From Heterotrichella gracilis (Eukaryota > Sar > Xanthophyceae > Tribonematales > Xanthonemataceae), in assembly GCA_032358255.1 (NCBI GenBank), contig JAULBX010018081.1, positions 22,936 to 86,935 on the forward strand: a stretch of DNA of 64,000 bases. The letters are read 5' to 3'. Below are positions 1 to 64,000 of the stretch, piece by piece. Position 1 is the stretch's first letter; the number at the start of each line of letters is the position of its first letter. The translations under genes and the position numbers were made by a program. The notes below the pieces were generated by a model. That model was not told the DNA's origin and ran no database searches. It saw only the letters and a list, made by a program, of their open reading frames with translations.

Positions 1-175
1 TGCCATCAGGCTGTTGCACAACCTACAGTTCCTATATATAATCTCATACACAACATAAGTCCCCACGCCAATGCTCAAATGTTCTATGCATGTGCATTTT
101 GTGGCCTAGTTAGTGAGCATTGCCCAAATGTCACTTTGGCCTAGCGACTCGCTAACACCTTTAGCTCATGCTCGT

Positions 176-2461
176 TTAGCGTGAGCTACCCTCGTAGCCG
201 TTGTAGCCAAACACATAATCCTCCCGCAACATCACAGTGTACGCTCCGGGATTCACTTCTGCATACTCCACCCCCAAGGACTCGAGCTGGTTTTCCACTG
301 CAGGCTTGACCTTTGCTCCATGCTCTGAGTGCTTCCCCCTCCCAGTGATGAAGTTTACCACCTTCATATCTGAAAAGGAAACAAATTGAATATAAGCACC
401 AACTTGTATTTCAAACCAAATCAAACTTTAAAGAATTTACCACAATCAACAAGCGTTCCATACCTGTCACTCTCAATACGGACAACTCTTTGATCGTCTT
501 TTCCACTTTCTCCAACGCTTCGCCCACGTGCAACCCATGCAGATCCACAGTGGTGGTGGTGACATTATTCTTGTTCCTATGCACAAGAGAGCAATTCATT
601 AGTCATTGGTGAAAATAACAACATGTATAAGTCAAGATGGGGTTTCTGGTGGACTTTTTTCGCAGTCCACTTTTGCTTGCTTGCCACTCCAAAGCATACT
701 ATGCACGATCCTCTACAACTGGTAAACAATACCCTAAGGAAACGACCTTACAACCCTTAACACCAAGCATTTTGGCAAGAATGTCACTTACATTTTTTTA
801 TTGATCACGCTCTTTGCAATCTCATTTGCTTCCTTTGCCTTGTTTTTGTACACAACAGCCTGCAACACCACACACCACACATGTGATACCACAACGAAAA
901 GTCAAACATAAACAGTTGTCGTTCACATACAACAAAACATACCTGGCGTCTCAGCTTGTCACCATGGTCATGCCGGCCTTTTGCGTCTGCCTTGATGGCG
1001 TCGTCAAACATCTCCTTCGCCATCCTCTCAAACCTTTGTGCAGGTGCACGCACAGCCTGCGCCATACAGACAAAGTTTATCGGGAATGCAACTTTTGCTC
1101 ACAAATAAATTAACTTATGGGCATATTTGCAAGCAATTTATGAACAATGTCCAACCTCCTACCTTATACACGTCTTGCTGTGGGTTGCCATGGTTGGGAG
1201 AGAAGCAGTTGATCAAGTGCGTGCGGTTGCGCGCACAAGCAATGGCATTTTCTTGGCGTGGGCAAACTGTTCTTGGGGATGGAGCCTTGTGGGTGGTGAC
1301 GACAGTGGGGATGGGGACTGGGAGGGGAAGATTGGGTACTTGAGGTGGCGAGGCATGACCTAGGCGCTTGGTTACGCCCATTACCTTCAACTCTCGAGCG
1401 GCATCCACAAAGTTGTTGCCATTCGCAACTAACACTGCTTCGAATATGTCACGGTCCCCCAGAAACAACTCACAAAGCGAGTTAATTGCGTTTTCAAACT
1501 CAATATTGACGTGCTCAATGGTCACGGTGGGTTGAGAAGCGGAAATTGCATTGCTGCCGTTCTCAAGCTTGAGGGCAAGCTGGCGGTCTGACTCGTAGGT
1601 TGCAGCTGCGTTCAACTCTCCTATCTCGACGCTCAAAAGCTCGCGAGCAAGAGAAAGGTCACCGAGACTAGCCTCCACCGCAGTGCGGATACAGATGTTC
1701 TCAATGCTAGGAAACTCGGATTGCAGCGCCTGCACCTTGATTGCACTCTCCTCTGATAGCACAGTGTCTTTTGAGGCGAGGGACACATGATCTGGAGTAC
1801 CCGAGTCTGACCATGCTTCCAGCTCGCACACTTCTGCTGTATCTTCATTGGAGCTCCCGCCTCCTGGCCTGTCCACCAAGGTGCTCAAGTGCTCCGCAGT
1901 GGCATTGGCATCTTCATTGCGCTGGCGATACACATCCAAGACCAAGCCCTTGTTGAGCTGAGGAAACATGGCAGACAGGTTGTCCACCACGCCCAATGGC
2001 TCCACTGAGTCTGGTGAGGTGTGAATTGTCGGGGGAGGTGTCCGCCTTGCATCCTTAGAGGGTAGCTGCTTTAACTGAAGCTGGTCCAGTGGCTTGGAAG
2101 GCACCGGCACGCGGATGCATGCCTTGGGGCAGGATGTGTAGTCCCCAGTCCATTCCTTCCACCATGGCCTGGAGTGCCTTATGGGGTCATAAGGAACACG
2201 TTGCACTGGCGGTGAAGGTGGGGGAGACTTGGCAGGAGCTGGTGGTGGGGTGACAGGCTGCGGTGCACGCACAATCGCCAAGCTGCTAGGAAGGTAGAGC
2301 CCTGGACTGGGCAGTGGAGGCAGCTGGGGCTGGGGCGGATCGCTGGCCAATTTCAACAGCACATTGATGGACTCCTCTGAGCCATGCTTGGCAAACACCT
2401 GCTCCACCACTGAGGGAGCCAGCTGAGGGAAGGCCTGGCACAGGTTTTGAGTGGTACACAT
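176..2461 (-). CDS. CUE/UBA-repeat, DUF1771 and Smr domain protein
   Basis: Six exons chain in phase: 2461-1163, 1056-943, 859-792, 576-464 and 369-176, giving 595 residues (five coding exons; a 5' UTR intron probably ends just upstream of 2461). The ATG at 2461 is the first in frame and is followed at once by a CUE-like helix bundle (residues 5-40, core LCQAFPQLAPSVVEQVF). Three more modules of the same shape lie near 158-198, 241-280 and 324-363, separated by proline-rich linkers. Residues about 434-500 match DUF1771 (basic helices, KAKEANEIAKS), and 507-595 are an Smr domain with the DLHGLHV motif and the ITGRGKHS loop. Plant relatives with CUE, DUF1771 and Smr occur in RNA-silencing and mRNA-decay contexts; Smr domains can be endonucleases. 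Ubiquitin binding by the CUE modules is inference. The family call is firm, the exact role is not. Confidence 0.85.
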
Positions 2462-4440
2462 GCTGCCTGTATTTTGCCTGTGAAAGGGGCGAAGGGCGCA
2501 GCAGCAACAGTCAGTGGGATCCAGCACCAAGGTATAGGCAGTCAGGATTGTCGAGGGTGCAAGTGAAGGAGGTTTGTGTTGGTAGGTGCGAACCGGGTGC
2601 CTTCAAAATCGAGGTACACACGGAGGTGCACCTTCCAGATACGCAGGCAGATACCAAAACGCAGGGACCAGTGCAAGCGAGTGTAACGCAACCGTGAAAG
2701 TGTTGTAGAGCAGCAAAGTGTCCAAGCAGGAAGGGAATGTAGTCAAGGGGACACACGGCGCACGTTGACGTTCGGAAACACTGAGTTCGACCTGTCAGGT
2801 TCCCTGTCAACCGACAAGTTGCCCCCTGGCATACCGCCCGGCGAACTTCGCCACACGCCCGGCTGATTCGCAGCTCACGGGCTTCGGAATGGAGAAGGAA
2901 CCGTTTTCACGAGGACCCGTGCACACGAGTTTCGTTGTAAGCAACCCTTCGGAAGGTTAACAGTCACTGTGGCGGGCAGTCTGCAGGACAGCACGCTGCA
3001 GTGTGGACGAGGAAACCAGCACAAAGGTTGCCCAGACACAACCACTCAGGAGTGAAGGAGGTAACAGAGGGGGCAGAAAGGGGTTTCGGCTCGGGTGAAG
3101 GCGATCAGCGTTTGGGCGTACCTTAGTGGGGCAGGTCTAGCACCTTCGTGGCGGTTACCGCCTTTACCGAGGGGCACCAACTTTCGCGTTCCGTGTCACA
3201 CGGGCAGGGTCAAGACTCGGCAGCGTTTCAGGGTGGGGTAGCGTTCAGGACAAGAGGGTAGGTTGCTGGTAATCTGGACGATCTCACGGCTTTGTAGCTG
3301 GCGAGGCACGCCCAAAAAGCTGGGTGCCAGCTTCGTGTTTTTTGAAGGCCCATCAAGGAAACGGGGAGGAGATGACGCGGCCAAACTGGCCAGCTGTCCA
3401 CAGTCGCTGAAAATCAGCTGCATTAAAAGTTTAAATAAAATGCAAGCTGTTTCAGCTTTCGAGTTGAAAAGTCCCTGCTGCTGCAGCAATGCTGTAGTGT
3501 GCAGCTGTCTCATGGCACGCTCAACGTCCAAATCCTTTTCTTGAGCTCTCCGGCGGCAAGTCTTGAGGGTTTCAAATCACCGCCACGCGCAGTTGCTGCA
3601 AGTCCAACAGGGCGAGCTGATGCGCTCAAAGATTTTGGGAATCTTGAAGGTTTTCTTGCAAGTTGGGCTAGTGGTATTCCACAAGAGCCTGGTCTGCTCA
3701 GCCTATCCCGTTACAGTAGTTACCCTTTAACTTAACCTTAGGATTCGGGGTGGGTGGGGGCAGCACATGGGCATGGGTGCGCTGCTCAATAGAATACCGC
3801 AGCGCAGGGTAGCCTGCTCCCTAAAGGCAACACTGTTTAAGGTGTAGCACAACAAAAGCCAGCAGGAAAAAACTAAAGCAGTCCATTATGTGTGCGGTAT
3901 GCATGGTTGTGCTCCATCTTGTTGAAAGTGACAAAACAAGCGGTGCCCAGCAAATAGGACAGGCTGTGGGCGCCCACCAGTGCATGAGAGTTTTAAGAAA
4001 ATCACAAGCAACGCCCCAAACGAGTACTGTACAAGGAGATAGTATCTCAGCAAAACATCGAAAGGAAAAAGCTGGAAAAGCCTCTGGAGGTGGTGTTGCC
4101 CCAAGGCCCTGGACGCTGTGCAGTCTGAAACCGTGACACCGCCAAACTGTACCATTTAAGAGGTAAATAGTCTGCCTGCTGGTAGCTCCAATAGCAAATA
4201 ACCTACCGAAATATTTTGGTACACAGGCCGCCTCCACAACCCTATTTGGTCAGCACAAGGTGCCCCACCCCCACCCCTCCAGGGTCGCCTCCGAATGGCA
4301 GGTCCCCATTACCGCCGCCTTTGAAGGGTAATAAGATAGTAAAAAACCTCTTATTTATTATCTTATTACTCGCGGGCTTTGTAAGCACAGAGGGCAGCAG
4401 CGCGTGGTGCCCCCTGCTCCACCCAAAGCCCTGGCGGTGC
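2462..4440. other. intergenic region, 2.0 kb
   Basis: This lies upstream of the Smr gene and downstream of the RS-protein stop, so it should hold the Smr promoter and 5' UTR and the 3' UTR of the other gene. Open frames here (for example reverse 3196-3531) lack an ATG, splice context or a recognisable product. The only structured element seen is the AT-rich hairpin at 4328-4369. Confidence 0.5.
4328..4369. repeat. AT-rich inverted repeat (hairpin)
   Basis: Perfect 11-base arms GTAATAAGATA (4328-4338) and TATCTTATTAC (4359-4369) flank a 20-base loop. It sits about 70 bases past the stop of the RS protein on the reverse strand, so it may lie in that 3' UTR or mark 3' end formation. It could also be a remnant of a short inverted-repeat element. 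Confidence 0.7.
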
Positions 4441-7400
4441 CTACTTCTTGGCAGTGTTGAGGAACATGCCGCCGTGTTCCTTCACCACAGCGTTCCTGCA
4501 GGTGGGGGGCCAGCATGGGGTCACGGGAGAAAAAGGATTCAGTGTCGCCCTATGGTGGGACGACATGGGGCACAGCTGGACACGTTGTGTTGGTGTATGG
4601 TTGTGGGGGGTGCGGGGATTCACAACTGCAACTTTGCCAGGGGAATGCACCCTGGGTGATAGCTGGTGTTCATTGTAATGCGCTACCAACCCCCGCCAAC
4701 CGGATGTGCTCCGTGCAGCACGCTGAAAATCATGCCAAACCCCTGAGCTCACCGCTCTTCCACCAACCCCTACCTGCTCCCCAGGGATGGTCCTGCTACC
4801 AATCGGTCTATGTTTCTGGCATAATCCTCCAGCTTGGGCCCCACAGGCCGCAGCTCCGGCAGGGTTTTCGCCCTTGGCTCAGGAAGGGTTTTGGCCTTGG
4901 GCGCCGCATCCGCCGCCGTGCCCCCACCGCCTTGCGAACCCTGCGCAGGAGCAGCTGGCGGGCGTACCCTAGCCAAGGGTCTGGGGTGGGCGCTGCCGCT
5001 GGCTGCCCCCAAGTTCACCGCATGCCTTAAGGAACCCTCAGGGTTAGGTGGCCGCCCCACCCCGCCAAAGGTGCTGCTGCGGGGGAGGGCCTCCTGCCCA
5101 GGGCCATGGGTGGAGCCGCTGGGGGGAGCCTCCTGCCCAAAGCAAAAGCCAGAGGTGGTGGGCGGCGGCAGCGGCCTTCCCCCGTTCCATCGCGGACCAT
5201 GGCTGGGGACGAGTGCGCTGCTCTCCCCATTGTTCGCCCCTTTCTTTGCCTCCGATGCGGTCGCCGGGGCATGACCCCAGCCTCCGGGCTTCCAGGGAGC
5301 GGCGCTGGCCTGGCTGAAGGAGGAGGGTGGGGGGGGCAGGGGCCTGGGCCCAAAGTCAAATGGGCGGGGTGGGGGGGTTGGCGACAGGTGCGGGGGCAAC
5401 TTGGAGGAGGGCGGCGGGGCGGTGAATCCACCCCATGCAAAAGCAGATGGGCCCGCGGTCGACTGGTAAACATGGGGGCGCATGGGGCCTGGATGGTTGG
5501 GCGGGGGCATTGCCGTATGGGGAGGTCGGCTGAAGGCGGGAGGCGGCGCGGGTGGGTAGTATGGGCTCCTTCCAAATGTGCTGCCGGGCTGCTGCTTAGT
5601 AGCCCAACCAGGCAGCACCTCCTTGGGGGCCTCATAGGGGGCTGTGCCTGCAGGAGGTTGTGGTCAGGGTTTAGAGTGCCGTGTGCCAGTTTTCCAGCTC
5701 AGGGTTTAGGCTGCCATGTGCCAATTATCAGTGTGGCAGTGGAAGGCATATGCAGCATGGTGTAAGAAAGTGCGCCTGCACTTGTTGCACATGGCGCTGC
5801 GACATGCGGAAGTGCCAAAAGGGACGGTGGCTGGCTCATGGATCTACAAGAGGTACCCTTACACATTCCAGCCCAACAAGATGGATGCTGCTCTGGCTGC
5901 CTGCTGCATTATGCAAGTACCTAGAAACCTTCCCCTCCCCACAACTCACCCATGCTGGCCTGCTGGGGCTTTGACGATCCACCCTCCCCTGGTGCGGTCC
6001 CCGTGCCACCACCCACCGCCCCCTCAGGAGCAGCACCAGCCGCCACATGGGGAGCAGGGGCATCAGCCGCCAGGGCAACGGGAACCACAGTTTCCTCCTT
6101 GGCCTGGCCCTTCTCATCCAACCGCCTCAGCTGGGCTTGGGTGGCCTCCACAATCGCTGGGTTGTCCTTGCACCTGCGCAGGGTTTTCAACAGCTCCACC
6201 CGCAGCTTGTCATCCCCACGCAGGCTGTCCCCGGGATGCTCCCCCCTGGCCTCCCGCCGCCGCTTGTGCTGCGGGCGCCCCCCAGAGCTGCTGCTGGTGG
6301 AGGCCGACTCGCAGGGGGAGCGCGACAGGGATGAAGAACGGGAGCGGGAGGGGCGGCGCGCGCGCCGAGCGGCGTCCCGCTCGCCGGCGGTGAGCTGGCG
6401 GCGCGGCGGGGACATGTGGCGGTGGCTACCCCTGCTGCGCCGGTCGCCGCTGCGGTGGTCCCCACCGCGGCGCGCGTCCCGGCGGTGCACCGGGAATTTG
6501 GAGCGGGAAAAGGCTCGGCGGCCATCCCCGCCGCGGCGCGCATCCCGGCGGGGGCCTGGGGACAGGGAGGGGGACGGCAATCGGCGGTCCTCCCGGCGCA
6601 TCGCAGGGGATTGGGAGCGGGGCAGCGGTCGGCGGGTATCCCCACCGCGGTGCGCATCCTGGCGATACGCTGGGGACGGGGAGCGGGATGGAGGTCCGCG
6701 GCTGTCCCCGCCGCGGCGGCCATCCCGGCGGTGCGCTGGGGATGGCGATCGGCGCCTGGGTGCGGACGAGGGCCAGCTGTGGTCCCGGCCCTGCTGCGGT
6801 GCTGTGCCTGCACACTCCAGCCAAGCTTAGCAGTCACCCTTGCACCACTGGCGCCAACCAGCTATGTGTTTGCAAGGCAATCCTGGATGCCTACATCTCC
6901 AAAGACATTGCAACCACACGAACATTGAGCGCAAATCAGGTAGTCTACTATATGTACTTGTGTTGACCCAGACCATTAAAAGTGTACTTGGAGCTTGCTG
7001 GAACTCGCATCCCTCCCCCTTGCAAAACCACCCGTACCTGAGGCCACACGCTCCCCTTGCCGCCTGTTGGATGAGACCACCCGATCCAGCCGCACGTCAC
7101 CACCGCGCCCATCCCCATCCACTGACGGCAGCCGCGCCCCCCCCACAGTGCCGTGGAACGACACCGACGCCACATGCTCCAAGCCAGGCAAGCCTCGGGG
7201 TGAGCCCAGCTGCTCCACCACGTGCCCAGTGGCACTGGCCCCTGCCCCGCCCCTCCTGCCCGCACCGTCCGAGCCATGGTTGCCGCCCGATGACAGGCCT
7301 GCAGCAGACCGTGTTAACATGTGAATAAACAGAAACAAAAGAAATCAAGGGAAATAAATAACCAAAAACAAAGGAAATAAAGGGGAAAAGTGCACAGAGG

Positions 7401-8528
7401 CGGGGTGTGGGAGGCGGAATCTGGCTTGCACCAGAGCAGGACTATCTACTCCATTTGACACAATGTTTGCTTGTTTGATCCCTGTGAGATTAAGAGAATC
7501 CACATGCTTGATTGAAACAAACTCCATCGTGAGCATCACAATCCACACCAGTCAGTAAGCGCCAGCCCAGGCTGGGGGCACACACTGGCATATAATATAC
7601 TGACATATGATATACTGACATATGATATACTGGCATATATGTCACCCACCTCCAGCGCGCGAGTGCTTGGCGCTTGCTTGCTTGCTGGGCTGCCAGGGGT
7701 GTGGCGGCAGTGGCTGCGTCTCCCCGGTGATCAAGGGGCCAGTGAGGGCAGTCCAGCTGTCATCTGCGGCGCGAGGAAATGGGAGAAAACAAACCCTAAC
7801 AAATCCCTAACATTAGGGTCGGCGTAGCTGTCCACTGCAGGGCGGGGATGGACGGGGGTCAGAAAACCCTGACAACCCTAACCAAACCCTATTAAGGCTG
7901 GCGTAGCTGTCAATTGCAGCATGGGAAAGGTAAGCGTCATAAAACCCTCGAGGGATCCCTAACCACCGTGGCATATGGACTGTGATGCGCACCAGACATC
8001 ACAGCCTGGCACCAAAAACAGGAAATTGACTGGTCAATGAGATTAGGATCATTGTATATTATAGGTACCCCACCCACAACACTTAAGCTTTTATTGCTCC
8101 TCCGGCACTCTCCCATGCACCATCGCACCTGAGTCATCCTGGGCTTCCCGCATGGCCTGACACACAGCCTGCACCTGATCGGCACTCAGGCTGCCGAAAC
8201 CCTAAACTCTGACTGAACCGCACACAAGTAACGCCAATACCCAGGACACTCACCAGGGGCAGAATTTGATACATCTGTTCTCACACCTTCAGTACTAACC
8301 CCCCATTCCTGCATACCTGAGTAGTCCTGGCCTTCCCGCACGGCCTGCCGCACAGCCTGCACCTGATCGGCACTCAGGCTGACAAAGACCCGCCACGTGT
8401 CACCATCCCGCATGGCGCGGATCTCCTCATCCACATGCGAATCCTCCCCTGCCACGGAAGCTCCCTCGCCCCCGCTGCCCAGGCTAAACCCTTGGTCAGG
8501 GTTGGCAGCAGCCGGCTCCTCCACAACC
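4441..8528 (-). CDS. RS-domain, proline-rich protein, 5' end unresolved
   Basis: Exons 8528-8317, 7763-7650, 7298-7038, 6807-5950, 5647-4774 and 4495-4441 join in consistent phases to 790 residues; at least one upstream exon is missing because the 8528 end is an acceptor. The N-terminal part has a short helical stretch (VFVSLSADQVQAVRQAV). The 858-base exon encodes an RS region built on repeats of RRDARRGGD and RSPSPA, then a helix (LRVELLKTLRRCKDNPAIVE). The next exon is extremely rich in Pro, Gly and Ser. The C-terminus is KLEDYARNIDRLVAGPSLGS followed by a 17-residue last exon ending NTAKK. RS domains are typical of nuclear splicing and mRNA-processing factors; that role is inference. I do not recognise a named family. 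An exon echo of the first listed exon lies at 8126-8188. Confidence 0.7.
8126..8188 (-). repeat. exon echo of RS-protein exon 8528-8317
   Basis: This is an imperfect copy of 8317-8385, the 3' end of the upstream exon. It encodes LSADQVQAVCQAMREAQDDS against LSADQVQAVRQAVREGQDYS in the real exon and keeps its own GT donor (GTGCGA). The frame is intact over the copied part. It could be a decaying duplicate or a cassette exon. Confidence 0.75.
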
Positions 8529-10095
8529 CTGCAGCAGCATGTCAGTCATACACGCCGTTGCAGATCCTAGGACCTCAACCCCATGCCAGTGACACACGCG
8601 GCGGAAACCCTAGACCCTACACCCCAGCCACACAAACCATTGCACACCCTCGACTATACATGGGTCCACAAGCATGAATATTATGCGCCCCCAGAGGGCT
8701 GGGCACAGCAAAACCCTCAATAGGGTACGTCAGCATCTTGACCCACTTAGTTAATGAGTTAGGTACATGCATTCCAGCAGTACAGCCAGCTTAGCAGTCA
8801 GTTTTGCACATGCGGCGCCACGCATCTCGACCCACTTACCCCATCCTCAAAGCCGGTATGCACTTTTCACAGCCAGCACCCCCGCACCACCACACACAAA
8901 CCCGTACAGGTACCCCCCCGCTCCTCCTCCCCCATACCACCCTGCGCACCTCAACCTTGACAGCCCCTTTGCAACATCCCCCTTGCCCCCTAGATCACAT
9001 GGCCCAGTCTTTGACCTGCGTGTAGGGAGCACCGCTGAAGCCCCAGATTGGGCGGGGCCAACCTAGCGCACAACACAAACCCTGCGTTAGGGTATTGGTA
9101 GCCTTCTCGGGCTGCGGTGGGGTTTCATCCCGAGTGGCGCCAACCCAGGTTGCAACCCAAACCCTGCATTAGGGTTCTGCACAGGGTGCCATTCTAGCGC
9201 ACGTCATCATGCATCCGATACACGCGGATGGACGCATGCCCAATAAAAGGAACATGAATTCACCCTACAACTTATGTTCAAAGCCACGTAGAAAGGAAGA
9301 AAGAAATGGGACGCAGGGAGTTAGGCGGAGTTAAGCGGAGTTAGGGGGGCACTGGCTCATGTACTCGTCTTTGCTACACGGAGCCATTTTCCCAAGAGGC
9401 AATGTTTGCAGATCTGGCATTTGGGGTCCAATCTCATAGAATAGTGCGTAGGCTTGAGGTTCCTCAACTCAAAAGATCCATGTTTCTAGGGCTTCCAGGC
9501 CTGTGTTCAACCCTCACCTGCCCCCCTCCCGTGGTTGTGCCTGCCGGCTCACTTGCCAGTGCTTGAGCCAGGCCCTGCACGCACACAGCGTAGGGTCAGT
9601 GTGTAGGGTAATGATGAGAACGGTAGACTCTTGGATGTCACTATCCCAAGCTGCTAAACACGTTTTTTTTTAAATTAAATGTGTACAAGCTGCATGCAAG
9701 CTCAGTAAAAGTCGGTCATATGACAATGGCATATAAAGCCCTTCCAGCACACCATCTGCATGTAAAGTCATGGGGCAGGAAACCCACTACTCTAGGATAT
9801 CAGACCCATTTTATTGACACATTTTATTTGCGCAAACGACAATGACTTGGCGATGGGTGATTTAGCTGCATTGACACCCCCGGTGCAGAGATGGTTAAAG
9901 CAGTGGCAGGACAGGGCTGGTTGGCGCAAGGCATGAGGGACTGACTGCTAATCTGGCTGTATTGCTGGAACGCGTGTACATAAGTGAACAAGGACAAAGC
10001 CCTGGCTCCCCTTTCCCCCTCCCATATTGTGCACCTCACCCCACCCCCCGCCTCTTCAGCGCACCCCCCCGCCACCCCCCTCTCTCTCCGCTCAC
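8529..10095. other. gap with unresolved gene ends
   Basis: It should contain the missing first exon(s) of the RS protein and the last exon(s) of the SET gene, both on the reverse strand. Several short AACCCT...AGGGTT pairs occur at 9070-9180, and a GAGTTA[A/G]GCG triplet repeat at 9318-9345. A copy of a dispersed repeat (TTCCAGCAGTACAGCCAG core) lies at 8770-8812, with a reverse-strand relative at 9890-9972. I could not support a specific exon. Confidence 0.5.
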
Positions 10096-13000
10096 CTGCT
10101 TGTGCGTGGCCACATGCCCCCATGAAATCCGGATCTGATTCCAGTAGTGGAAGCTGTATGGGTAGCCAAGGGACTCTCCTGCGTTCAAGGGGAGTGGTCA
10201 GGGTTTCCAGCTGGGGTTTGCAGGGTTTCCACTGCACTGCGCTGTCCAAGTCGGAATAGTTAGGGCCTGCAGCTAGAATTTGTCCAGTGCAGGGTTTGCA
10301 GCAGGGTTTTGAGGGCTTCCAGGGGTGCGTCAGTACAACGAAACAAAATAAAAAAGGAGTCAGAAAATGATGAAACGTCGCGGCCCCTTATGGGGCATAG
10401 GCAACTCCCGGGTGGAGGAGTTCCCAATCCCCGGGACTGCGTGCAAAGCGCAACTCTTGCTCACACTGCAGCTAAAGGAGGTACAGGGATCCCCAGCAAC
10501 CCATGGGGTGTGTCACCACTGGTTCCCCACCCACCTCTATCCAACCCACCCGCTGCTGCCACCAGATTCCCCACCACCACCGCCGCCGGACGCAATGCCC
10601 CTGGTTGCCACCATAGCTTGTAACACCGCCCCCCTACCTACCCCCCAACACCCCCCACCCCATCACCCACCTGGCACAATGTCCCTGGCGGCCACTATAC
10701 ACTTAAGCTAGCTCCCCCCCTACCCCCACACCCACCACCACCCACCTGGCAGGATGTCCCTGGTTGCCATCATAACCTGGAAGGCCCACTTACCACCTCC
10801 CCCACCCCCCACCGTAAGGTACCTGTCCCCCACCCCCCACCCACCTGGCAGGATGTCCCTGGTAGCCACCATGACCTGGAAGGGCCACCACCCCACCGCC
10901 ACCTCCAGCAGCGCGCAGTTGCCAATGTGGGAGAAGTAGGCGCTCTTGCGGGGGCAGTCCAGGTCAATCACGTTGGGGTCGTTGATCTTGCCACTGATGG
11001 TGCCGTAGCTGGGGGCGCCTACGGGGACCAGATTTTGAATTTCTTTCCTTTTCTTATGAATAAAAATGATATACTTTCTTTTCTCTTTTATCTTGCCACT
11101 GATGGTGCCGTAGCTGGGGGCGCCTACGGGGACCAGTTTTTAAATTTCTTTTCTTTTCGTATGAATAAAAATAATATACTTTCTTTTCTCTTTTATCTTG
11201 CCACTGATGGTGCCGTAGCTGGGGGCGCCTGCGGTGGTGGGTGGGGGTTGGTGGGTGGGGGGCCCTTATCTTCCCACCCCTAGGGTTTTACTTGGGGGGG
11301 GGGATTGTTACTTAATTACAGGAATTTTACAGGAATTTTGAGACAGTCATGAGGGAGCCAACCCGGGCTCATTATACTGTTTTTTCCGGGGATCATTTTC
11401 TTTTCTTGCGAACCGTTGTTTTTGCATGTGAGCGCGCATTGCTCTGCACACCTCCGCTGCAGGGATGCTGCCCCTGTCCCAGCGTGTAGTCTATGCCTTT
11501 CTGAGCCGCGACGGGTACATTATTATTCTAATTCTAATTCTAATTCCCACCCCACCTGACAGGTACAGCGTGAAGTCCAAATGTCCAGGTCATGGGTAAT
11601 GTCCCTAGCCAGTCCCTCCCCTTCCTCACAACCCTCCTCCTTGTTCACCATCACCCACCACCGCCACCCACCCACCACTAGCCACCACCACCACCCCAGC
11701 CACCCCACCTGACAGGTACAGCGTTAAGTCGATGATGTCCAGCGCATGGGTAATGTCCCTAGCCAGTCCCTCCCCTTCCTCACAACCCTCCTCTTTGTTC
11801 ACCATCACCCACCACCGCCACCCACCCACCACTAGCCACCGCCACCACCCCACCCACCCCACCTGACAGGTACAGCGTGAAGCCGATGATGTCCAGCGCA
11901 TGGGTAATGTCCCTGGCCAGTACCTCCCCCTCCTCAAACCCTCCGCCACTGCCCACCACCACTGCCACCAACCACTGCCCACCACTGCCGACCACCGTCA
12001 CCACCCCACCCACCCCACCTGACAGGTACAGCGTGAAGTCCATGATGTCCAGCGCATGCGCAATGTCCTCAGCCAGCTCCTCCCCCTCTTGGAACCCCTC
12101 TTCCTTGTTGGTGAACATGAACTCGGTGGCAAACTCATCAATCAGCACCTCCCACTCAAAGCTGTTTTTGCCGTGGCGGGCAGCAAACGCGCGGTGCTCC
12201 CTGGGATTGCAGGTGGGGATGGGGTGGAGGGCGAAGGTGGGGGTGGGATGGGTGGTGGGAAGGGGATGGGTGAGTAAGGTGGTGCTGGGTGGTGGGGTTT
12301 GTGATGGGGTAGGTGGTGAGGTGTGGGGTGGGGTGGGGCACAAAGTTGATTTTGAGTTGAGACCCTACACGGGGCCCTACACGACCCTACACGTGGTGGG
12401 TGGGGTGGGGCACACGATTGAGTTGAGTTGAGTTGAGACCCTACACGGTACCCGGCCGCATCCAACGCACACAGTGTCGAGCATTGAATACATACACATA
12501 CACATGCGTTCCACCAATGCAGCCATGTCAACAGGCAGCCTTGCACATGCGGCGCCAACCAGCTGTATATTGCCAGGCCTTCTACCGTTTTGTGGACATG
12601 CACAACATCTAGATCCTTGGTCACAAGCAGAGGGCCCCCTGTGGCACAAATGTAAGCAACCAACAGTAATATGAGGTTTAGGGTGATAAGAGTGTAGAGC
12701 AATAGGGTTTGCGTTCACATTCGCGCCCTCCGCCTAAAGCACAAAGGTTGTGCATCATGCTTCAGGGTAGGAAGGGTTTCCTTTAGGGTCTTGAGGGACC
12801 TCCAAACCAGATGGAGGTCCCTGTGCTGTTTCGGGATCAGGGTTTAGGGTTTAGGGTTTAGGGTTTTGCACCTACCTGAGTGCCTTCCAGTCCCGGTCCA
12901 CCAGAAAGAGGCCCCCGTACATATCGATGACCTCTCCTCTCTTGATCGTCCTCCCCTTGTTGCGCAACCCATGCTGGCCCCGCAGCCCTACCCTAGGGTC

Positions 13001-14683
13001 GTCGGGGCCCACCTCGTACACCTCCAAACCCCCGTGAGGGTCGAGGGTTTCTGGCAGCTTATCGACATCGATGGGAGGGAACTTTCCCTTCACGCGCTTG
13101 GCGTTCACCGCCCTGAACGATCCAGGGGGAAAGGGGAATGAGGGAGGTGTGGGGAGGGGGTGGAGGGAGAGGTGCGTGCAGACGCGTGATAGGGAACTGC
13201 GGTGTCCGGGAGCTGCCTGACTTTTCCAAACTGCGGCGGGCTACTCGTCATTTCCTAACTGTTGTGTTTAATGCTTGACCTCACTGGCATGTAGAATTTA
13301 TGGCCTCCAGTTTCAGGCCCAGGGCCACATGGGCTGCCCTTGTCATTAAGGACCTGCAGGCTTAAACCATCCAAAAGTGGTACAAGCAATGTCAGGACAG
13401 AAATGTGTGGCGCAAGCTTGTGGTTGGCTGATTGCTGATCTGGTCTTTGTGCCGGTATGCTGTACTATAATATAAGTTTCAGGCCCAGCAGGACAAACCA
13501 CGCCACACCAAGCACCGGTACCAACAGCACAGCTTGCGTCATCGTGGGTTGCTAGTGACAACCAGGCACGGCAAGGACAGGAGTGCTTGAATGGGAATGA
13601 ATGCTCACTATATACAAGCTGGCTGACCTCCCCATTGCAACTACTGTCCCCTGGAGTTGGGGTAGCCAGCAAGCAAGCAGTCCTATGCTTGCCAGGTCAG
13701 ATCCCCAGAAATCGCCACTTACTTGAGGATCTTGGTAGTCAGGCTCCTTGTCGCCATACATGGTAAGTAAATCTAAAAGGGGAAAAAAAGAATTCGCCAA
13801 GACACCCTTCCACCCTTAACTCTTACGTTTGCGGTTGTGAGGAAAGTCAGAGGTCGCCCACTTACTTGAGTATCTTGGCCGTCAGGCTCTTCTCCACCAG
13901 CTTGTCCAGCTCCTTGTCGCCATACCAGGACTGAAGCACCTTCACCTGTGGTCCCTTCGCCTTGGCGGCCTTGCCTTGCTGGCTGGCGTACAGCTGGGCC
14001 ATGGTGGCGGGGATGGTGACATTCAACACCTGCAAATGAATTATTGGTTAGTGGCTGGGGTAGGTGACATTTAACACCTGCAAATACTAGTAGTTAATGG
14101 CGGGGATGGTGACAATGAACATCTGCCAATTTATTTTCAGGCGGGCGGGCAGACCAAGCAGTGAGCTTCAATAGGTGGCACAGCTTGGTTGGCCAGAAGG
14201 GTGTGGGGCTGCCCCCAGAGGTGTACCAGAAATTGCACTGCTTGATGGCTTGTACCAGGGAGGGTTGGCGCTAGGGTTTTCGAACGGGTTTCCCCGGGAT
14301 CTGAGAAGGAAGAAAGATATGAAGGGATCGTGCGATACAGAGCACATGGGGCAAGCCACGAAAGGCTACAACGCAGCTGACGGAGGGTTTCCAGAACAGA
14401 AATGGTAGCGCTTGGCGCTTTTTTTCTTTTCATTTTTTGTACCCATGTCTGACCAGGCTGTCTGACCAGGATGGTCAGAAGGAGGGTGGGACTGCCCAGA
14501 GGTGTACCACTGGTGGTGGGTTGCATCGGGTAGGGTTGACGGTAGGGTTTTTCGTCCTTTCCATACCCGTATCTGGCCATGACTCAGCTCTGGAAGGCCC
14601 TTGTCGAGGTCCACACCACCCCACTCTCCAGCATAGTCTGGCTGAAGGATCGGGTCTGGGGCCTCCCCGCCGTTGGACGCCAT
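10096..14683 (-). CDS. divergent SET-domain protein, 3' end unresolved
   Basis: Exons 14683-14567, 14029-13866, 13112-12876, 12200-12019, 11018-10845 and 10178-10096 chain in phase to 319 residues ending at a GT donor, so at least one more exon follows. The start is the ATG opening MASNGGEAPD. The first SET segment is at about residues 142-161 (GLRNKGRTIKRGEVIDMYGG, matching the usual GxGLxA...IxKGExIxEYGG). The C-terminal SET part is at about 245-305, including VATRDILPGESLGYPYSFHYW, matching the AxRDIxxGEELxxYG pattern. The usual NHSCxPN motif is degenerate (SHIGNC), so lysine methyltransferase activity is uncertain. Its introns hold the densest exon-echo arrays in the window (exons 2, 4 and 5). 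The SET call is good; the substrate is unknown. Confidence 0.75.
10580..10888 (-). repeat. exon echoes of the donor end of SET exon 5
   Basis: The sequence around the true exon 5 end (10842-10888, CACCTGGCAGGATGTCCC on the plus strand) recurs at 10742-10790, at 10669-10700 in degraded form, and as a weak trace near 10580-10615. Each better copy keeps the reverse-strand donor and a few upstream codons for the VATRDILPG segment. C-rich tracts separate the copies. Confidence 0.7.
10986..11240 (-). repeat. 106-base tandem repeat copying the acceptor end of SET exon 5
   Basis: The core CTTGCCACTGATGGTGCCGT begins at 10986, 11092 and 11197, spaced 106 and 105 bases. The first copy is the start of true exon 5 (acceptor TAG at 11019-11021). 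The others repeat the acceptor, the codons for GAPSYGTISGK and the following AT-rich intron sequence. The first two copies are nearly identical, which suggests a recent duplication. Confidence 0.9.
11553..12050 (-). repeat. four-copy tandem array of SET exon 4 and its donor, period about 154
   Basis: The motif CACCTGACAGGTACAGCGT starts near 11554, 11707, 11860 and 12017. The last is the real exon 4 donor end. The three others repeat about 95 bases of coding sequence, keep the donor and, read on the reverse strand, keep frame: for example NKEEGCEEGEGLARDITHAL against NKEEGFQEGEELAEDIAHAL in the exon. Variable CCACC-rich spacers lie between copies. Confidence 0.9.
12838..12868. repeat. interstitial telomere-like TTTAGGG tract
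   Basis: About four plus-strand TTTAGGG heptamers. On the coding (reverse) strand they become CCCTAAA and begin within about 10 bases of the SET exon 3 donor (12876/12875). Shorter runs occur in other introns, for example 26358-26374, 29765-29785, 45715-45737, 62495-62510 and 63778-63795. Confidence 0.9.
13715..13762 (-). repeat. exon echo of SET exon 2 donor end
   Basis: A shortened copy of 13858-13925. It reads MYGDKEPDYQDPQ on the reverse strand against WYGDKELDKL...AKILK in the exon, with the middle deleted. The donor CTCAAGTAAGTGG is preserved exactly. Confidence 0.7.
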
Positions 14684-16205
14684 CGGGCCCTCTGCACCCT
14701 AGGGTGCCACCCTGCAGAGGGAGGGAGCCAGCTGGATGTTGGAAACAGCAGGAAGATGGCTGGCACGTGTTGTGCTCGTGCTGTAACGCCTCAAGCAGCT
14801 GTAAAAGGGGCTGTGTTGGCAGTTTGGTGTAACGAGCTGCCACCAGTTACTGCCGGTTGAACTATCTGACTAAGTTGGCAAAACCAAGGAATGCCAGCAG
14901 TGCTCCCAGAAGCAGGCGCTAATGCTCTATGTGACTTGCAAGTATAGACATTACGTTCAAAATAAACGGGACAGACAGCAACCACTGGAACACTGGGCGT
15001 CTTTAACAAAGTTGACAGGGCGATGGGGAATGCACGCATATGCACTATTCGGATGGTTGTGTTCTCTTTCGTTTTCCAAGCACCCCCACCTTTTAGGCAA
15101 AATGAAATAAGTTCGCAGTTGGGATTCGTGGACACATCATCGCTCCCGCCTCCCCTTCACGGGTGCACAACTCCAGAGTTGTGGTTGTTCACATAGCGCC
15201 GGGTACTAGCGATGTTGGGGTGGTGGGTCCCGGGTTTCTGAACGACGACGGGGATGTGTGTCAACAGTAGATGGGTGGAGAACCAGCGTCGTCTGTAGCG
15301 GAGATTCAATGGTTGCTTCTGGAGCCATTCCTGGCTTTTGACCTATTAAAAATTGGAAATACCTCTGTTTTTTGGGCAAAATACACACAACTACCGAGCT
15401 GGGGACACCTTGTCCATAAGCACAAGAAGAGCTTACGACCTCTACACATACTTTATTGCAACTCCTGCTGTCCTCTGCACGACCGCTTTTAGCAAGCAAA
15501 GAAGTCGTTTTGCGGTCTCCATCGGTGTGTTGCTTCTCCCCAGACTGCCCTTCTCATCAGCGCCTGGAGTTGCAAAACTAGCACCTTGCTGAATACCTGA
15601 AAGGCCTAGACTTCAGTGACCACGCGTTGGTGCCCTAACAGGTAGGCTGGGCTTATAGGCAAGGCGAATTGTGCCTAAAGTCTTGCTGGTACCCGTGACG
15701 ATGTTACAATCCTTGTGGCTTTTACCTGTCTTTGTGCACAGCGCAACGTTTGCCATGGCCCCAAACTAAGTTTCTATGGTCGATTTTCTTTCAAGACAAG
15801 CTTCGGCCACAGTAGTGTGCAGTCAGGGTTGAGAGACCACCCAGGGTGCACGCAGTCCACGCATATGCATGCACATGGTGTCGGTTGCACCCTTCTGCAG
15901 CCAACCTACCATGGGCTTGTGTGCACAATAACCCTGCTGTTTGGTTAAAGCCAGGTGCATGCTTCCAAGACGTTCTGGTGTATGACCAGTGGGAAGGGTG
16001 TTAAACATGTTTTGCAGACAAAGCTGAGTTCATGGCACATGCTCGGCTAGTGCTCAAACTGTGCCACCACAGCACTCCAACCTCCGCACCCCACCAACCA
16101 CCTCACCTCCTCACCTGCAGACCAGCACACCACACCTGCCTCCAACCGAATCCAGCCTTCACACACACCCCTGCTCCCGCCATCTTCCGCGTCCCCCCCC
16201 CCGCC
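14684..16205. other. divergent intergenic region, 1.5 kb
   Basis: It separates the reverse SET gene from the forward copine/U-box gene and should carry both promoters. No convincing exon, TATA box or repeat was seen, apart from short direct repeats. Confidence 0.5.
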
Positions 16206-19200
16206 ATGGGGTTCTTCAAAAAGGTGTTTGGCACTGACCCCAAAAAGCAGCAGGGCCCAACCCTGAACAAGCAGACAGGCACCTTCAAGTTCAGGACCAT
16301 CAAGGACAACTACTCTACCATTGACCAGGTGCAGGCGGCCCTGCGCCAGAATGGGCTGGAGGCCTCGCAGCTGATAGTGGGGATAGACTACACAAAGGTG
16401 CGTCTGGCATGCATCCACCAGCCTCCAGACACGGCTGTGCGCCTAGGGTTTGGTTGTGGGCTTAGGTGAGGGTGAGAACCTTTGGCACCTTGTGCAATGT
16501 AAGTCCCTGAAGAACAGCATTGCTAGTCTAGACCAGGTGCAAAGCGTCAGAACTCTGGGCTGGAGGCGTCCCAGCTGATGGAGGGGGTAGATCACACAAA
16601 GGTGAGCGTGGCGGACGAGCACCAGCCTCGTGGGACGAAGCTGTGCATTTAGGGTTTTGAGGGTAGAGATTAGGGTTGTAGGTCAGAAGTGGGGCACTTT
16701 CAAGTGTTGTTGTAAAAGGGCCAGAGGTCTTGCAGCTGATTGTGGGGATAGACTACACCAAGGTGGGTGCAAATCGCAGTTTCTTGCACCTGCTGGCGAG
16801 GCGCATGCAACCCCCGCCAAGGGTTATAAAACCTTATGTCTCTCTAATGAAAACAGGAAAGTTACCTTTCCACTTCCAAAAAGTCAGAAACCCTACACCC
16901 CAAACCCCCTGTGTTTGCTTTTACTGGGCAATGATTGGACTGCGCCACTGGCTTGAATTTCCTTGCTAAGACAGCATTATGGTGGGAACTTTTTTACGTT
17001 GTGTTCCCCACTGTAGAGCAATGAGTGGACTGGGAAAACCAGCTTCAACGGGCAGTGCCTGCATGCCATCGGCCCCACGCCCAACCCCTACGAGCAGGCC
17101 ATCGCCATCATCGGGAAAACCCTAGCGCCCTTTGATGACGACAACCTCATCCCCGCGTACGGCTTTGGAGATGGTGGGTAGAACGGTTGCTTAAGGTTTA
17201 GGGTTTGGACACGGTGCGTTGGGGAACTGTCTAGTTGGATGGCTACAGAGCTATGCCGTGAATGGTGCACGCCGCGTAATAATTGTAAGCATATGCACAC
17301 ACACATGCAAAACCCCACAGACCAGCCCCATCACTTGCAATGACCACGCATTGGTTACATGCATCTTACACGCAACCCCGATACACTCATCGCTCCAACC
17401 ATACACTCATCCCGTCTTCCACTCACCCCGTACCCCGATCCCCAACCGCAGCCACCACCAATGACCGCATTGTGTTCACACTATCCCACGACGGCTCCTC
17501 TACCCACACCATGCACTCTGCGCACACACAGACATCGGCGGCCGCACTCTGTGCACATTGCATCTCACCATCATACCGCCCCACTCCAGTAATCCCTTCC
17601 ACTCAACCCCCCACCCCCCACCGCAGCCACCACAAACGACCGCATGGTGTTCACACTGTCACACGACGGCGCCCCCTCCCACGGCTTCCAGTCCCTGCTG
17701 CAGCAGTACCGCGCAGCCACACCAGCCATAGACCTGGCAGGGCCAACCTCCTTTGCGCCAGCTATTAACCAGGCGGTGCAGGTGGGTGGGGTCGATGGAG
17801 TGGGGCTGTGGGGGGGGGGCACCCCAAAGTGGATGGTGGGACGCTAGGATATGAATAACACAATAATGATGGAAAGCCAGCTGCAGTCCGAAGACCATAG
17901 GCAATTCCCGGGTGAAAACAATGGCCAATGACGGGATCGAACCGCTGACCTTGGGCTTATTAAATCTGGGATTAGACGCTGTGCTGTGGCAAAGGGCATG
18001 ATTTCAACCCATTCTGGTGTTTTCATGATGCCCGCCTTGGTCTATTCATGGGTTTTCATCCTGTTTCGTGTCCCGCGCAGGTTGTGATTGACAGCGGCAT
18101 GCAGTACCACATCCTGCTGCTGGTGGCGGATGGCCAGGTCACACGCGGGTCAGCCACAGCAAGTGGCCAGCTCAGCCCCCAGGAGCTGGCTACAGTGAAC
18201 GCCATTGTGGCGGCCAGGTGAGGACAGGGAAACTTGAACGCTCAAAAAACTGAAAGTGACAGTGCCATTCTAAGCGTTGATGCAAATGCATGGAAAATAA
18301 ATCATGGCTGTCGTGAACGCAATGGTGGCGGCCATGTGTGGGCAAAAACATGAACACACTGAAACCTGGATGTGGGGGAAGAGTGCCTTTGATTTTCGAC
18401 TTAAATGCGTTTTTTTTTTGCTGCATGCCTTCATCGCTCCATGGCTTTAAGTGTTTTTGCTTTATCTGACAATGAAAATCGCCCCTCTCTTTCGCCTGAC
18501 TTCCCCTTTTTCTCCCCCCCCACAGCTACTTCCCTCTTTCCATCATCATGGTGGGGGTTGGGGATGGTCCCTGGGACATGATGACAGAATTTGACGACAA
18601 GCTGCCCTCCCGCCAGTTTGACAATTTCCAGTTTGTGAACTTCACGCAGCTTATGGCGGATACGCGGGGTCAGGACCAGGCCAGGCGCGAGACACAGTTT
18701 GCACTCAGGGCCCTCATGGAGGTGCCTGAGCAGTACAAGGTAAGAAAAAATTAAAATCATCGTTGGGCTTTGGTTTTGGTGAAGGCGATGGTTGTGTGGA
18801 GACAATGTGAAGGGGAAAACCCTCAGCCAATAATATAAAGTGCTGTATCTCAAGATCTCACACACATCCACTAATGGTCATATTACCATGCACATTCGCA
18901 TCCGAATCCTCATCCGAATCCTCATTCATTATCCCCATCTTTGCAGGCGGTCCTCAGCCGCAATCTGGTCGGTGGGCAACCCCGTTTGGACAGGCAGCTA
19001 CCCCAGGTTAGGGTATTGGGCCTGCCACCCGCCGCCAAGGCAGCAGCAGCTGCGGCAGTCGGACAGATGGGGCAGGGAGGGCCTGGTGCAGGGTACGTCC
19101 ACCTCAACCCTCAGGGCTAGGGCATTGAGTGCATGTATGCTCAAATGGTACTCCTCCATCTTGCCATCCAGGATCACGCCATCCTCCGACTGCGGGGAGA

Positions 19201-21613
19201 GAGGGAGGGGGGGGGGGGGGGTAGGTCTTTCTCACAACTGACTGTTGAATCTCGTGTTGTGTCGATTTGCAAGGTAAGTAATTTAATGTATACCAAAAAC
19301 ATACATTAAAATGCCACAAAAACCAAAAAAATAGCAAAAACATGTACCCTCGGGGCTGGGGCCTTGCAGTGCTCGATTGCATGCATGTTGGATGGGTATG
19401 GGTCTTCAACGCTGTGGCGACCCCACTGCACTTCGGTTGGCTGGATATGGCAGTGGGTTGTTGCGTGCTTTGCTCTCTGCAGCTCATTGCTTGCAGTCTG
19501 ATTGTCAGCAATTACAATCAGACTGCACGCAATGGTCACGCAATGATTGTAATTGCGGACAATCAGACTGCACGCAATCTGCAATCCAGGCCTGGCACGC
19601 ATGGTAGGCTAGCAGTGGTTGGGCAGAGCGCGTGGTAAACACATACCCCAACCCTGATGCTGAACCCTCAATGCTACCCCTGAATGCAGGTACCCTGGCC
19701 AGCAGCCTTAACCCAGCACGCATGGGCTGAGCTTTAAGCAGGGCGCAGACCCTCATCCTGAAACCTAAATGCTACCCCCTGCCGCATGCGTGCAGGTACC
19801 CTGGCCAGCAGCCCTACCCCAGCACGCATGGGCAGAGCTTCAACCAGGGCGCTTACGCCCCCTACCCCACGCCCCCTCCCTCCTCGTTCGGCGCTGTGCC
19901 GCAGTACCCATCCTTCAACGGCCCGCCACCCTCGGCCGCCGACACCAGCAGCCCCTATCCGTCCATCTACAACCAGCCTGGCGGGGCGCAATCCGCACCC
20001 CCATCCTCCCAACAGGTAGGATGCAAGGACAAGGGGAGGGTTGGTAGGATGAAAGGAAAAGGGAGGGTTTGGTGGGATGGAAGGAAAAGGGTTGAGGGTT
20101 GGGGGGCCCAGCACCACCATGGGCTGATCTGGTCTAGCTTAGAACGCGCAAGACCAGTTATTAATTGGTACATTATCAGTGCATTGCGCTGCATGGGTAA
20201 TGCTGTCTGCTAAACTGGCTTTATTGCCGAATTGCACCTAACAGGGGTGTTCATGTGTAACCTAGGACTTTCCCTGACGTACCTAATTATCGATATATTA
20301 CGGCCAGCACGGCTACCCAACATTGCTGCCAGGGGGCCAGGGGGGTGGATTGCACGTACAGCCATGCCGTATAATTACCCAAAGTATATTATGTTTGTAA
20401 TATTAAATAAGTACAACATTGTATATGATGATCTATATACTAAAGACCTGTTCTTCCCAGCAGGGCTACCCAGCATTGCTGCCGGGGGGCCAAGGTGGTG
20501 GAGGCGCTCCACCATCCAGCTCAGCCCACAATTTCCCTCCTCCTTCCTCAGCCGCGCACAACTACCCCCCGCCCTCCTCAGCCACCAATGCCTACCCACA
20601 GTTTGGGGGGGCTGGCGCATACCCTGGAGCCCCACCCCCCTCGCAAGGAGCATACCCTGGCGCCCCGCCATCCACAGCAAATGCCAGCCCCTACCCCGGG
20701 GCGCCGCAATCCACAGCAAACGCCAGCCCCTACCCGGGGGCGCCGCAATCAACAGCAAGCGCATACCCCGGTGCCCCACAATTAGGGGCCAGTGCCTATC
20801 CCGGAGCACCACCATCCACAGCTAGTGCATATCCCGGGGCGTCGCAATCGTCAGCAAGTGCCTACCCTGGGGCGCCACAATCGTCAGCAGCCAATGCCTA
20901 TCCCGCAATGGGTGGTGCGCCGCGTGAGGCTGCAGCCCCCACTGCACCCCCCACCGCACCCGCATCCGCACCTGCAGCAGCTGGAGGGGGTACAGCTCGG
21001 GGTGCGCCTGCTGGCACCAACCCCATGTTTGTCTGCCCGATCACCAAGGTAAGCCGTCGACACTTGTTGGAATTTACAACCATTGCTTATCCAACCAGTG
21101 AAGAACTCGTCTGAGTCTGCATGCTCATGCTTGGGAGCTTGCTTCACTGCTGGCCACACCCAGCAAGTAGCGTGCGACTTTAGCCCCTACAAGGGTCTAG
21201 GATTTAGGGTTTACTAGGCGTATCTGATGCATCACCATTGTCACACGGCCATATTTGCTTTTTAAAAAATGTCTGCTGTTTTTGTGTGTGCATGATTGGG
21301 CATCAAGCACTGCCTTCGGGCAAATACCTGCCAGTTCTCTTCCCCCTTTGGGCAAATACCTCCCTTTCCCTCCCCCATCCCCTTTTCTCACCATCCTACC
21401 CCCCTCCCCTTGCAGGAGGTGATGAGTGAGCCTGTGATGGCTGCCGATGGTTACACCTATGAGAGCAGCGCCATCACCCACTGGCTAAGCAGCAGCAGCA
21501 ACAGCCCCATGACAAACACCCCACTGCCCCACCAGCACCTCATTCCAAACCACGCGCTGCGCTCGGCAATCATCGAGTGGCAGCAGGCACAGAAGGGGGG
21601 CGACCAGGCATAG
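16206..21613 (+). CDS. copine-type vWA protein with C-terminal U-box
   Basis: Nine exons (16206-16397, 17017-17173, 17627-17781, 18081-18217, 18526-18739, 18947-19092, 19796-20015, 20461-21048, 21416-21613) join in phase to exactly 668 residues. Residues about 40-300 are a copine-type vWA domain like that of plant RGLG E3 ligases, with the D-x-T-x-S metal motif at D61/T63/S65 and [20 protein letters not shown]. Residues 334-590 are low complexity, with many YPGAP units. The end (about 597-665) is a U-box: FVCPITK, then [16 protein letters not shown] and SPMTNTPL, lacking RING zinc ligands. Known RGLG proteins end in a C3HC4 RING finger, so here the E2-binding module appears to be swapped. Expected activity is ubiquitin transfer. 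Echoes of exons 1, 3, 7 and 8 lie in its introns. Confidence 0.93.
16531..16763 (+). repeat. two exon echoes of copine/U-box exon 1
   Basis: The 3' part of exon 1 (16325-16400) recurs at 16531-16605 and, shorter, at 16709-16765. Both keep the coding text for the GIDYTK region and a GT donor after AAG. The first changes GIDY to GVDH. Telomere-like heptamer fragments lie between the copies (for example near 16650). Confidence 0.85.
17451..17500 (+). repeat. exon echo of copine/U-box exon 3 start
   Basis: GCAGCCACCACCAATGACCG at 17448 repeats the acceptor and first codons of exon 3 at 17623 and reads [15 protein letters not shown] against [15 protein letters not shown]. The acceptor AG is kept, the frame is open over the copied part, and no donor of the true exon is duplicated. 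Confidence 0.75.
17880..18010 (-). repeat. tRNA-like (SINE-type) sequence with B box
   Basis: On the reverse strand the segment carries GGTTCGATCCC, a near-perfect Pol III B box, preceded by an anticodon-arm-like stretch ending AAGGTCAGC. The 5' and 3' ends do not pair into an acceptor stem, so it is not an intact tRNA. It lies in intron 3 of the copine/U-box gene, in antisense. A tRNA-derived SINE fragment is the simplest reading. Confidence 0.5.
19684..19750 (+). repeat. broken exon echo of copine/U-box exon 7
   Basis: TGCAGGTACCCTGGCCAGCA at 19687 repeats the acceptor and start of exon 7 (19792). An in-frame stop follows YPGQQP because a C is missing, so inclusion would truncate the protein. 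This copy is a clear pseudo-exon. Confidence 0.8.
20306..20345 (+). repeat. exon echo of copine/U-box exon 8 start
   Basis: CAGCACGGCTACCCAACATT at 20307 repeats the start of exon 8 (20458-20495: CAGCAGGGCTACCCAGCATT). It covers about 40 bases, including the glycine-rich codons. Confidence 0.75.
20580..20935 (+). repeat. coding tandem repeat, YPGAP units
   Basis: Within exon 8, units of about 33-45 bases encode variants of [11 protein letters not shown] at least nine times. The DNA copies differ mostly at third positions, so the repeat is old or under selection. It forms the flexible linker between the vWA domain and the U-box. Confidence 0.9.
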
Positions 21614-22514
21614 AATGGAGCTGCTAATATCTTCCCCAGATTCTGGAGGGGAATAGGAATGTGAACCCAAGGAGGGGTGAGCGTGTGGGGGAATGTGAAG
21701 GTCCTTCTCCAGAATCGTTTTGGAAATGCATGCAGTTATGGTGAAAGGGCAGATGCCAACTGCAGCAGCACAGTCTTGCTGATAATGACCACAGTTACTG
21801 CTTTTTATTGCACCCTGACGCACATTGACCGAGTATCCAAATTGGGCATCCAAATCTGCTACGAATAGATTTGCATATAGGTATACAATATGCCTGCAGG
21901 GGGCCTGGTATCGTGACCTGCCAATGGCATGTAGTATACGTATTACATTGCATGTATGGATTTGTCGGCGCATCCTGTGTAGGGCAGCGTGCACAGCGCT
22001 GACCTAGTACGATTTTCTTTACATCTAGTATAATCTAGTATATGGAGGTACCACGTTGCCTTTCAGCAGGTTGCTGTTTTGGCGGGTGTTGTCAGTGGTG
22101 ACCGGGGGAAGCAGGAGAGTCACGGGTTCCCAAGCCACTGAATGCTGCACACTGCGCACTCCATTTACTGGATTTGCTGCTTACTCTGTCTTTGGCGTTT
22201 CAAACCTTGATGTGCTGCATTTGAAGTGATTACAAGTAGAAGGTGGATGGAGCACCACAGCGCTGCGACATGGCCCCTTAGGTCCGCTTTTGTGCGCTCC
22301 CGTTTTTCCTTTCTTTCTACCACCCTTTGATTTGTCCAGGCTTGTTGAGTGGTTGCCCAAGCCTTTTACTGAAAATAATTTGGGTAGTATCATTGACGTG
22401 TGAGTACTGTAACATGCTTTTGGCGTGTGAGTATCTTCCATCTTATATCCATGATGGATGATCCCCTCCTGGCAGCATTGTCAACAAGGTGCACCGTTGT
22501 CATCCGAGTTGTCT
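21614..22514. other. convergent 3' region
   Basis: Shared downstream region of the copine/U-box gene and SSNA1. A TTACA (reverse TGTAA) at 22230-22234 is a candidate poly(A) signal for SSNA1. No coding exon was seen. Confidence 0.5.
22230..22234 (-). promoter_or_regulatory. candidate TGTAA poly(A) signal of SSNA1
   Basis: Reverse-strand TGTAA about 280 bases past the stop at 22515. TGTAA is the usual chlorophyte signal, but a 5-base match can arise by chance. Confidence 0.3.
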
Positions 22515-23155
22515 TCAAGCCACCCTGCCAGGCTGCGTGTTCTTGACTATCTTCATGCTTTCCCGCTTCAGCACCGTAAGGAGTGTCTGGGAGCTCTCCA
22601 AGATCTTCAAGTACGCCACTTCTGTCTCCTGGATAATCTTGTCGTACTCATTCCGAGTAGACACCTGCAGAAGTAATCATCCCTGGCGCAGGCTGGAGAA
22701 GGTGCAGGCAATGGGTCGTGATGGGTACCTTGTCTAATGATATTGGAAGAGTTGTACACAACTAAGAGGTTGAAGGTGTAATGATGGACATCTGAGAACT
22801 TCTGCAGGGCAAGCATAGGTTCACGGTTGCAGATGGTGTTCTGTACCTTTTTGTGCAAGGACTCGTTGAGTGCACCAAGGCGTTGGGTCAGCTGCTGAAT
22901 GTCCTGTTGAAGCCGCTGTTTCTCACTCTCCTCCACCCGTATTTGGTTGCTGATCTCCTCTCTCCGCTCCCTTAGATCCTCAATACCTGATAGTACCAAG
23001 TAAGTTTGTTGTCGCTGGCAGGGGTTGCATTGGGTCAGCTGGTCAACCATCAAGCAACCCAACTGCAGTGGATGACCACTGTACACCGTGAAATTTTCCT
23101 TACATTTAACGAGTTCGTTGTTGTGGTTCTGAAGGGCAGCCCCTTGTGCAGCCAT
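22515..23155 (-). CDS. SSNA1: SSNA1/NA14 (DIP13) basal-body coiled-coil protein
   Basis: Exons 23155-23104, 22986-22847 and 22664-22515 join in phase to 113 residues, close to the roughly 120 residues of animal SSNA1. The start [18 protein letters not shown], the coiled-coil ([16 protein letters not shown]) and the end [20 protein letters not shown] match the family along its whole length. SSNA1, called DIP13 in Chlamydomonas, is a fibril-forming microtubule protein of centrioles, basal bodies and axonemes. Its presence fits an alga that makes flagella at some stage. Intron positions cut after C18 and within LHKK/VSTR. The identification is firm. Confidence 0.95.
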
Positions 23156-23559
23156 TTTCCCTCCTTCAAGCTTGTGCTTGCTGCCAGCAAACTATGTGTT
23201 GACTTGCCAGCCGATACACCAGGGACTGATGAGAGTGCGACAGGGCACGAAAGCGCCCAGATTGCCACTGGTAATATGGGGACTGTGATGAGCCTGCGCT
23301 TCAGGTTATTTTGCCCGGAAGAGGATTGGAATCGAGGTGTTGGTGCCGGCAAGACATGCGAGACATGCCATACAAAGTTCCCGAAGCAGCGAGCCGTCTG
23401 GGTATTAAAGACAAGTCACTGTAACAAGCTTACTGCAGGGCTCCAACACGGCACGCTGTTTTCTTTTCTGGCTGCTCACAAAGTTGTACCAGTCGGACCT
23501 CGTCCGGCCCTTCCCGCCACATCGCTGGCTATTCCCCCTTGCTGCGCTTTGCCTGCAGA

Positions 23560-23849
23560 TTATGCAGTAGGCAACCGCAACTCATAGACCTCTGGAAACC
23601 GAGCTTGCAGTGCTTTAGGAAGAGCAATACGAACTAGGTGGTGCTGTGAACGTAGTCCTTATTGTGCGTGTATGTGCTCATATAATACCCATATGGAGGG
23701 TGTGGCAACGTGGGTGCCCACTAGATAGCGAACAGCTCCAAACAGCCCGCAGTTCCTTGTATAACGCCTCAAGAATTTTTTTCACTTACGCTGGTTAGCT
23801 GATGTTCTCGAAACTCGGTGTCTGTAAGGAGTTGAGTGCTATCAGCCAT
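23560..23849 (-). CDS. possible 47-residue protein, two exons
   Basis: An ATG at 23849 opens 20 codons (MADSTQLLTDTEFREHQLTS) that end at a consensus donor (AGC/GTAAGTG, exon end 23790). An acceptor TTCACAG at 23644 starts a second exon (23643-23560) that continues in phase for 27 codons, rich in Leu, Arg and Pro, to TAA. The short intron, good splice sites and phase match support a real small gene lying upstream of SSNA1 on the same strand. I do not recognise it. It could instead be a leader exon of another transcript. Confidence 0.4.
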
Positions 23850-24373
23850 GCTGCTCTGCCAGCAAGGGAGGGACTGAAGCGAATCGTATAGCACCAATAA
23901 GGACCGCACCCACGATGCTGGCGCAACAGGAGCCTCGCATACTATGCAAAGTGTAAGCACCAACCACGTTCCTTGACCTCCCCCAGTGCACGGTGCCCTT
24001 GCAGAACCCTGGTCTGGCAGAGTGGTGCGCACCAGTGTGCATGCGTAAGCACTATGCATTGCTGTGTGACGCATTGCCCATCGAAGGATAGGTCTTGCAC
24101 ACTGAACCTGTATTGGAATGCAACTCTTGGGGGCCAACCTCTAGTTGCATGTAGTGTATGCATGCATATGTGCATGGTATTGCTGTAGAGCATGGTCGTG
24201 CTGTTTGCCATATGTTGCATGCTATTAAAAGCAAGAGATGGCCCATCTTCTAAAGTGACTAGTTGGTTTCCCACACCTGCAAGACATCGCTGAGCCTCAC
24301 ATGCGTGCATGCCTTACCCATCAAACTTCACAGTTTCCTTCAAGTTTCACAGTTCCCTCCCATTTCCTCCCCA

Positions 24374-27249
24374 GGTGCCGCACCTCCCTGTCCCGCTACA
24401 CCTGCCCCCGCTGCAACACGCGCACATGCTCGCTGAAATGCTACAAGCAGCACAGCAACGGGTGCACAGAGGGGTTCTACAGGCAAGCACACACATACCC
24501 TAAACCCTAACCACCGCGCAGCCAATTTGTCCGCACTTGTACTTGCACACACGGCAAACCCTTAAATTTCCGGCCTTTTCTGAAATGCCTGTGGCGTATG
24601 GACACATGCGCCCTCAATGGTGTCTTGGTGAAAATGTGTAATCAATATGCATGTGAAGATTTTATGTGCTTTAGGCTTGGGCCATTGACCACAGTGAATA
24701 ATATCATCGCCAGGATTTTCAGCAATGTTGCGCCTTACGGAAATAAATCTTGAGTAATGTGAAATAATGAGCTTGTTTTATCCCTCCCGCCTTGCGCGTG
24801 CAGGGACAGTACGGTCGAGGAGCTTGCCAGCCTGAAATCTGACCCCGACCAGCAGCGGCGCATGATTGAGGTGCTGACCCGACTGCACGCGCAGGAGCAG
24901 GAGGGGGGGGGGCTGGAGCGGCTGTTGCTGGGGGTGGGGAGCGGGGTGGGGGGTGAGGGGAGCGAGGAAGGGGGGAGTGACAGCGAGGAGGAAGAGGGGG
25001 TGGGGGTGGGAGGGCTGTCGAGGGAGACGCTGCGCAAGTTGAGGATGCAGGTGGGTAGCGGGGAATGTTGGAGTGGCAGGGGAGGGTCCCAGATCCTAAA
25101 TGCCCATATACCTAAATGCCCATATACGGTAATGTACATGCGTTTTTTTTAGGTTTATTCAATTTTTAGTTTACATTTTTGTCTTCATCTCTTTTCTTTT
25201 GCAACTTTTTGCACTACCGTAAATCTCATGTTATCCCCTTCCCCCATTTATCTCATTAGAGCAGCTAAATAACATCATTTCCTCAGCACTTTGCTTTAAA
25301 ATTATTCTTCTCTGTGCCTGAGGTAAATGAATAATGCCATTTTTACCGTGTTATTTCCCTTCATACCTGCAGGAGGAGCAGTTGGGCGACATCGACCCGT
25401 CTGCCCTCTCGCCAGCCGAGCTCAAGGCATTTGAGGCTGCGGTGGCTGCCGGTGAGCTGTCGAGTAGCGTTCCCCCCTGGACCCCCTGGTGGGACTCCCC
25501 CGAGGCACTGCAGCTGGTGCTCTCCCCCTGGGGCACTCCCCTGGTGGCTGATGCTGGTGATACTCCCCCTGAGGAGGCAACCACAGGTAATGGAAGAGGA
25601 TACAGGTGTAGCTACATGTGTGTCCCAGGTGGGATGCATTGACCGGTACTTGCCACATGCCATGCAGTCGTAACGGTACCATCCACATGTACTAGGCAAG
25701 GATTGCATTGCCTGCTGCATTGCCTACACCAATTCCCGAATTGTATTGAAACTGCTGCACCTTCGTCCTCCAAGTCCCTCTGCCTTTTCACATCAACCAC
25801 CACGCCTGCAGGCCCCCTTTCTGACGCATCCACATCCCCGCTGCCGCCCGCCCCCGCCGCCCCCCTCCCCCCCCTCTCCTCTCTCTCCCGCGCGCCCCCC
25901 TCCCCCTTGCTGGCCTGGCACTGCCTTGACCTGGTGTACGCATACTGCCTGGTCATGCGCTTGTTCAACGGGGAATGGGGTGCAGACCCCTGTGAAGCTG
26001 CGCAGGTAGCGGGAGCTGTATCCGCTGCGCTGGGAGGGCCAGGTGGGTTTGTGCCAGGTGGATTTGGGGGTGGGAAGGGGTCCATTGCAATAAGTGGTAG
26101 TGGAAGTAGTGGGTACTTAGGGCAATTAGGGCACTCCCTGGTGTACACATACTGCCTGGTCATGCGCATGTTCAACGGGGATTGGGGGGCAGATCCGTGT
26201 GAAGCAGCGGGGGTGGCGGGTCAAGTGTCAGCGGCACTGGCAGGGCCAGGTGGGTTTGTGTGTGGTTTGGGGGTTAGAGGGTAGCGAACGTTGTCATACA
26301 TGTGCACAGTGACCGCGACATGCCTGTCACATTACACACCAGCGTCAGGAGGGTTGTTAGGGTTTAGGGTTTAGCATATCCGTTCCATCTCAGCTCCCAT
26401 GTGTGTATGTAACGCAGATCCCTGTACCATGTGGTACAGGGATCTGTCAACCTACCAGAGAGTATTCACGTATTAGCTGATACATCCCTGCCCCTTTTAT
26501 ATTCCTTAATCTCTCACATTTTGCGTGCAGGTGCCCCCCCACCCGGCGCAGACCCGGCCTCCCACTGGGTGTCAGCGCACCAAACCCTAGGGGACTGCAT
26601 GCAGCGCGCATGCTCCCCGCCAGCCGGAGCCTCCTCCAGCATGGCATTCTCGACCGCCATCCTCGCTGACGTGGCACGATTGTTCGAGGTTGGGCGATCG
26701 GCAGTGATCGTCGCGCTGCACGATCTGCAGCGCCTGATTGGTGCCGTGGCTGCTGGAGGTGGCAAGGTGGTAAAAACAGGTGAATGGTCATGGGGAGGGG
26801 GCGTGGGTTTGGCCCCAAAGGGGGTTGTAGCGGAAATGCTAATGAATTGGAAAGTATAGGACGAAGGGTATGTTTGAAATTTGACTGACTGGACAGCAGT
26901 CATTTGGGATCTTTGTTAATCAGTATTAATTATACCGACTGGACATCGCTCGTTAATAAATTCTGGTATGTTTGTACCAGGCGGGAGAGGAGATTTGGGA
27001 AGCAAGGGGAGGAAACGGGAGCTCCAGACTGCGCATCGCAAGCTTGCTTTCATGCTGTCATGGGCCAACGAGCAGGGGCACGACACCTGGCAGCGGCTGG
27101 CGGTGCTGACGTGGCAGGAGGCACAGCAGAGGGAGGAAACGGGGAGGGCGGTGCCGCCAGCTGGCGCAGGCAGGGGGGTGGGGGTGGGGGGTGCTGGGGG
27201 TGGCCCATCGGGTAGGGGTTTGGTGCAGGTTGTGGAGGAGGAAGAGTGA
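24374..27249 (+). CDS. ZNHIT2: ZNHIT2-like HIT zinc-finger protein, 5' end unresolved
   Basis: Exons 24374-24482, 24804-25050, 25373-25586, 25812-26042, 26531-26779 and 26981-27249 join in phase. The first begins inside the HIT finger (CRTSLSRYTCPRCNTRTCSL, then CYKQH and FYRD), so an upstream exon with the first Cys pair is missing; I could not place it. Later conserved parts are WTPWWDSPEA, VYAYCLVMRLFNGEW and the C-terminal RKLAFMLSWANEQ. ZNHIT2 binds the R2TP/RUVBL complex and helps assemble U5 snRNP in animals. The first visible intron begins with GC rather than GT. A duplicate of part of exon 25812-26042 sits in the following intron. The family call is strong because order and length fit. 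Confidence 0.88.
24483..24803 (+). other. GC-AG intron in ZNHIT2
   Basis: The exon ends TTCTACAG and the intron opens GCAAGC; the acceptor is GTGCAG at 24803. Only this join restores the conserved FYRD of the family. AG/GCAAG is the typical form of the minor GC-AG class. No GT nearby gives the right phase. Confidence 0.8.
26138..26262 (+). repeat. exon echo of ZNHIT2 exon 25812-26042
   Basis: About 120 bases repeat 25931-26056 (TGGTGTACGCATACTGCCTG against TGGTGTACACATACTGCCTG). The frame is open and reads VYTYCLVMRMFNGDWGADPC, with the same CCAG/GTGGGTTTG donor. The changes are mostly conservative, as expected of a used alternative exon or a young duplicate. Confidence 0.85.
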
Positions 27250-27464
27250 CCTTCGGGTGGTGATCGCTAGGGTATTGAAGCCGGATGTGAAGCCTCGGGG
27301 GATATCACTATGCCAGGCTGAACAAAGACCTCCCGGAACAGAGTTCGAGGGCCAGATAGCAGTGCGCTAACATATATAAGCCATGCACGTCCTCTTATTG
27401 CTGACTCGGTTGGGGATTCCTGATCTTCCAACTGTGGATGATTGCCTCCCACCCTGCATTGCCC

Positions 27465-27469
27465 TGTAA
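27465..27469 (+). promoter_or_regulatory. candidate TGTAA poly(A) signal of ZNHIT2
   Basis: TGTAA about 215 bases after the ZNHIT2 stop. It fits chlorophyte usage, with weak statistical weight. Confidence 0.3.
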
Positions 27470-27894
27470 TTCCACTAATCTAGTAACTGTTCCGAACTCT
27501 GAGAGCGCTAGTGATCTAGTGATGTCAACATTGACTGTCAATGTCACATGACAGGGGCATGTGCCTGGAGCTGCACTGCAGAGCAACTGATAAGTTGCAG
27601 GAAGAAATCTTCACCGAAATATATTGTTATAACAGTACTGCGGGTCCAGCAAGGACCAGTACGAGCAAGCTTTTGGCTCACTAGTGTTCACTTGTGGCAT
27701 GTCATATGCTGTGCAATGGTACGCACTGCATGCATGCACATACATGCCAATATATAGGGCAGTGGTATCGCCTGCTGGCCAAAATTCTTGGAAGGGTTAA
27801 AAGGCGACCAACGCAAAACCAACCGTACACAGACCAGGGTGCACACTAGCATATGGAACTGTAATGCGTGTCGGCAAGGACCAGCAAAAAGCAA

Positions 27895-28025
27895 AAAAAT
27901 GGGGTCCAAGCCAAGAATCGGGGCGACCGGGGATCGAACCTGGACACTCTCGCTGCGTCCGTCTACCCGGACAGGACGACGCCGAGGCGTGCCTATCTGC
28001 CAGCTCACCAAGTTCGAGTTCCACG
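27895..28025 (-). repeat. tRNA-like (SINE-type) sequence with A and B boxes
   Basis: On the reverse strand TGGCAGATAGGC resembles a Pol III A box and GGTTCGATCCC, about 60 bases later, is a B box. The spacing is slightly long for a tRNA, and no full cloverleaf can be drawn. A tRNA-derived SINE head is the likely reading. Confidence 0.5.
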
Positions 28026-28180
28026 CGCTCGACAGCTCGACCTAGGTGAGACTGAAAAGTGAAGTGTTGACGCAGTTGCCTTTGTTGTTGCCTACATACC
28101 GTTGCGAACGCCAGGGTGCGCAGCGGAGTTTTGGAAGGACGGGGAAACGAGGCATGCATCGACAGACAGGATCGGTGAAC

Positions 28181-28440
28181 CAGTAAATTGTCCAGTTTTT
28201 CACCAAACTTACTGTCCGTGCGCGCGGAGCGCAACGCGGAACGCAGCTCAGTAAGTTTTCCCAGTTTCTACCAAATTTACTGGTCCGGTGCGCGCGGAGC
28301 GCGACGCGCGGAACGCAAACTGCGCGCAGGACAGTAAGTTGGCCCAGTTTTCACCAAACTTACTGAACCGGGCGCGCGGAGCCCGGCGCGCGGAAAAGAA
28401 CTGCGCAGGACGGTAAATTTGCCCAGTTTTCACTAAGCTT
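28181..28440. repeat. GC-rich palindromic tandem array, about 3.3 units
   Basis: Units begin with CAGTAA near 28181, 28249, 28332 and 28411 (spacing 68, 83, 79). Each has CCAGTTT[T/C], ACCAAACTTACTG, and a core rich in GCGCGCGGAGC. AACTTACTG and the following CAGTAAGTT are inverted copies, so each unit can fold into a hairpin with a GC-rich head. Confidence 0.85.
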
Positions 28441-28714
28441 TGTCTTAGAGCATAGTCTAGACTAGACTAGGGCTGCGTCACCCACAGACTGCGCACACTG
28501 AGTGGCTCCTTAAAAACCAGCAGGGATCCAATGCCACGGCGTGGGGTCAAAACCAGTCACTACCACGCAGTGTCGATTGGGTTCAACCATGTTGCGCAAG
28601 AAGTCGAGTCGGGCGCACTGCACTCACAGTGCACAGTGCACCTGGAGACTCCTCTTATCCTTGTCCCTTGGAAAGTGCCCAACCTGTCCCCCCAAAGCAT
28701 TCACATTTTTAATT

Positions 28715-33259
<4,545 letters not shown>

Positions 33260-35008
33260 CTGCGAATTGGGGGGAGCCATTTCGTAAGTGAGCGCACAAA
33301 ACACCAGTAACTAGATTGTCTTTGGAGTGTAAATGCACCAGGGTTACAGTGAGACTTGGGTGGTGTGCATGCGCCGCGGGACACTGCAGGGGATACCGTG
33401 GTTTGGAGGCTTGGGCTGTGGTTGTGTCAGGCATGCCTGGTTTTTTCTGGATTTAAAAAACCTTAGTAAAAGATAGGCATTGAAGTTCTGCTCTCCGCAT
33501 ACTCAACAAATCAATAATAACGAGAGGTCATACGGAAACCTTACGACACAGGTCACCACCGTTTTGTCGTATGCATGCATTGGTGGGCACTGGACCGCAG
33601 TCTTGTAACGTACCCTGTGGGCTTGTATATATCTCATAGTTCACAATGTTATCGGGCTCTCCAGAACCAATGGCCTCCTGAACGAGCATATTGCAGCATG
33701 TTCTTGTCGCTAGCTAGGTATGTTCAGGCCTTGGAGTGCATGCATGCATCTGGCCCATGTGCATGTCATGTCATGTGTCCCCCGAAAACAGGACTACCAG
33801 CCAGGCGTGTGTTGCACATCTGATAACAACGAAGCTTGTGTTCGCGTGTTTGTGTTCACTCTTACTAAGTGTCTCCGCCCATTGCAGTGCAACGATTTCC
33901 AGGATCAGGGGAGGTGGTATCGAAAATGAAGGTGGGGAGGTAATATTGCTGGCATTGCTGGATCCAATTTTGCTGGAATATCCAAGTACAGCAAGTCAAG
34001 TCAGGTATTTCTCGTAGCATCGCTTTGGGAACGTTGGAAACTGTGGTATCAGAATAAGGCTGCTTGTGTCTGCACAGGCTATCCTGCTCTGCTGATCACC
34101 GCCAGCAGCAGGGGCCCTCAGAACCTACTCAGTTGCATTCTCAGACGCTTTAGCGGTTGCACAACAGCAGCCTCAACTCTGAGCTGGCGAGATACACACT
34201 GTAGATATCGTTGGAACCTGGGAAGGTAGAGTCTTCGCCTGAAATTGCCCGCTTTGGCTCTGCCGTTGATACTCTGGAGGACAACTGTATTGGTGACCAC
34301 TGATCTGAAAGAAGTACGAGGTGCGTTCTGCCTGGCAAGTCTCTGTGAGGATAGATATGTCCTAGACGCAGCCATTACTTGCAACCCACGTTGTCATTTT
34401 GCCTGCTATCTCACCTTGTACAACCGTCAACGCTCTGTCATGGGCCGGTCAGGCGGTGCAAGGTTGGCAGACAGTTGGTGGCTCATCAGCCGGAGAAACG
34501 TATTCTATCGGTGCCTGAGCTTTGCATCTGAGCTTGCACGTATTTTTTCCGGTGATTGTGGCCTCTGCGCGCTCCACCCTGGATGTTTTGACTGTTTTGA
34601 CCAACCAACTTGATGTATAGTTTGAACTTCGTAACCATTGTCATAAGCTTGAAAACACGCAATGTTGCTGTCACAATATCGGTAGGCAGTGCAAACAGTC
34701 TGTCCTGAAGAGTTATTACAAATTACATTTGCCCAGTATCTTGAACATGAACATGAGCATGTCACCGTATCAAACCAAGCAGTCTCAGATTTGCTGAGCA
34801 CATCTTGTTCCTCCTTGTGGGGACCCCCCTCTTAAACTGCCTTATTAGTGCTCAATCTTGAGCACGCACTAGCCACACTCGTCAACACTGTGGTAGCTGT
34901 CATTGGCAACTCTCTCACCCCTTCTCACGTCCATCAGGCAATCTAACCGCACACCCAGCCGACCCAACCCCTGCCCCCACCTCCCTGGGGCCCCAAAGCC
35001 CTTTACCA
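33260..35008. other. divergent region between ECD and the coiled-coil gene
   Basis: It should hold the missing first ECD exon and both promoters. No exon could be fixed. A TGCATGCATG run at 33738-33748 is one of many in the window. Confidence 0.45.
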
Positions 35009-38000
35009 ATGGCGCCCAGCACCCCAGCAGAGCAGCTGTTGGGTCACGACAGCCAGACTCCCTCCAGCAGCACTGCCTGGCGGGACGTGCTCGTCAACAA
35101 CCTGAACCAGCCCTGGAACAGCTCCAACACCAATACCAGGACACCACAGCTCACTGCCAGGGGAAACCAGCAACAGGATGGCGGCAGCACTTCCAGGTGC
35201 GGCTGCATATGGGTGTTGTGTGGGTGTCAGATGAAATGACCAAACATCCTACTTGCGTTTTCTACTTTTTTGTTTATTTCTGGTTATTATCATTTCTACT
35301 TTTATGAGTTGGAGAGCAGCTCAACTTTGAGCCAGCACCGAGTGTCATGCATCTCTCTACAAGATGAAGGGACTGGGAGCATAGGGAGGGGGCAATGATA
35401 CCCTGCCACCAAGGGTTTGACACGATTATATACACAACATCCCCCTGCGTGCAGGCGCCAGAGCGAGACCTACTCCCTGGCAGGGGTGCAGCGCACCCGC
35501 AAGCTGAAGCAGGAGCTGGGCAAGCTGGTGCGTGCACTGACCCATATGGTCAAGCCTTGAATGTAGCTGGGTGGTGGGTAGCTGGGTCGTGATGGTACGC
35601 ACAACCTTGCCCTGGATGGCCGTGTGGCGCGGGATTTGGCGGCAGCATGACACACAGCATCAGCTCCAGAGGACCAGGGAGTGTTTGCAAGCAATAGGAC
35701 GAATTTCATTCCTGCCATGCCCTGGTATTCAGAAGGTGAATGTCATAGTTGCACACGCCCCTAGCACTCCCCTTCATGGCCCTGCCTGGGCTGTGCAGTG
35801 GTATTCACTGCCGCGTATAGGTTTGCAAGTCGTTCTACACGCCAGGCCAATGTGCTGGGGTAGCGGCCACCCATGACGCCACCAGGAGGTTGTGCAACCC
35901 CTGCTGTCTAGGGTTTGAGGTTTAGGGTATCTGACACCCGTCCATGACATCACCAGGAGGTGGAGGAGCCCAGCACCACCGCCGCCACCCCCTCACCCCC
36001 CGGACTCTCCCTCAAGCGCGACTTCCCCCCGCTCCCCCTGGGCGCCACCCCCGTGCTCAACCTGCCGCCCTCCTTGGAGGGCCGCCTGTTCCGAATCACA
36101 CCCACCCCCTCACCAGACAGCGGCGCCACCACCAGCAGCGGTGCGCGGGCGGCCCCAGACAGCGCCGCCAGCGTAGGCGGCGGCGGCAGGGTGCAAGGTG
36201 GCCCTACCAAGGGGCCCCCGCTCAAGCGCTTCATGGTGCCTCAGCTCAACTTCTCAAAGGTAGGTGCTGGTCGTGAAGCGCCATTTGCAGTCTTGCTAGT
36301 TGGTTAGGTACTGACTTGCATGAGCGCCGCCAGTCGCTTGTACGTGCGATCTTGCATGAGTCACATGCTCTGGAGTTGCAGTAGAAAGCTCGTGCGGGAT
36401 GTAGACTTGCACACACTTAGGGTTTGGCCATCGCCATAATCCAAATTCCAACTTGCAGAATTGCCCGTAACTGACTTGAAAGTGGCGCAACCTGAAAAGA
36501 TGGAATTACATCAAATAAAACGCTTTAATCGCATAGTGCAGGGTGTCTCCCTGCGACACTCTTGATACGAATCCCTCTGCCTTTCCCGTGATTAGTGGAA
36601 TTATGAGAGCAACTTATGTAGCTGTCTCGTGCGCCCAGCCGAGATGCATGATCTCCCTGGTTGCGCTTAGCTGACGGGCAGGAGGCTGCTCTGTGCAGGT
36701 GCTGAACGAAGCCGCATCAGGGTCTCAGACTGAGCGCCCACCCGCACCTGCCCCCGCGCACCTGCCTGTGGAGGAGGAGGCTGGGTGGCAGCAAGTGGGC
36801 AACCGCACCATGCGTGGGCATGACAGGTGCGGGGGTGGCCACCACTTACTTTCACACGCGGTCAAATTTAATTTTCTCATTTTTATTTCAATCTTGGACT
36901 CAACCAAGTGCCGGCATCATGGGCACAGAGAGGCAATAAATGCATTGCTTTTAGTTTTGCGTGGGTGTGGCTGTAGAGTGCATGTTTTCCCCCCTTGTCT
37001 TTGTTGTAATTGGGGCGGAAACCCCCTAATCACGAACTTCTGTGCGTGTTCAACCACCAGGCGTGCACAGCAGCTGCTGGCCGAGGAGGGGCGGCGGCCG
37101 GGGTCCGGATCCCTCACCCACCGCCCCAACCACCGCCACAACGGGTGGCAGGGGGGAGAGCGAGGCAGCGGCGCCGCCACCAGCAGGCACCACCACCAGG
37201 AAAACCCCCACCGCCCCCACCACCACAAGGAGTGGCAGGGCAGGGAGCGGGGCAGTGGTGCGGTGACCAGCCGCAGGGATCAGGAGAACCGCCCCGAGGG
37301 CCAGCGGCGTCCTAACTGGCAGCAGGGCAAGGGGCGGGAGGGAGTTGTTGCCCCTGTAAGAGCGGTCAGGGTCACGCCGCTGGAGCTGCCCAATGGCGCG
37401 CCAGGTGGGAGGACGTACTAGTATGTTATGTGGGTTCATTCAGGGATGTACTAGTGTGGTGTGATAAATCGCTGATCACAATATACGAGAGCAAAGTGAA
37501 TGGGGAAGGCAAACAAGCAACCGTACTGACCGTGGATGGCCAGCATGTGCCTGCACTTGGGTTGCTAGCTGAAATCATGGCATGTCCACCCTCCCACCCA
37601 TCCTCAATGTCGCACTTCCGCAACTGCCTGCCCGTGGTCGCCCTCACCCGTCCCCCCTGCAGGGCCCCTGAGTATCACCACCCCCGGTGGGTCCAGGCTG
37701 GTGGGCAATGAGGTGAAGCGGCACATGGAGGTAGGAGCAGGGAGGGCATGTGCACATCTTAGGTGCCTTGCGTGTGCTTGCTGCCAGGACTGTGCAGTGT
37801 GGGCGCATGCAGGACCTGCTGCTGTGTTGCACCTGGGAGCGGTGGACCCTTAATGTGGTGCACGGTCCATACATTTAGCACTGGATGCGCCCTAGGCCTC
37901 AACCATTTTCCCCATTCTCGCCTCAGGAGCTGATGGCGGAGCGGTCCCGGGCCGAGGAGCTGGCTGACCAGATGAGCCGCCAGGCGCAGAGCCTCATGGC

Positions 38001-39027
38001 TGAAAAGGCGGCAATGGCCGCTGAGACGCTGCGACTGGCAGCTGAGAAGGAGATGCTGCTTGAGCGCCTGGAGTGGTTTGAGGCGGCCGGCGGCAGCGCC
38101 AGCGGTGGCGAGGGCCTATCCCCCTCTGCGATGTCGCCCAGCATGGAGATGCGGTTCATGCAGGAGGAGATGAACAGGTGGGCGCATGGGGCTGGATGGT
38201 TATTTGATATGTCACATGCATTCCAGCATTACAGGAGGATATGGGCAGGGGGGCGCATGGAGTTATTTACATGTGGGCGCACGGGGTTGGGTGTCGGGAA
38301 GTACTGTGGAAACACTTGATGCTTTTCTGGGGCAATCATGAGATTAACAATGATGTACTTATGTACCGCCCCTCGCGGCCATGTGCCCTGCCGTGCCCCA
38401 ATGACACTTAACAGTGTTGGCCTGCCCTTGGCTATGGTTCCCCCAGACGCCCCGCAGTAGGGTATGCCACACCCCCACGCACAATGCACAACCCCCACTC
38501 CCCCTCCACTGTGCCCTGTCCCCACCCCACCTTCCCATCCCCCCAGGCTGCGGGAAGAAAAGGCCCTGCTGGCTGCCCAAGTGCACGCCCTCACCCTGGC
38601 AGGCAGCAGCGCGGGATCAGACGCAGGGGACACCACGCCCACCCACCCCGCTGCCCCCGCACCCTACCCCGCCAGCGCGCTCTCCACCTACACAGTGTCA
38701 GGGGAGGGAGATATTGAGGGTGAAGGGGAGGGGGAGTCGGACGAGCAGGGCGGGACACCAGTCAGCCACCCGGCTGGGGAGGATGTGGGGGAGTGGAGGT
38801 GCACCCCCGCCAATGGCAGTGCGCCCGGGGAGTGGGACCAGGGGGGTTACAGCGCGGCGGGCGGTGGGGCGTCTGAGGATATGGGGTACACGCCTGCCAG
38901 CGAGGCGGGATTTGGGGTGTCAGGCCCTGCAGCCTTCCACATGGCCTACGGTGGGGAGGGGGAGGGGGAGGGCGGGTACCCGGGGCAGGGGCTGGGCAAC
39001 CCCAGGCAGGGGGAGGTGGTGGCCTAG
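35009..39027 (+). CDS. unrecognised coiled-coil protein, 611 residues
   Basis: Exons 35009-35196, 35455-35527, 35957-36259, 36699-36826, 37061-37404, 37663-37730, 37927-38177 and 38547-39027 chain in phase to 611 residues from an ATG (MAPSTPAEQLLG). The N-terminal half is disordered and rich in Pro, Ser and Gly, with a short basic helix (RTRKLKQELGKL). A His/Arg/Gly-rich stretch with repeats of QG[G/R]ERGSGA follows. The best-ordered part is a coiled coil across the last two exons (ELMAERSRAEELADQMSRQA ... MLLERLEWFEA, then LREEKALLAAQVHAL). The C-terminus is acidic and Gly/Tyr-rich. No enzymatic motif is visible, and I cannot name a family. A degraded copy of the exon 3 acceptor region lies at 35868-35900. 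Confidence 0.75.
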
Positions 39028-40555
39028 GCTGCTACTGAGGGGTGAGGGGGGCGATGAACAGATATATATTAGTGGCGTTTTGATGCTGAGCAGGTATTAC
39101 CGCTCCGCGAAGCCTTCAGAAGCACGTTGTTAGGATCATGCTGGTGCGGGGTAGCCCATCTCCCCTGCTCACCGCAGCGCAAGGGAACCAGCCATGGCGC
39201 TACTGATCATGCCCAGGCATGGGGTGTTTAGGGTTGGCTACTGGGATTGGTGGGGAGGGATTTGGGGACGTCATTGTGTTGCCAGCGGCGCTGTTGCATT
39301 GTGCCTGGTTGTTGAAGCGCACTGCCAGGAGCCATTGTGCACTGTGCAGCGCACCACGAGGGAAGTAGGCACGCCAGGGGTGTCACAGGCAGTGGCCAGT
39401 CTAGTAGCGCATGGCTGGTGGTGGTGCATGAGGTGGCGCAGGATATATGAGCAAGTTGAAACAGTTGACCCATGCGGACAGTGGCGCATCCCAGGGGAGG
39501 ATTTGACATGGTGTAGGATAGGGATGGCAAATCCGCAAAATTTTCCCATATTGGTTACCGTGGCAGATGGCTCCATCCACCAGCCTGGCCACGACAAGCC
39601 AGAGACCATGGACGCGGTGCGGGAATGGAAGGAGCGCCACATGTACCACGGTAGTTGGCGTCACCATACGAGTTGCAAATTACAGGATGTGGGATAGCAG
39701 TTGGCTAGCCCGTGGTGTCAAGTGAGAGGGGTTTGTTCCGCACCATTGAGATGGTTTCTTTTCATATAAGTTATCATAGTTATCACCAGTGGTCCAGGAC
39801 TTGAAGGAGGTTCACATCGTTGGGCAGCCAGGCCCTGCCGAAGGCGTCCGAGTTGGTACACAGTGACTGTCTGGTACCAAGTTGAAACATGGTGTGCCCT
39901 TTTCTTCTTGATTTATGATGAAGTTGCTCAATGAGAAGACCCTATTTTAATGCTTAAAATAACTTATTTTAAGCATTAAATTGTCATACAGTACGCCAGT
40001 AGTAATTTGCTGAGCAGCTGCAATCACAGCTGATTCAGAGCTATTTAAAGTTCCGAACTTTTAATATTTCAGGGTATTTCAGGGTAACCCGTTGTGGGCA
40101 GCCTCAACAGCAAATCTTACATTACGAATTTTGCAGTCACTCTGCTTGACAATGCCGATGGCTGAATGCCAATTATTTGTAATCTGGTCACCATGATGGT
40201 ACTACGCTCCTTCGGTCAAACCTTGTGTCAAATCAAATCCATAACCCCTGCAGGGCCATGTCCAGCGATGTTCATAAGGCTTCTTGAGGGCCTCAGGGGA
40301 AGCTGCGCATCGATGGACAGATCTGGCACGCGTATATATGCCATGGCATGATGCATTATGGTGGCCAATGTTCCAGTAGTGAGAGTAATGATGGCCCCGG
40401 GGCTGACATGCCGCATGGCATGCACGGACAGGCCCCCAGCCCCTCGCCTCAATGTTGCACCCCTTTTCTGCCCTCCCCACCCAGGCTGCAGCCCAGCTGG
40501 GCGGCACTCAGTTGTGGTGTCACCCCATCCCCCTCCACCCCGGTTACCCCTGCCC
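39028..40555. other. convergent 3' region, 1.5 kb
   Basis: It lies between the stops of the coiled-coil and PDZ genes. The only clear element is the long AT-rich hairpin at 39946-39980. The open frame at 39194-39697 lacks splice or homology support. Confidence 0.5.
39946..39980. repeat. perfect 16-base inverted repeat
   Basis: TTTAATGCTTAAAATA (39946-39961) and TATTTTAAGCATTAAA (39965-39980) are exact reverse complements around a 3-base loop. It lies midway between two convergent genes. It could mark 3' ends on both strands or be a short inverted-repeat element. Confidence 0.9.
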
Positions 40556-41772
40556 TCAGTCTTCGCTCCCGTTCTCGCTCCCATTTTCGCTCTTCTTAGG
40601 GTCACATCGCTGCATGTCTAGGGTGACGGGGATGTGCGCAGGGTGGGAGGTGATGGCCGCCATGATGGTGTCGAATTTCTCCCCTCTGCACATCACCCGC
40701 ACGATCTTCTGGCCCCCCTTGACCATGGTCTCCTGGTACTGGCGCTCGGTGGTATAGGTCACGCCGCTGGTGGCAAGCACCTGGTCGCCCGCCTGGAAAT
40801 GGTGGAAAGAGGGTACGGTACTTTTATCTTTCGGTTTCAATTTTTTTATTCGATGCGGCGTTGGCATGCCATTGGCTGTGTGCGTCAACCCACTGCCAAT
40901 ACCCTACAGGGCGTCATCTGGTACTTGATAATTCTAGAGGTTGCAACCCTGCTCCCCCCAAAGCATATAGCAATTTTCACCTGCTACCCCAAACCCTAAG
41001 GCCCTACGCACCTGCACCAGTCCCGTCCTGGCCGCGTTCCCGCCCTCCTGCACCTCCACCACCACCAGCCCTCCACTGCCATCCTCCTCGATCACCAGCC
41101 CCAGTGGGCGCGACAGCTGGATGCTGTAGCGGGCGCAGCCGGGCGCCACCTGGCAATGGTGCAGGGTTTAGGTTTATTACCTAGGGTTTAGGGTTTATAA
41201 ATTAGGGTTAAAATGGAGCCAATGATGTGTGGGATGTGTGGCGGGTTCGGTGAATGCAGGGGTGTAAAGGCACCTGATGAGGAGAGATGAGCTGTGTTTG
41301 TGGTGCGAGGGTTGGGAGGTGATGGCTGGTGGTGGTGGGGTCTGCCCAATCACTGGGCACAGAGCATCTACCTTCACCACAGAACATCTACCTTCAACGG
41401 AGGTTTTCGCCTACAAAGAATGGTGTGCAACCCGCATAAAGAAGGGCAACGCGTTGAAGTACCAAGGGAACCTAATATCTAACATGTTGCCTAACAGCTT
41501 GCTTCCGTGCACCTGGACTGCATGCATAAAGTGTATGAAAAGCCCACCTGCTCGTCTATTTTGCCTCCAGAAGCTGCATTGCTTTCCACCTTGCTGCTTT
41601 CTGCTGCGACATGAAAGCTTTGCCGCCGGCTGCGATGCGCCTTGGCACCACTCAGTGTCTGTAAGTGTCTGCTGGGACCGTGCATGCGTTGGGTTGGACA
41701 TGGTACTCCATGCACTGGCACTACTGCATGTGTGGCTAAACACGGCTTCGTCGTGCAACGAACAGAAGTCAT
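40556..41772 (-). CDS. PDZ-domain protein with probable plastid transit peptide
   Basis: Exons 41772-41548, 41149-41012 and 40792-40556 join in phase to exactly 200 residues. The ATG opens about 60 residues rich in Ser, Thr, Arg and Ala with almost no acids (MTSVRCTTKPCLATH...), typical of an algal plastid presequence. Residues about 76-165 are a PDZ fold: YSIQLSRPLGLVIEEDGSGG, VVEVQEGGNAARTG, then AGDQVLATSGV. This resembles the PDZ part of plant thylakoid proteins such as Arabidopsis ZKT, without its other domains. The tail ends in a repeated SENG. A scaffold or assembly role in the chloroplast is inference. The gene starts 500 bases from, and divergent to, the GT8 gene. Confidence 0.8.
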
Positions 41773-42274
41773 CGTAGTGGTATGGACAACAGGGTGACTA
41801 GACGTTGCAGGGTTGTGGTCTAACTCTAGACGTGCACCAGATATTTGTTGGGTGGCGGTGTGCCTCGATGATCTGAGGTTTGCACTATCGCAGCCTTCAA
41901 CTGAGCTGTAGATGGGGCGCAGGATTGCGTTGCGGACGCTTCTAAACTGTTGCAAAGCGACCGTTTTGTACAGTACTGCTGGTCCACTACTAGTGGGCAC
42001 TAGTGATGAAAGTTCATATTACCCTAGGGACTCTGGGCAGTTCAGAAGCTATCAAGCAGTGGGCCAAGGCTGCGCAGTCTTTTGCCGTGCAAAAGGTTGG
42101 GGAATAAAAAACACGACCGTTTTTAGTTGTTTTATAGCCCCAGCTATCAGGGGGCGCATCGTGAAGTGCACCACCCCACCACCCCAGCACAGCCAGTTTG
42201 CGTGTTGAACAATAAAACCCAAACATGTAGCTGTTCAGCTTTGCGTTGTCACTCAATACAGGCAGTCCCCAAGC

Positions 42275-43872
42275 ATGGGCAAACGCGCCACCTTCGTTGT
42301 GATCCTGTGGCAGCTGCTGTTTGCCGCACAGGTGGGTGTGCAGCACGCTGCTGGTGGTATTGCAGGGGTGCATATGCATGCATCGTGCTATATGCATGCA
42401 TGTATGGGCCAAGTTGCAACCGGCTTTGCTGCTTTTACTACGACACACCAAGCACGTTGCAAGATCAGACACAAAGTAGTATGATCCTGTGTCTCGAACC
42501 TGTCCTTGGGGTGTCTGAGGAAGGGTAGCGGCCAGCTTGACAGGAATGAATTTTTTTCCAATAAGTGTTCAAAATTTTGGGGTGTTAACGAACGCTGCTA
42601 TAGGCAACGATGCATAGCTATGCACCGTGATAGCCAAACAGCGTAACCTGCAGCTGCAGAAGTCACCCCAGGACTGTCGTCTAGGTGACATTAGGAACCC
42701 TACCAGAGCCCCAGCTAAGGGTTTCCAGTCGTGACCTGCATCTTCCTGAACCTTGTTTGCAGCTGCAGGCAGCCACCGACGCCACAGAGACCATCCACAT
42801 CGTGATGGTGACTGCGCTTTGGAAGCGGGAACCGATCATTGCCCAGGAGACCGAGCTGGCACTCAAGTCCCTGATGAAGCACACCACCACCGACCTCCAC
42901 CTGTGGTTGATCGTGACAGAAGAGGAGCAGGGGGCAATTCGGTCTATGCTGTCTGCGCTAGGCAACCCCGGCATGACGGTGGAATACACCTTCATCATGC
43001 TAGACGCAGAATTTGTGAAGACACGGGCTGAGGAGCTGGGGGTGCCAGTGAAGCACCACGCGGGGGTGCCGGGTTATGCCAAATTCCTACTGCCAGAGAT
43101 CATGCCCCCCCAGGTGTGCCCCATAGCTGTCAATATGACGCAAGGCACATGCGCATGGCCCAGATGTTTGCACATGCTACATGTTCAGATTACAGTGTAT
43201 TATATTCTTAAAATATAGGCTGGCCCACGCTCGGTTTGTCCATGCACCATCGTATGTACTCCCCTTGTAGGGTGCTCACTAAGATTCCTAAACCCTACGC
43301 AGGTGTCCAGGGTCATCATTTTGGATACCGACATTTTGGTGGGGGCAGACATCAAGGGCCTATGGGCCGAGTTTGACCATTTTGACAACAACACTTTGTT
43401 TGGGTTCCAAGGCGACCTCGCGTTCTTCTGTTCATGCGTGGGGCTGCTAGACCTGGGGCGCATGCGGGCTGTGGGCTGGTCAGCCTTCAGCACAAAGGCC
43501 TTCAAGGAGTTTGCCAAGGTGCCACGCCCGGAGGCATCTAAGGCTCTGGGTAGAGGCGCTCACTGGGGGGAGCTGGATCACTGGGGCGACCAGTCCATGT
43601 TCATGGCAGTAGCCCAGTACTACAACCACGTGCAGCCGGACACCAAATACTTTTCATCGCTTCCGGAGTCATGGAACCTGGCAAAGTGCCAGAACTACTA
43701 CAACACGCAGCCTGGGAGTATCTCGAAAAACTTCTGGGGGATTGTGCATTTCAACTGTGAACACCACAAGATTGGGAACTGGAATACAACACATGCTTAT
43801 TTCTTAGAAATGCCGTGGCACTGGCTGAATGAAGGCAGGCCAGGCACCACGGTGAGGGAAGTCCCACTGTAG
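42275..43872 (+). CDS. GT8-like glycosyltransferase, secretory
   Basis: Exons 42275-42331, 42763-43113 and 43303-43872 give 325 residues. Exon 1 is only a signal peptide or anchor (MGKRATFVVILWQLLFAAQ). Next comes a Rossmann start (IHIVMVTALWKREP), then VPGYAKFLLPEIMP and VIILDTDILVGADI, where DTD is the metal-binding DxD of retaining GT-A enzymes. Later WGDQSMFMAVAQYY and GIVHFNCEHHKIGNW resemble the donor- and His-containing motifs of GT8 xylosyl/glucosyltransferases (GXYLT/LARGE type). It probably acts in the Golgi on cell-wall or glycoprotein glycans; the sugar is not predictable. The length suits a single catalytic domain. Confidence 0.87.
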
Positions 43873-45348
43873 CAGCTGTTCAGTTTACTGCCTTCCATAT
43901 TGCGGTATGGGATGGTAAGGTGTATACTAGACAAAATTATTTCTCACACAGTGTGACTGTGATGCCATCGGCATCATCGATGCATTGGCATCATCGATAA
44001 CCTTGGGCCTCCTTCCTCCGCCTCTGTGCGTTCCTTTTCTTCTTCAGGCCTGGATTAACATCAGCGTATTTTTATTGACATACAAAAGAAGTCTGGTTTC
44101 GTTTGTAGCAGATATGGAGCCCTTTTGGCCTCACTGAGTGACACTAAATCATAGTTGTTTTAGTAATACTGAACGAGGTGAATTGTTGCAACAACACGTC
44201 CAGCACCAAATCATTTGGAAGTTTCCTCGACAGCACCAGACGGGCTGCGTAACAGTGCTACGGCAAGTATCACTATTCACAGCAAGCCTCGTGGTAGAGG
44301 GATGGGCTGGGGTGTCCTGGGATGCATGCACTGCAACTGCTCGGCGGTATAGAGAGGCAAATTTTACATACGTCAAATGCCTCATTCCGCCTACAACACA
44401 TCCTGGTATCATCTCAACTGAGAGGGGCCATTGCAATCCCCCCCAAAATTGTGTGGTGTGCTTGTCAACCTCAATTGCGTGTTATCAACAAGGTATTCAG
44501 CCCCCCAGGTTACCAACGGAGGCACAAACAATGTAACCAACGGGCATAGCAGTGCAATCCGCCACCATACGCCTACATGCACGCAGCCCGGCATGCGCGA
44601 GTGCATGCCATCAAGTCTGCCATCCAACGTATTGTTCCCCCCCTGATTCGCCCACCACATATATGCAAGAGCTCCCCCGCCATTGTCAACTTTGCCACAA
44701 TGGGACCCATTTCGCATGTGGTTGCCCCGTGGTGTTAACTCCCTATTTTTCACCATGTGCCCTCCAATCTTGCCACTCCCTCCCCGCACGCTGCGCTCAT
44801 ATTATCCCCCTGAGGTGCCTGCTTTCTGACTTTTTGGAGAACAGCATGCGCACCCCAACAACCTGGGAACACACACGATGGGGACAGTCAGCGGGGATCG
44901 ACGCAAACAGGAAAAAAGGGATTTGCTAGGAACCATCAGCATGCAACTGCAATGTGCTATGAAGCGATATACCAAAATAAGACACGAGATCTCATGCAGC
45001 GATCCTCAGAAAACGATAACGATAAACTTTATTTTACCTTGCTGCACTCCAAGCCCATGACAAAGAGTGACGCGGCCATGCTTAATAAAAACGATGAATG
45101 TGGCCCCCCCCCTCCGCACAGCCCCCACCCCCATTCCCCACCCTCAACCCCCCCAGCCACCCACCTGCGACACGCTCGCCCCGATGATGGCCCCACTGAC
45201 CAGCATGCAGTGCCAGTACACATTACCATAAAGCACACACCGTTGATTTCAATGCACGGTGACCCAAAAATACAGTGCACCGCTGCTTTCAAAATGACCC
45301 CACCCCCAACCTTCAACCCCCCACACAACCCCCCCACCCGCCACCCAC
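43873..45348. other. convergent region after GT8 and p24
   Basis: It holds the GT8 3' UTR, and the missing p24 tail exon should lie here on the reverse strand. A repeated CATCGATGCATTGGCATCATCGAT near 43970 forms an imperfect palindrome. Open frames at 44138-44536 show no known product. Confidence 0.45.
45161..45240 (-). repeat. exon echo of p24 exon 5 donor end
   Basis: A copy of 45349-45405. Reverse reading gives YWHCMLVSGAIIGASVSQ against FWHYMLVSAAIIGASVSQ, with the same CAG/GTGGGTGG donor. It duplicates part of the membrane span and stays open in frame. Confidence 0.85.
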
Positions 45349-47707
45349 CTGCGACACGCTCGCCCCGATGATGGCCGCACTGACCAGCATGTAGTGCCAG
45401 AATGCCGCCGCGTGTCCCTGCTTGGCTGTGCGCGTGTGCATGGTGAAGAGGTAGGTGAGGTAGTCAACCTCGTGGCGCAGGGTGGACAGGGTGGACTCGA
45501 TCACGTTCAGGCGCTCAGCGATGTCCTCCACTTGCTCAATCTGAGGGAAGTGGGTTTAGGGGTTTAGGGTCTTGGGTGGCCAGGGTGGACTTACTCACGT
45601 TCAGGCGCTCAGCGATGTCCTCAACTTGCTCAATCTGGGGAAGGGGTTTAGTGTTTGTAATATAGGGTTTAGGGTCAGGGATGTCCTCGACTTGCTCAAT
45701 CTCGGGGAGGGGTTCAGGGTTCAGGGTTTAGGGTTTAATACTTTATGCTGGGTGTGAGACAGGTGGGGTTCAGGGATGCAGCGGCATCAGGAAAAGAAGC
45801 ATGCATCTCTTTGTTTAATAACAATATACTAAATAGATTAAAACGCCACCGCACCTGCACGTAGTGCTTTGGGTCCAGCCCGTGGCCGGTGAGGTTGCTG
45901 TCCTTCATCTCCTTGTGGCTGAAGCGCTGCCACTCAAAGGCTGTGCCCTTGAGGTCCTCCTGGTTGACGGTGAAGAAGGACAGGTCCACCAGCAGGGACC
46001 ACTGCATGGAGGGCCGCTGGTTCATCAGGAAGCAGATCTTCCAGGGGCCCTGCAGATTAAGAGGCGGGGAGCAGGTTAGCTGGATAATAGAAATGCATTG
46101 TGGTGGCAGGGGAGAATCCTAGGGCGAATGGAGATTTGGGACCAAGGTATATTAGGTGTTCTGCACGGGTGGGGATTTAAAGACAGATAGCATGCACTCG
46201 AAAGTGCGGTAAGCGGCACGACTGGTTGGCCACCATCTGCCACACTGGAAACAGTGTCAGTTAAGCCTTGGCTCTAGGACTGGGGTGAGGCATACCCAGA
46301 CATGCTAACCTGGCTTCAAAGCTGGAAAGCAAATACTTACTTACTTACTTAGCATGCACTGGACGGGATGGGGGAGTACATTAAACATGCAAGCCCATAC
46401 CCCGCCGTGACATCCAGTTGGACATCAGATTTGTGCAAGATCAACAATGGGGTGTACAAACTGCCAGGAACAAGCTGCTGGCATACAAGTTCTTAATGTA
46501 TTTTTATGGCCTGCACAGGTACACTGGCCTACATGTATTTTCTAGGCTCCCCACGGCGCGCAGCCTTCCCTGCACCACCCCCTGCCGCCACTCACCCTCC
46601 CCCCCGTTGCGTGCACATTCATCTCCCCCTCAGCCACATCCCTGGCCACATGCACCTGCACCTGGTGCTGGTCATACACAGTCACGTCCACAGTGCCCCG
46701 GTTGTGGTCGGTGCCGTCCTTGTTGGAGACCTGCGGAGGTGTACAGTACACGGGTTAGGGTTTTGGTCGGTGCCGCGAAGGTGGGAAAGACTTTGGGAGT
46801 TGTCATCGGTGCCGTCCCTATTGGAAACCTGCAGGTGTCAAGTTAGGATTTAGGGTTGTGGTACTGGTTTGATGCACCATGTGGGAATGTGTGGATCGAG
46901 GGTTGTACGGTGCCGCCATTGTTGGGCAGTGTGATGTGTGTGCAATGCCGGTTAATACACCTCCGTGAAAGACTCAACAATCTCAGGTTGAAGCAAATTT
47001 CACACCCTCCAGCTATACACCACATGCGACGCGGCAATACATTCTATTCACCCTTCAAAGGTGCAAGTTACAATGCTCTAGCTACAGCTGAAGTACAGCT
47101 TTTTAAATATGCTGGTAGTGCAAGGGTGACTGCTACTCCTGCCTCCCGCTGGTTGTGCCGCCGAACAGCCTAACCACCATTGCCCTTGGCTAGGGTTTTT
47201 TAGCCACGCACCGCAAACCCTGCTTCTATCACCACGTTTGTTGTGTGGTCGTCGTGCCCGTCCCACGCGATGTGCTCCCACTGGTTGTCGGGCAGATAGA
47301 CAGACATGCAGTCCTGCCTGCAGGGGAGGGGAGGGGGCAGGGGGGGTAGTCAGCAGCAAAGTACAAGGGGATGGGAGATCGGAGGGAATAATCCAAGGGG
47401 TTAAATTACACCTGCTCAGACTGCAGGTGATAAAGGGCAAGTGCTTTGTTTTGAGCTGCTGCCTATTGAGGGCCTATGCAATATTGCAGGCCGTTGGCTG
47501 CTATGCAGCATAGACACCCCCATGGCACTCCTACCCCTTCACGTGTACTTAGGGTTGTAGGGTTTTCAAGTGTGCACCACTGGCTGGCGTGAGGGCCACT
47601 CACCGGCCTGCAAACAGCCGCCACGACAGCGCCGCCGAGGTGTACAGCTGGCAGGCGAGGCACAGCACCAGGAGCTGCCAGGTGGCGCCTAGCCGTGGCA
47701 CCTCCAT
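45349..47707 (-). CDS. p24/emp24-family cargo receptor, tail exon unresolved
   Basis: Exons 47707-47604, 47317-47212, 46730-46596, 46049-45855 and 45540-45349 join in phase to 244 residues. A signal peptide (residues about 1-27, WQLLVLCLACQLYTSAAL) is followed by a GOLD domain (CMSVYLPDNQWEHIAWDG, GTVDVTVYD, GPWKICFLMNQ). A coiled coil (IEQVEDIAERLNVIESTLST) leads to the membrane span beginning WHYMLVSAAIIGAS. The order is that of p24 proteins, which cycle between ER and Golgi in COPI/COPII vesicles. The expected short cytoplasmic tail with FF/KK signals was not found, so a last exon lies below 45349. The 1.2 kb of introns around exons 3 to 5 carry echoes of exon 3 and exon 5. Confidence 0.8.
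45584..45710 (-). repeat. two exon echoes of p24 exon 5 start
   Basis: CTCAGCGATGTCCTC[C/A]ACTT from exon 5 (45514-45542) recurs at 45608-45637 and, shortened, at 45680-45708. The acceptor-side sequence CTCAATCTG is kept. The first copy carries its own downstream GTGAGTAAG donor. TTTAGGG heptamers separate the copies. Confidence 0.85.
46757..46835 (-). repeat. exon echo of p24 exon 3 start
   Basis: TCGGTGCCGTCCCTATTGGAAACCTGCAGG (46805-46834) repeats the acceptor and first codons of exon 3 (46708-46737). A shorter fragment sits at 46766-46780. The copied part reads VSNRDGTD against VSNKDGTD. Confidence 0.75.
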
Positions 47708-49101
47708 CCGGACTGTATGGGCCTGGGACCTCCCTGCTGCTGCTGCCCTAGGTGAGGGGGGTTGCCTGGGGTTCCAAACAGAATTTTAGGGTTTTGCAGT
47801 TGCCTAGTGGTGGTTGAGGGGTGTTTGTGTGCTGTTGTGGCTCCCCACTGCTCATGGAACACTCTGATCACTAGGATCAGGATGCCCCACTATTCTTTAA
47901 TGCTGGCAGGAGTAAAAATGTCGCTGTCAGTGTGCCACCATATGCGCCTCCGCCAATCATAATGCGACAATAAACACTCAGGGGATAATACTATAGCAAG
48001 AGGTTGGGTGCCACCCACTATTGTAAGTATGGCAGGCGCTTTTAGCCTTTTGTTGCGAGGGGTAACTATTGGACAAGCCCCATACTGGCTGAAGCTGGCT
48101 TGAAAAAACTAGAAGCCTTGGCACCATATATTTGAATAATAGTCAGACACCTACTTTAGAGCGTTTGTGGGTGATCACAGCGTGGTGGGTACGGGCATCA
48201 GTGCTGCAATTGACATCACACAACCAGTGTCTGCCTAAAGAAACCCTTGTAGCCAAGGAACAGTAAATAATAACCAGGAACCAGATATAACAGTTAACTG
48301 AAGTTAAAAGGGCGCTGATTGCAAGATTGCGCCGCTGTATGCCTTGCCTACCGCGCCTAGCCCAAGTATCCCCTGTGCATGCATGTATGCCCAACCGTGC
48401 ATGCATATGCTGGCCAGCAACGTGGGTTTCCCATACCTCCTCTCACCACCACGAACCTGTCTACCGAAAGAACTCGCAACAGTTCTTCTCCGGCGCTTCC
48501 AAGCTGGGCGCTTGTGTGACAGTGTTAAAAAGTGCTATTTAACTGCATGCACTTGATCAACGTGGGCAATGTACTCGGGATGACTGCGTACAACGCTGAT
48601 TAACTCCAGCTGATGCGGCAACTACAGGAGCAAGAACCTCTTTTGGATGCCCTTCACCCACGACAACATCGTTATGCGTAATCGGCACAATTTGCCTGAA
48701 AAGGGTCGCGGCGAAAAGAAAAACAATAAAAAAAAGGTCAGGGTCAGGGGTGGTATAACATTCTCGCTCCCAGTGCACAGATAAGGGCTGGATAAGGCGC
48801 CATGGTTTGAGCAACGTAGCTCTCGTATTAAGTGTGAAATCGGGCTTTGCACAGGTCGTCAACATAGTGTTTATCAAGTAGACAAAATAGCTGACCTTAA
48901 TTCCGCCATTTTGGTCTGCTTTCAGGCGCCTGGTGGTGCAGAGATCAGTTCACCGAACTCAGTGCTCGCCAAAAAGTGGCACAGCAAACGAGTTTTGTTT
49001 AAATCACACCCCGTGTGGTGCACCACTGGCTTTCGCATTTCCGGTTTGCAACTTCTCCTCCTATCCCATTGAGACACGGTACTCCCCTCGTCATTTCCAC
49101 C
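47708..49101. other. divergent region between p24 and ferredoxin
   Basis: It should contain both promoters. TGCATGCATG runs near 48376-48408 are the only notable pattern. No exon seen. Confidence 0.5.
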
Positions 49102-50105
49102 ATGCATCTAGCCCAGCTCGCCTCGTCACGCACTGCCACCTGCTCTATCAGCAGGCCTACCTTTGGCCACACGTACCAGCACCGCAGCACCAAGCCCTCG
49201 TCACGGCTGCTTGCCAGCTACAAAGTGGAGATAGAGAAGGAGGGCAACGTGATGGTGCTGGATGTACAGGACTATGAGACCATTCTGGAGGTGGCGCTAG
49301 ACAAGGGGCTGGAGCTGTCTCACGACTGCAAGATGGGCGTGTGCATGACGTGTCCAGCCAAACTGGTAAGAACAAGGACACCTGAGAGGTGCATATAACA
49401 CCACTAGCCTTTCTTAATTGTGGTAAAGAGCACTCAATTGCTGACTGTGTCTTGGGGTGGCAGCTTGCACTAGACCTGCGAGCTAGCTGCACTAGCCTTG
49501 CTGGCCCTGACACGCAGGGAGGACTACAAGAAATAAAAGGATAGACACCGATGGTACTGCCTACCAGCGTGTGCAATGCGGTATCAAGGTGGTGCCAAAC
49601 GCAGTGTTGAGTTGGTTCCCGCCCCCATGGGCTGTACACACTAGCTACCCTGACTGTGGTGACCCTCTCCCCCCTGCTGCACAGGTGTCCGGCAACGTGG
49701 ACCAGACCACTGGCATGCTGAGCGAGGAGATACAGGCCAAGGGGTACACGCTGCTGTGTGTGTCGCAGCCAACGTCGGACTGCAGGGTCAGGATTATTGA
49801 CGAGGTAGGGCACAGTTGGCTGCTACTCCCAGCCCCTCACCGGGGTATATCCATTGTATTATTATTCAGCCCCTCACCGGGTTGTTATATGTATAATTCA
49901 AGCCCTCGCCCTGCGTGGTATTATTACGTTATCATAAATCATGTTGTTACAGCAATACAGGTTTACAACCTGCCATATATGCGCTTTGCCATGCAACACT
50001 CGTCATGAGTACCTCCCTGTCACACCACACCCTGCACTGCATGCTGATCCTGGTTGGTGTGGTTGCCAGGATGAGCTGCTGTCCGAGGTGATGGACAACA
50101 GATAA
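49102..50105 (+). CDS. plant-type 2Fe-2S ferredoxin, plastid targeted (FdC1-like)
   Basis: Exons 49102-49365, 49685-49804 and 50070-50105 join in phase to 139 residues. Residues 1-38 (MHLAQLASSRTATCSISRPT...) look like a plastid presequence: Ser/Thr/Arg-rich and without acids. The fold follows with C76, C81, C84 and C113 as the CxxxxCxxC...C cluster ligands and the GYTLLCVSQPTSDCRVRIID block. That block and the DEDELL end are closer to the minor ferredoxin FdC1 than to leaf ferredoxin, but the usual FdC1 C-terminal extension is missing. It should carry single electrons in the stroma; the partner is unknown. Confidence 0.9.
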
Positions 50106-50114
50106 GTTGCTGAC

Positions 50115-50225
50115 ATGGCGTTACTCCAGACATTTGCACTGGAGCAACTCTGCCGGCCTACCACTGGGGCTTCACTCAAGACATTGCACTGGAGTAACAC
50201 TGCCGGCTTACCAGCAGGGCAGCTT
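50115..50225 (+). repeat. imperfect direct repeat, 54-base unit, two copies
   Basis: ACTCCAGACATTTGCACTGG (50125) is repeated as ACTCAAGACATTGCACTGGA (50173), with the flanking AACTCTGCCGGCCTACCA repeated as AACACTGCCGGCTTACCA. It starts 10 bases after the ferredoxin stop, so it lies in that 3' UTR. Confidence 0.8.
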
Positions 50226-50490
50226 GACATGGCAGCAGCGCACAGGCATCGCCACGACTGTCATTGCCTTCGGCTGGCGCAGCCACAGGCAGTACAAAAT
50301 TGGCTACAGGGTGCATGACCCGTGGCCCATGGCATGCATAGGCCTCGGGTGCAGGATCCGCTCAATGATGGGAAATCAGATTCATGCGTCTGGGCTGGGG
50401 CTGGGCAAGAATTTGTTTGCCTCTTGCGGGGAGTCAGCTCGGCGTCAAGCAGGGGACTACAACTAAAGCAGCTGCTCCACGCCTGGAGAC

Positions 50491-50495
50491 TGTAA
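50491..50495 (+). promoter_or_regulatory. candidate TGTAA poly(A) signal of ferredoxin
   Basis: TGTAA about 390 bases after the stop, in a modestly AT-rich context. Chance occurrence is possible. Confidence 0.3.
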
Positions 50496-51765
50496 TTTAG
50501 CCGGTTCTATTCTGGACTGAAGCTAACGCAGGCAACATGAGCACATGGGGGGTGCGGCACCGGGTGCCAGCGCAGCTTTACATCATGCCCAGGGACAGCG
50601 CGCTTACCATCGATTTGAGTGAGTGACCAACATCACTGATTGAGCTCACCGTGTTTTCTAGGTAGACTACATTTTTCACCACTGAGCAGCTACTGCGTCT
50701 TCAAGACTGTCTTGAGATCTGCATCCGGCCGCAGATGCCATATGGCAGCCATCATATGCCACAGGCAGTGCCGCAGTGAATGGCGCGCCCTAGGGTATTC
50801 ATGCTTAGGGGCCTGGGTTTCAAAACTGCCTTGCAAAAGCAGCAAACTAGCCTGACACTTACTGGTGGACGTGTCATAATGATCTGAGTGGGATCCCTCG
50901 TGCATCATGAGGCCTCGATGGAGAATTGTTTGCATAAATCATGATCGCACACATGTATATCAATAATTGTCACATGGCACGCTCATATGACTGCATGTGA
51001 CATGCAATATCATACTCAGTGAGACACAGGCTGTAATCAAATATTTACAGTTACCGTTACAGTGCTGGTAGCTAGGAGGGCTTAAGACTCGCTGCCAGCG
51101 CTGAGCGCCACGGCATCATATATATATGTTTCACAATTAAACATCGTGCGAGTCTGGCCTAGGATTGCACACATGTATATGTGGTGCCCTGGTGCGAGCC
51201 AGTGGCCCCTTAACTACGCCTCTGTGCGTTCCCTTTCTTTCTTTCTTCTTTATCAATAATTGTGCACACCCCAGTGGCCATGGCCAGGACTCGCAGTGGT
51301 ACAGTACTGCACGTACAGCAGCAAGCCAATCTCGCGCATTCCATAGCTATTCGTCTGCTTTTTGTTGATTCAGAGTTGTACTAAATTTCAGACTGTAGGA
51401 AAGCATCGATCTAAAAACCAACATCCGAGAGTCTCCAGATGGTGCATGCACGTGCACGTGGTTGTCAAGGAGGCAACTGTTACAGACCTGGTCCATATGT
51501 GCGCCACTGAGATGACAATATGAAAAAGGGGGACCAGTGGCGTTGACATGCCTCCTACTGTATGCCTGGGGGTGCGGGTGCGCAAAAAATAGTCGAGGAA
51601 AATTACCAGCTTCAACGTTTGAATACTACAAAGGACTAAACAACTAAGATAAAACGCATGCATGGTACGGTATCAGCTTGTGATTGCGTTCAAATTGCAC
51701 ACGCAAGTGCTGTCAACTACAATAGGTGGCATGCCATGTGCATGATTCTACACACTGGATCAGTC

Positions 51766-51770
51766 TTACA
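51766..51770 (-). promoter_or_regulatory. candidate TGTAA poly(A) signal of the 260-residue gene
   Basis: Reverse-strand TGTAA about 180 bases past the stop at 51946. Confidence 0.3.
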
Positions 51771-51945
51771 TGGGCCTCGCCAACAAGGAATTCCATGCGC
51801 AACCAGACATGGGTGTCACGAGATAATCAATTAATTAAATGAACAACGGCCATGCACTTTAGATGCACCATGGCAGGAACGGTATTCTTCCAGCCCCACG
51901 CCCCACGTGGCACATCACAGTACCAGGAGCGCGCATGAGCCCCCC

Positions 51946-54495
51946 TCACGTGTCCCATGTCCAGGGGTAGCTCTTGCCTGTGCTGCTCTGAGGCGGTGGC
52001 ACGCGGGTGGGTGGGGTGGGCTGCTGCTGGTGCCCCTCCCAGGCCCAGATGGGGGGTGCGGTGGAGGGGCGGGAGGTGGGGGCTGCCTGTGGGGGTGGGG
52101 TTAGCAATGACGCATCAGTTCTCGCAGGGAATGGGACCAACGTACAACCTACCGATGATGCACTACCGGGTGCTCTGACTTCAACAATTGTGCGCCATTG
52201 GCATTGTCACAGGCAGCGGGCAGTGCAGGCGTTTGCGCCAGGCGATGGTCAACAGGAACACCGTGCGCGCATGTTGCTCCTTTTGGCATGCCCACTTGCA
52301 CTGAATGCATGCATGCCCACCATCCAGCATCACAGGGGCAGTTGGCCAGTAGGCCCTCCGTACGCATCGGGACCCGCAAGGCTGGGGAACCAACTCATGC
52401 AATGCAATTGGCTCACAGCAGGCTGTCGTGTGGTGTGCCCGCTGGGGGGCCTCGCAGCTTTGATTTTTCCTTTCTTTCTTTTCCCCATCCCAACCCCTAC
52501 TACCCCACCCCCACCTGCTGTTTGTGTGCCTGTGGGTGCGGCGCCTCCTCCCACTTGTAGGGCGCCTCTGGGTGGTAATCCGGACCCCCAGGCGCCATTG
52601 AGCGGTGGCGCACGCGGTACTGGGGCGCAACCCATGCCTCGTTGGATGCACCCAGGTTGAACCAGGAGTCCTGCGGGGTACCACCGACGTGTCACCAGGG
52701 AGTCAAATCTATAAATGATTGGAAATATTCTCCCCCACGGCGCTTTATAAGTAAAGTACGGTAAATACACGAATCAAAGAAAAGCATTAGAGGAAATGCG
52801 CCATGAATTCTCACCGTGGGATGGTGGGTACTAAAGAACCCAATAGCACTGGCAAGGGGAACCAATGCCAAGCCCACATGCACCCTTTGGCCCCTTCGAT
52901 GCATCGCCCACCACGTCCAACCCCTTGCACTTGCCCACTTTCTCCAACCCAACATGAACCCTGCCTTTGCCCGCCTATCCGCCGGTCCACACCACTTTAC
53001 TCCATTAGCGTGCCACCCCCATATGCCGATCCCCCCCATCCTCCCCACACGGTACTAACCCATCCCCAGCACACCCAACCCCCCTATTCCCCCATACACA
53101 GTACCGCAACCCTAAACCCTCAATTCGCTCCTCACCCCAGTGGTCACCGCCTCCCGCTCCTCCACCTTTGCCACCTCCTCACCCAGGCGCCGCTGCTGGC
53201 TGCGGTATGCCGCCAGCGCCTTGTTGTCATGCGTCACGCTGCTCTCCCAGGAACGGCGGCTGGCGGGCTGGGGACAACGGGGAGATAGTGATTTTGGTAG
53301 ATTTTGAGGGGATTTCAGGTGTCATGTGGAGAGCTGCCTTGAGGACTAGGGTGTGCGACACATGCTGTTCCTCAACTGACCGCCCGGGTTGCAGCACAAT
53401 CGAAGAACTTGGCTGTGTGCTCATGATCAGCGCCCTGTGCGCCCCCCAAGGTATTTTGCATCTCATGAAAATCTCCAGAAGCGTGCTGTGAACCTAAGTG
53501 ATGGCTCAAGAGTCTTTAATACAGTCTAATGCATTAGAACATGAAGAAAATGGGCAATGCTGGTATTTAATTTTTCGCCACAGTATACAACTCACCGGGT
53601 CGCTCCCAGCCCCTGTGTGGTCCGACTCCCCTGCCCACGGCATGGCCACTGAGGGCCGGTAGGTGTTGCTGGCCACCTCAGGCATGTAGGATGCGGTTTG
53701 AGTCAGCCGCCGCAGCTGCTCTTTGGCACTCACCAGGGCGCCTTGGGAGCTGCGCGCAGGGCGGGTGCATTTTAGGGTTTAGGGTTCAAGAAAACCACCT
53801 CAATTGTGGACAAAGGACACTTGGCGCTCACCAGGGCGCCTTGGGAGCTGCGCACAGGGTGGGAGAATAAATAGAAAATGCAAAGAACACTCACAAGTTG
53901 ACTGTGCCGGGAAAGAGCCACACAGCCACACGCGGCCCCATACACAGAGGTTGACACTAACACCCATGGATGGTTTCCGTGGCCACCATGCCAGTGGTGG
54001 CAGACTCCGCATTGTGTTCCATCCCCCTGGTGGGTTAATTATGCAAAACAGCGTACAGTGTCTAGCCGCGACTGCTGCACTGGGCTAGCCTTCCACACCC
54101 CTGTACCTGTCAGTGCATTGTTGCTTGGGAGATTTCTGCGGTCCATACAGGCTCTCACGCAGCCGCTCCTCAGTCTCAGCATGCTTTTGAGCCTTTATGC
54201 GCCAGTACTCCTGTTGATAACAGTGGATGGGTGTAGGCTTTGTGGAATGGTATATAACAAGATGTGGGAAGGATGGCGGGTGACTGTACACAGGGCTGGC
54301 ACTGGTGTACTTCCAGGAGACTTCGCAGCAAGCTCTTTCGAGTTCTGGTTATGCTCTGTACCCTTTTGGCGTGATGCACGCTGCAAAGGTACCACTGACC
54401 TGCTCCTTTTGATACTCCTTGTCCTGGTTCTCGACGTTGGCGAGGCTGGGAGACTTGATGGGGCGGTTCAGGATGCTGCTGCGCTGGGTCAACAT
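51946..54495 (-). CDS. unrecognised 260-residue protein, helical then Trp/Pro-rich
   Basis: Exons 54495-54400, 54210-54107, 53749-53596, 53267-53136, 52670-52515 and 52086-51946 join in phase to exactly 260 residues from ATG to TGA. Residues 1-60 are charged helix (NQDKEYQKEQEYWRIKAQKH), and 115-160 hold another (DNKALAAYRSQQRRLGEEVA). The last 100 residues are rich in Trp, Pro and Tyr (WFNLGASNEAWVAPQYRVRH, RPSTAPPIWAWEG, ending YPWTWDT). There is no signal peptide or enzyme motif. The composition resembles small microtubule-associated axonemal proteins, but that is only an impression. An exon echo of exon 3 is at 53824-53862. Confidence 0.75.
53824..53862 (-). repeat. exon echo of exon 3 of the 260-residue gene
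   Basis: CTCACCAGGGCGCCTTGGGA at 53829 exactly repeats 53729, with the following acceptor GCTGCGC[A/G]CAGGG. It reads SQGALVSAK as in the exon. A telomere-like TTTAGGGTTTAGGG lies between the copies. Confidence 0.85.
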
Positions 54496-56242
54496 GCTGG
54501 CTGTTGTTTTGCTGGGACGCGCACAATATCAGGCTCTCAGTGCTGTCACGGGAAAATTTGGTTGGGATTCAGCTGCCTGCACGCTGCCTGTGCGCTCTGT
54601 TATTCATGGACGCCTGCACAAGGAACAAGCAGTTGAGTTTGCAACAGCTTGTGACCACTGGGTAAGTTTGCACTAGAGAAATACAAGCAAACAAGCTGAG
54701 CACTGCATCCTCGCATTTTCCTATGGCTCAGTAAAGGTGTAAGTGTCATAAAGGGGTATATGCCTGAGATGTGCTTGCAGTAGGACAACCACAACTAAGA
54801 CTAAGTGGTAAGGAGGTACTAGGTCAAATATGTAGTAAAGGAAAGTCAACCTTGACGTCTCTCTACAGGGTTTTGAGCCGTCAGTTACCGAGTACTGTGC
54901 AGCAGACTAACGTTGACCAGTTAGTGGGCACTCTTGTGTTGGTTGTCAGAGCCTACACAAACACTTCTTGCAAACAACCCAATTCAGCCTGAGTCATAAG
55001 GTGACATATAAAGACTCGTGTTTGTGGCGAACACTGCTGATAACCAGTTCCGCTGCGTTTACTGGCCTAGAACCAAAGTTGGATCAAGTCAAAACACCTT
55101 TCAAATCAGTGTTTCTACAACAGCCCATAGCGCGTTCCTTTGCTCACTTTCCAGACCGCAACTAAAACTACGACACAGTGAATACTGCTGCTCTGTAAGG
55201 TTGAAACCACACGCCCACTTCACCCACCTATGTCTCGGAGAGTCCCGAGCAGTTGTTAGTGGGCAATTCTGAGCCGAAATTGAACCTCGCTCAGAAAACC
55301 CGGGCTGCGCCGCAAGCCTTATTACTTCTCAAACAAGCTTGAAGCAGCTTTTTACGGCAGCTACGTTGCGTTGTTTGGTTTAAGCAACTGCCCTGTTCTC
55401 TGCTGTTCTTGAAACAATCCACCCAAAGTGAAGTGATAACATATCAGGCGAGCGGGGTGGACTTCAGAAGGATTGGGCTGGCGCCAATGTTGCACAACAG
55501 GTGGACAGGTGGACAGCTACCAACGACAACAGTACAGAAAGGAAAAGCGTTGCTAAATTAACCGAGCTTTGTACATACGTATACTGCAGATTCGGCTTTG
55601 CCTAGGCTGTTCAGCATGTGGGCTCCACTGCAGTGCTAGCCATGTCACACCGTGTTTGCAAGCTGGCACGCGGTAACCACTGAGCGCAGCAACAACGTTG
55701 GGCACCTGCAGGCGTCTGTGGAGGTATGTACAGATGGGTATGTCACTCCCTTTTAAGTCTCTTCCCGACTGTCATGGCATGTCCTAGGCATGGCCCAGCT
55801 GGATGCTCCACCCAAATTGCTGGGCAAGTAAAGGGGTCCTCCTCTACATTGAAAACAATAGGTTGCAAAGTTGGGTTCCAAGGTACTATTAGTAAAAGCG
55901 CCACTGCCCACTTCACTGCTTGCTGCTGCCCTGTCACCACTCCGCAGCCCTACTAGAAAGCAGTGAGGGTTCCAGCCTGCACTTGTTCCTGTACGTTGCG
56001 TTGCGTGCAAACAGAGCGTTGCTGAGGTGAAAGCAGCTCAACCCAGTTGTCTATTGTGTCTTACTGCACCACACAACCACTTGACTCAGGTGACATGCCT
56101 GCTATGGCACATCTAGGGCACTGCTTGCACTAGACGTCATACCGGTTTCCCCCTGGGTCAAGGCTTTTTTTTAGATTGTGATGACACCCACACCTGCTTG
56201 CAGGCTGTGAGTAAGTTCTAGCGGGTTGGCTAGGTGGGACAG
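54496..56242. other. divergent region upstream of the chitinase
   Basis: It lies between two start codons on opposite strands and should carry both promoters. No exon or clear repeat recognised. Confidence 0.5.
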
Positions 56243-59200
56243 ATGGCGCCTCGCCACGTGGTTGCCCTGCTGCTGGTTCTCCCATGCCTGCTGGCCAAGG
56301 AAGCGGTCATGGGGCGCACAGTGGTGTACCTCCCTGGTTGGGCATATGGCACCAGTGGGGAGCTAGACACGGTGGGTGGCGGGCAGTGGGGATGGCGGGG
56401 TTGAGAAATCTCGTAATTCGTGCGTTGAAACCATGAACATGCCGCGCAGCACCATGCAATCCATTGAATTGCAATCGGAGTAGGGTGTCAGAACAGCCTG
56501 CAGTGCATGTATTTTTACAAGCACTGTCACATAGTCACGTCATGTGCTCAAGGTGCGATCCCATACCTGTCGTTGCACACTCCTCCAGGCATCCATGCCC
56601 ACCCCTTCCATGCCCACCCCACCGCAAAAGCCTGCCTCGCATCCCATTCCACCTCCCACCCCACAGCAACATGCGCCATTCAGCTAGGTTGACCCACGCA
56701 GGTGCCCCTCTTCACTGCACTCTAGGATGCACACCATGGATCTGTCTAAGGGAGGAGCCATATACCCACCTGCATGTGTCATCTAAAGCAGGAATCGCGT
56801 GCACACACTGCATCATCACCCAGTCTCTTCTTGTTGCCGCCAATGCCATCCTCCTGAATTCCATTACTAATCCTAATGAAGCACTTAATTTGCTGCAGGT
56901 CAACTTCCGCACCGCCTCCTTCAGCGGTGTGACCCACCTGGTGTTTGCATTTGGGGGGTTTGACACCACAAAGTACAGCATCAGCGTCACTCTGTACAAT
57001 GAGATGGAGGCTTGGAGGTGCGAGGCATGGGACGGGGGGTAGTGCAAGGGGGTGGGGGACAGTGGGGTCATCAGATGGGGGCATGCTGGAGGCCGCCTTC
57101 TTCCGCTCTTGTTGAGAAGCCAATTTAGCAATACTGCCTCCCATTAGCCATGGCCCCCGCTACATCCGCTCTTTTTATGCAGAAGGGCAGCATGCTGTGA
57201 GGGCCGTGTGGCCGATGCAAGGGGCAGGGCATGTGCTCTATGCTATAATGCAGCAGGCATATCGGAGCCATGCGCATGCATTTGTTGGCAATTGCACGTC
57301 AACGCCCGGTCAAACTCCACGCAACTCCTACAGTAGTCATAGATTACCTATGGCGCCGTAAGAAACAAATAAAATATATACCAAAATATCAAAATACCAA
57401 AAGCTGCATTTCAGGCCAGCAATGTCCCCGTCACCCCTGCTGCAGCCAGTTCAAGGCCATCAAGACCCGCTACCCTTCCTTGAAGCTCATACTCTCCCTT
57501 GGGGGCGGCGAGAAACAGTGGACCGACGCGTTCACCAATGCGACAAAAACGGCCAAGGCAAGAAGGTGTGCAACCTGCGAGGCAGATGTACAGTTCTCGT
57601 TAGGCTGATTAAGGTCAAGTCACGTCCATTCCAAGCTATATTCGTATTGTAGGGATGACTGGTAATCTGGCGAGTGCAGATTAGCAATGCTGCTGGAACA
57701 GCCACCCACCATGTCCTATTGCTGCTAAAAAGCACCATGCCCTGGACGCCATTTGCCTTGCTCATATAGGGCTGACTGATATCTGGCTAGTGCCAGATCA
57801 GCAATACTGCTGGAACAGATTAGCGCTGCTGGAAAGCGCCAAGCCCTGAGCGCCATGTATCCTGACTCACTGGCCCCTGTGCAGCACGCTCATCGCCAAC
57901 AGCGTGGCCTTTGTCCTTCACGAGGGGATTGATGGAATCGACATAGACTGGGAGGGGATCCAGTCCGACCAGGTGCCAGATCTCACCCTGTTCATGACAG
58001 AGCTGCGCCAGGTGGCGGATGCACAATCAGCAGCAAAGGGGAGGGCGAAACTGCTGCTGTCCATGCCGGTAGGGTGCGCCGGGTTTTGTGTCGAAGGGGA
58101 GGGCGGGCAGGTGGGAACGCTGATTGCAGCATGACTCCTGTGATAAAGACGGGAACATATGACTGTCTGAAAGCATGCAAACCGCATCCGAAGGATTGCA
58201 TAAATATATTTTTCATCATTTTTGACTATTCTGATTTTCTCCTGTTATTTCACGTAGTATTTGGACTTCTGCATAACTTTCAGGCAATGGCTAACACGTT
58301 TACAAAAAAGAACATTTTTCAATTCACTTCAATCTTTTACCCTACCGTAATACACAAACCCTCCCATCTATTCCTCCAGGCAATGGCAGACCCGTACGAC
58401 GTCCCCGTGTACACATCGGCCCTCGCCCCCCTGGTCGACTGGCTGGCCATGATGAACTACGATTACTCCGACGCCTGCTGGTCAGATGGCCTCAGCTTCC
58501 ACACAGACCTGCGCATCACCCAATCAGCAACCCAGACGCTGGTAGCCGGGGGTTGGCCCCCCGGGAAGCTGCTCCTTGGCCTGGGGTTTTATGGCCACCA
58601 ATGGGCCGCCAAGAGCGCCGCGCATGTGGCGCCGGGGGATCCCCAGGTGGGTGGGTGCAGCACGCCGGCAGCGCGGCATTACGACTTTGATACAGAGAAG
58701 GGCTTTTGAAGGCACATTCCTCCCGCAAAGTATTGTTGGCAAAGGGCAACAATTGCCTGGCCACCAAGCCCCTTGGCAGGGGTTTCAGTGTGTTTTGTGC
58801 CAAAACTTTGCACCATTTCACTGTGGTTTTTAACACTGCGAAGAGCTCACCACTAGCCATGTGGTGCGAAGACCCTGGTCAAGGGCTCACCAGGATTTTT
58901 CTGCTTTTCCAGGTTGTGGAATGCAAGTCTCTCACCCCCTCCTTTGGCGCCATCATGACCCGGCTGAAGACCAGTGGGGGCACGGTGCATGTGGACCCCT
59001 CTGCACACAGCGCATACCTCACAACCAATGGAACCACGTGGATCGATTTTGACATCGAGGTGCGTTGGCACACTGTGGGGTGATGGCTGGTGACCGATGG
59101 CCGTTCATTGCACTTGCATGCAATTTGGATTATAAAATAAATAAAATATAAATCATTACAATTTCAATAAACTTATTTTTTATTACAAGAAGTATATTTC

Positions 59201-60035
59201 ACCCTAGTCAGAAGCGAGTGCGTCACCATGGTGACCAACAGCAGTGGCACTGGACTAAGACATGGCGCAAAGGTGCCACTGTGTTCCACCTGATCCCATG
59301 CACATGGCATGCAGGAGACCTATGCCGCCAAGATCCAGTACGCCACCACAAAAAGTCTGGGTGGCATCATGGTGTGGGATGCATCGCTGGACACGCCCGA
59401 ACAGCGCCTCCTCAAGTTCATCACAGGTGCGCTTGGCTTAGTGTTTCCGATTTTGGATTTTGGGTTCAGCGCCTCCTGAAGGTCATCACAGGCGCCTCTT
59501 GAACTTCGTCACAGGCGCCAAGCGCACCTCGCCGCCCACCCGCATGTGCAATGGGGGGTACCTGGGCACAGGAAAGTGTGCGGATGCCAAGGCGTGCTGC
59601 AGCGCGTACGGGTGGTGCGGGAAGGGGCGGGGGTACGAGTGTGGCGCCCAGCCGCCCCCGCCTCCAAGCCGGTATGCATGCGGCGCCAACACCTGCCACG
59701 CGACCGAGTGCTGCAGCCAGTGGGGATACTGCGGCACAACTGGGGATTACTGCGGCGCAAAATGCCGGGGCGGGCTGTGTTGGTCCTACCCGCCGCCGCC
59801 AAAGCGCAGGCCGCCACCTGGCAAGCGATCCCCGCCGCCGATAAAGCGCAAGCCCCCGCCCGGTAATCTGCGGAAGCCTCCGCCGCGCAAGCCCCCCTCT
59901 GCCCTGCCCCACGCATGCAAGCACATGGTGTGCGCTGCCAGTGAGTGCTGCAGCCAGTATGGGTACTGCGGCAAGACAGCTGCCTACTGCGGCGCGGGGT
60001 GCAGGGGCGGGCCATGCGGCAAAGGCAAGGGGTGA
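56243..60035 (+). CDS. secreted GH18 chitinase with three hevein-type chitin-binding domains
   Basis: Eight exons (56243-56371, 56899-57017, 57446-57565, 57885-58068, 58380-58646, 58913-59059, 59315-59426, 59515-60035) join in phase to exactly 532 residues. A signal peptide (MAPRHVVALLLVLPCLLA) precedes a GH18 barrel: VVYLPGWAYG, LILSLGGGEKQW, the catalytic DGIDIDWE at 139-146 with acid E146, and WLAMMNYDY near 205-213. The last exon adds three CBM18/hevein modules (about 371-403, 415-448, 494-528), each with CC-S-x-x-G-[WY]-CG. A linker of KRxPPPGK units like an extensin lies between the second and third. It should cleave chitin, in defence, feeding or wall remodelling. GH18 joined to CBM18 with this linker is unusual. 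The intron before exon 4 carries a tandem repeat. Confidence 0.94.
57640..57855 (+). repeat. dispersed-repeat pair in chitinase intron 3
   Basis: GATGACTGGTAATCTGG...GCAGATTAGCAATGCTGCTGGAAC (57654) recurs as GCTGACTGATATCTGG...CCAGATCAGCAATACTGCTGGAAC (57772), followed by a short echo of its end. Related text occurs on the reverse strand near 9890-9972 and 13395-13460, so this is a dispersed family. Confidence 0.65.
58277..58303 (+). repeat. acceptor echo of chitinase exon 5
   Basis: TTTCAGGCAATGGCTAACAC (58279) resembles the true exon 5 acceptor CTCCAGGCAATGGCAGACCC (58375). Only about 20 bases are shared. Confidence 0.5.
59411..59520 (+). repeat. triplicated exon 7/8 boundary in the chitinase
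   Basis: CGCCTCCTCAAGTTCATCACAGG (59405) is repeated as CGCCTCCTGAAGGTCATCACAGG (59470) and GCCTCTTGAACTTCGTCACAGG (59494). The first is the exon 7 donor end; the last supplies the exon 8 acceptor. The second copy also ends in a usable CAG. The whole intron between exons 7 and 8 is thus made of copies of the exon 7 end. Confidence 0.85.
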
Positions 60036-61928
60036 CCTTGGTGGTGAGAACCCATGTGTGTGTTGGTAGGTACCGTATTTGTGCTGCGGCACTGTGATAC
60101 ATGCGGCAACGCATGCTGCAAAAACAATTTGCAATGATGACTTCTGAAGCTGCTTTTTTCTTTTGAGGTTTCTTGAACAGTTCCTTGGTGGCCGAGGAAC
60201 TGTTTTACCCAGTGAGGCTGGTCCAGAGTATAAGGCCATGCCACTGGCAGTATGAAAACTGGCAGTATGCATATAGTTATGGTGGATTTTACTCCAATAT
60301 GTTGATGTTTTATGTTTTTATGGTTGGAGACTCGAGTTTGTTGTTGTTGTTGGTCGTATCATATTTTGCGAAGCCTGGACAGTCAACCAAGTACATATGC
60401 AATGCTTGCAGCTGCAGCATGAGCCGAACACTCTGCATATGCACCAACTTTCAAGCAGTTCTTAATGCATAGTGTGGCCTGTTTGGCATGCTGCAAGTGC
60501 AAAAGCACAATTGTCTTGCACGACAGCCAGTGAAATAGAATCTTGAAACGCCAGACGCTACAGTGATGCCTTAGAAGTTTTCCATGTCCCCAACTTTAAA
60601 AAAATGCCTTTGGGAAAGTTTGTGCAATGAAGTCCTAATGAGTTCACCTGTAACCAGTTTTGGTTTACACGGGTTCACCTGAAGGTGCCTAACGCTTTTC
60701 GCGGGGATTTGGAATCGAAAATCCAAGTTAATAGTTTTCTGTTTTGGCGAATATTTTCTGAGACCAGGATGCTTACTTAAACTTGGAGTGGTTTTGAGTG
60801 TCATGTTTGTTTTCTTTCTGATGTATGCACGTTTGCGTTTTACTCACGCATGGGCATGGGCACGAGACGGGGATGGGGACGCGTCCGGATGGGGACGGGG
60901 AATCGACAGGTTTGAAGAAATTTTGGCAGAAAAATTGTGACAGTCGAAACCCCATCAGAATCCAAAAGAGCAACGACAACGCAACTGCAACTCGAGTTAA
61001 CTTCAAGACCGCGTTGGGCAGCTGGGCGATTCACTTTCAAGAGTTCTAGGGACAGTCTTTGCAGGTGTTTGCAGGTAGAAATAGCAATAACACAGCGAAC
61101 TACCCTCACGCTACCACCCTGGACCTCATGCATGCATGCATTGACAAGAACTTCCGTGTTAACTTCCGCCAGCAGGCTGCAAATTCTTGTTACCCACATA
61201 TTCCAGCGTCCTGTCTCACCCGCTGCCACTCCAGCGTGTCCTCTCCACTAGATCACACAACCCTAGTGGACACCCCTACTACGTACCATGAGTGTGTCTC
61301 TTTAGGCAGATCTACTATCCACTAGGTTACTGGAGTGAAAAAGGGCTTGAAACGTAAGAGTGGCGAGTTATAGGTTTGGCTCTTTTCTAATTGGGCGTGT
61401 GCCCAGGAAACTGGGGAGCGGCAAGTAACGCCGCGGCAGGTTGATATGGTATCTTGTGCATGTGCTGGGCAGTGTAGTGCAGCACGCTGTGACCCTTAGG
61501 GTGGGTTTTCGCAGCACAGCATAGCTGGTAGTAGGTGGGTAGATGGTGTCTGTGCGCTGGTGGTGTGTCTGCATATGTTTCCTTCAGATAGGATGTGGTC
61601 CAGTGACAGTGTCCACCTGGACTCCAAAGGGAAGAGGCCACAAGGACAGTGACCCACAGGAGAAAGGCCCTTCAACAGCGAAAGAGCCGGACCAACGGGC
61701 AAAGTTTTGCTGGCGCAAGTCTGGCGATGTGGACGCTCTGCTCTTACAGGTATGAGAGAATCCACAGCATGTGTACTGTATAGCAGGGTGACTGTTATAA
61801 TACACACACAACGGAAATTTGGTCTTGCCTTTTAGCTTGTGAGACAACCTACCCCGTCCTGCAAACGTGTCCCAACCTCAAGGTAGCACCAGCTTCCTTC
61901 ACCGTCCTGCTTTGTTCTCGTTTCCATC
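60036..61928. other. region between chitinase and GT2 gene
   Basis: It has the chitinase 3' UTR and the GT2 upstream region. A possible exon end (donor CTTACAG/GTATGAG at 61748) could belong to GT2 but cannot be confirmed. A GGGGATGGGGACG repeat lies at 60869-60900. Confidence 0.4.
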
Positions 61929-63750
61929 ATGCTCTACGCGTGTAGTCTGCGCCTCCCAAAAACTCATTCCGTTGACCATCCCTCATATGTTTCGCACAAG
62001 CAGGCAGCCAAGTCCTTTTCATCTGCTAAGCACGCGTGGCACAGCGGCAGCTCCTGGCGCCCCGCATCACCCGCCAGCTGCTACCCTGGGGTTGCACACC
62101 CGCCCACCCCGCCCTTCCACGCGCTGCTGGCTGTCGCCACAGCCAACGTGTGGGAGCGAACCATCCTGCTGCTCACGTCCCTGGCTACTGTCAAAGACAC
62201 ATTTGACCTGCTGGTGGTTGATGAGCTGAGCATCGACCCCACGCGCAAGGTAAGGCCAACAAACCCTAAGACCCTAACCCAGCTGTATGATATAGAGGTT
62301 AGGGTTTAGGAACACCTTTGACCTGCTGGTGGTTGACGAGCTCAGCATCAACCCCACGCGCAAGGTGCGTCCAAATCAATGATCTAGGGCTTAGATGTAG
62401 GGTTGAGGGACACCTTTGACCTGCTCATGGTGGACGAGCTCAGCATCGATCCCACGCGCAAGGTACGGTCACCACACCAAGATTTTTATTTAGGGTTTAG
62501 GGTTTAGAATTTAGGGACAGCTAACCATACACGCAAGTTACGGGCAGGGGGTTAAGCCACAGCTGGGCAGTTTGTATGAATACCCCCCTCACCGCACCTG
62601 GCAGTCCCAGCAAGCCCTCAAACCACGCAGAAGTACTGCTTAGGCGGAGACGGCCAACAATGCCTGGACCCTACAATAAAAAAATATTTGTCCACGTGTC
62701 AGATCATTAGGCGCCCCATCAGATTTGTGAAGGCCCAAACCGCCAAACAACGGTCAATCCAACACAATATAGAAACCCCAATCCCCACACTTGCCGCCAC
62801 CATGTGCACAACGCAACCTTGTCACCCACTGCGGCGCACATCTATTAGTCATGCAAAACCATCGCCTGATTCATTCTTGGTGCCCACCGCAGTCGCTCGA
62901 ACACCTCAACATCACGTTCATCTCCCCTCGAGAGCCGCTTGGGGTGACGCACAACTGGAACCTGGCGTGGCAGTACTTCCTCAACCACACCCACCTCACG
63001 CACTTCTTCATCATCAACAACGATGTGCTCATCCCGGATGGCGTGCTCACAAAGCTGATGACGGCGATGAGCATTGAAGAAGGCAAATGCGGTCTTGTCA
63101 CCCCCATGAGCACCATGCACGGTAAGGGGGCCTAGCTCCACATCCGTATTGAAGAATAATGCACGGGGGCATGTATTGCTTTGTAAAGAAATCACCACAT
63201 GTGCATCGTCATCCATGGGCTGGTGCCAGATGGCGTGCTCACAAAGCTGATGGGAGCCATGAGCTCCGATGAAGGTAAATGTGGCCTAGTCACGCCCATG
63301 AGCACCATGCACGGTAAGAGGGTTTCAGCGCCGGATCCGTATTGAAAAACAATGCACGGGAGCATGTAAAATAAGAATCACCACTTGTGCATCGCCGTCA
63401 ATGGGCTGTTGCCAGATGGCGTGCTCACAAAGCTTCAAAGATGAGCTCCATTGAAGGCAAATGTTGCCCTTTCGCGCCCATGAGCACCATGCATGGTAAG
63501 GGGCGTGTGTGGTGAGGTGTTTTAGGGCCACGGGTGCAAATCAACTTCGGAAATATGCACCCACGTACTGCTTTTTGAGTTTTCAGAAGCTGGGCATGTA
63601 CCCAGGTACTACTATTTTAAGTTTTCCGAAGCTGATCTACCCAATCGTTGTCATCAATATGTGTGTATTTATTGTATACACCTTTAACCCTGATGTTGCT
63701 GTGTGTGGTGCCAGGTCTGGGGTTCACGAGCGACCGGGACAGCATTGAGG
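61929..63750 (+). CDS. GT2-like glycosyltransferase, incomplete at both ends
   Basis: Three in-phase exons are supported: one ending at 62249 (open from an ATG at 61929, though the true 5' boundary may be later), 62893-63121, and a weaker 63714-63750. The first has the GT-A start: LLAVATANVWERTILLLTSL then FDLLVVDELSIDPTRK. The second has LNITFISPREPLGVTHNWNL and FFIINNDVLIPDGVLTKLM, where NNDV stands where GT2 enzymes have the metal-binding DxD. The rest of the gene must lie beyond the window or in a weakly defined downstream exon. A wall-polysaccharide or glycan role is likely but unproven. Every supported exon has echo copies in the following intron. Confidence 0.72.
62310..62465 (+). repeat. 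two exon echoes of the first GT2 exon
   Basis: The last 54 bases of the exon ending at 62249 recur at 62311-62365 and 62410-62463, reading TFDLLVVDELSINPTRK and TFDLLMVDELSIDPTRK. Both keep frame and a GT donor (GTGCGT, GTACGG). Just upstream of the first copy, telomere-like TTAGGGTTTAG/GAACACC offers an acceptor AG. Confidence 0.88.
63222..63505 (+). repeat. two exon echoes of GT2 exon 62893-63121
   Basis: The end of the exon (63033-63125) recurs at 63226-63318 and, with a deletion, at 63414-63500. The first keeps PDGVLTKLMGAMSSDEGKCG and the ATGCACG/GTAAGA donor; the second has lost frame. A constant tail (TGCACGGGAGCATGTA...CACTTGTGCATCG) is copied with each, so the unit is about 190 bases. 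Confidence 0.9.
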
Positions 63751-63800
63751 TTAGGGTTGTTATATTTTATGTTGATAAACCCTAAACCCTAAACACTGAT

Positions 63801-63870
63801 GTTGCTTTTTATGGTGCCAGGTCTTGGGGTCACGGGCGAAGGGGACGGCATCGAGTTCGGGGTTTTTTTA
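63801..63870 (+). repeat. exon echo of GT2 exon 63714-63750
   Basis: CTGATGTTGCTTTTTATGGTGCCAGGTCTTGGGGTCACG repeats the acceptor and start at 63689-63728. It reads GLGVTGEGDGIE against GLGFTSDRDSIE. CCCTAAACCCTAAAC lies between the copies. Confidence 0.85.
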
Positions 63871-63894
63871 TATTTTATGTTGATAAGCCCTCCA

Positions 63895-64000
63895 ACGGTC
63901 GACCCAGCCGTTGGCTCAGCACCTGAATTTGAGTTGAGTCTTGAGTTCAACTAAGCAAGGGGTCGCAGGTTCGAATCCGAAGGGTAGCGATATTTTTCGA
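63895..64000 (+). repeat. tRNA-like (SINE-type) sequence, cut by window edge
   Basis: TGGCTCAGCACC resembles an A box and GGTTCGAATCC, about 56 bases later, is a perfect B box. A TATTTTT tract follows. The middle does not fold as an anticodon arm, so a tRNA-derived SINE fits better than a tRNA gene. Confidence 0.55.

Follow-up and report, generated by a model that had tools for sequence, protein, structure and literature searches.

The window, as we call the whole 64-kb stretch of DNA analyzed, is eukaryotic and holds 15 intron-rich predicted gene models, which were obtained with a home-made gene finder and then curated by hand, from sequence alone. Two early parameter sets of the gene finder fused genes, and a third set was used. 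For some exon ends, the manual choice was made with the exon copies described below in view, and the curated set omits 12 predicted exons, six of which are such copies and six of which are otherwise weak or short. Pfam analysis revealed matches above the cut-off for Smr, Copine together with U-box, SGT1/ecdysoneless, PDZ, glycosyltransferase family 8, EMP24/p24, and Fer2 ferredoxin (of the chloroplast/cyanobacterial kind), and likewise for GH18 and chitin-binding domains, marking a chitinase gene. The ferredoxin, together with the TTTAGGG motif described below, would fit a green alga as the probable source. The last gene of the window matched glycosyltransferase family 2 only below the cut-off. 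No Pfam match was obtained for the models that we take to be SET-like and ZNHIT2-like, and the presumably SSNA1-like model gave weak coiled-coil matches only. For the unnamed gene g13, a PDB search gave nothing at an E value of 0.1. Relatives were also sought in viral and genome contig collections, where none was found except one 14-residue match, which was not used. The 64 curated introns total 25,030 bases and have a median length of 319 bp.

The window was compared with itself under a low-complexity filter. At 42 bits or more, this gave 32 direct repeat pairs less than 600 bp apart and no direct pair at a distance above 600 bp. Inverted pairs numbered three within 600 bp and two farther apart. 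No false repeat loci appeared in shuffled sequence (15 shuffles at each of five thresholds). Furthermore, we scanned the 64 curated introns at either end, counting as a match a score of at least 32 that was also better than in the other introns tried. At 18 of the 128 junctions, the adjacent intron carried a copy of the exon end; the best score of these 18 exon ends in other introns was 28. The controls gave no match, neither with inverted sequence (0 of 128; best score, 27) nor with the intron on the other side (0 of 98; best score, 25). The local direct pairs and the junction scan together confirmed the original prediction that introns carry imperfect copies of neighboring exon ends, including the splice site. 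We conclude that this pattern of exon-end echoes is real and striking.

In total, we described by hand 22 arrays with 34 copies in eight of the 15 gene models, 12 of them at donors and 10 at acceptors (Table 1). Selection of the arrays was manual and followed the self-comparison, whereas the counts from the self-comparison, the junction scan, and the placement of loci (see below) are unpicked. Four arrays were added in this way to the 18 scan matches. The ZNHIT2-like e4 donor and the p24 e6 donor lie outside the 128 scanned junctions, the copy of the glycosyltransferase-like e3 acceptor lies downstream in a region outside the scan, and the SET-like e10 acceptor was scanned, but its exon match is too short to score. 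The echoes were clustered by gene (P = 0.0096), with 11 of the 18 scan matches in two genes and seven gene models without any, and the predicted spread over at least 11 of 16 genes was not reproduced.

Table 1. Exon-end echo arrays, mainly exonic repeat loci, and example TTTAGGG/CCCTAAA tracts in the window
Gene	Feature	Positions	Strand	Remarks
SET-like	Acceptor, exon 7650-7763; two upstream echoes with TTTAGGG-type tracts	7755-7965	-	Exon part 9 bp; weakest array; no scan match
SET-like	Donor, exon 8317-8528; one echo (66/74 exon bases identical)	8127-8391	-	Scan match
SET-like	Donor, exon 10845-11018; three echoes	10569-10906	-	Scan match
SET-like	Acceptor, exon 10845-11018; two echoes, 105-bp unit (38/40 exon bases identical)	10979-11234	-	Scan match
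SET-like	Donor, exon 12019-12200; three echoes, unit of about 154 bp	11546-12109	-	Scan match
SET-like	Donor, exon 13866-14029; one echo	13706-13889	-	Scan match
SET-like	Acceptor, exon 13866-14029; two echoes	14005-14130	-	Scan match
Copine/U-box	Donor, exon 16206-16397; two echoes	16343-16768	+	Scan match; Pfam
Copine/U-box	Acceptor, exon 17627-17781; one echo	17416-17682	+	Scan match
Copine/U-box	Donor, exon 18081-18217; one echo, GT lost	18187-18374	+	Scan match
Copine/U-box	Acceptor at 19796; one echo containing a stop codon	19651-19852	+	Scan match
Copine/U-box	Acceptor at 20464; one echo, AG lost	20304-20502	+	Scan match
ZNHIT2-like	Donor at 26042; one echo, 37 aligned codons, no indel	25930-26274	+	Outside scan; no Pfam match
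SGT1/ecdysoneless	Donor, exon 30129-30375; one echo	29982-30183	-	Scan match; Pfam
p24 (EMP24)	Donor at 45349; one echo (50/52 exon bases identical)	45123-45400	-	Outside scan; Pfam
p24 (EMP24)	Acceptor, exon 45349-45540; two echoes, the nearer a possible in-frame 36-bp cassette	45480-45737	-	Scan match
p24 (EMP24)	Acceptor, exon 46596-46730; one echo	46701-46862	-	Scan match
Unnamed (g13)	Acceptor, exon 53596-53749; one echo, TTTAGGG-type tract between copies	53723-53863	-	Scan match
GH18 chitinase	88-bp intron (59427-59514) ending in a copy of the upstream exon end	59402-59514	+	Scan match
Glycosyltransferase-like	Donor at 62249; two echoes (echo donors at 62364 and 62462)	62196-62478	+	Scan match; weak Pfam match
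Glycosyltransferase-like	Donor at 63121; two echoes, unit of about 192 bp	63012-63503	+	Scan match
Glycosyltransferase-like	Acceptor at 63715, second copy at 63821; either copy may be the exon	63677-63891	+	No scan match
	Mainly exonic repeat loci	6452-6743, 20608-20889, 37117-37271, 59706-60012		Spacings divisible by 3
	Example TTTAGGG/CCCTAAA tracts	12839-12866, 62489-62507, 26357-26374		First two in introns

The duplicated units straddle the splice site and do not end at it. In the exon part, 1748 of 2105 positions aligned (1640 of 1959 if array a10, whose alignment overruns a short exon, is left out), and in the intron part, 1962 of 2433. Since the intron part still aligns alongside the exon part, the duplicated unit extends across the junction and is more than an exon copy. 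The spacing from parent to first copy was 48 to 207 bp, close to the 40 to 190 bases predicted for the units. In 14 of the 22 arrays, the aligned exon and intron parts filled this spacing to within 15 bp, showing that the copies lie head to tail; in the remaining eight, 24 to 96 bp separated the aligned parts. One acceptor array (10979-11234) has a 65-bp AT-rich stretch between copies, with no such stretch found upstream of the first one. The direct orientation and the adjacency of the copies are those of small tandem duplications. Copy boundaries showed no clustering at splice sites: for 20 arrays, the exon share of the unit was between 0.13 and 0.66, and it exceeded 1 in the two others, where the alignment overruns the unit. 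Exon-part identity spanned 70% to 96%, and the arrays therefore differ in age, which agrees with the suggestion of a continuing process that left copies of many ages.

Next to the echoes, the window holds repeats of other kinds. A GC-rich tandem array with units of about 68 to 83 bp lies between genes at 28181-28440; no other local repeat was counted in intergenic DNA. Stretches with weak similarity to one another, in both orientations, at 8759-8802, 9940-9983, 12502-12563, 20180-20236, and 29137-29185 are possibly a small dispersed repeat, which 57650-57818 possibly joins (by eye only). Self-complementary stretches were noted at 19486-19578 (96 aligned bases, 81%), 39946-39980 (35 at 97%), and 26415-26446 (32 at 94%).

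Under a stricter complexity filter, the repeats fell into 24 loci, of which 19 were at junctions, three intronic, one exonic, and one intergenic. A stricter margin gave 27 loci, with 18 at junctions (including the weak locus 6452-6743), three at exon edges, three intronic, two exonic, and one intergenic. Of the 23 nonexonic loci, 19 spanned a junction, while random placement was expected to yield 8.2 window-wide and 12.0 within genes (P = 0.002 for the latter). Units of about 50 to 200 bp overlap a junction by chance about half of the time, given the median intron length. If a copy beside a conserved exon stays recognizable 1.5 or 2 times longer, the genic expectation rises to 14.0 or 15.4 and P to 0.0145 or 0.07. 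Thus, the predicted enrichment at junctions held against random placement within genes but faded under a 2-fold survivorship correction. Intergenic repeats of the same kind would have spoken against a link to junctions; a single locus was found versus 7.5 expected, or versus 5.6 when the correction was strongest (P = 0.0025 to 0.013). Because the loci are clustered by gene, all P values that treat them as independent are optimistic. Intron geometry, together with the slower decay of copies next to a conserved exon, accounts for much of the surplus at junctions, if not provably all of it, and the scarcity of intergenic loci is less well explained.

The echoes retained GT or AG in 28 of the 34 copies (one counted after a one-base shift), although these motifs had in part served to recognize the echoes. 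The placement of one copy, the third echo of the 12019 donor, was one base off and was corrected for part of the counts. In 26 copies, the splice-site score exceeded the 5th percentile of genuine sites. Only four copies passed the score and frame criteria for an in-frame cassette, the remaining 30 having no second splice site that both scored well (above the 10th percentile of genuine sites) and kept the frame. The same four are the only ones with the second in-frame splice site that characterizes tandem exon duplication. Six echoes were taken as exons by the gene finder, among them two in-frame ones in the copine gene (51 and 27 bp) and one in the p24 gene (36 bp). The suggestion that echoes create cassette or mutually exclusive exons is therefore tenable for a few copies on sequence criteria and fails for most. 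Furthermore, 38 of 52 exon-part indels (32 of 44 without array a10) were not multiples of 3, and the copy spacing at junctions was divisible by 3 in 15 of 34 cases. The pooled dN/dS between exon and echo was 0.354 (bootstrap, 0.277 to 0.447), with three rows trimmed (d3 to its last 13 codons, a5 to its first 28, and a10 to its first 11); simulation gave 0.51 (SD, 0.08) for a neutral echo and 0.09 under full constraint. One stop codon was seen versus 5.8 (SD, 2.4) expected (P = 0.023). These data suggest that some echoes may be, or may have been, coding.

At the four mainly exonic loci, the spacings of all seven repeat pairs were divisible by 3 (246, 180, 114, 177, 144, 90, and 237), as expected if the same process strikes exons and selection removes the frame-breaking products. 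One of these loci (59706-60012) is an ordinary chitin-binding domain repeat, and two (6452-6743, once classed as junction, and 37117-37271) rest on weaker exon models.

The window is also rich in TTTAGGG-type tracts. Tracts of 8 bases or longer numbered 61, 49 of them in introns, versus 10.4 in shuffled sequence, and the excess of TTTAGGG/CCCTAAA rose from about 6-fold at 8 bases to about 35-fold at 10 bases. There were 149 nine-mer matches, while none of 19 rearranged units gave more than 21. Seven of the 22 arrays held a tract of 10 bases or longer, where echo-free introns would predict 1.9 (P = 0.001) and the genes that carry the arrays 2.5 (P = 0.003). In tests with six-mers, tracts lay in 12 of 22 intervals versus 6.6 expected (P = 0.017) and at 10 of 22 boundaries (P = 0.004 to 0.02). 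By eye, a position of the tracts at copy boundaries was convincing, but we dropped this reading, since six-mers often match by chance and the longer tracts were not nearer to copy boundaries than under random placement (P = 0.34 to 0.41). Moreover, 13 of the 22 arrays were free of tracts of 8 bases or longer, and tract density per gene did not correlate with echo rate (rho = 0.16; P = 0.57). G-quadruplexes were rejected as a cause, with motifs in three of 22 arrays versus 5.6 expected.

The echoes have left their mark on intron length. The 17 echo-bearing introns had a median length of 553 bp, and the other 47 had a median of 286 bp (P = 2.4 × 10^-5). When the echo spans were subtracted (calculated by hand from intron lengths and array spans), the median fell to 328 bp and the difference was gone (P = 0.23), so that intron length tracks the echoes. 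The spans total 4063 bp, of which 3566 bp lie inside curated introns and make up 14% of the intronic bases; about a quarter of the examined introns (17 of 64) hold decayed copies of exon ends. In this window, the rate of exon-end duplication is apparently high. In one intron of 64, that of the GH18 gene at 59427-59514, the donor and acceptor regions clearly copy each other, and for the next-best intron P was 0.015 before correction for 64 tests. The 88-bp GH18 intron may therefore have arisen by tandem duplication; as a general process in this window, such intron birth was rejected.

Intron lengthening is usually ascribed to transposons and small insertions. For the window, we consider recurrent short tandem duplication combined with a sieve imposed by splicing to be the probable explanation of the echoes, which would make it a route of intron growth. 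Short tandem duplications, with parent-to-copy distances of 48 to 207 bp, would arise repeatedly in the genes of the window. Those internal to exons would survive only when in frame, while those straddling a splice site would be tolerated whatever their length, since splicing would go on at the authentic site and the extra copy would fall in the intron. There, it would decay mostly as noncoding DNA, and introns would grow by duplication of exon ends with the protein unchanged. The parent copy is presumably the spliced one, most echoes would be functionless, and the events would be products of break repair or replication slippage. Counting against this model are the low dN/dS, the few stop codons, the six echoes accepted as exons, the retention of GT or AG in 28 of 34 copies, a junction excess that survives 1.5-fold survivorship, and the shortage of intergenic loci.

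Part of these observations would fit echoes that are functional alternative exons or splice sites under selection, in the manner of tandem exon duplications and mutually exclusive exons: dN/dS lies below the neutral simulation, stop codons are scarce, 26 of the 34 echo sites score like genuine ones, and the gene finder accepted six echoes. However, most copies lack a frame-keeping second splice site, frame-breaking indels are present, and just 15 of 34 spacings are divisible by 3, which renders selection for function improbable as the explanation. We read most echoes as probably decaying decoys, a minority of which are possibly used. Alternatively, splice junctions or transcription could raise the duplication rate above that of other DNA, as the original prediction implied in proposing a process that targets junctions. 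The residual excess speaks for it (19 junction loci versus 12.0 within genes and one intergenic locus versus 5.6 to 7.5), but survivorship weakens this excess, the ends of the copies are not gathered at splice sites, echoes are concentrated in few genes, and most data do not require targeting. We regard such targeting as unlikely.

A further possibility is break repair at telomere-like sequence, in which TTTAGGG-type tracts would be fragile, or would be scars of healing, and the filling in of broken ends would generate the duplications. As described in PMC6410037, interstitial telomeric sequences are scars of break repair and also fragile sites, and according to PMC8355091, CST-guided Pol alpha fill-in, which uses telomere machinery, can yield small tandem duplications. 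The link between interstitial telomeric tracts and CST-Pol alpha tandem duplication is one that we ourselves infer. The abundance of the tracts, and of the longer ones in arrays, agrees with it; their indifference to copy boundaries, the majority of arrays without a tract of at least 8 bases, the unrelated gene-level density, and the lack of G-quadruplex enrichment do not, and we think this origin possible but rather unlikely. It is quite doubtful that exon-end duplication is a main engine of intron growth in the lineage, driven by break repair at intronic TTTAGGG-type tracts in which telomere end-processing enzymes (telomerase, CST-Pol alpha) act at internal breaks, and enriched at junctions beyond geometry and selection. 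An assembly artifact or collapsed alleles, for which the one assembly examined gave no sign, would be extremely improbable, as the copies differ from the source exon part by about 4 to 30%, with indels, at 22 places in eight genes.

Recurrent duplication sieved by splicing shares features with several known systems. The small tandem duplications at break fill-in (Schimmel et al. 2021, PMC8355091) are likewise direct head-to-tail copies of short length that lack a dispersed source. They are described there as short insertions (<100 bp) and were studied as fresh mutations in mammalian cells, whereas the copies in the window have spacings of 48 to 207 bp, are old, and are visible because splice sites shelter them. 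In tandem exon duplication, as described by Ivanov and Pervouchine 2022 (PMC9013439), exonic sequence also has homologues in introns of its own gene; unlike there, most copies found here comprise part of an exon and a single splice site. The same paper gives the proportion of exonic bases with an intronic homologue as about 2% in human, 0.08% in fly, and 0.06% in worm, compared with 7.1% at 80% identity or more here, a figure obtained by different methods and from one window. In intron gain by tandem genomic duplication (PMC3443670, PMC4974935), the duplication supplies splice sites as well; here, an existing intron is lengthened, and a signature of gain is clear only in the GH18 intron. Introners (PMC9860276) likewise stand for recurrent events in introns of many genes, but within the window there are no dispersed copies, no direct pair being more than 600 bp apart. 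Among the literature matches listed, which left most subscription journals outside their coverage, we recognized no description of recurrent exon-end echoes.

Echoes leave decoy splice sites, most of them of near-authentic strength, and these lead to testable predictions on alternative splicing and on errors in gene annotation. In addition, pairs of exon and echo let neutral decay be measured beside constrained sequence.
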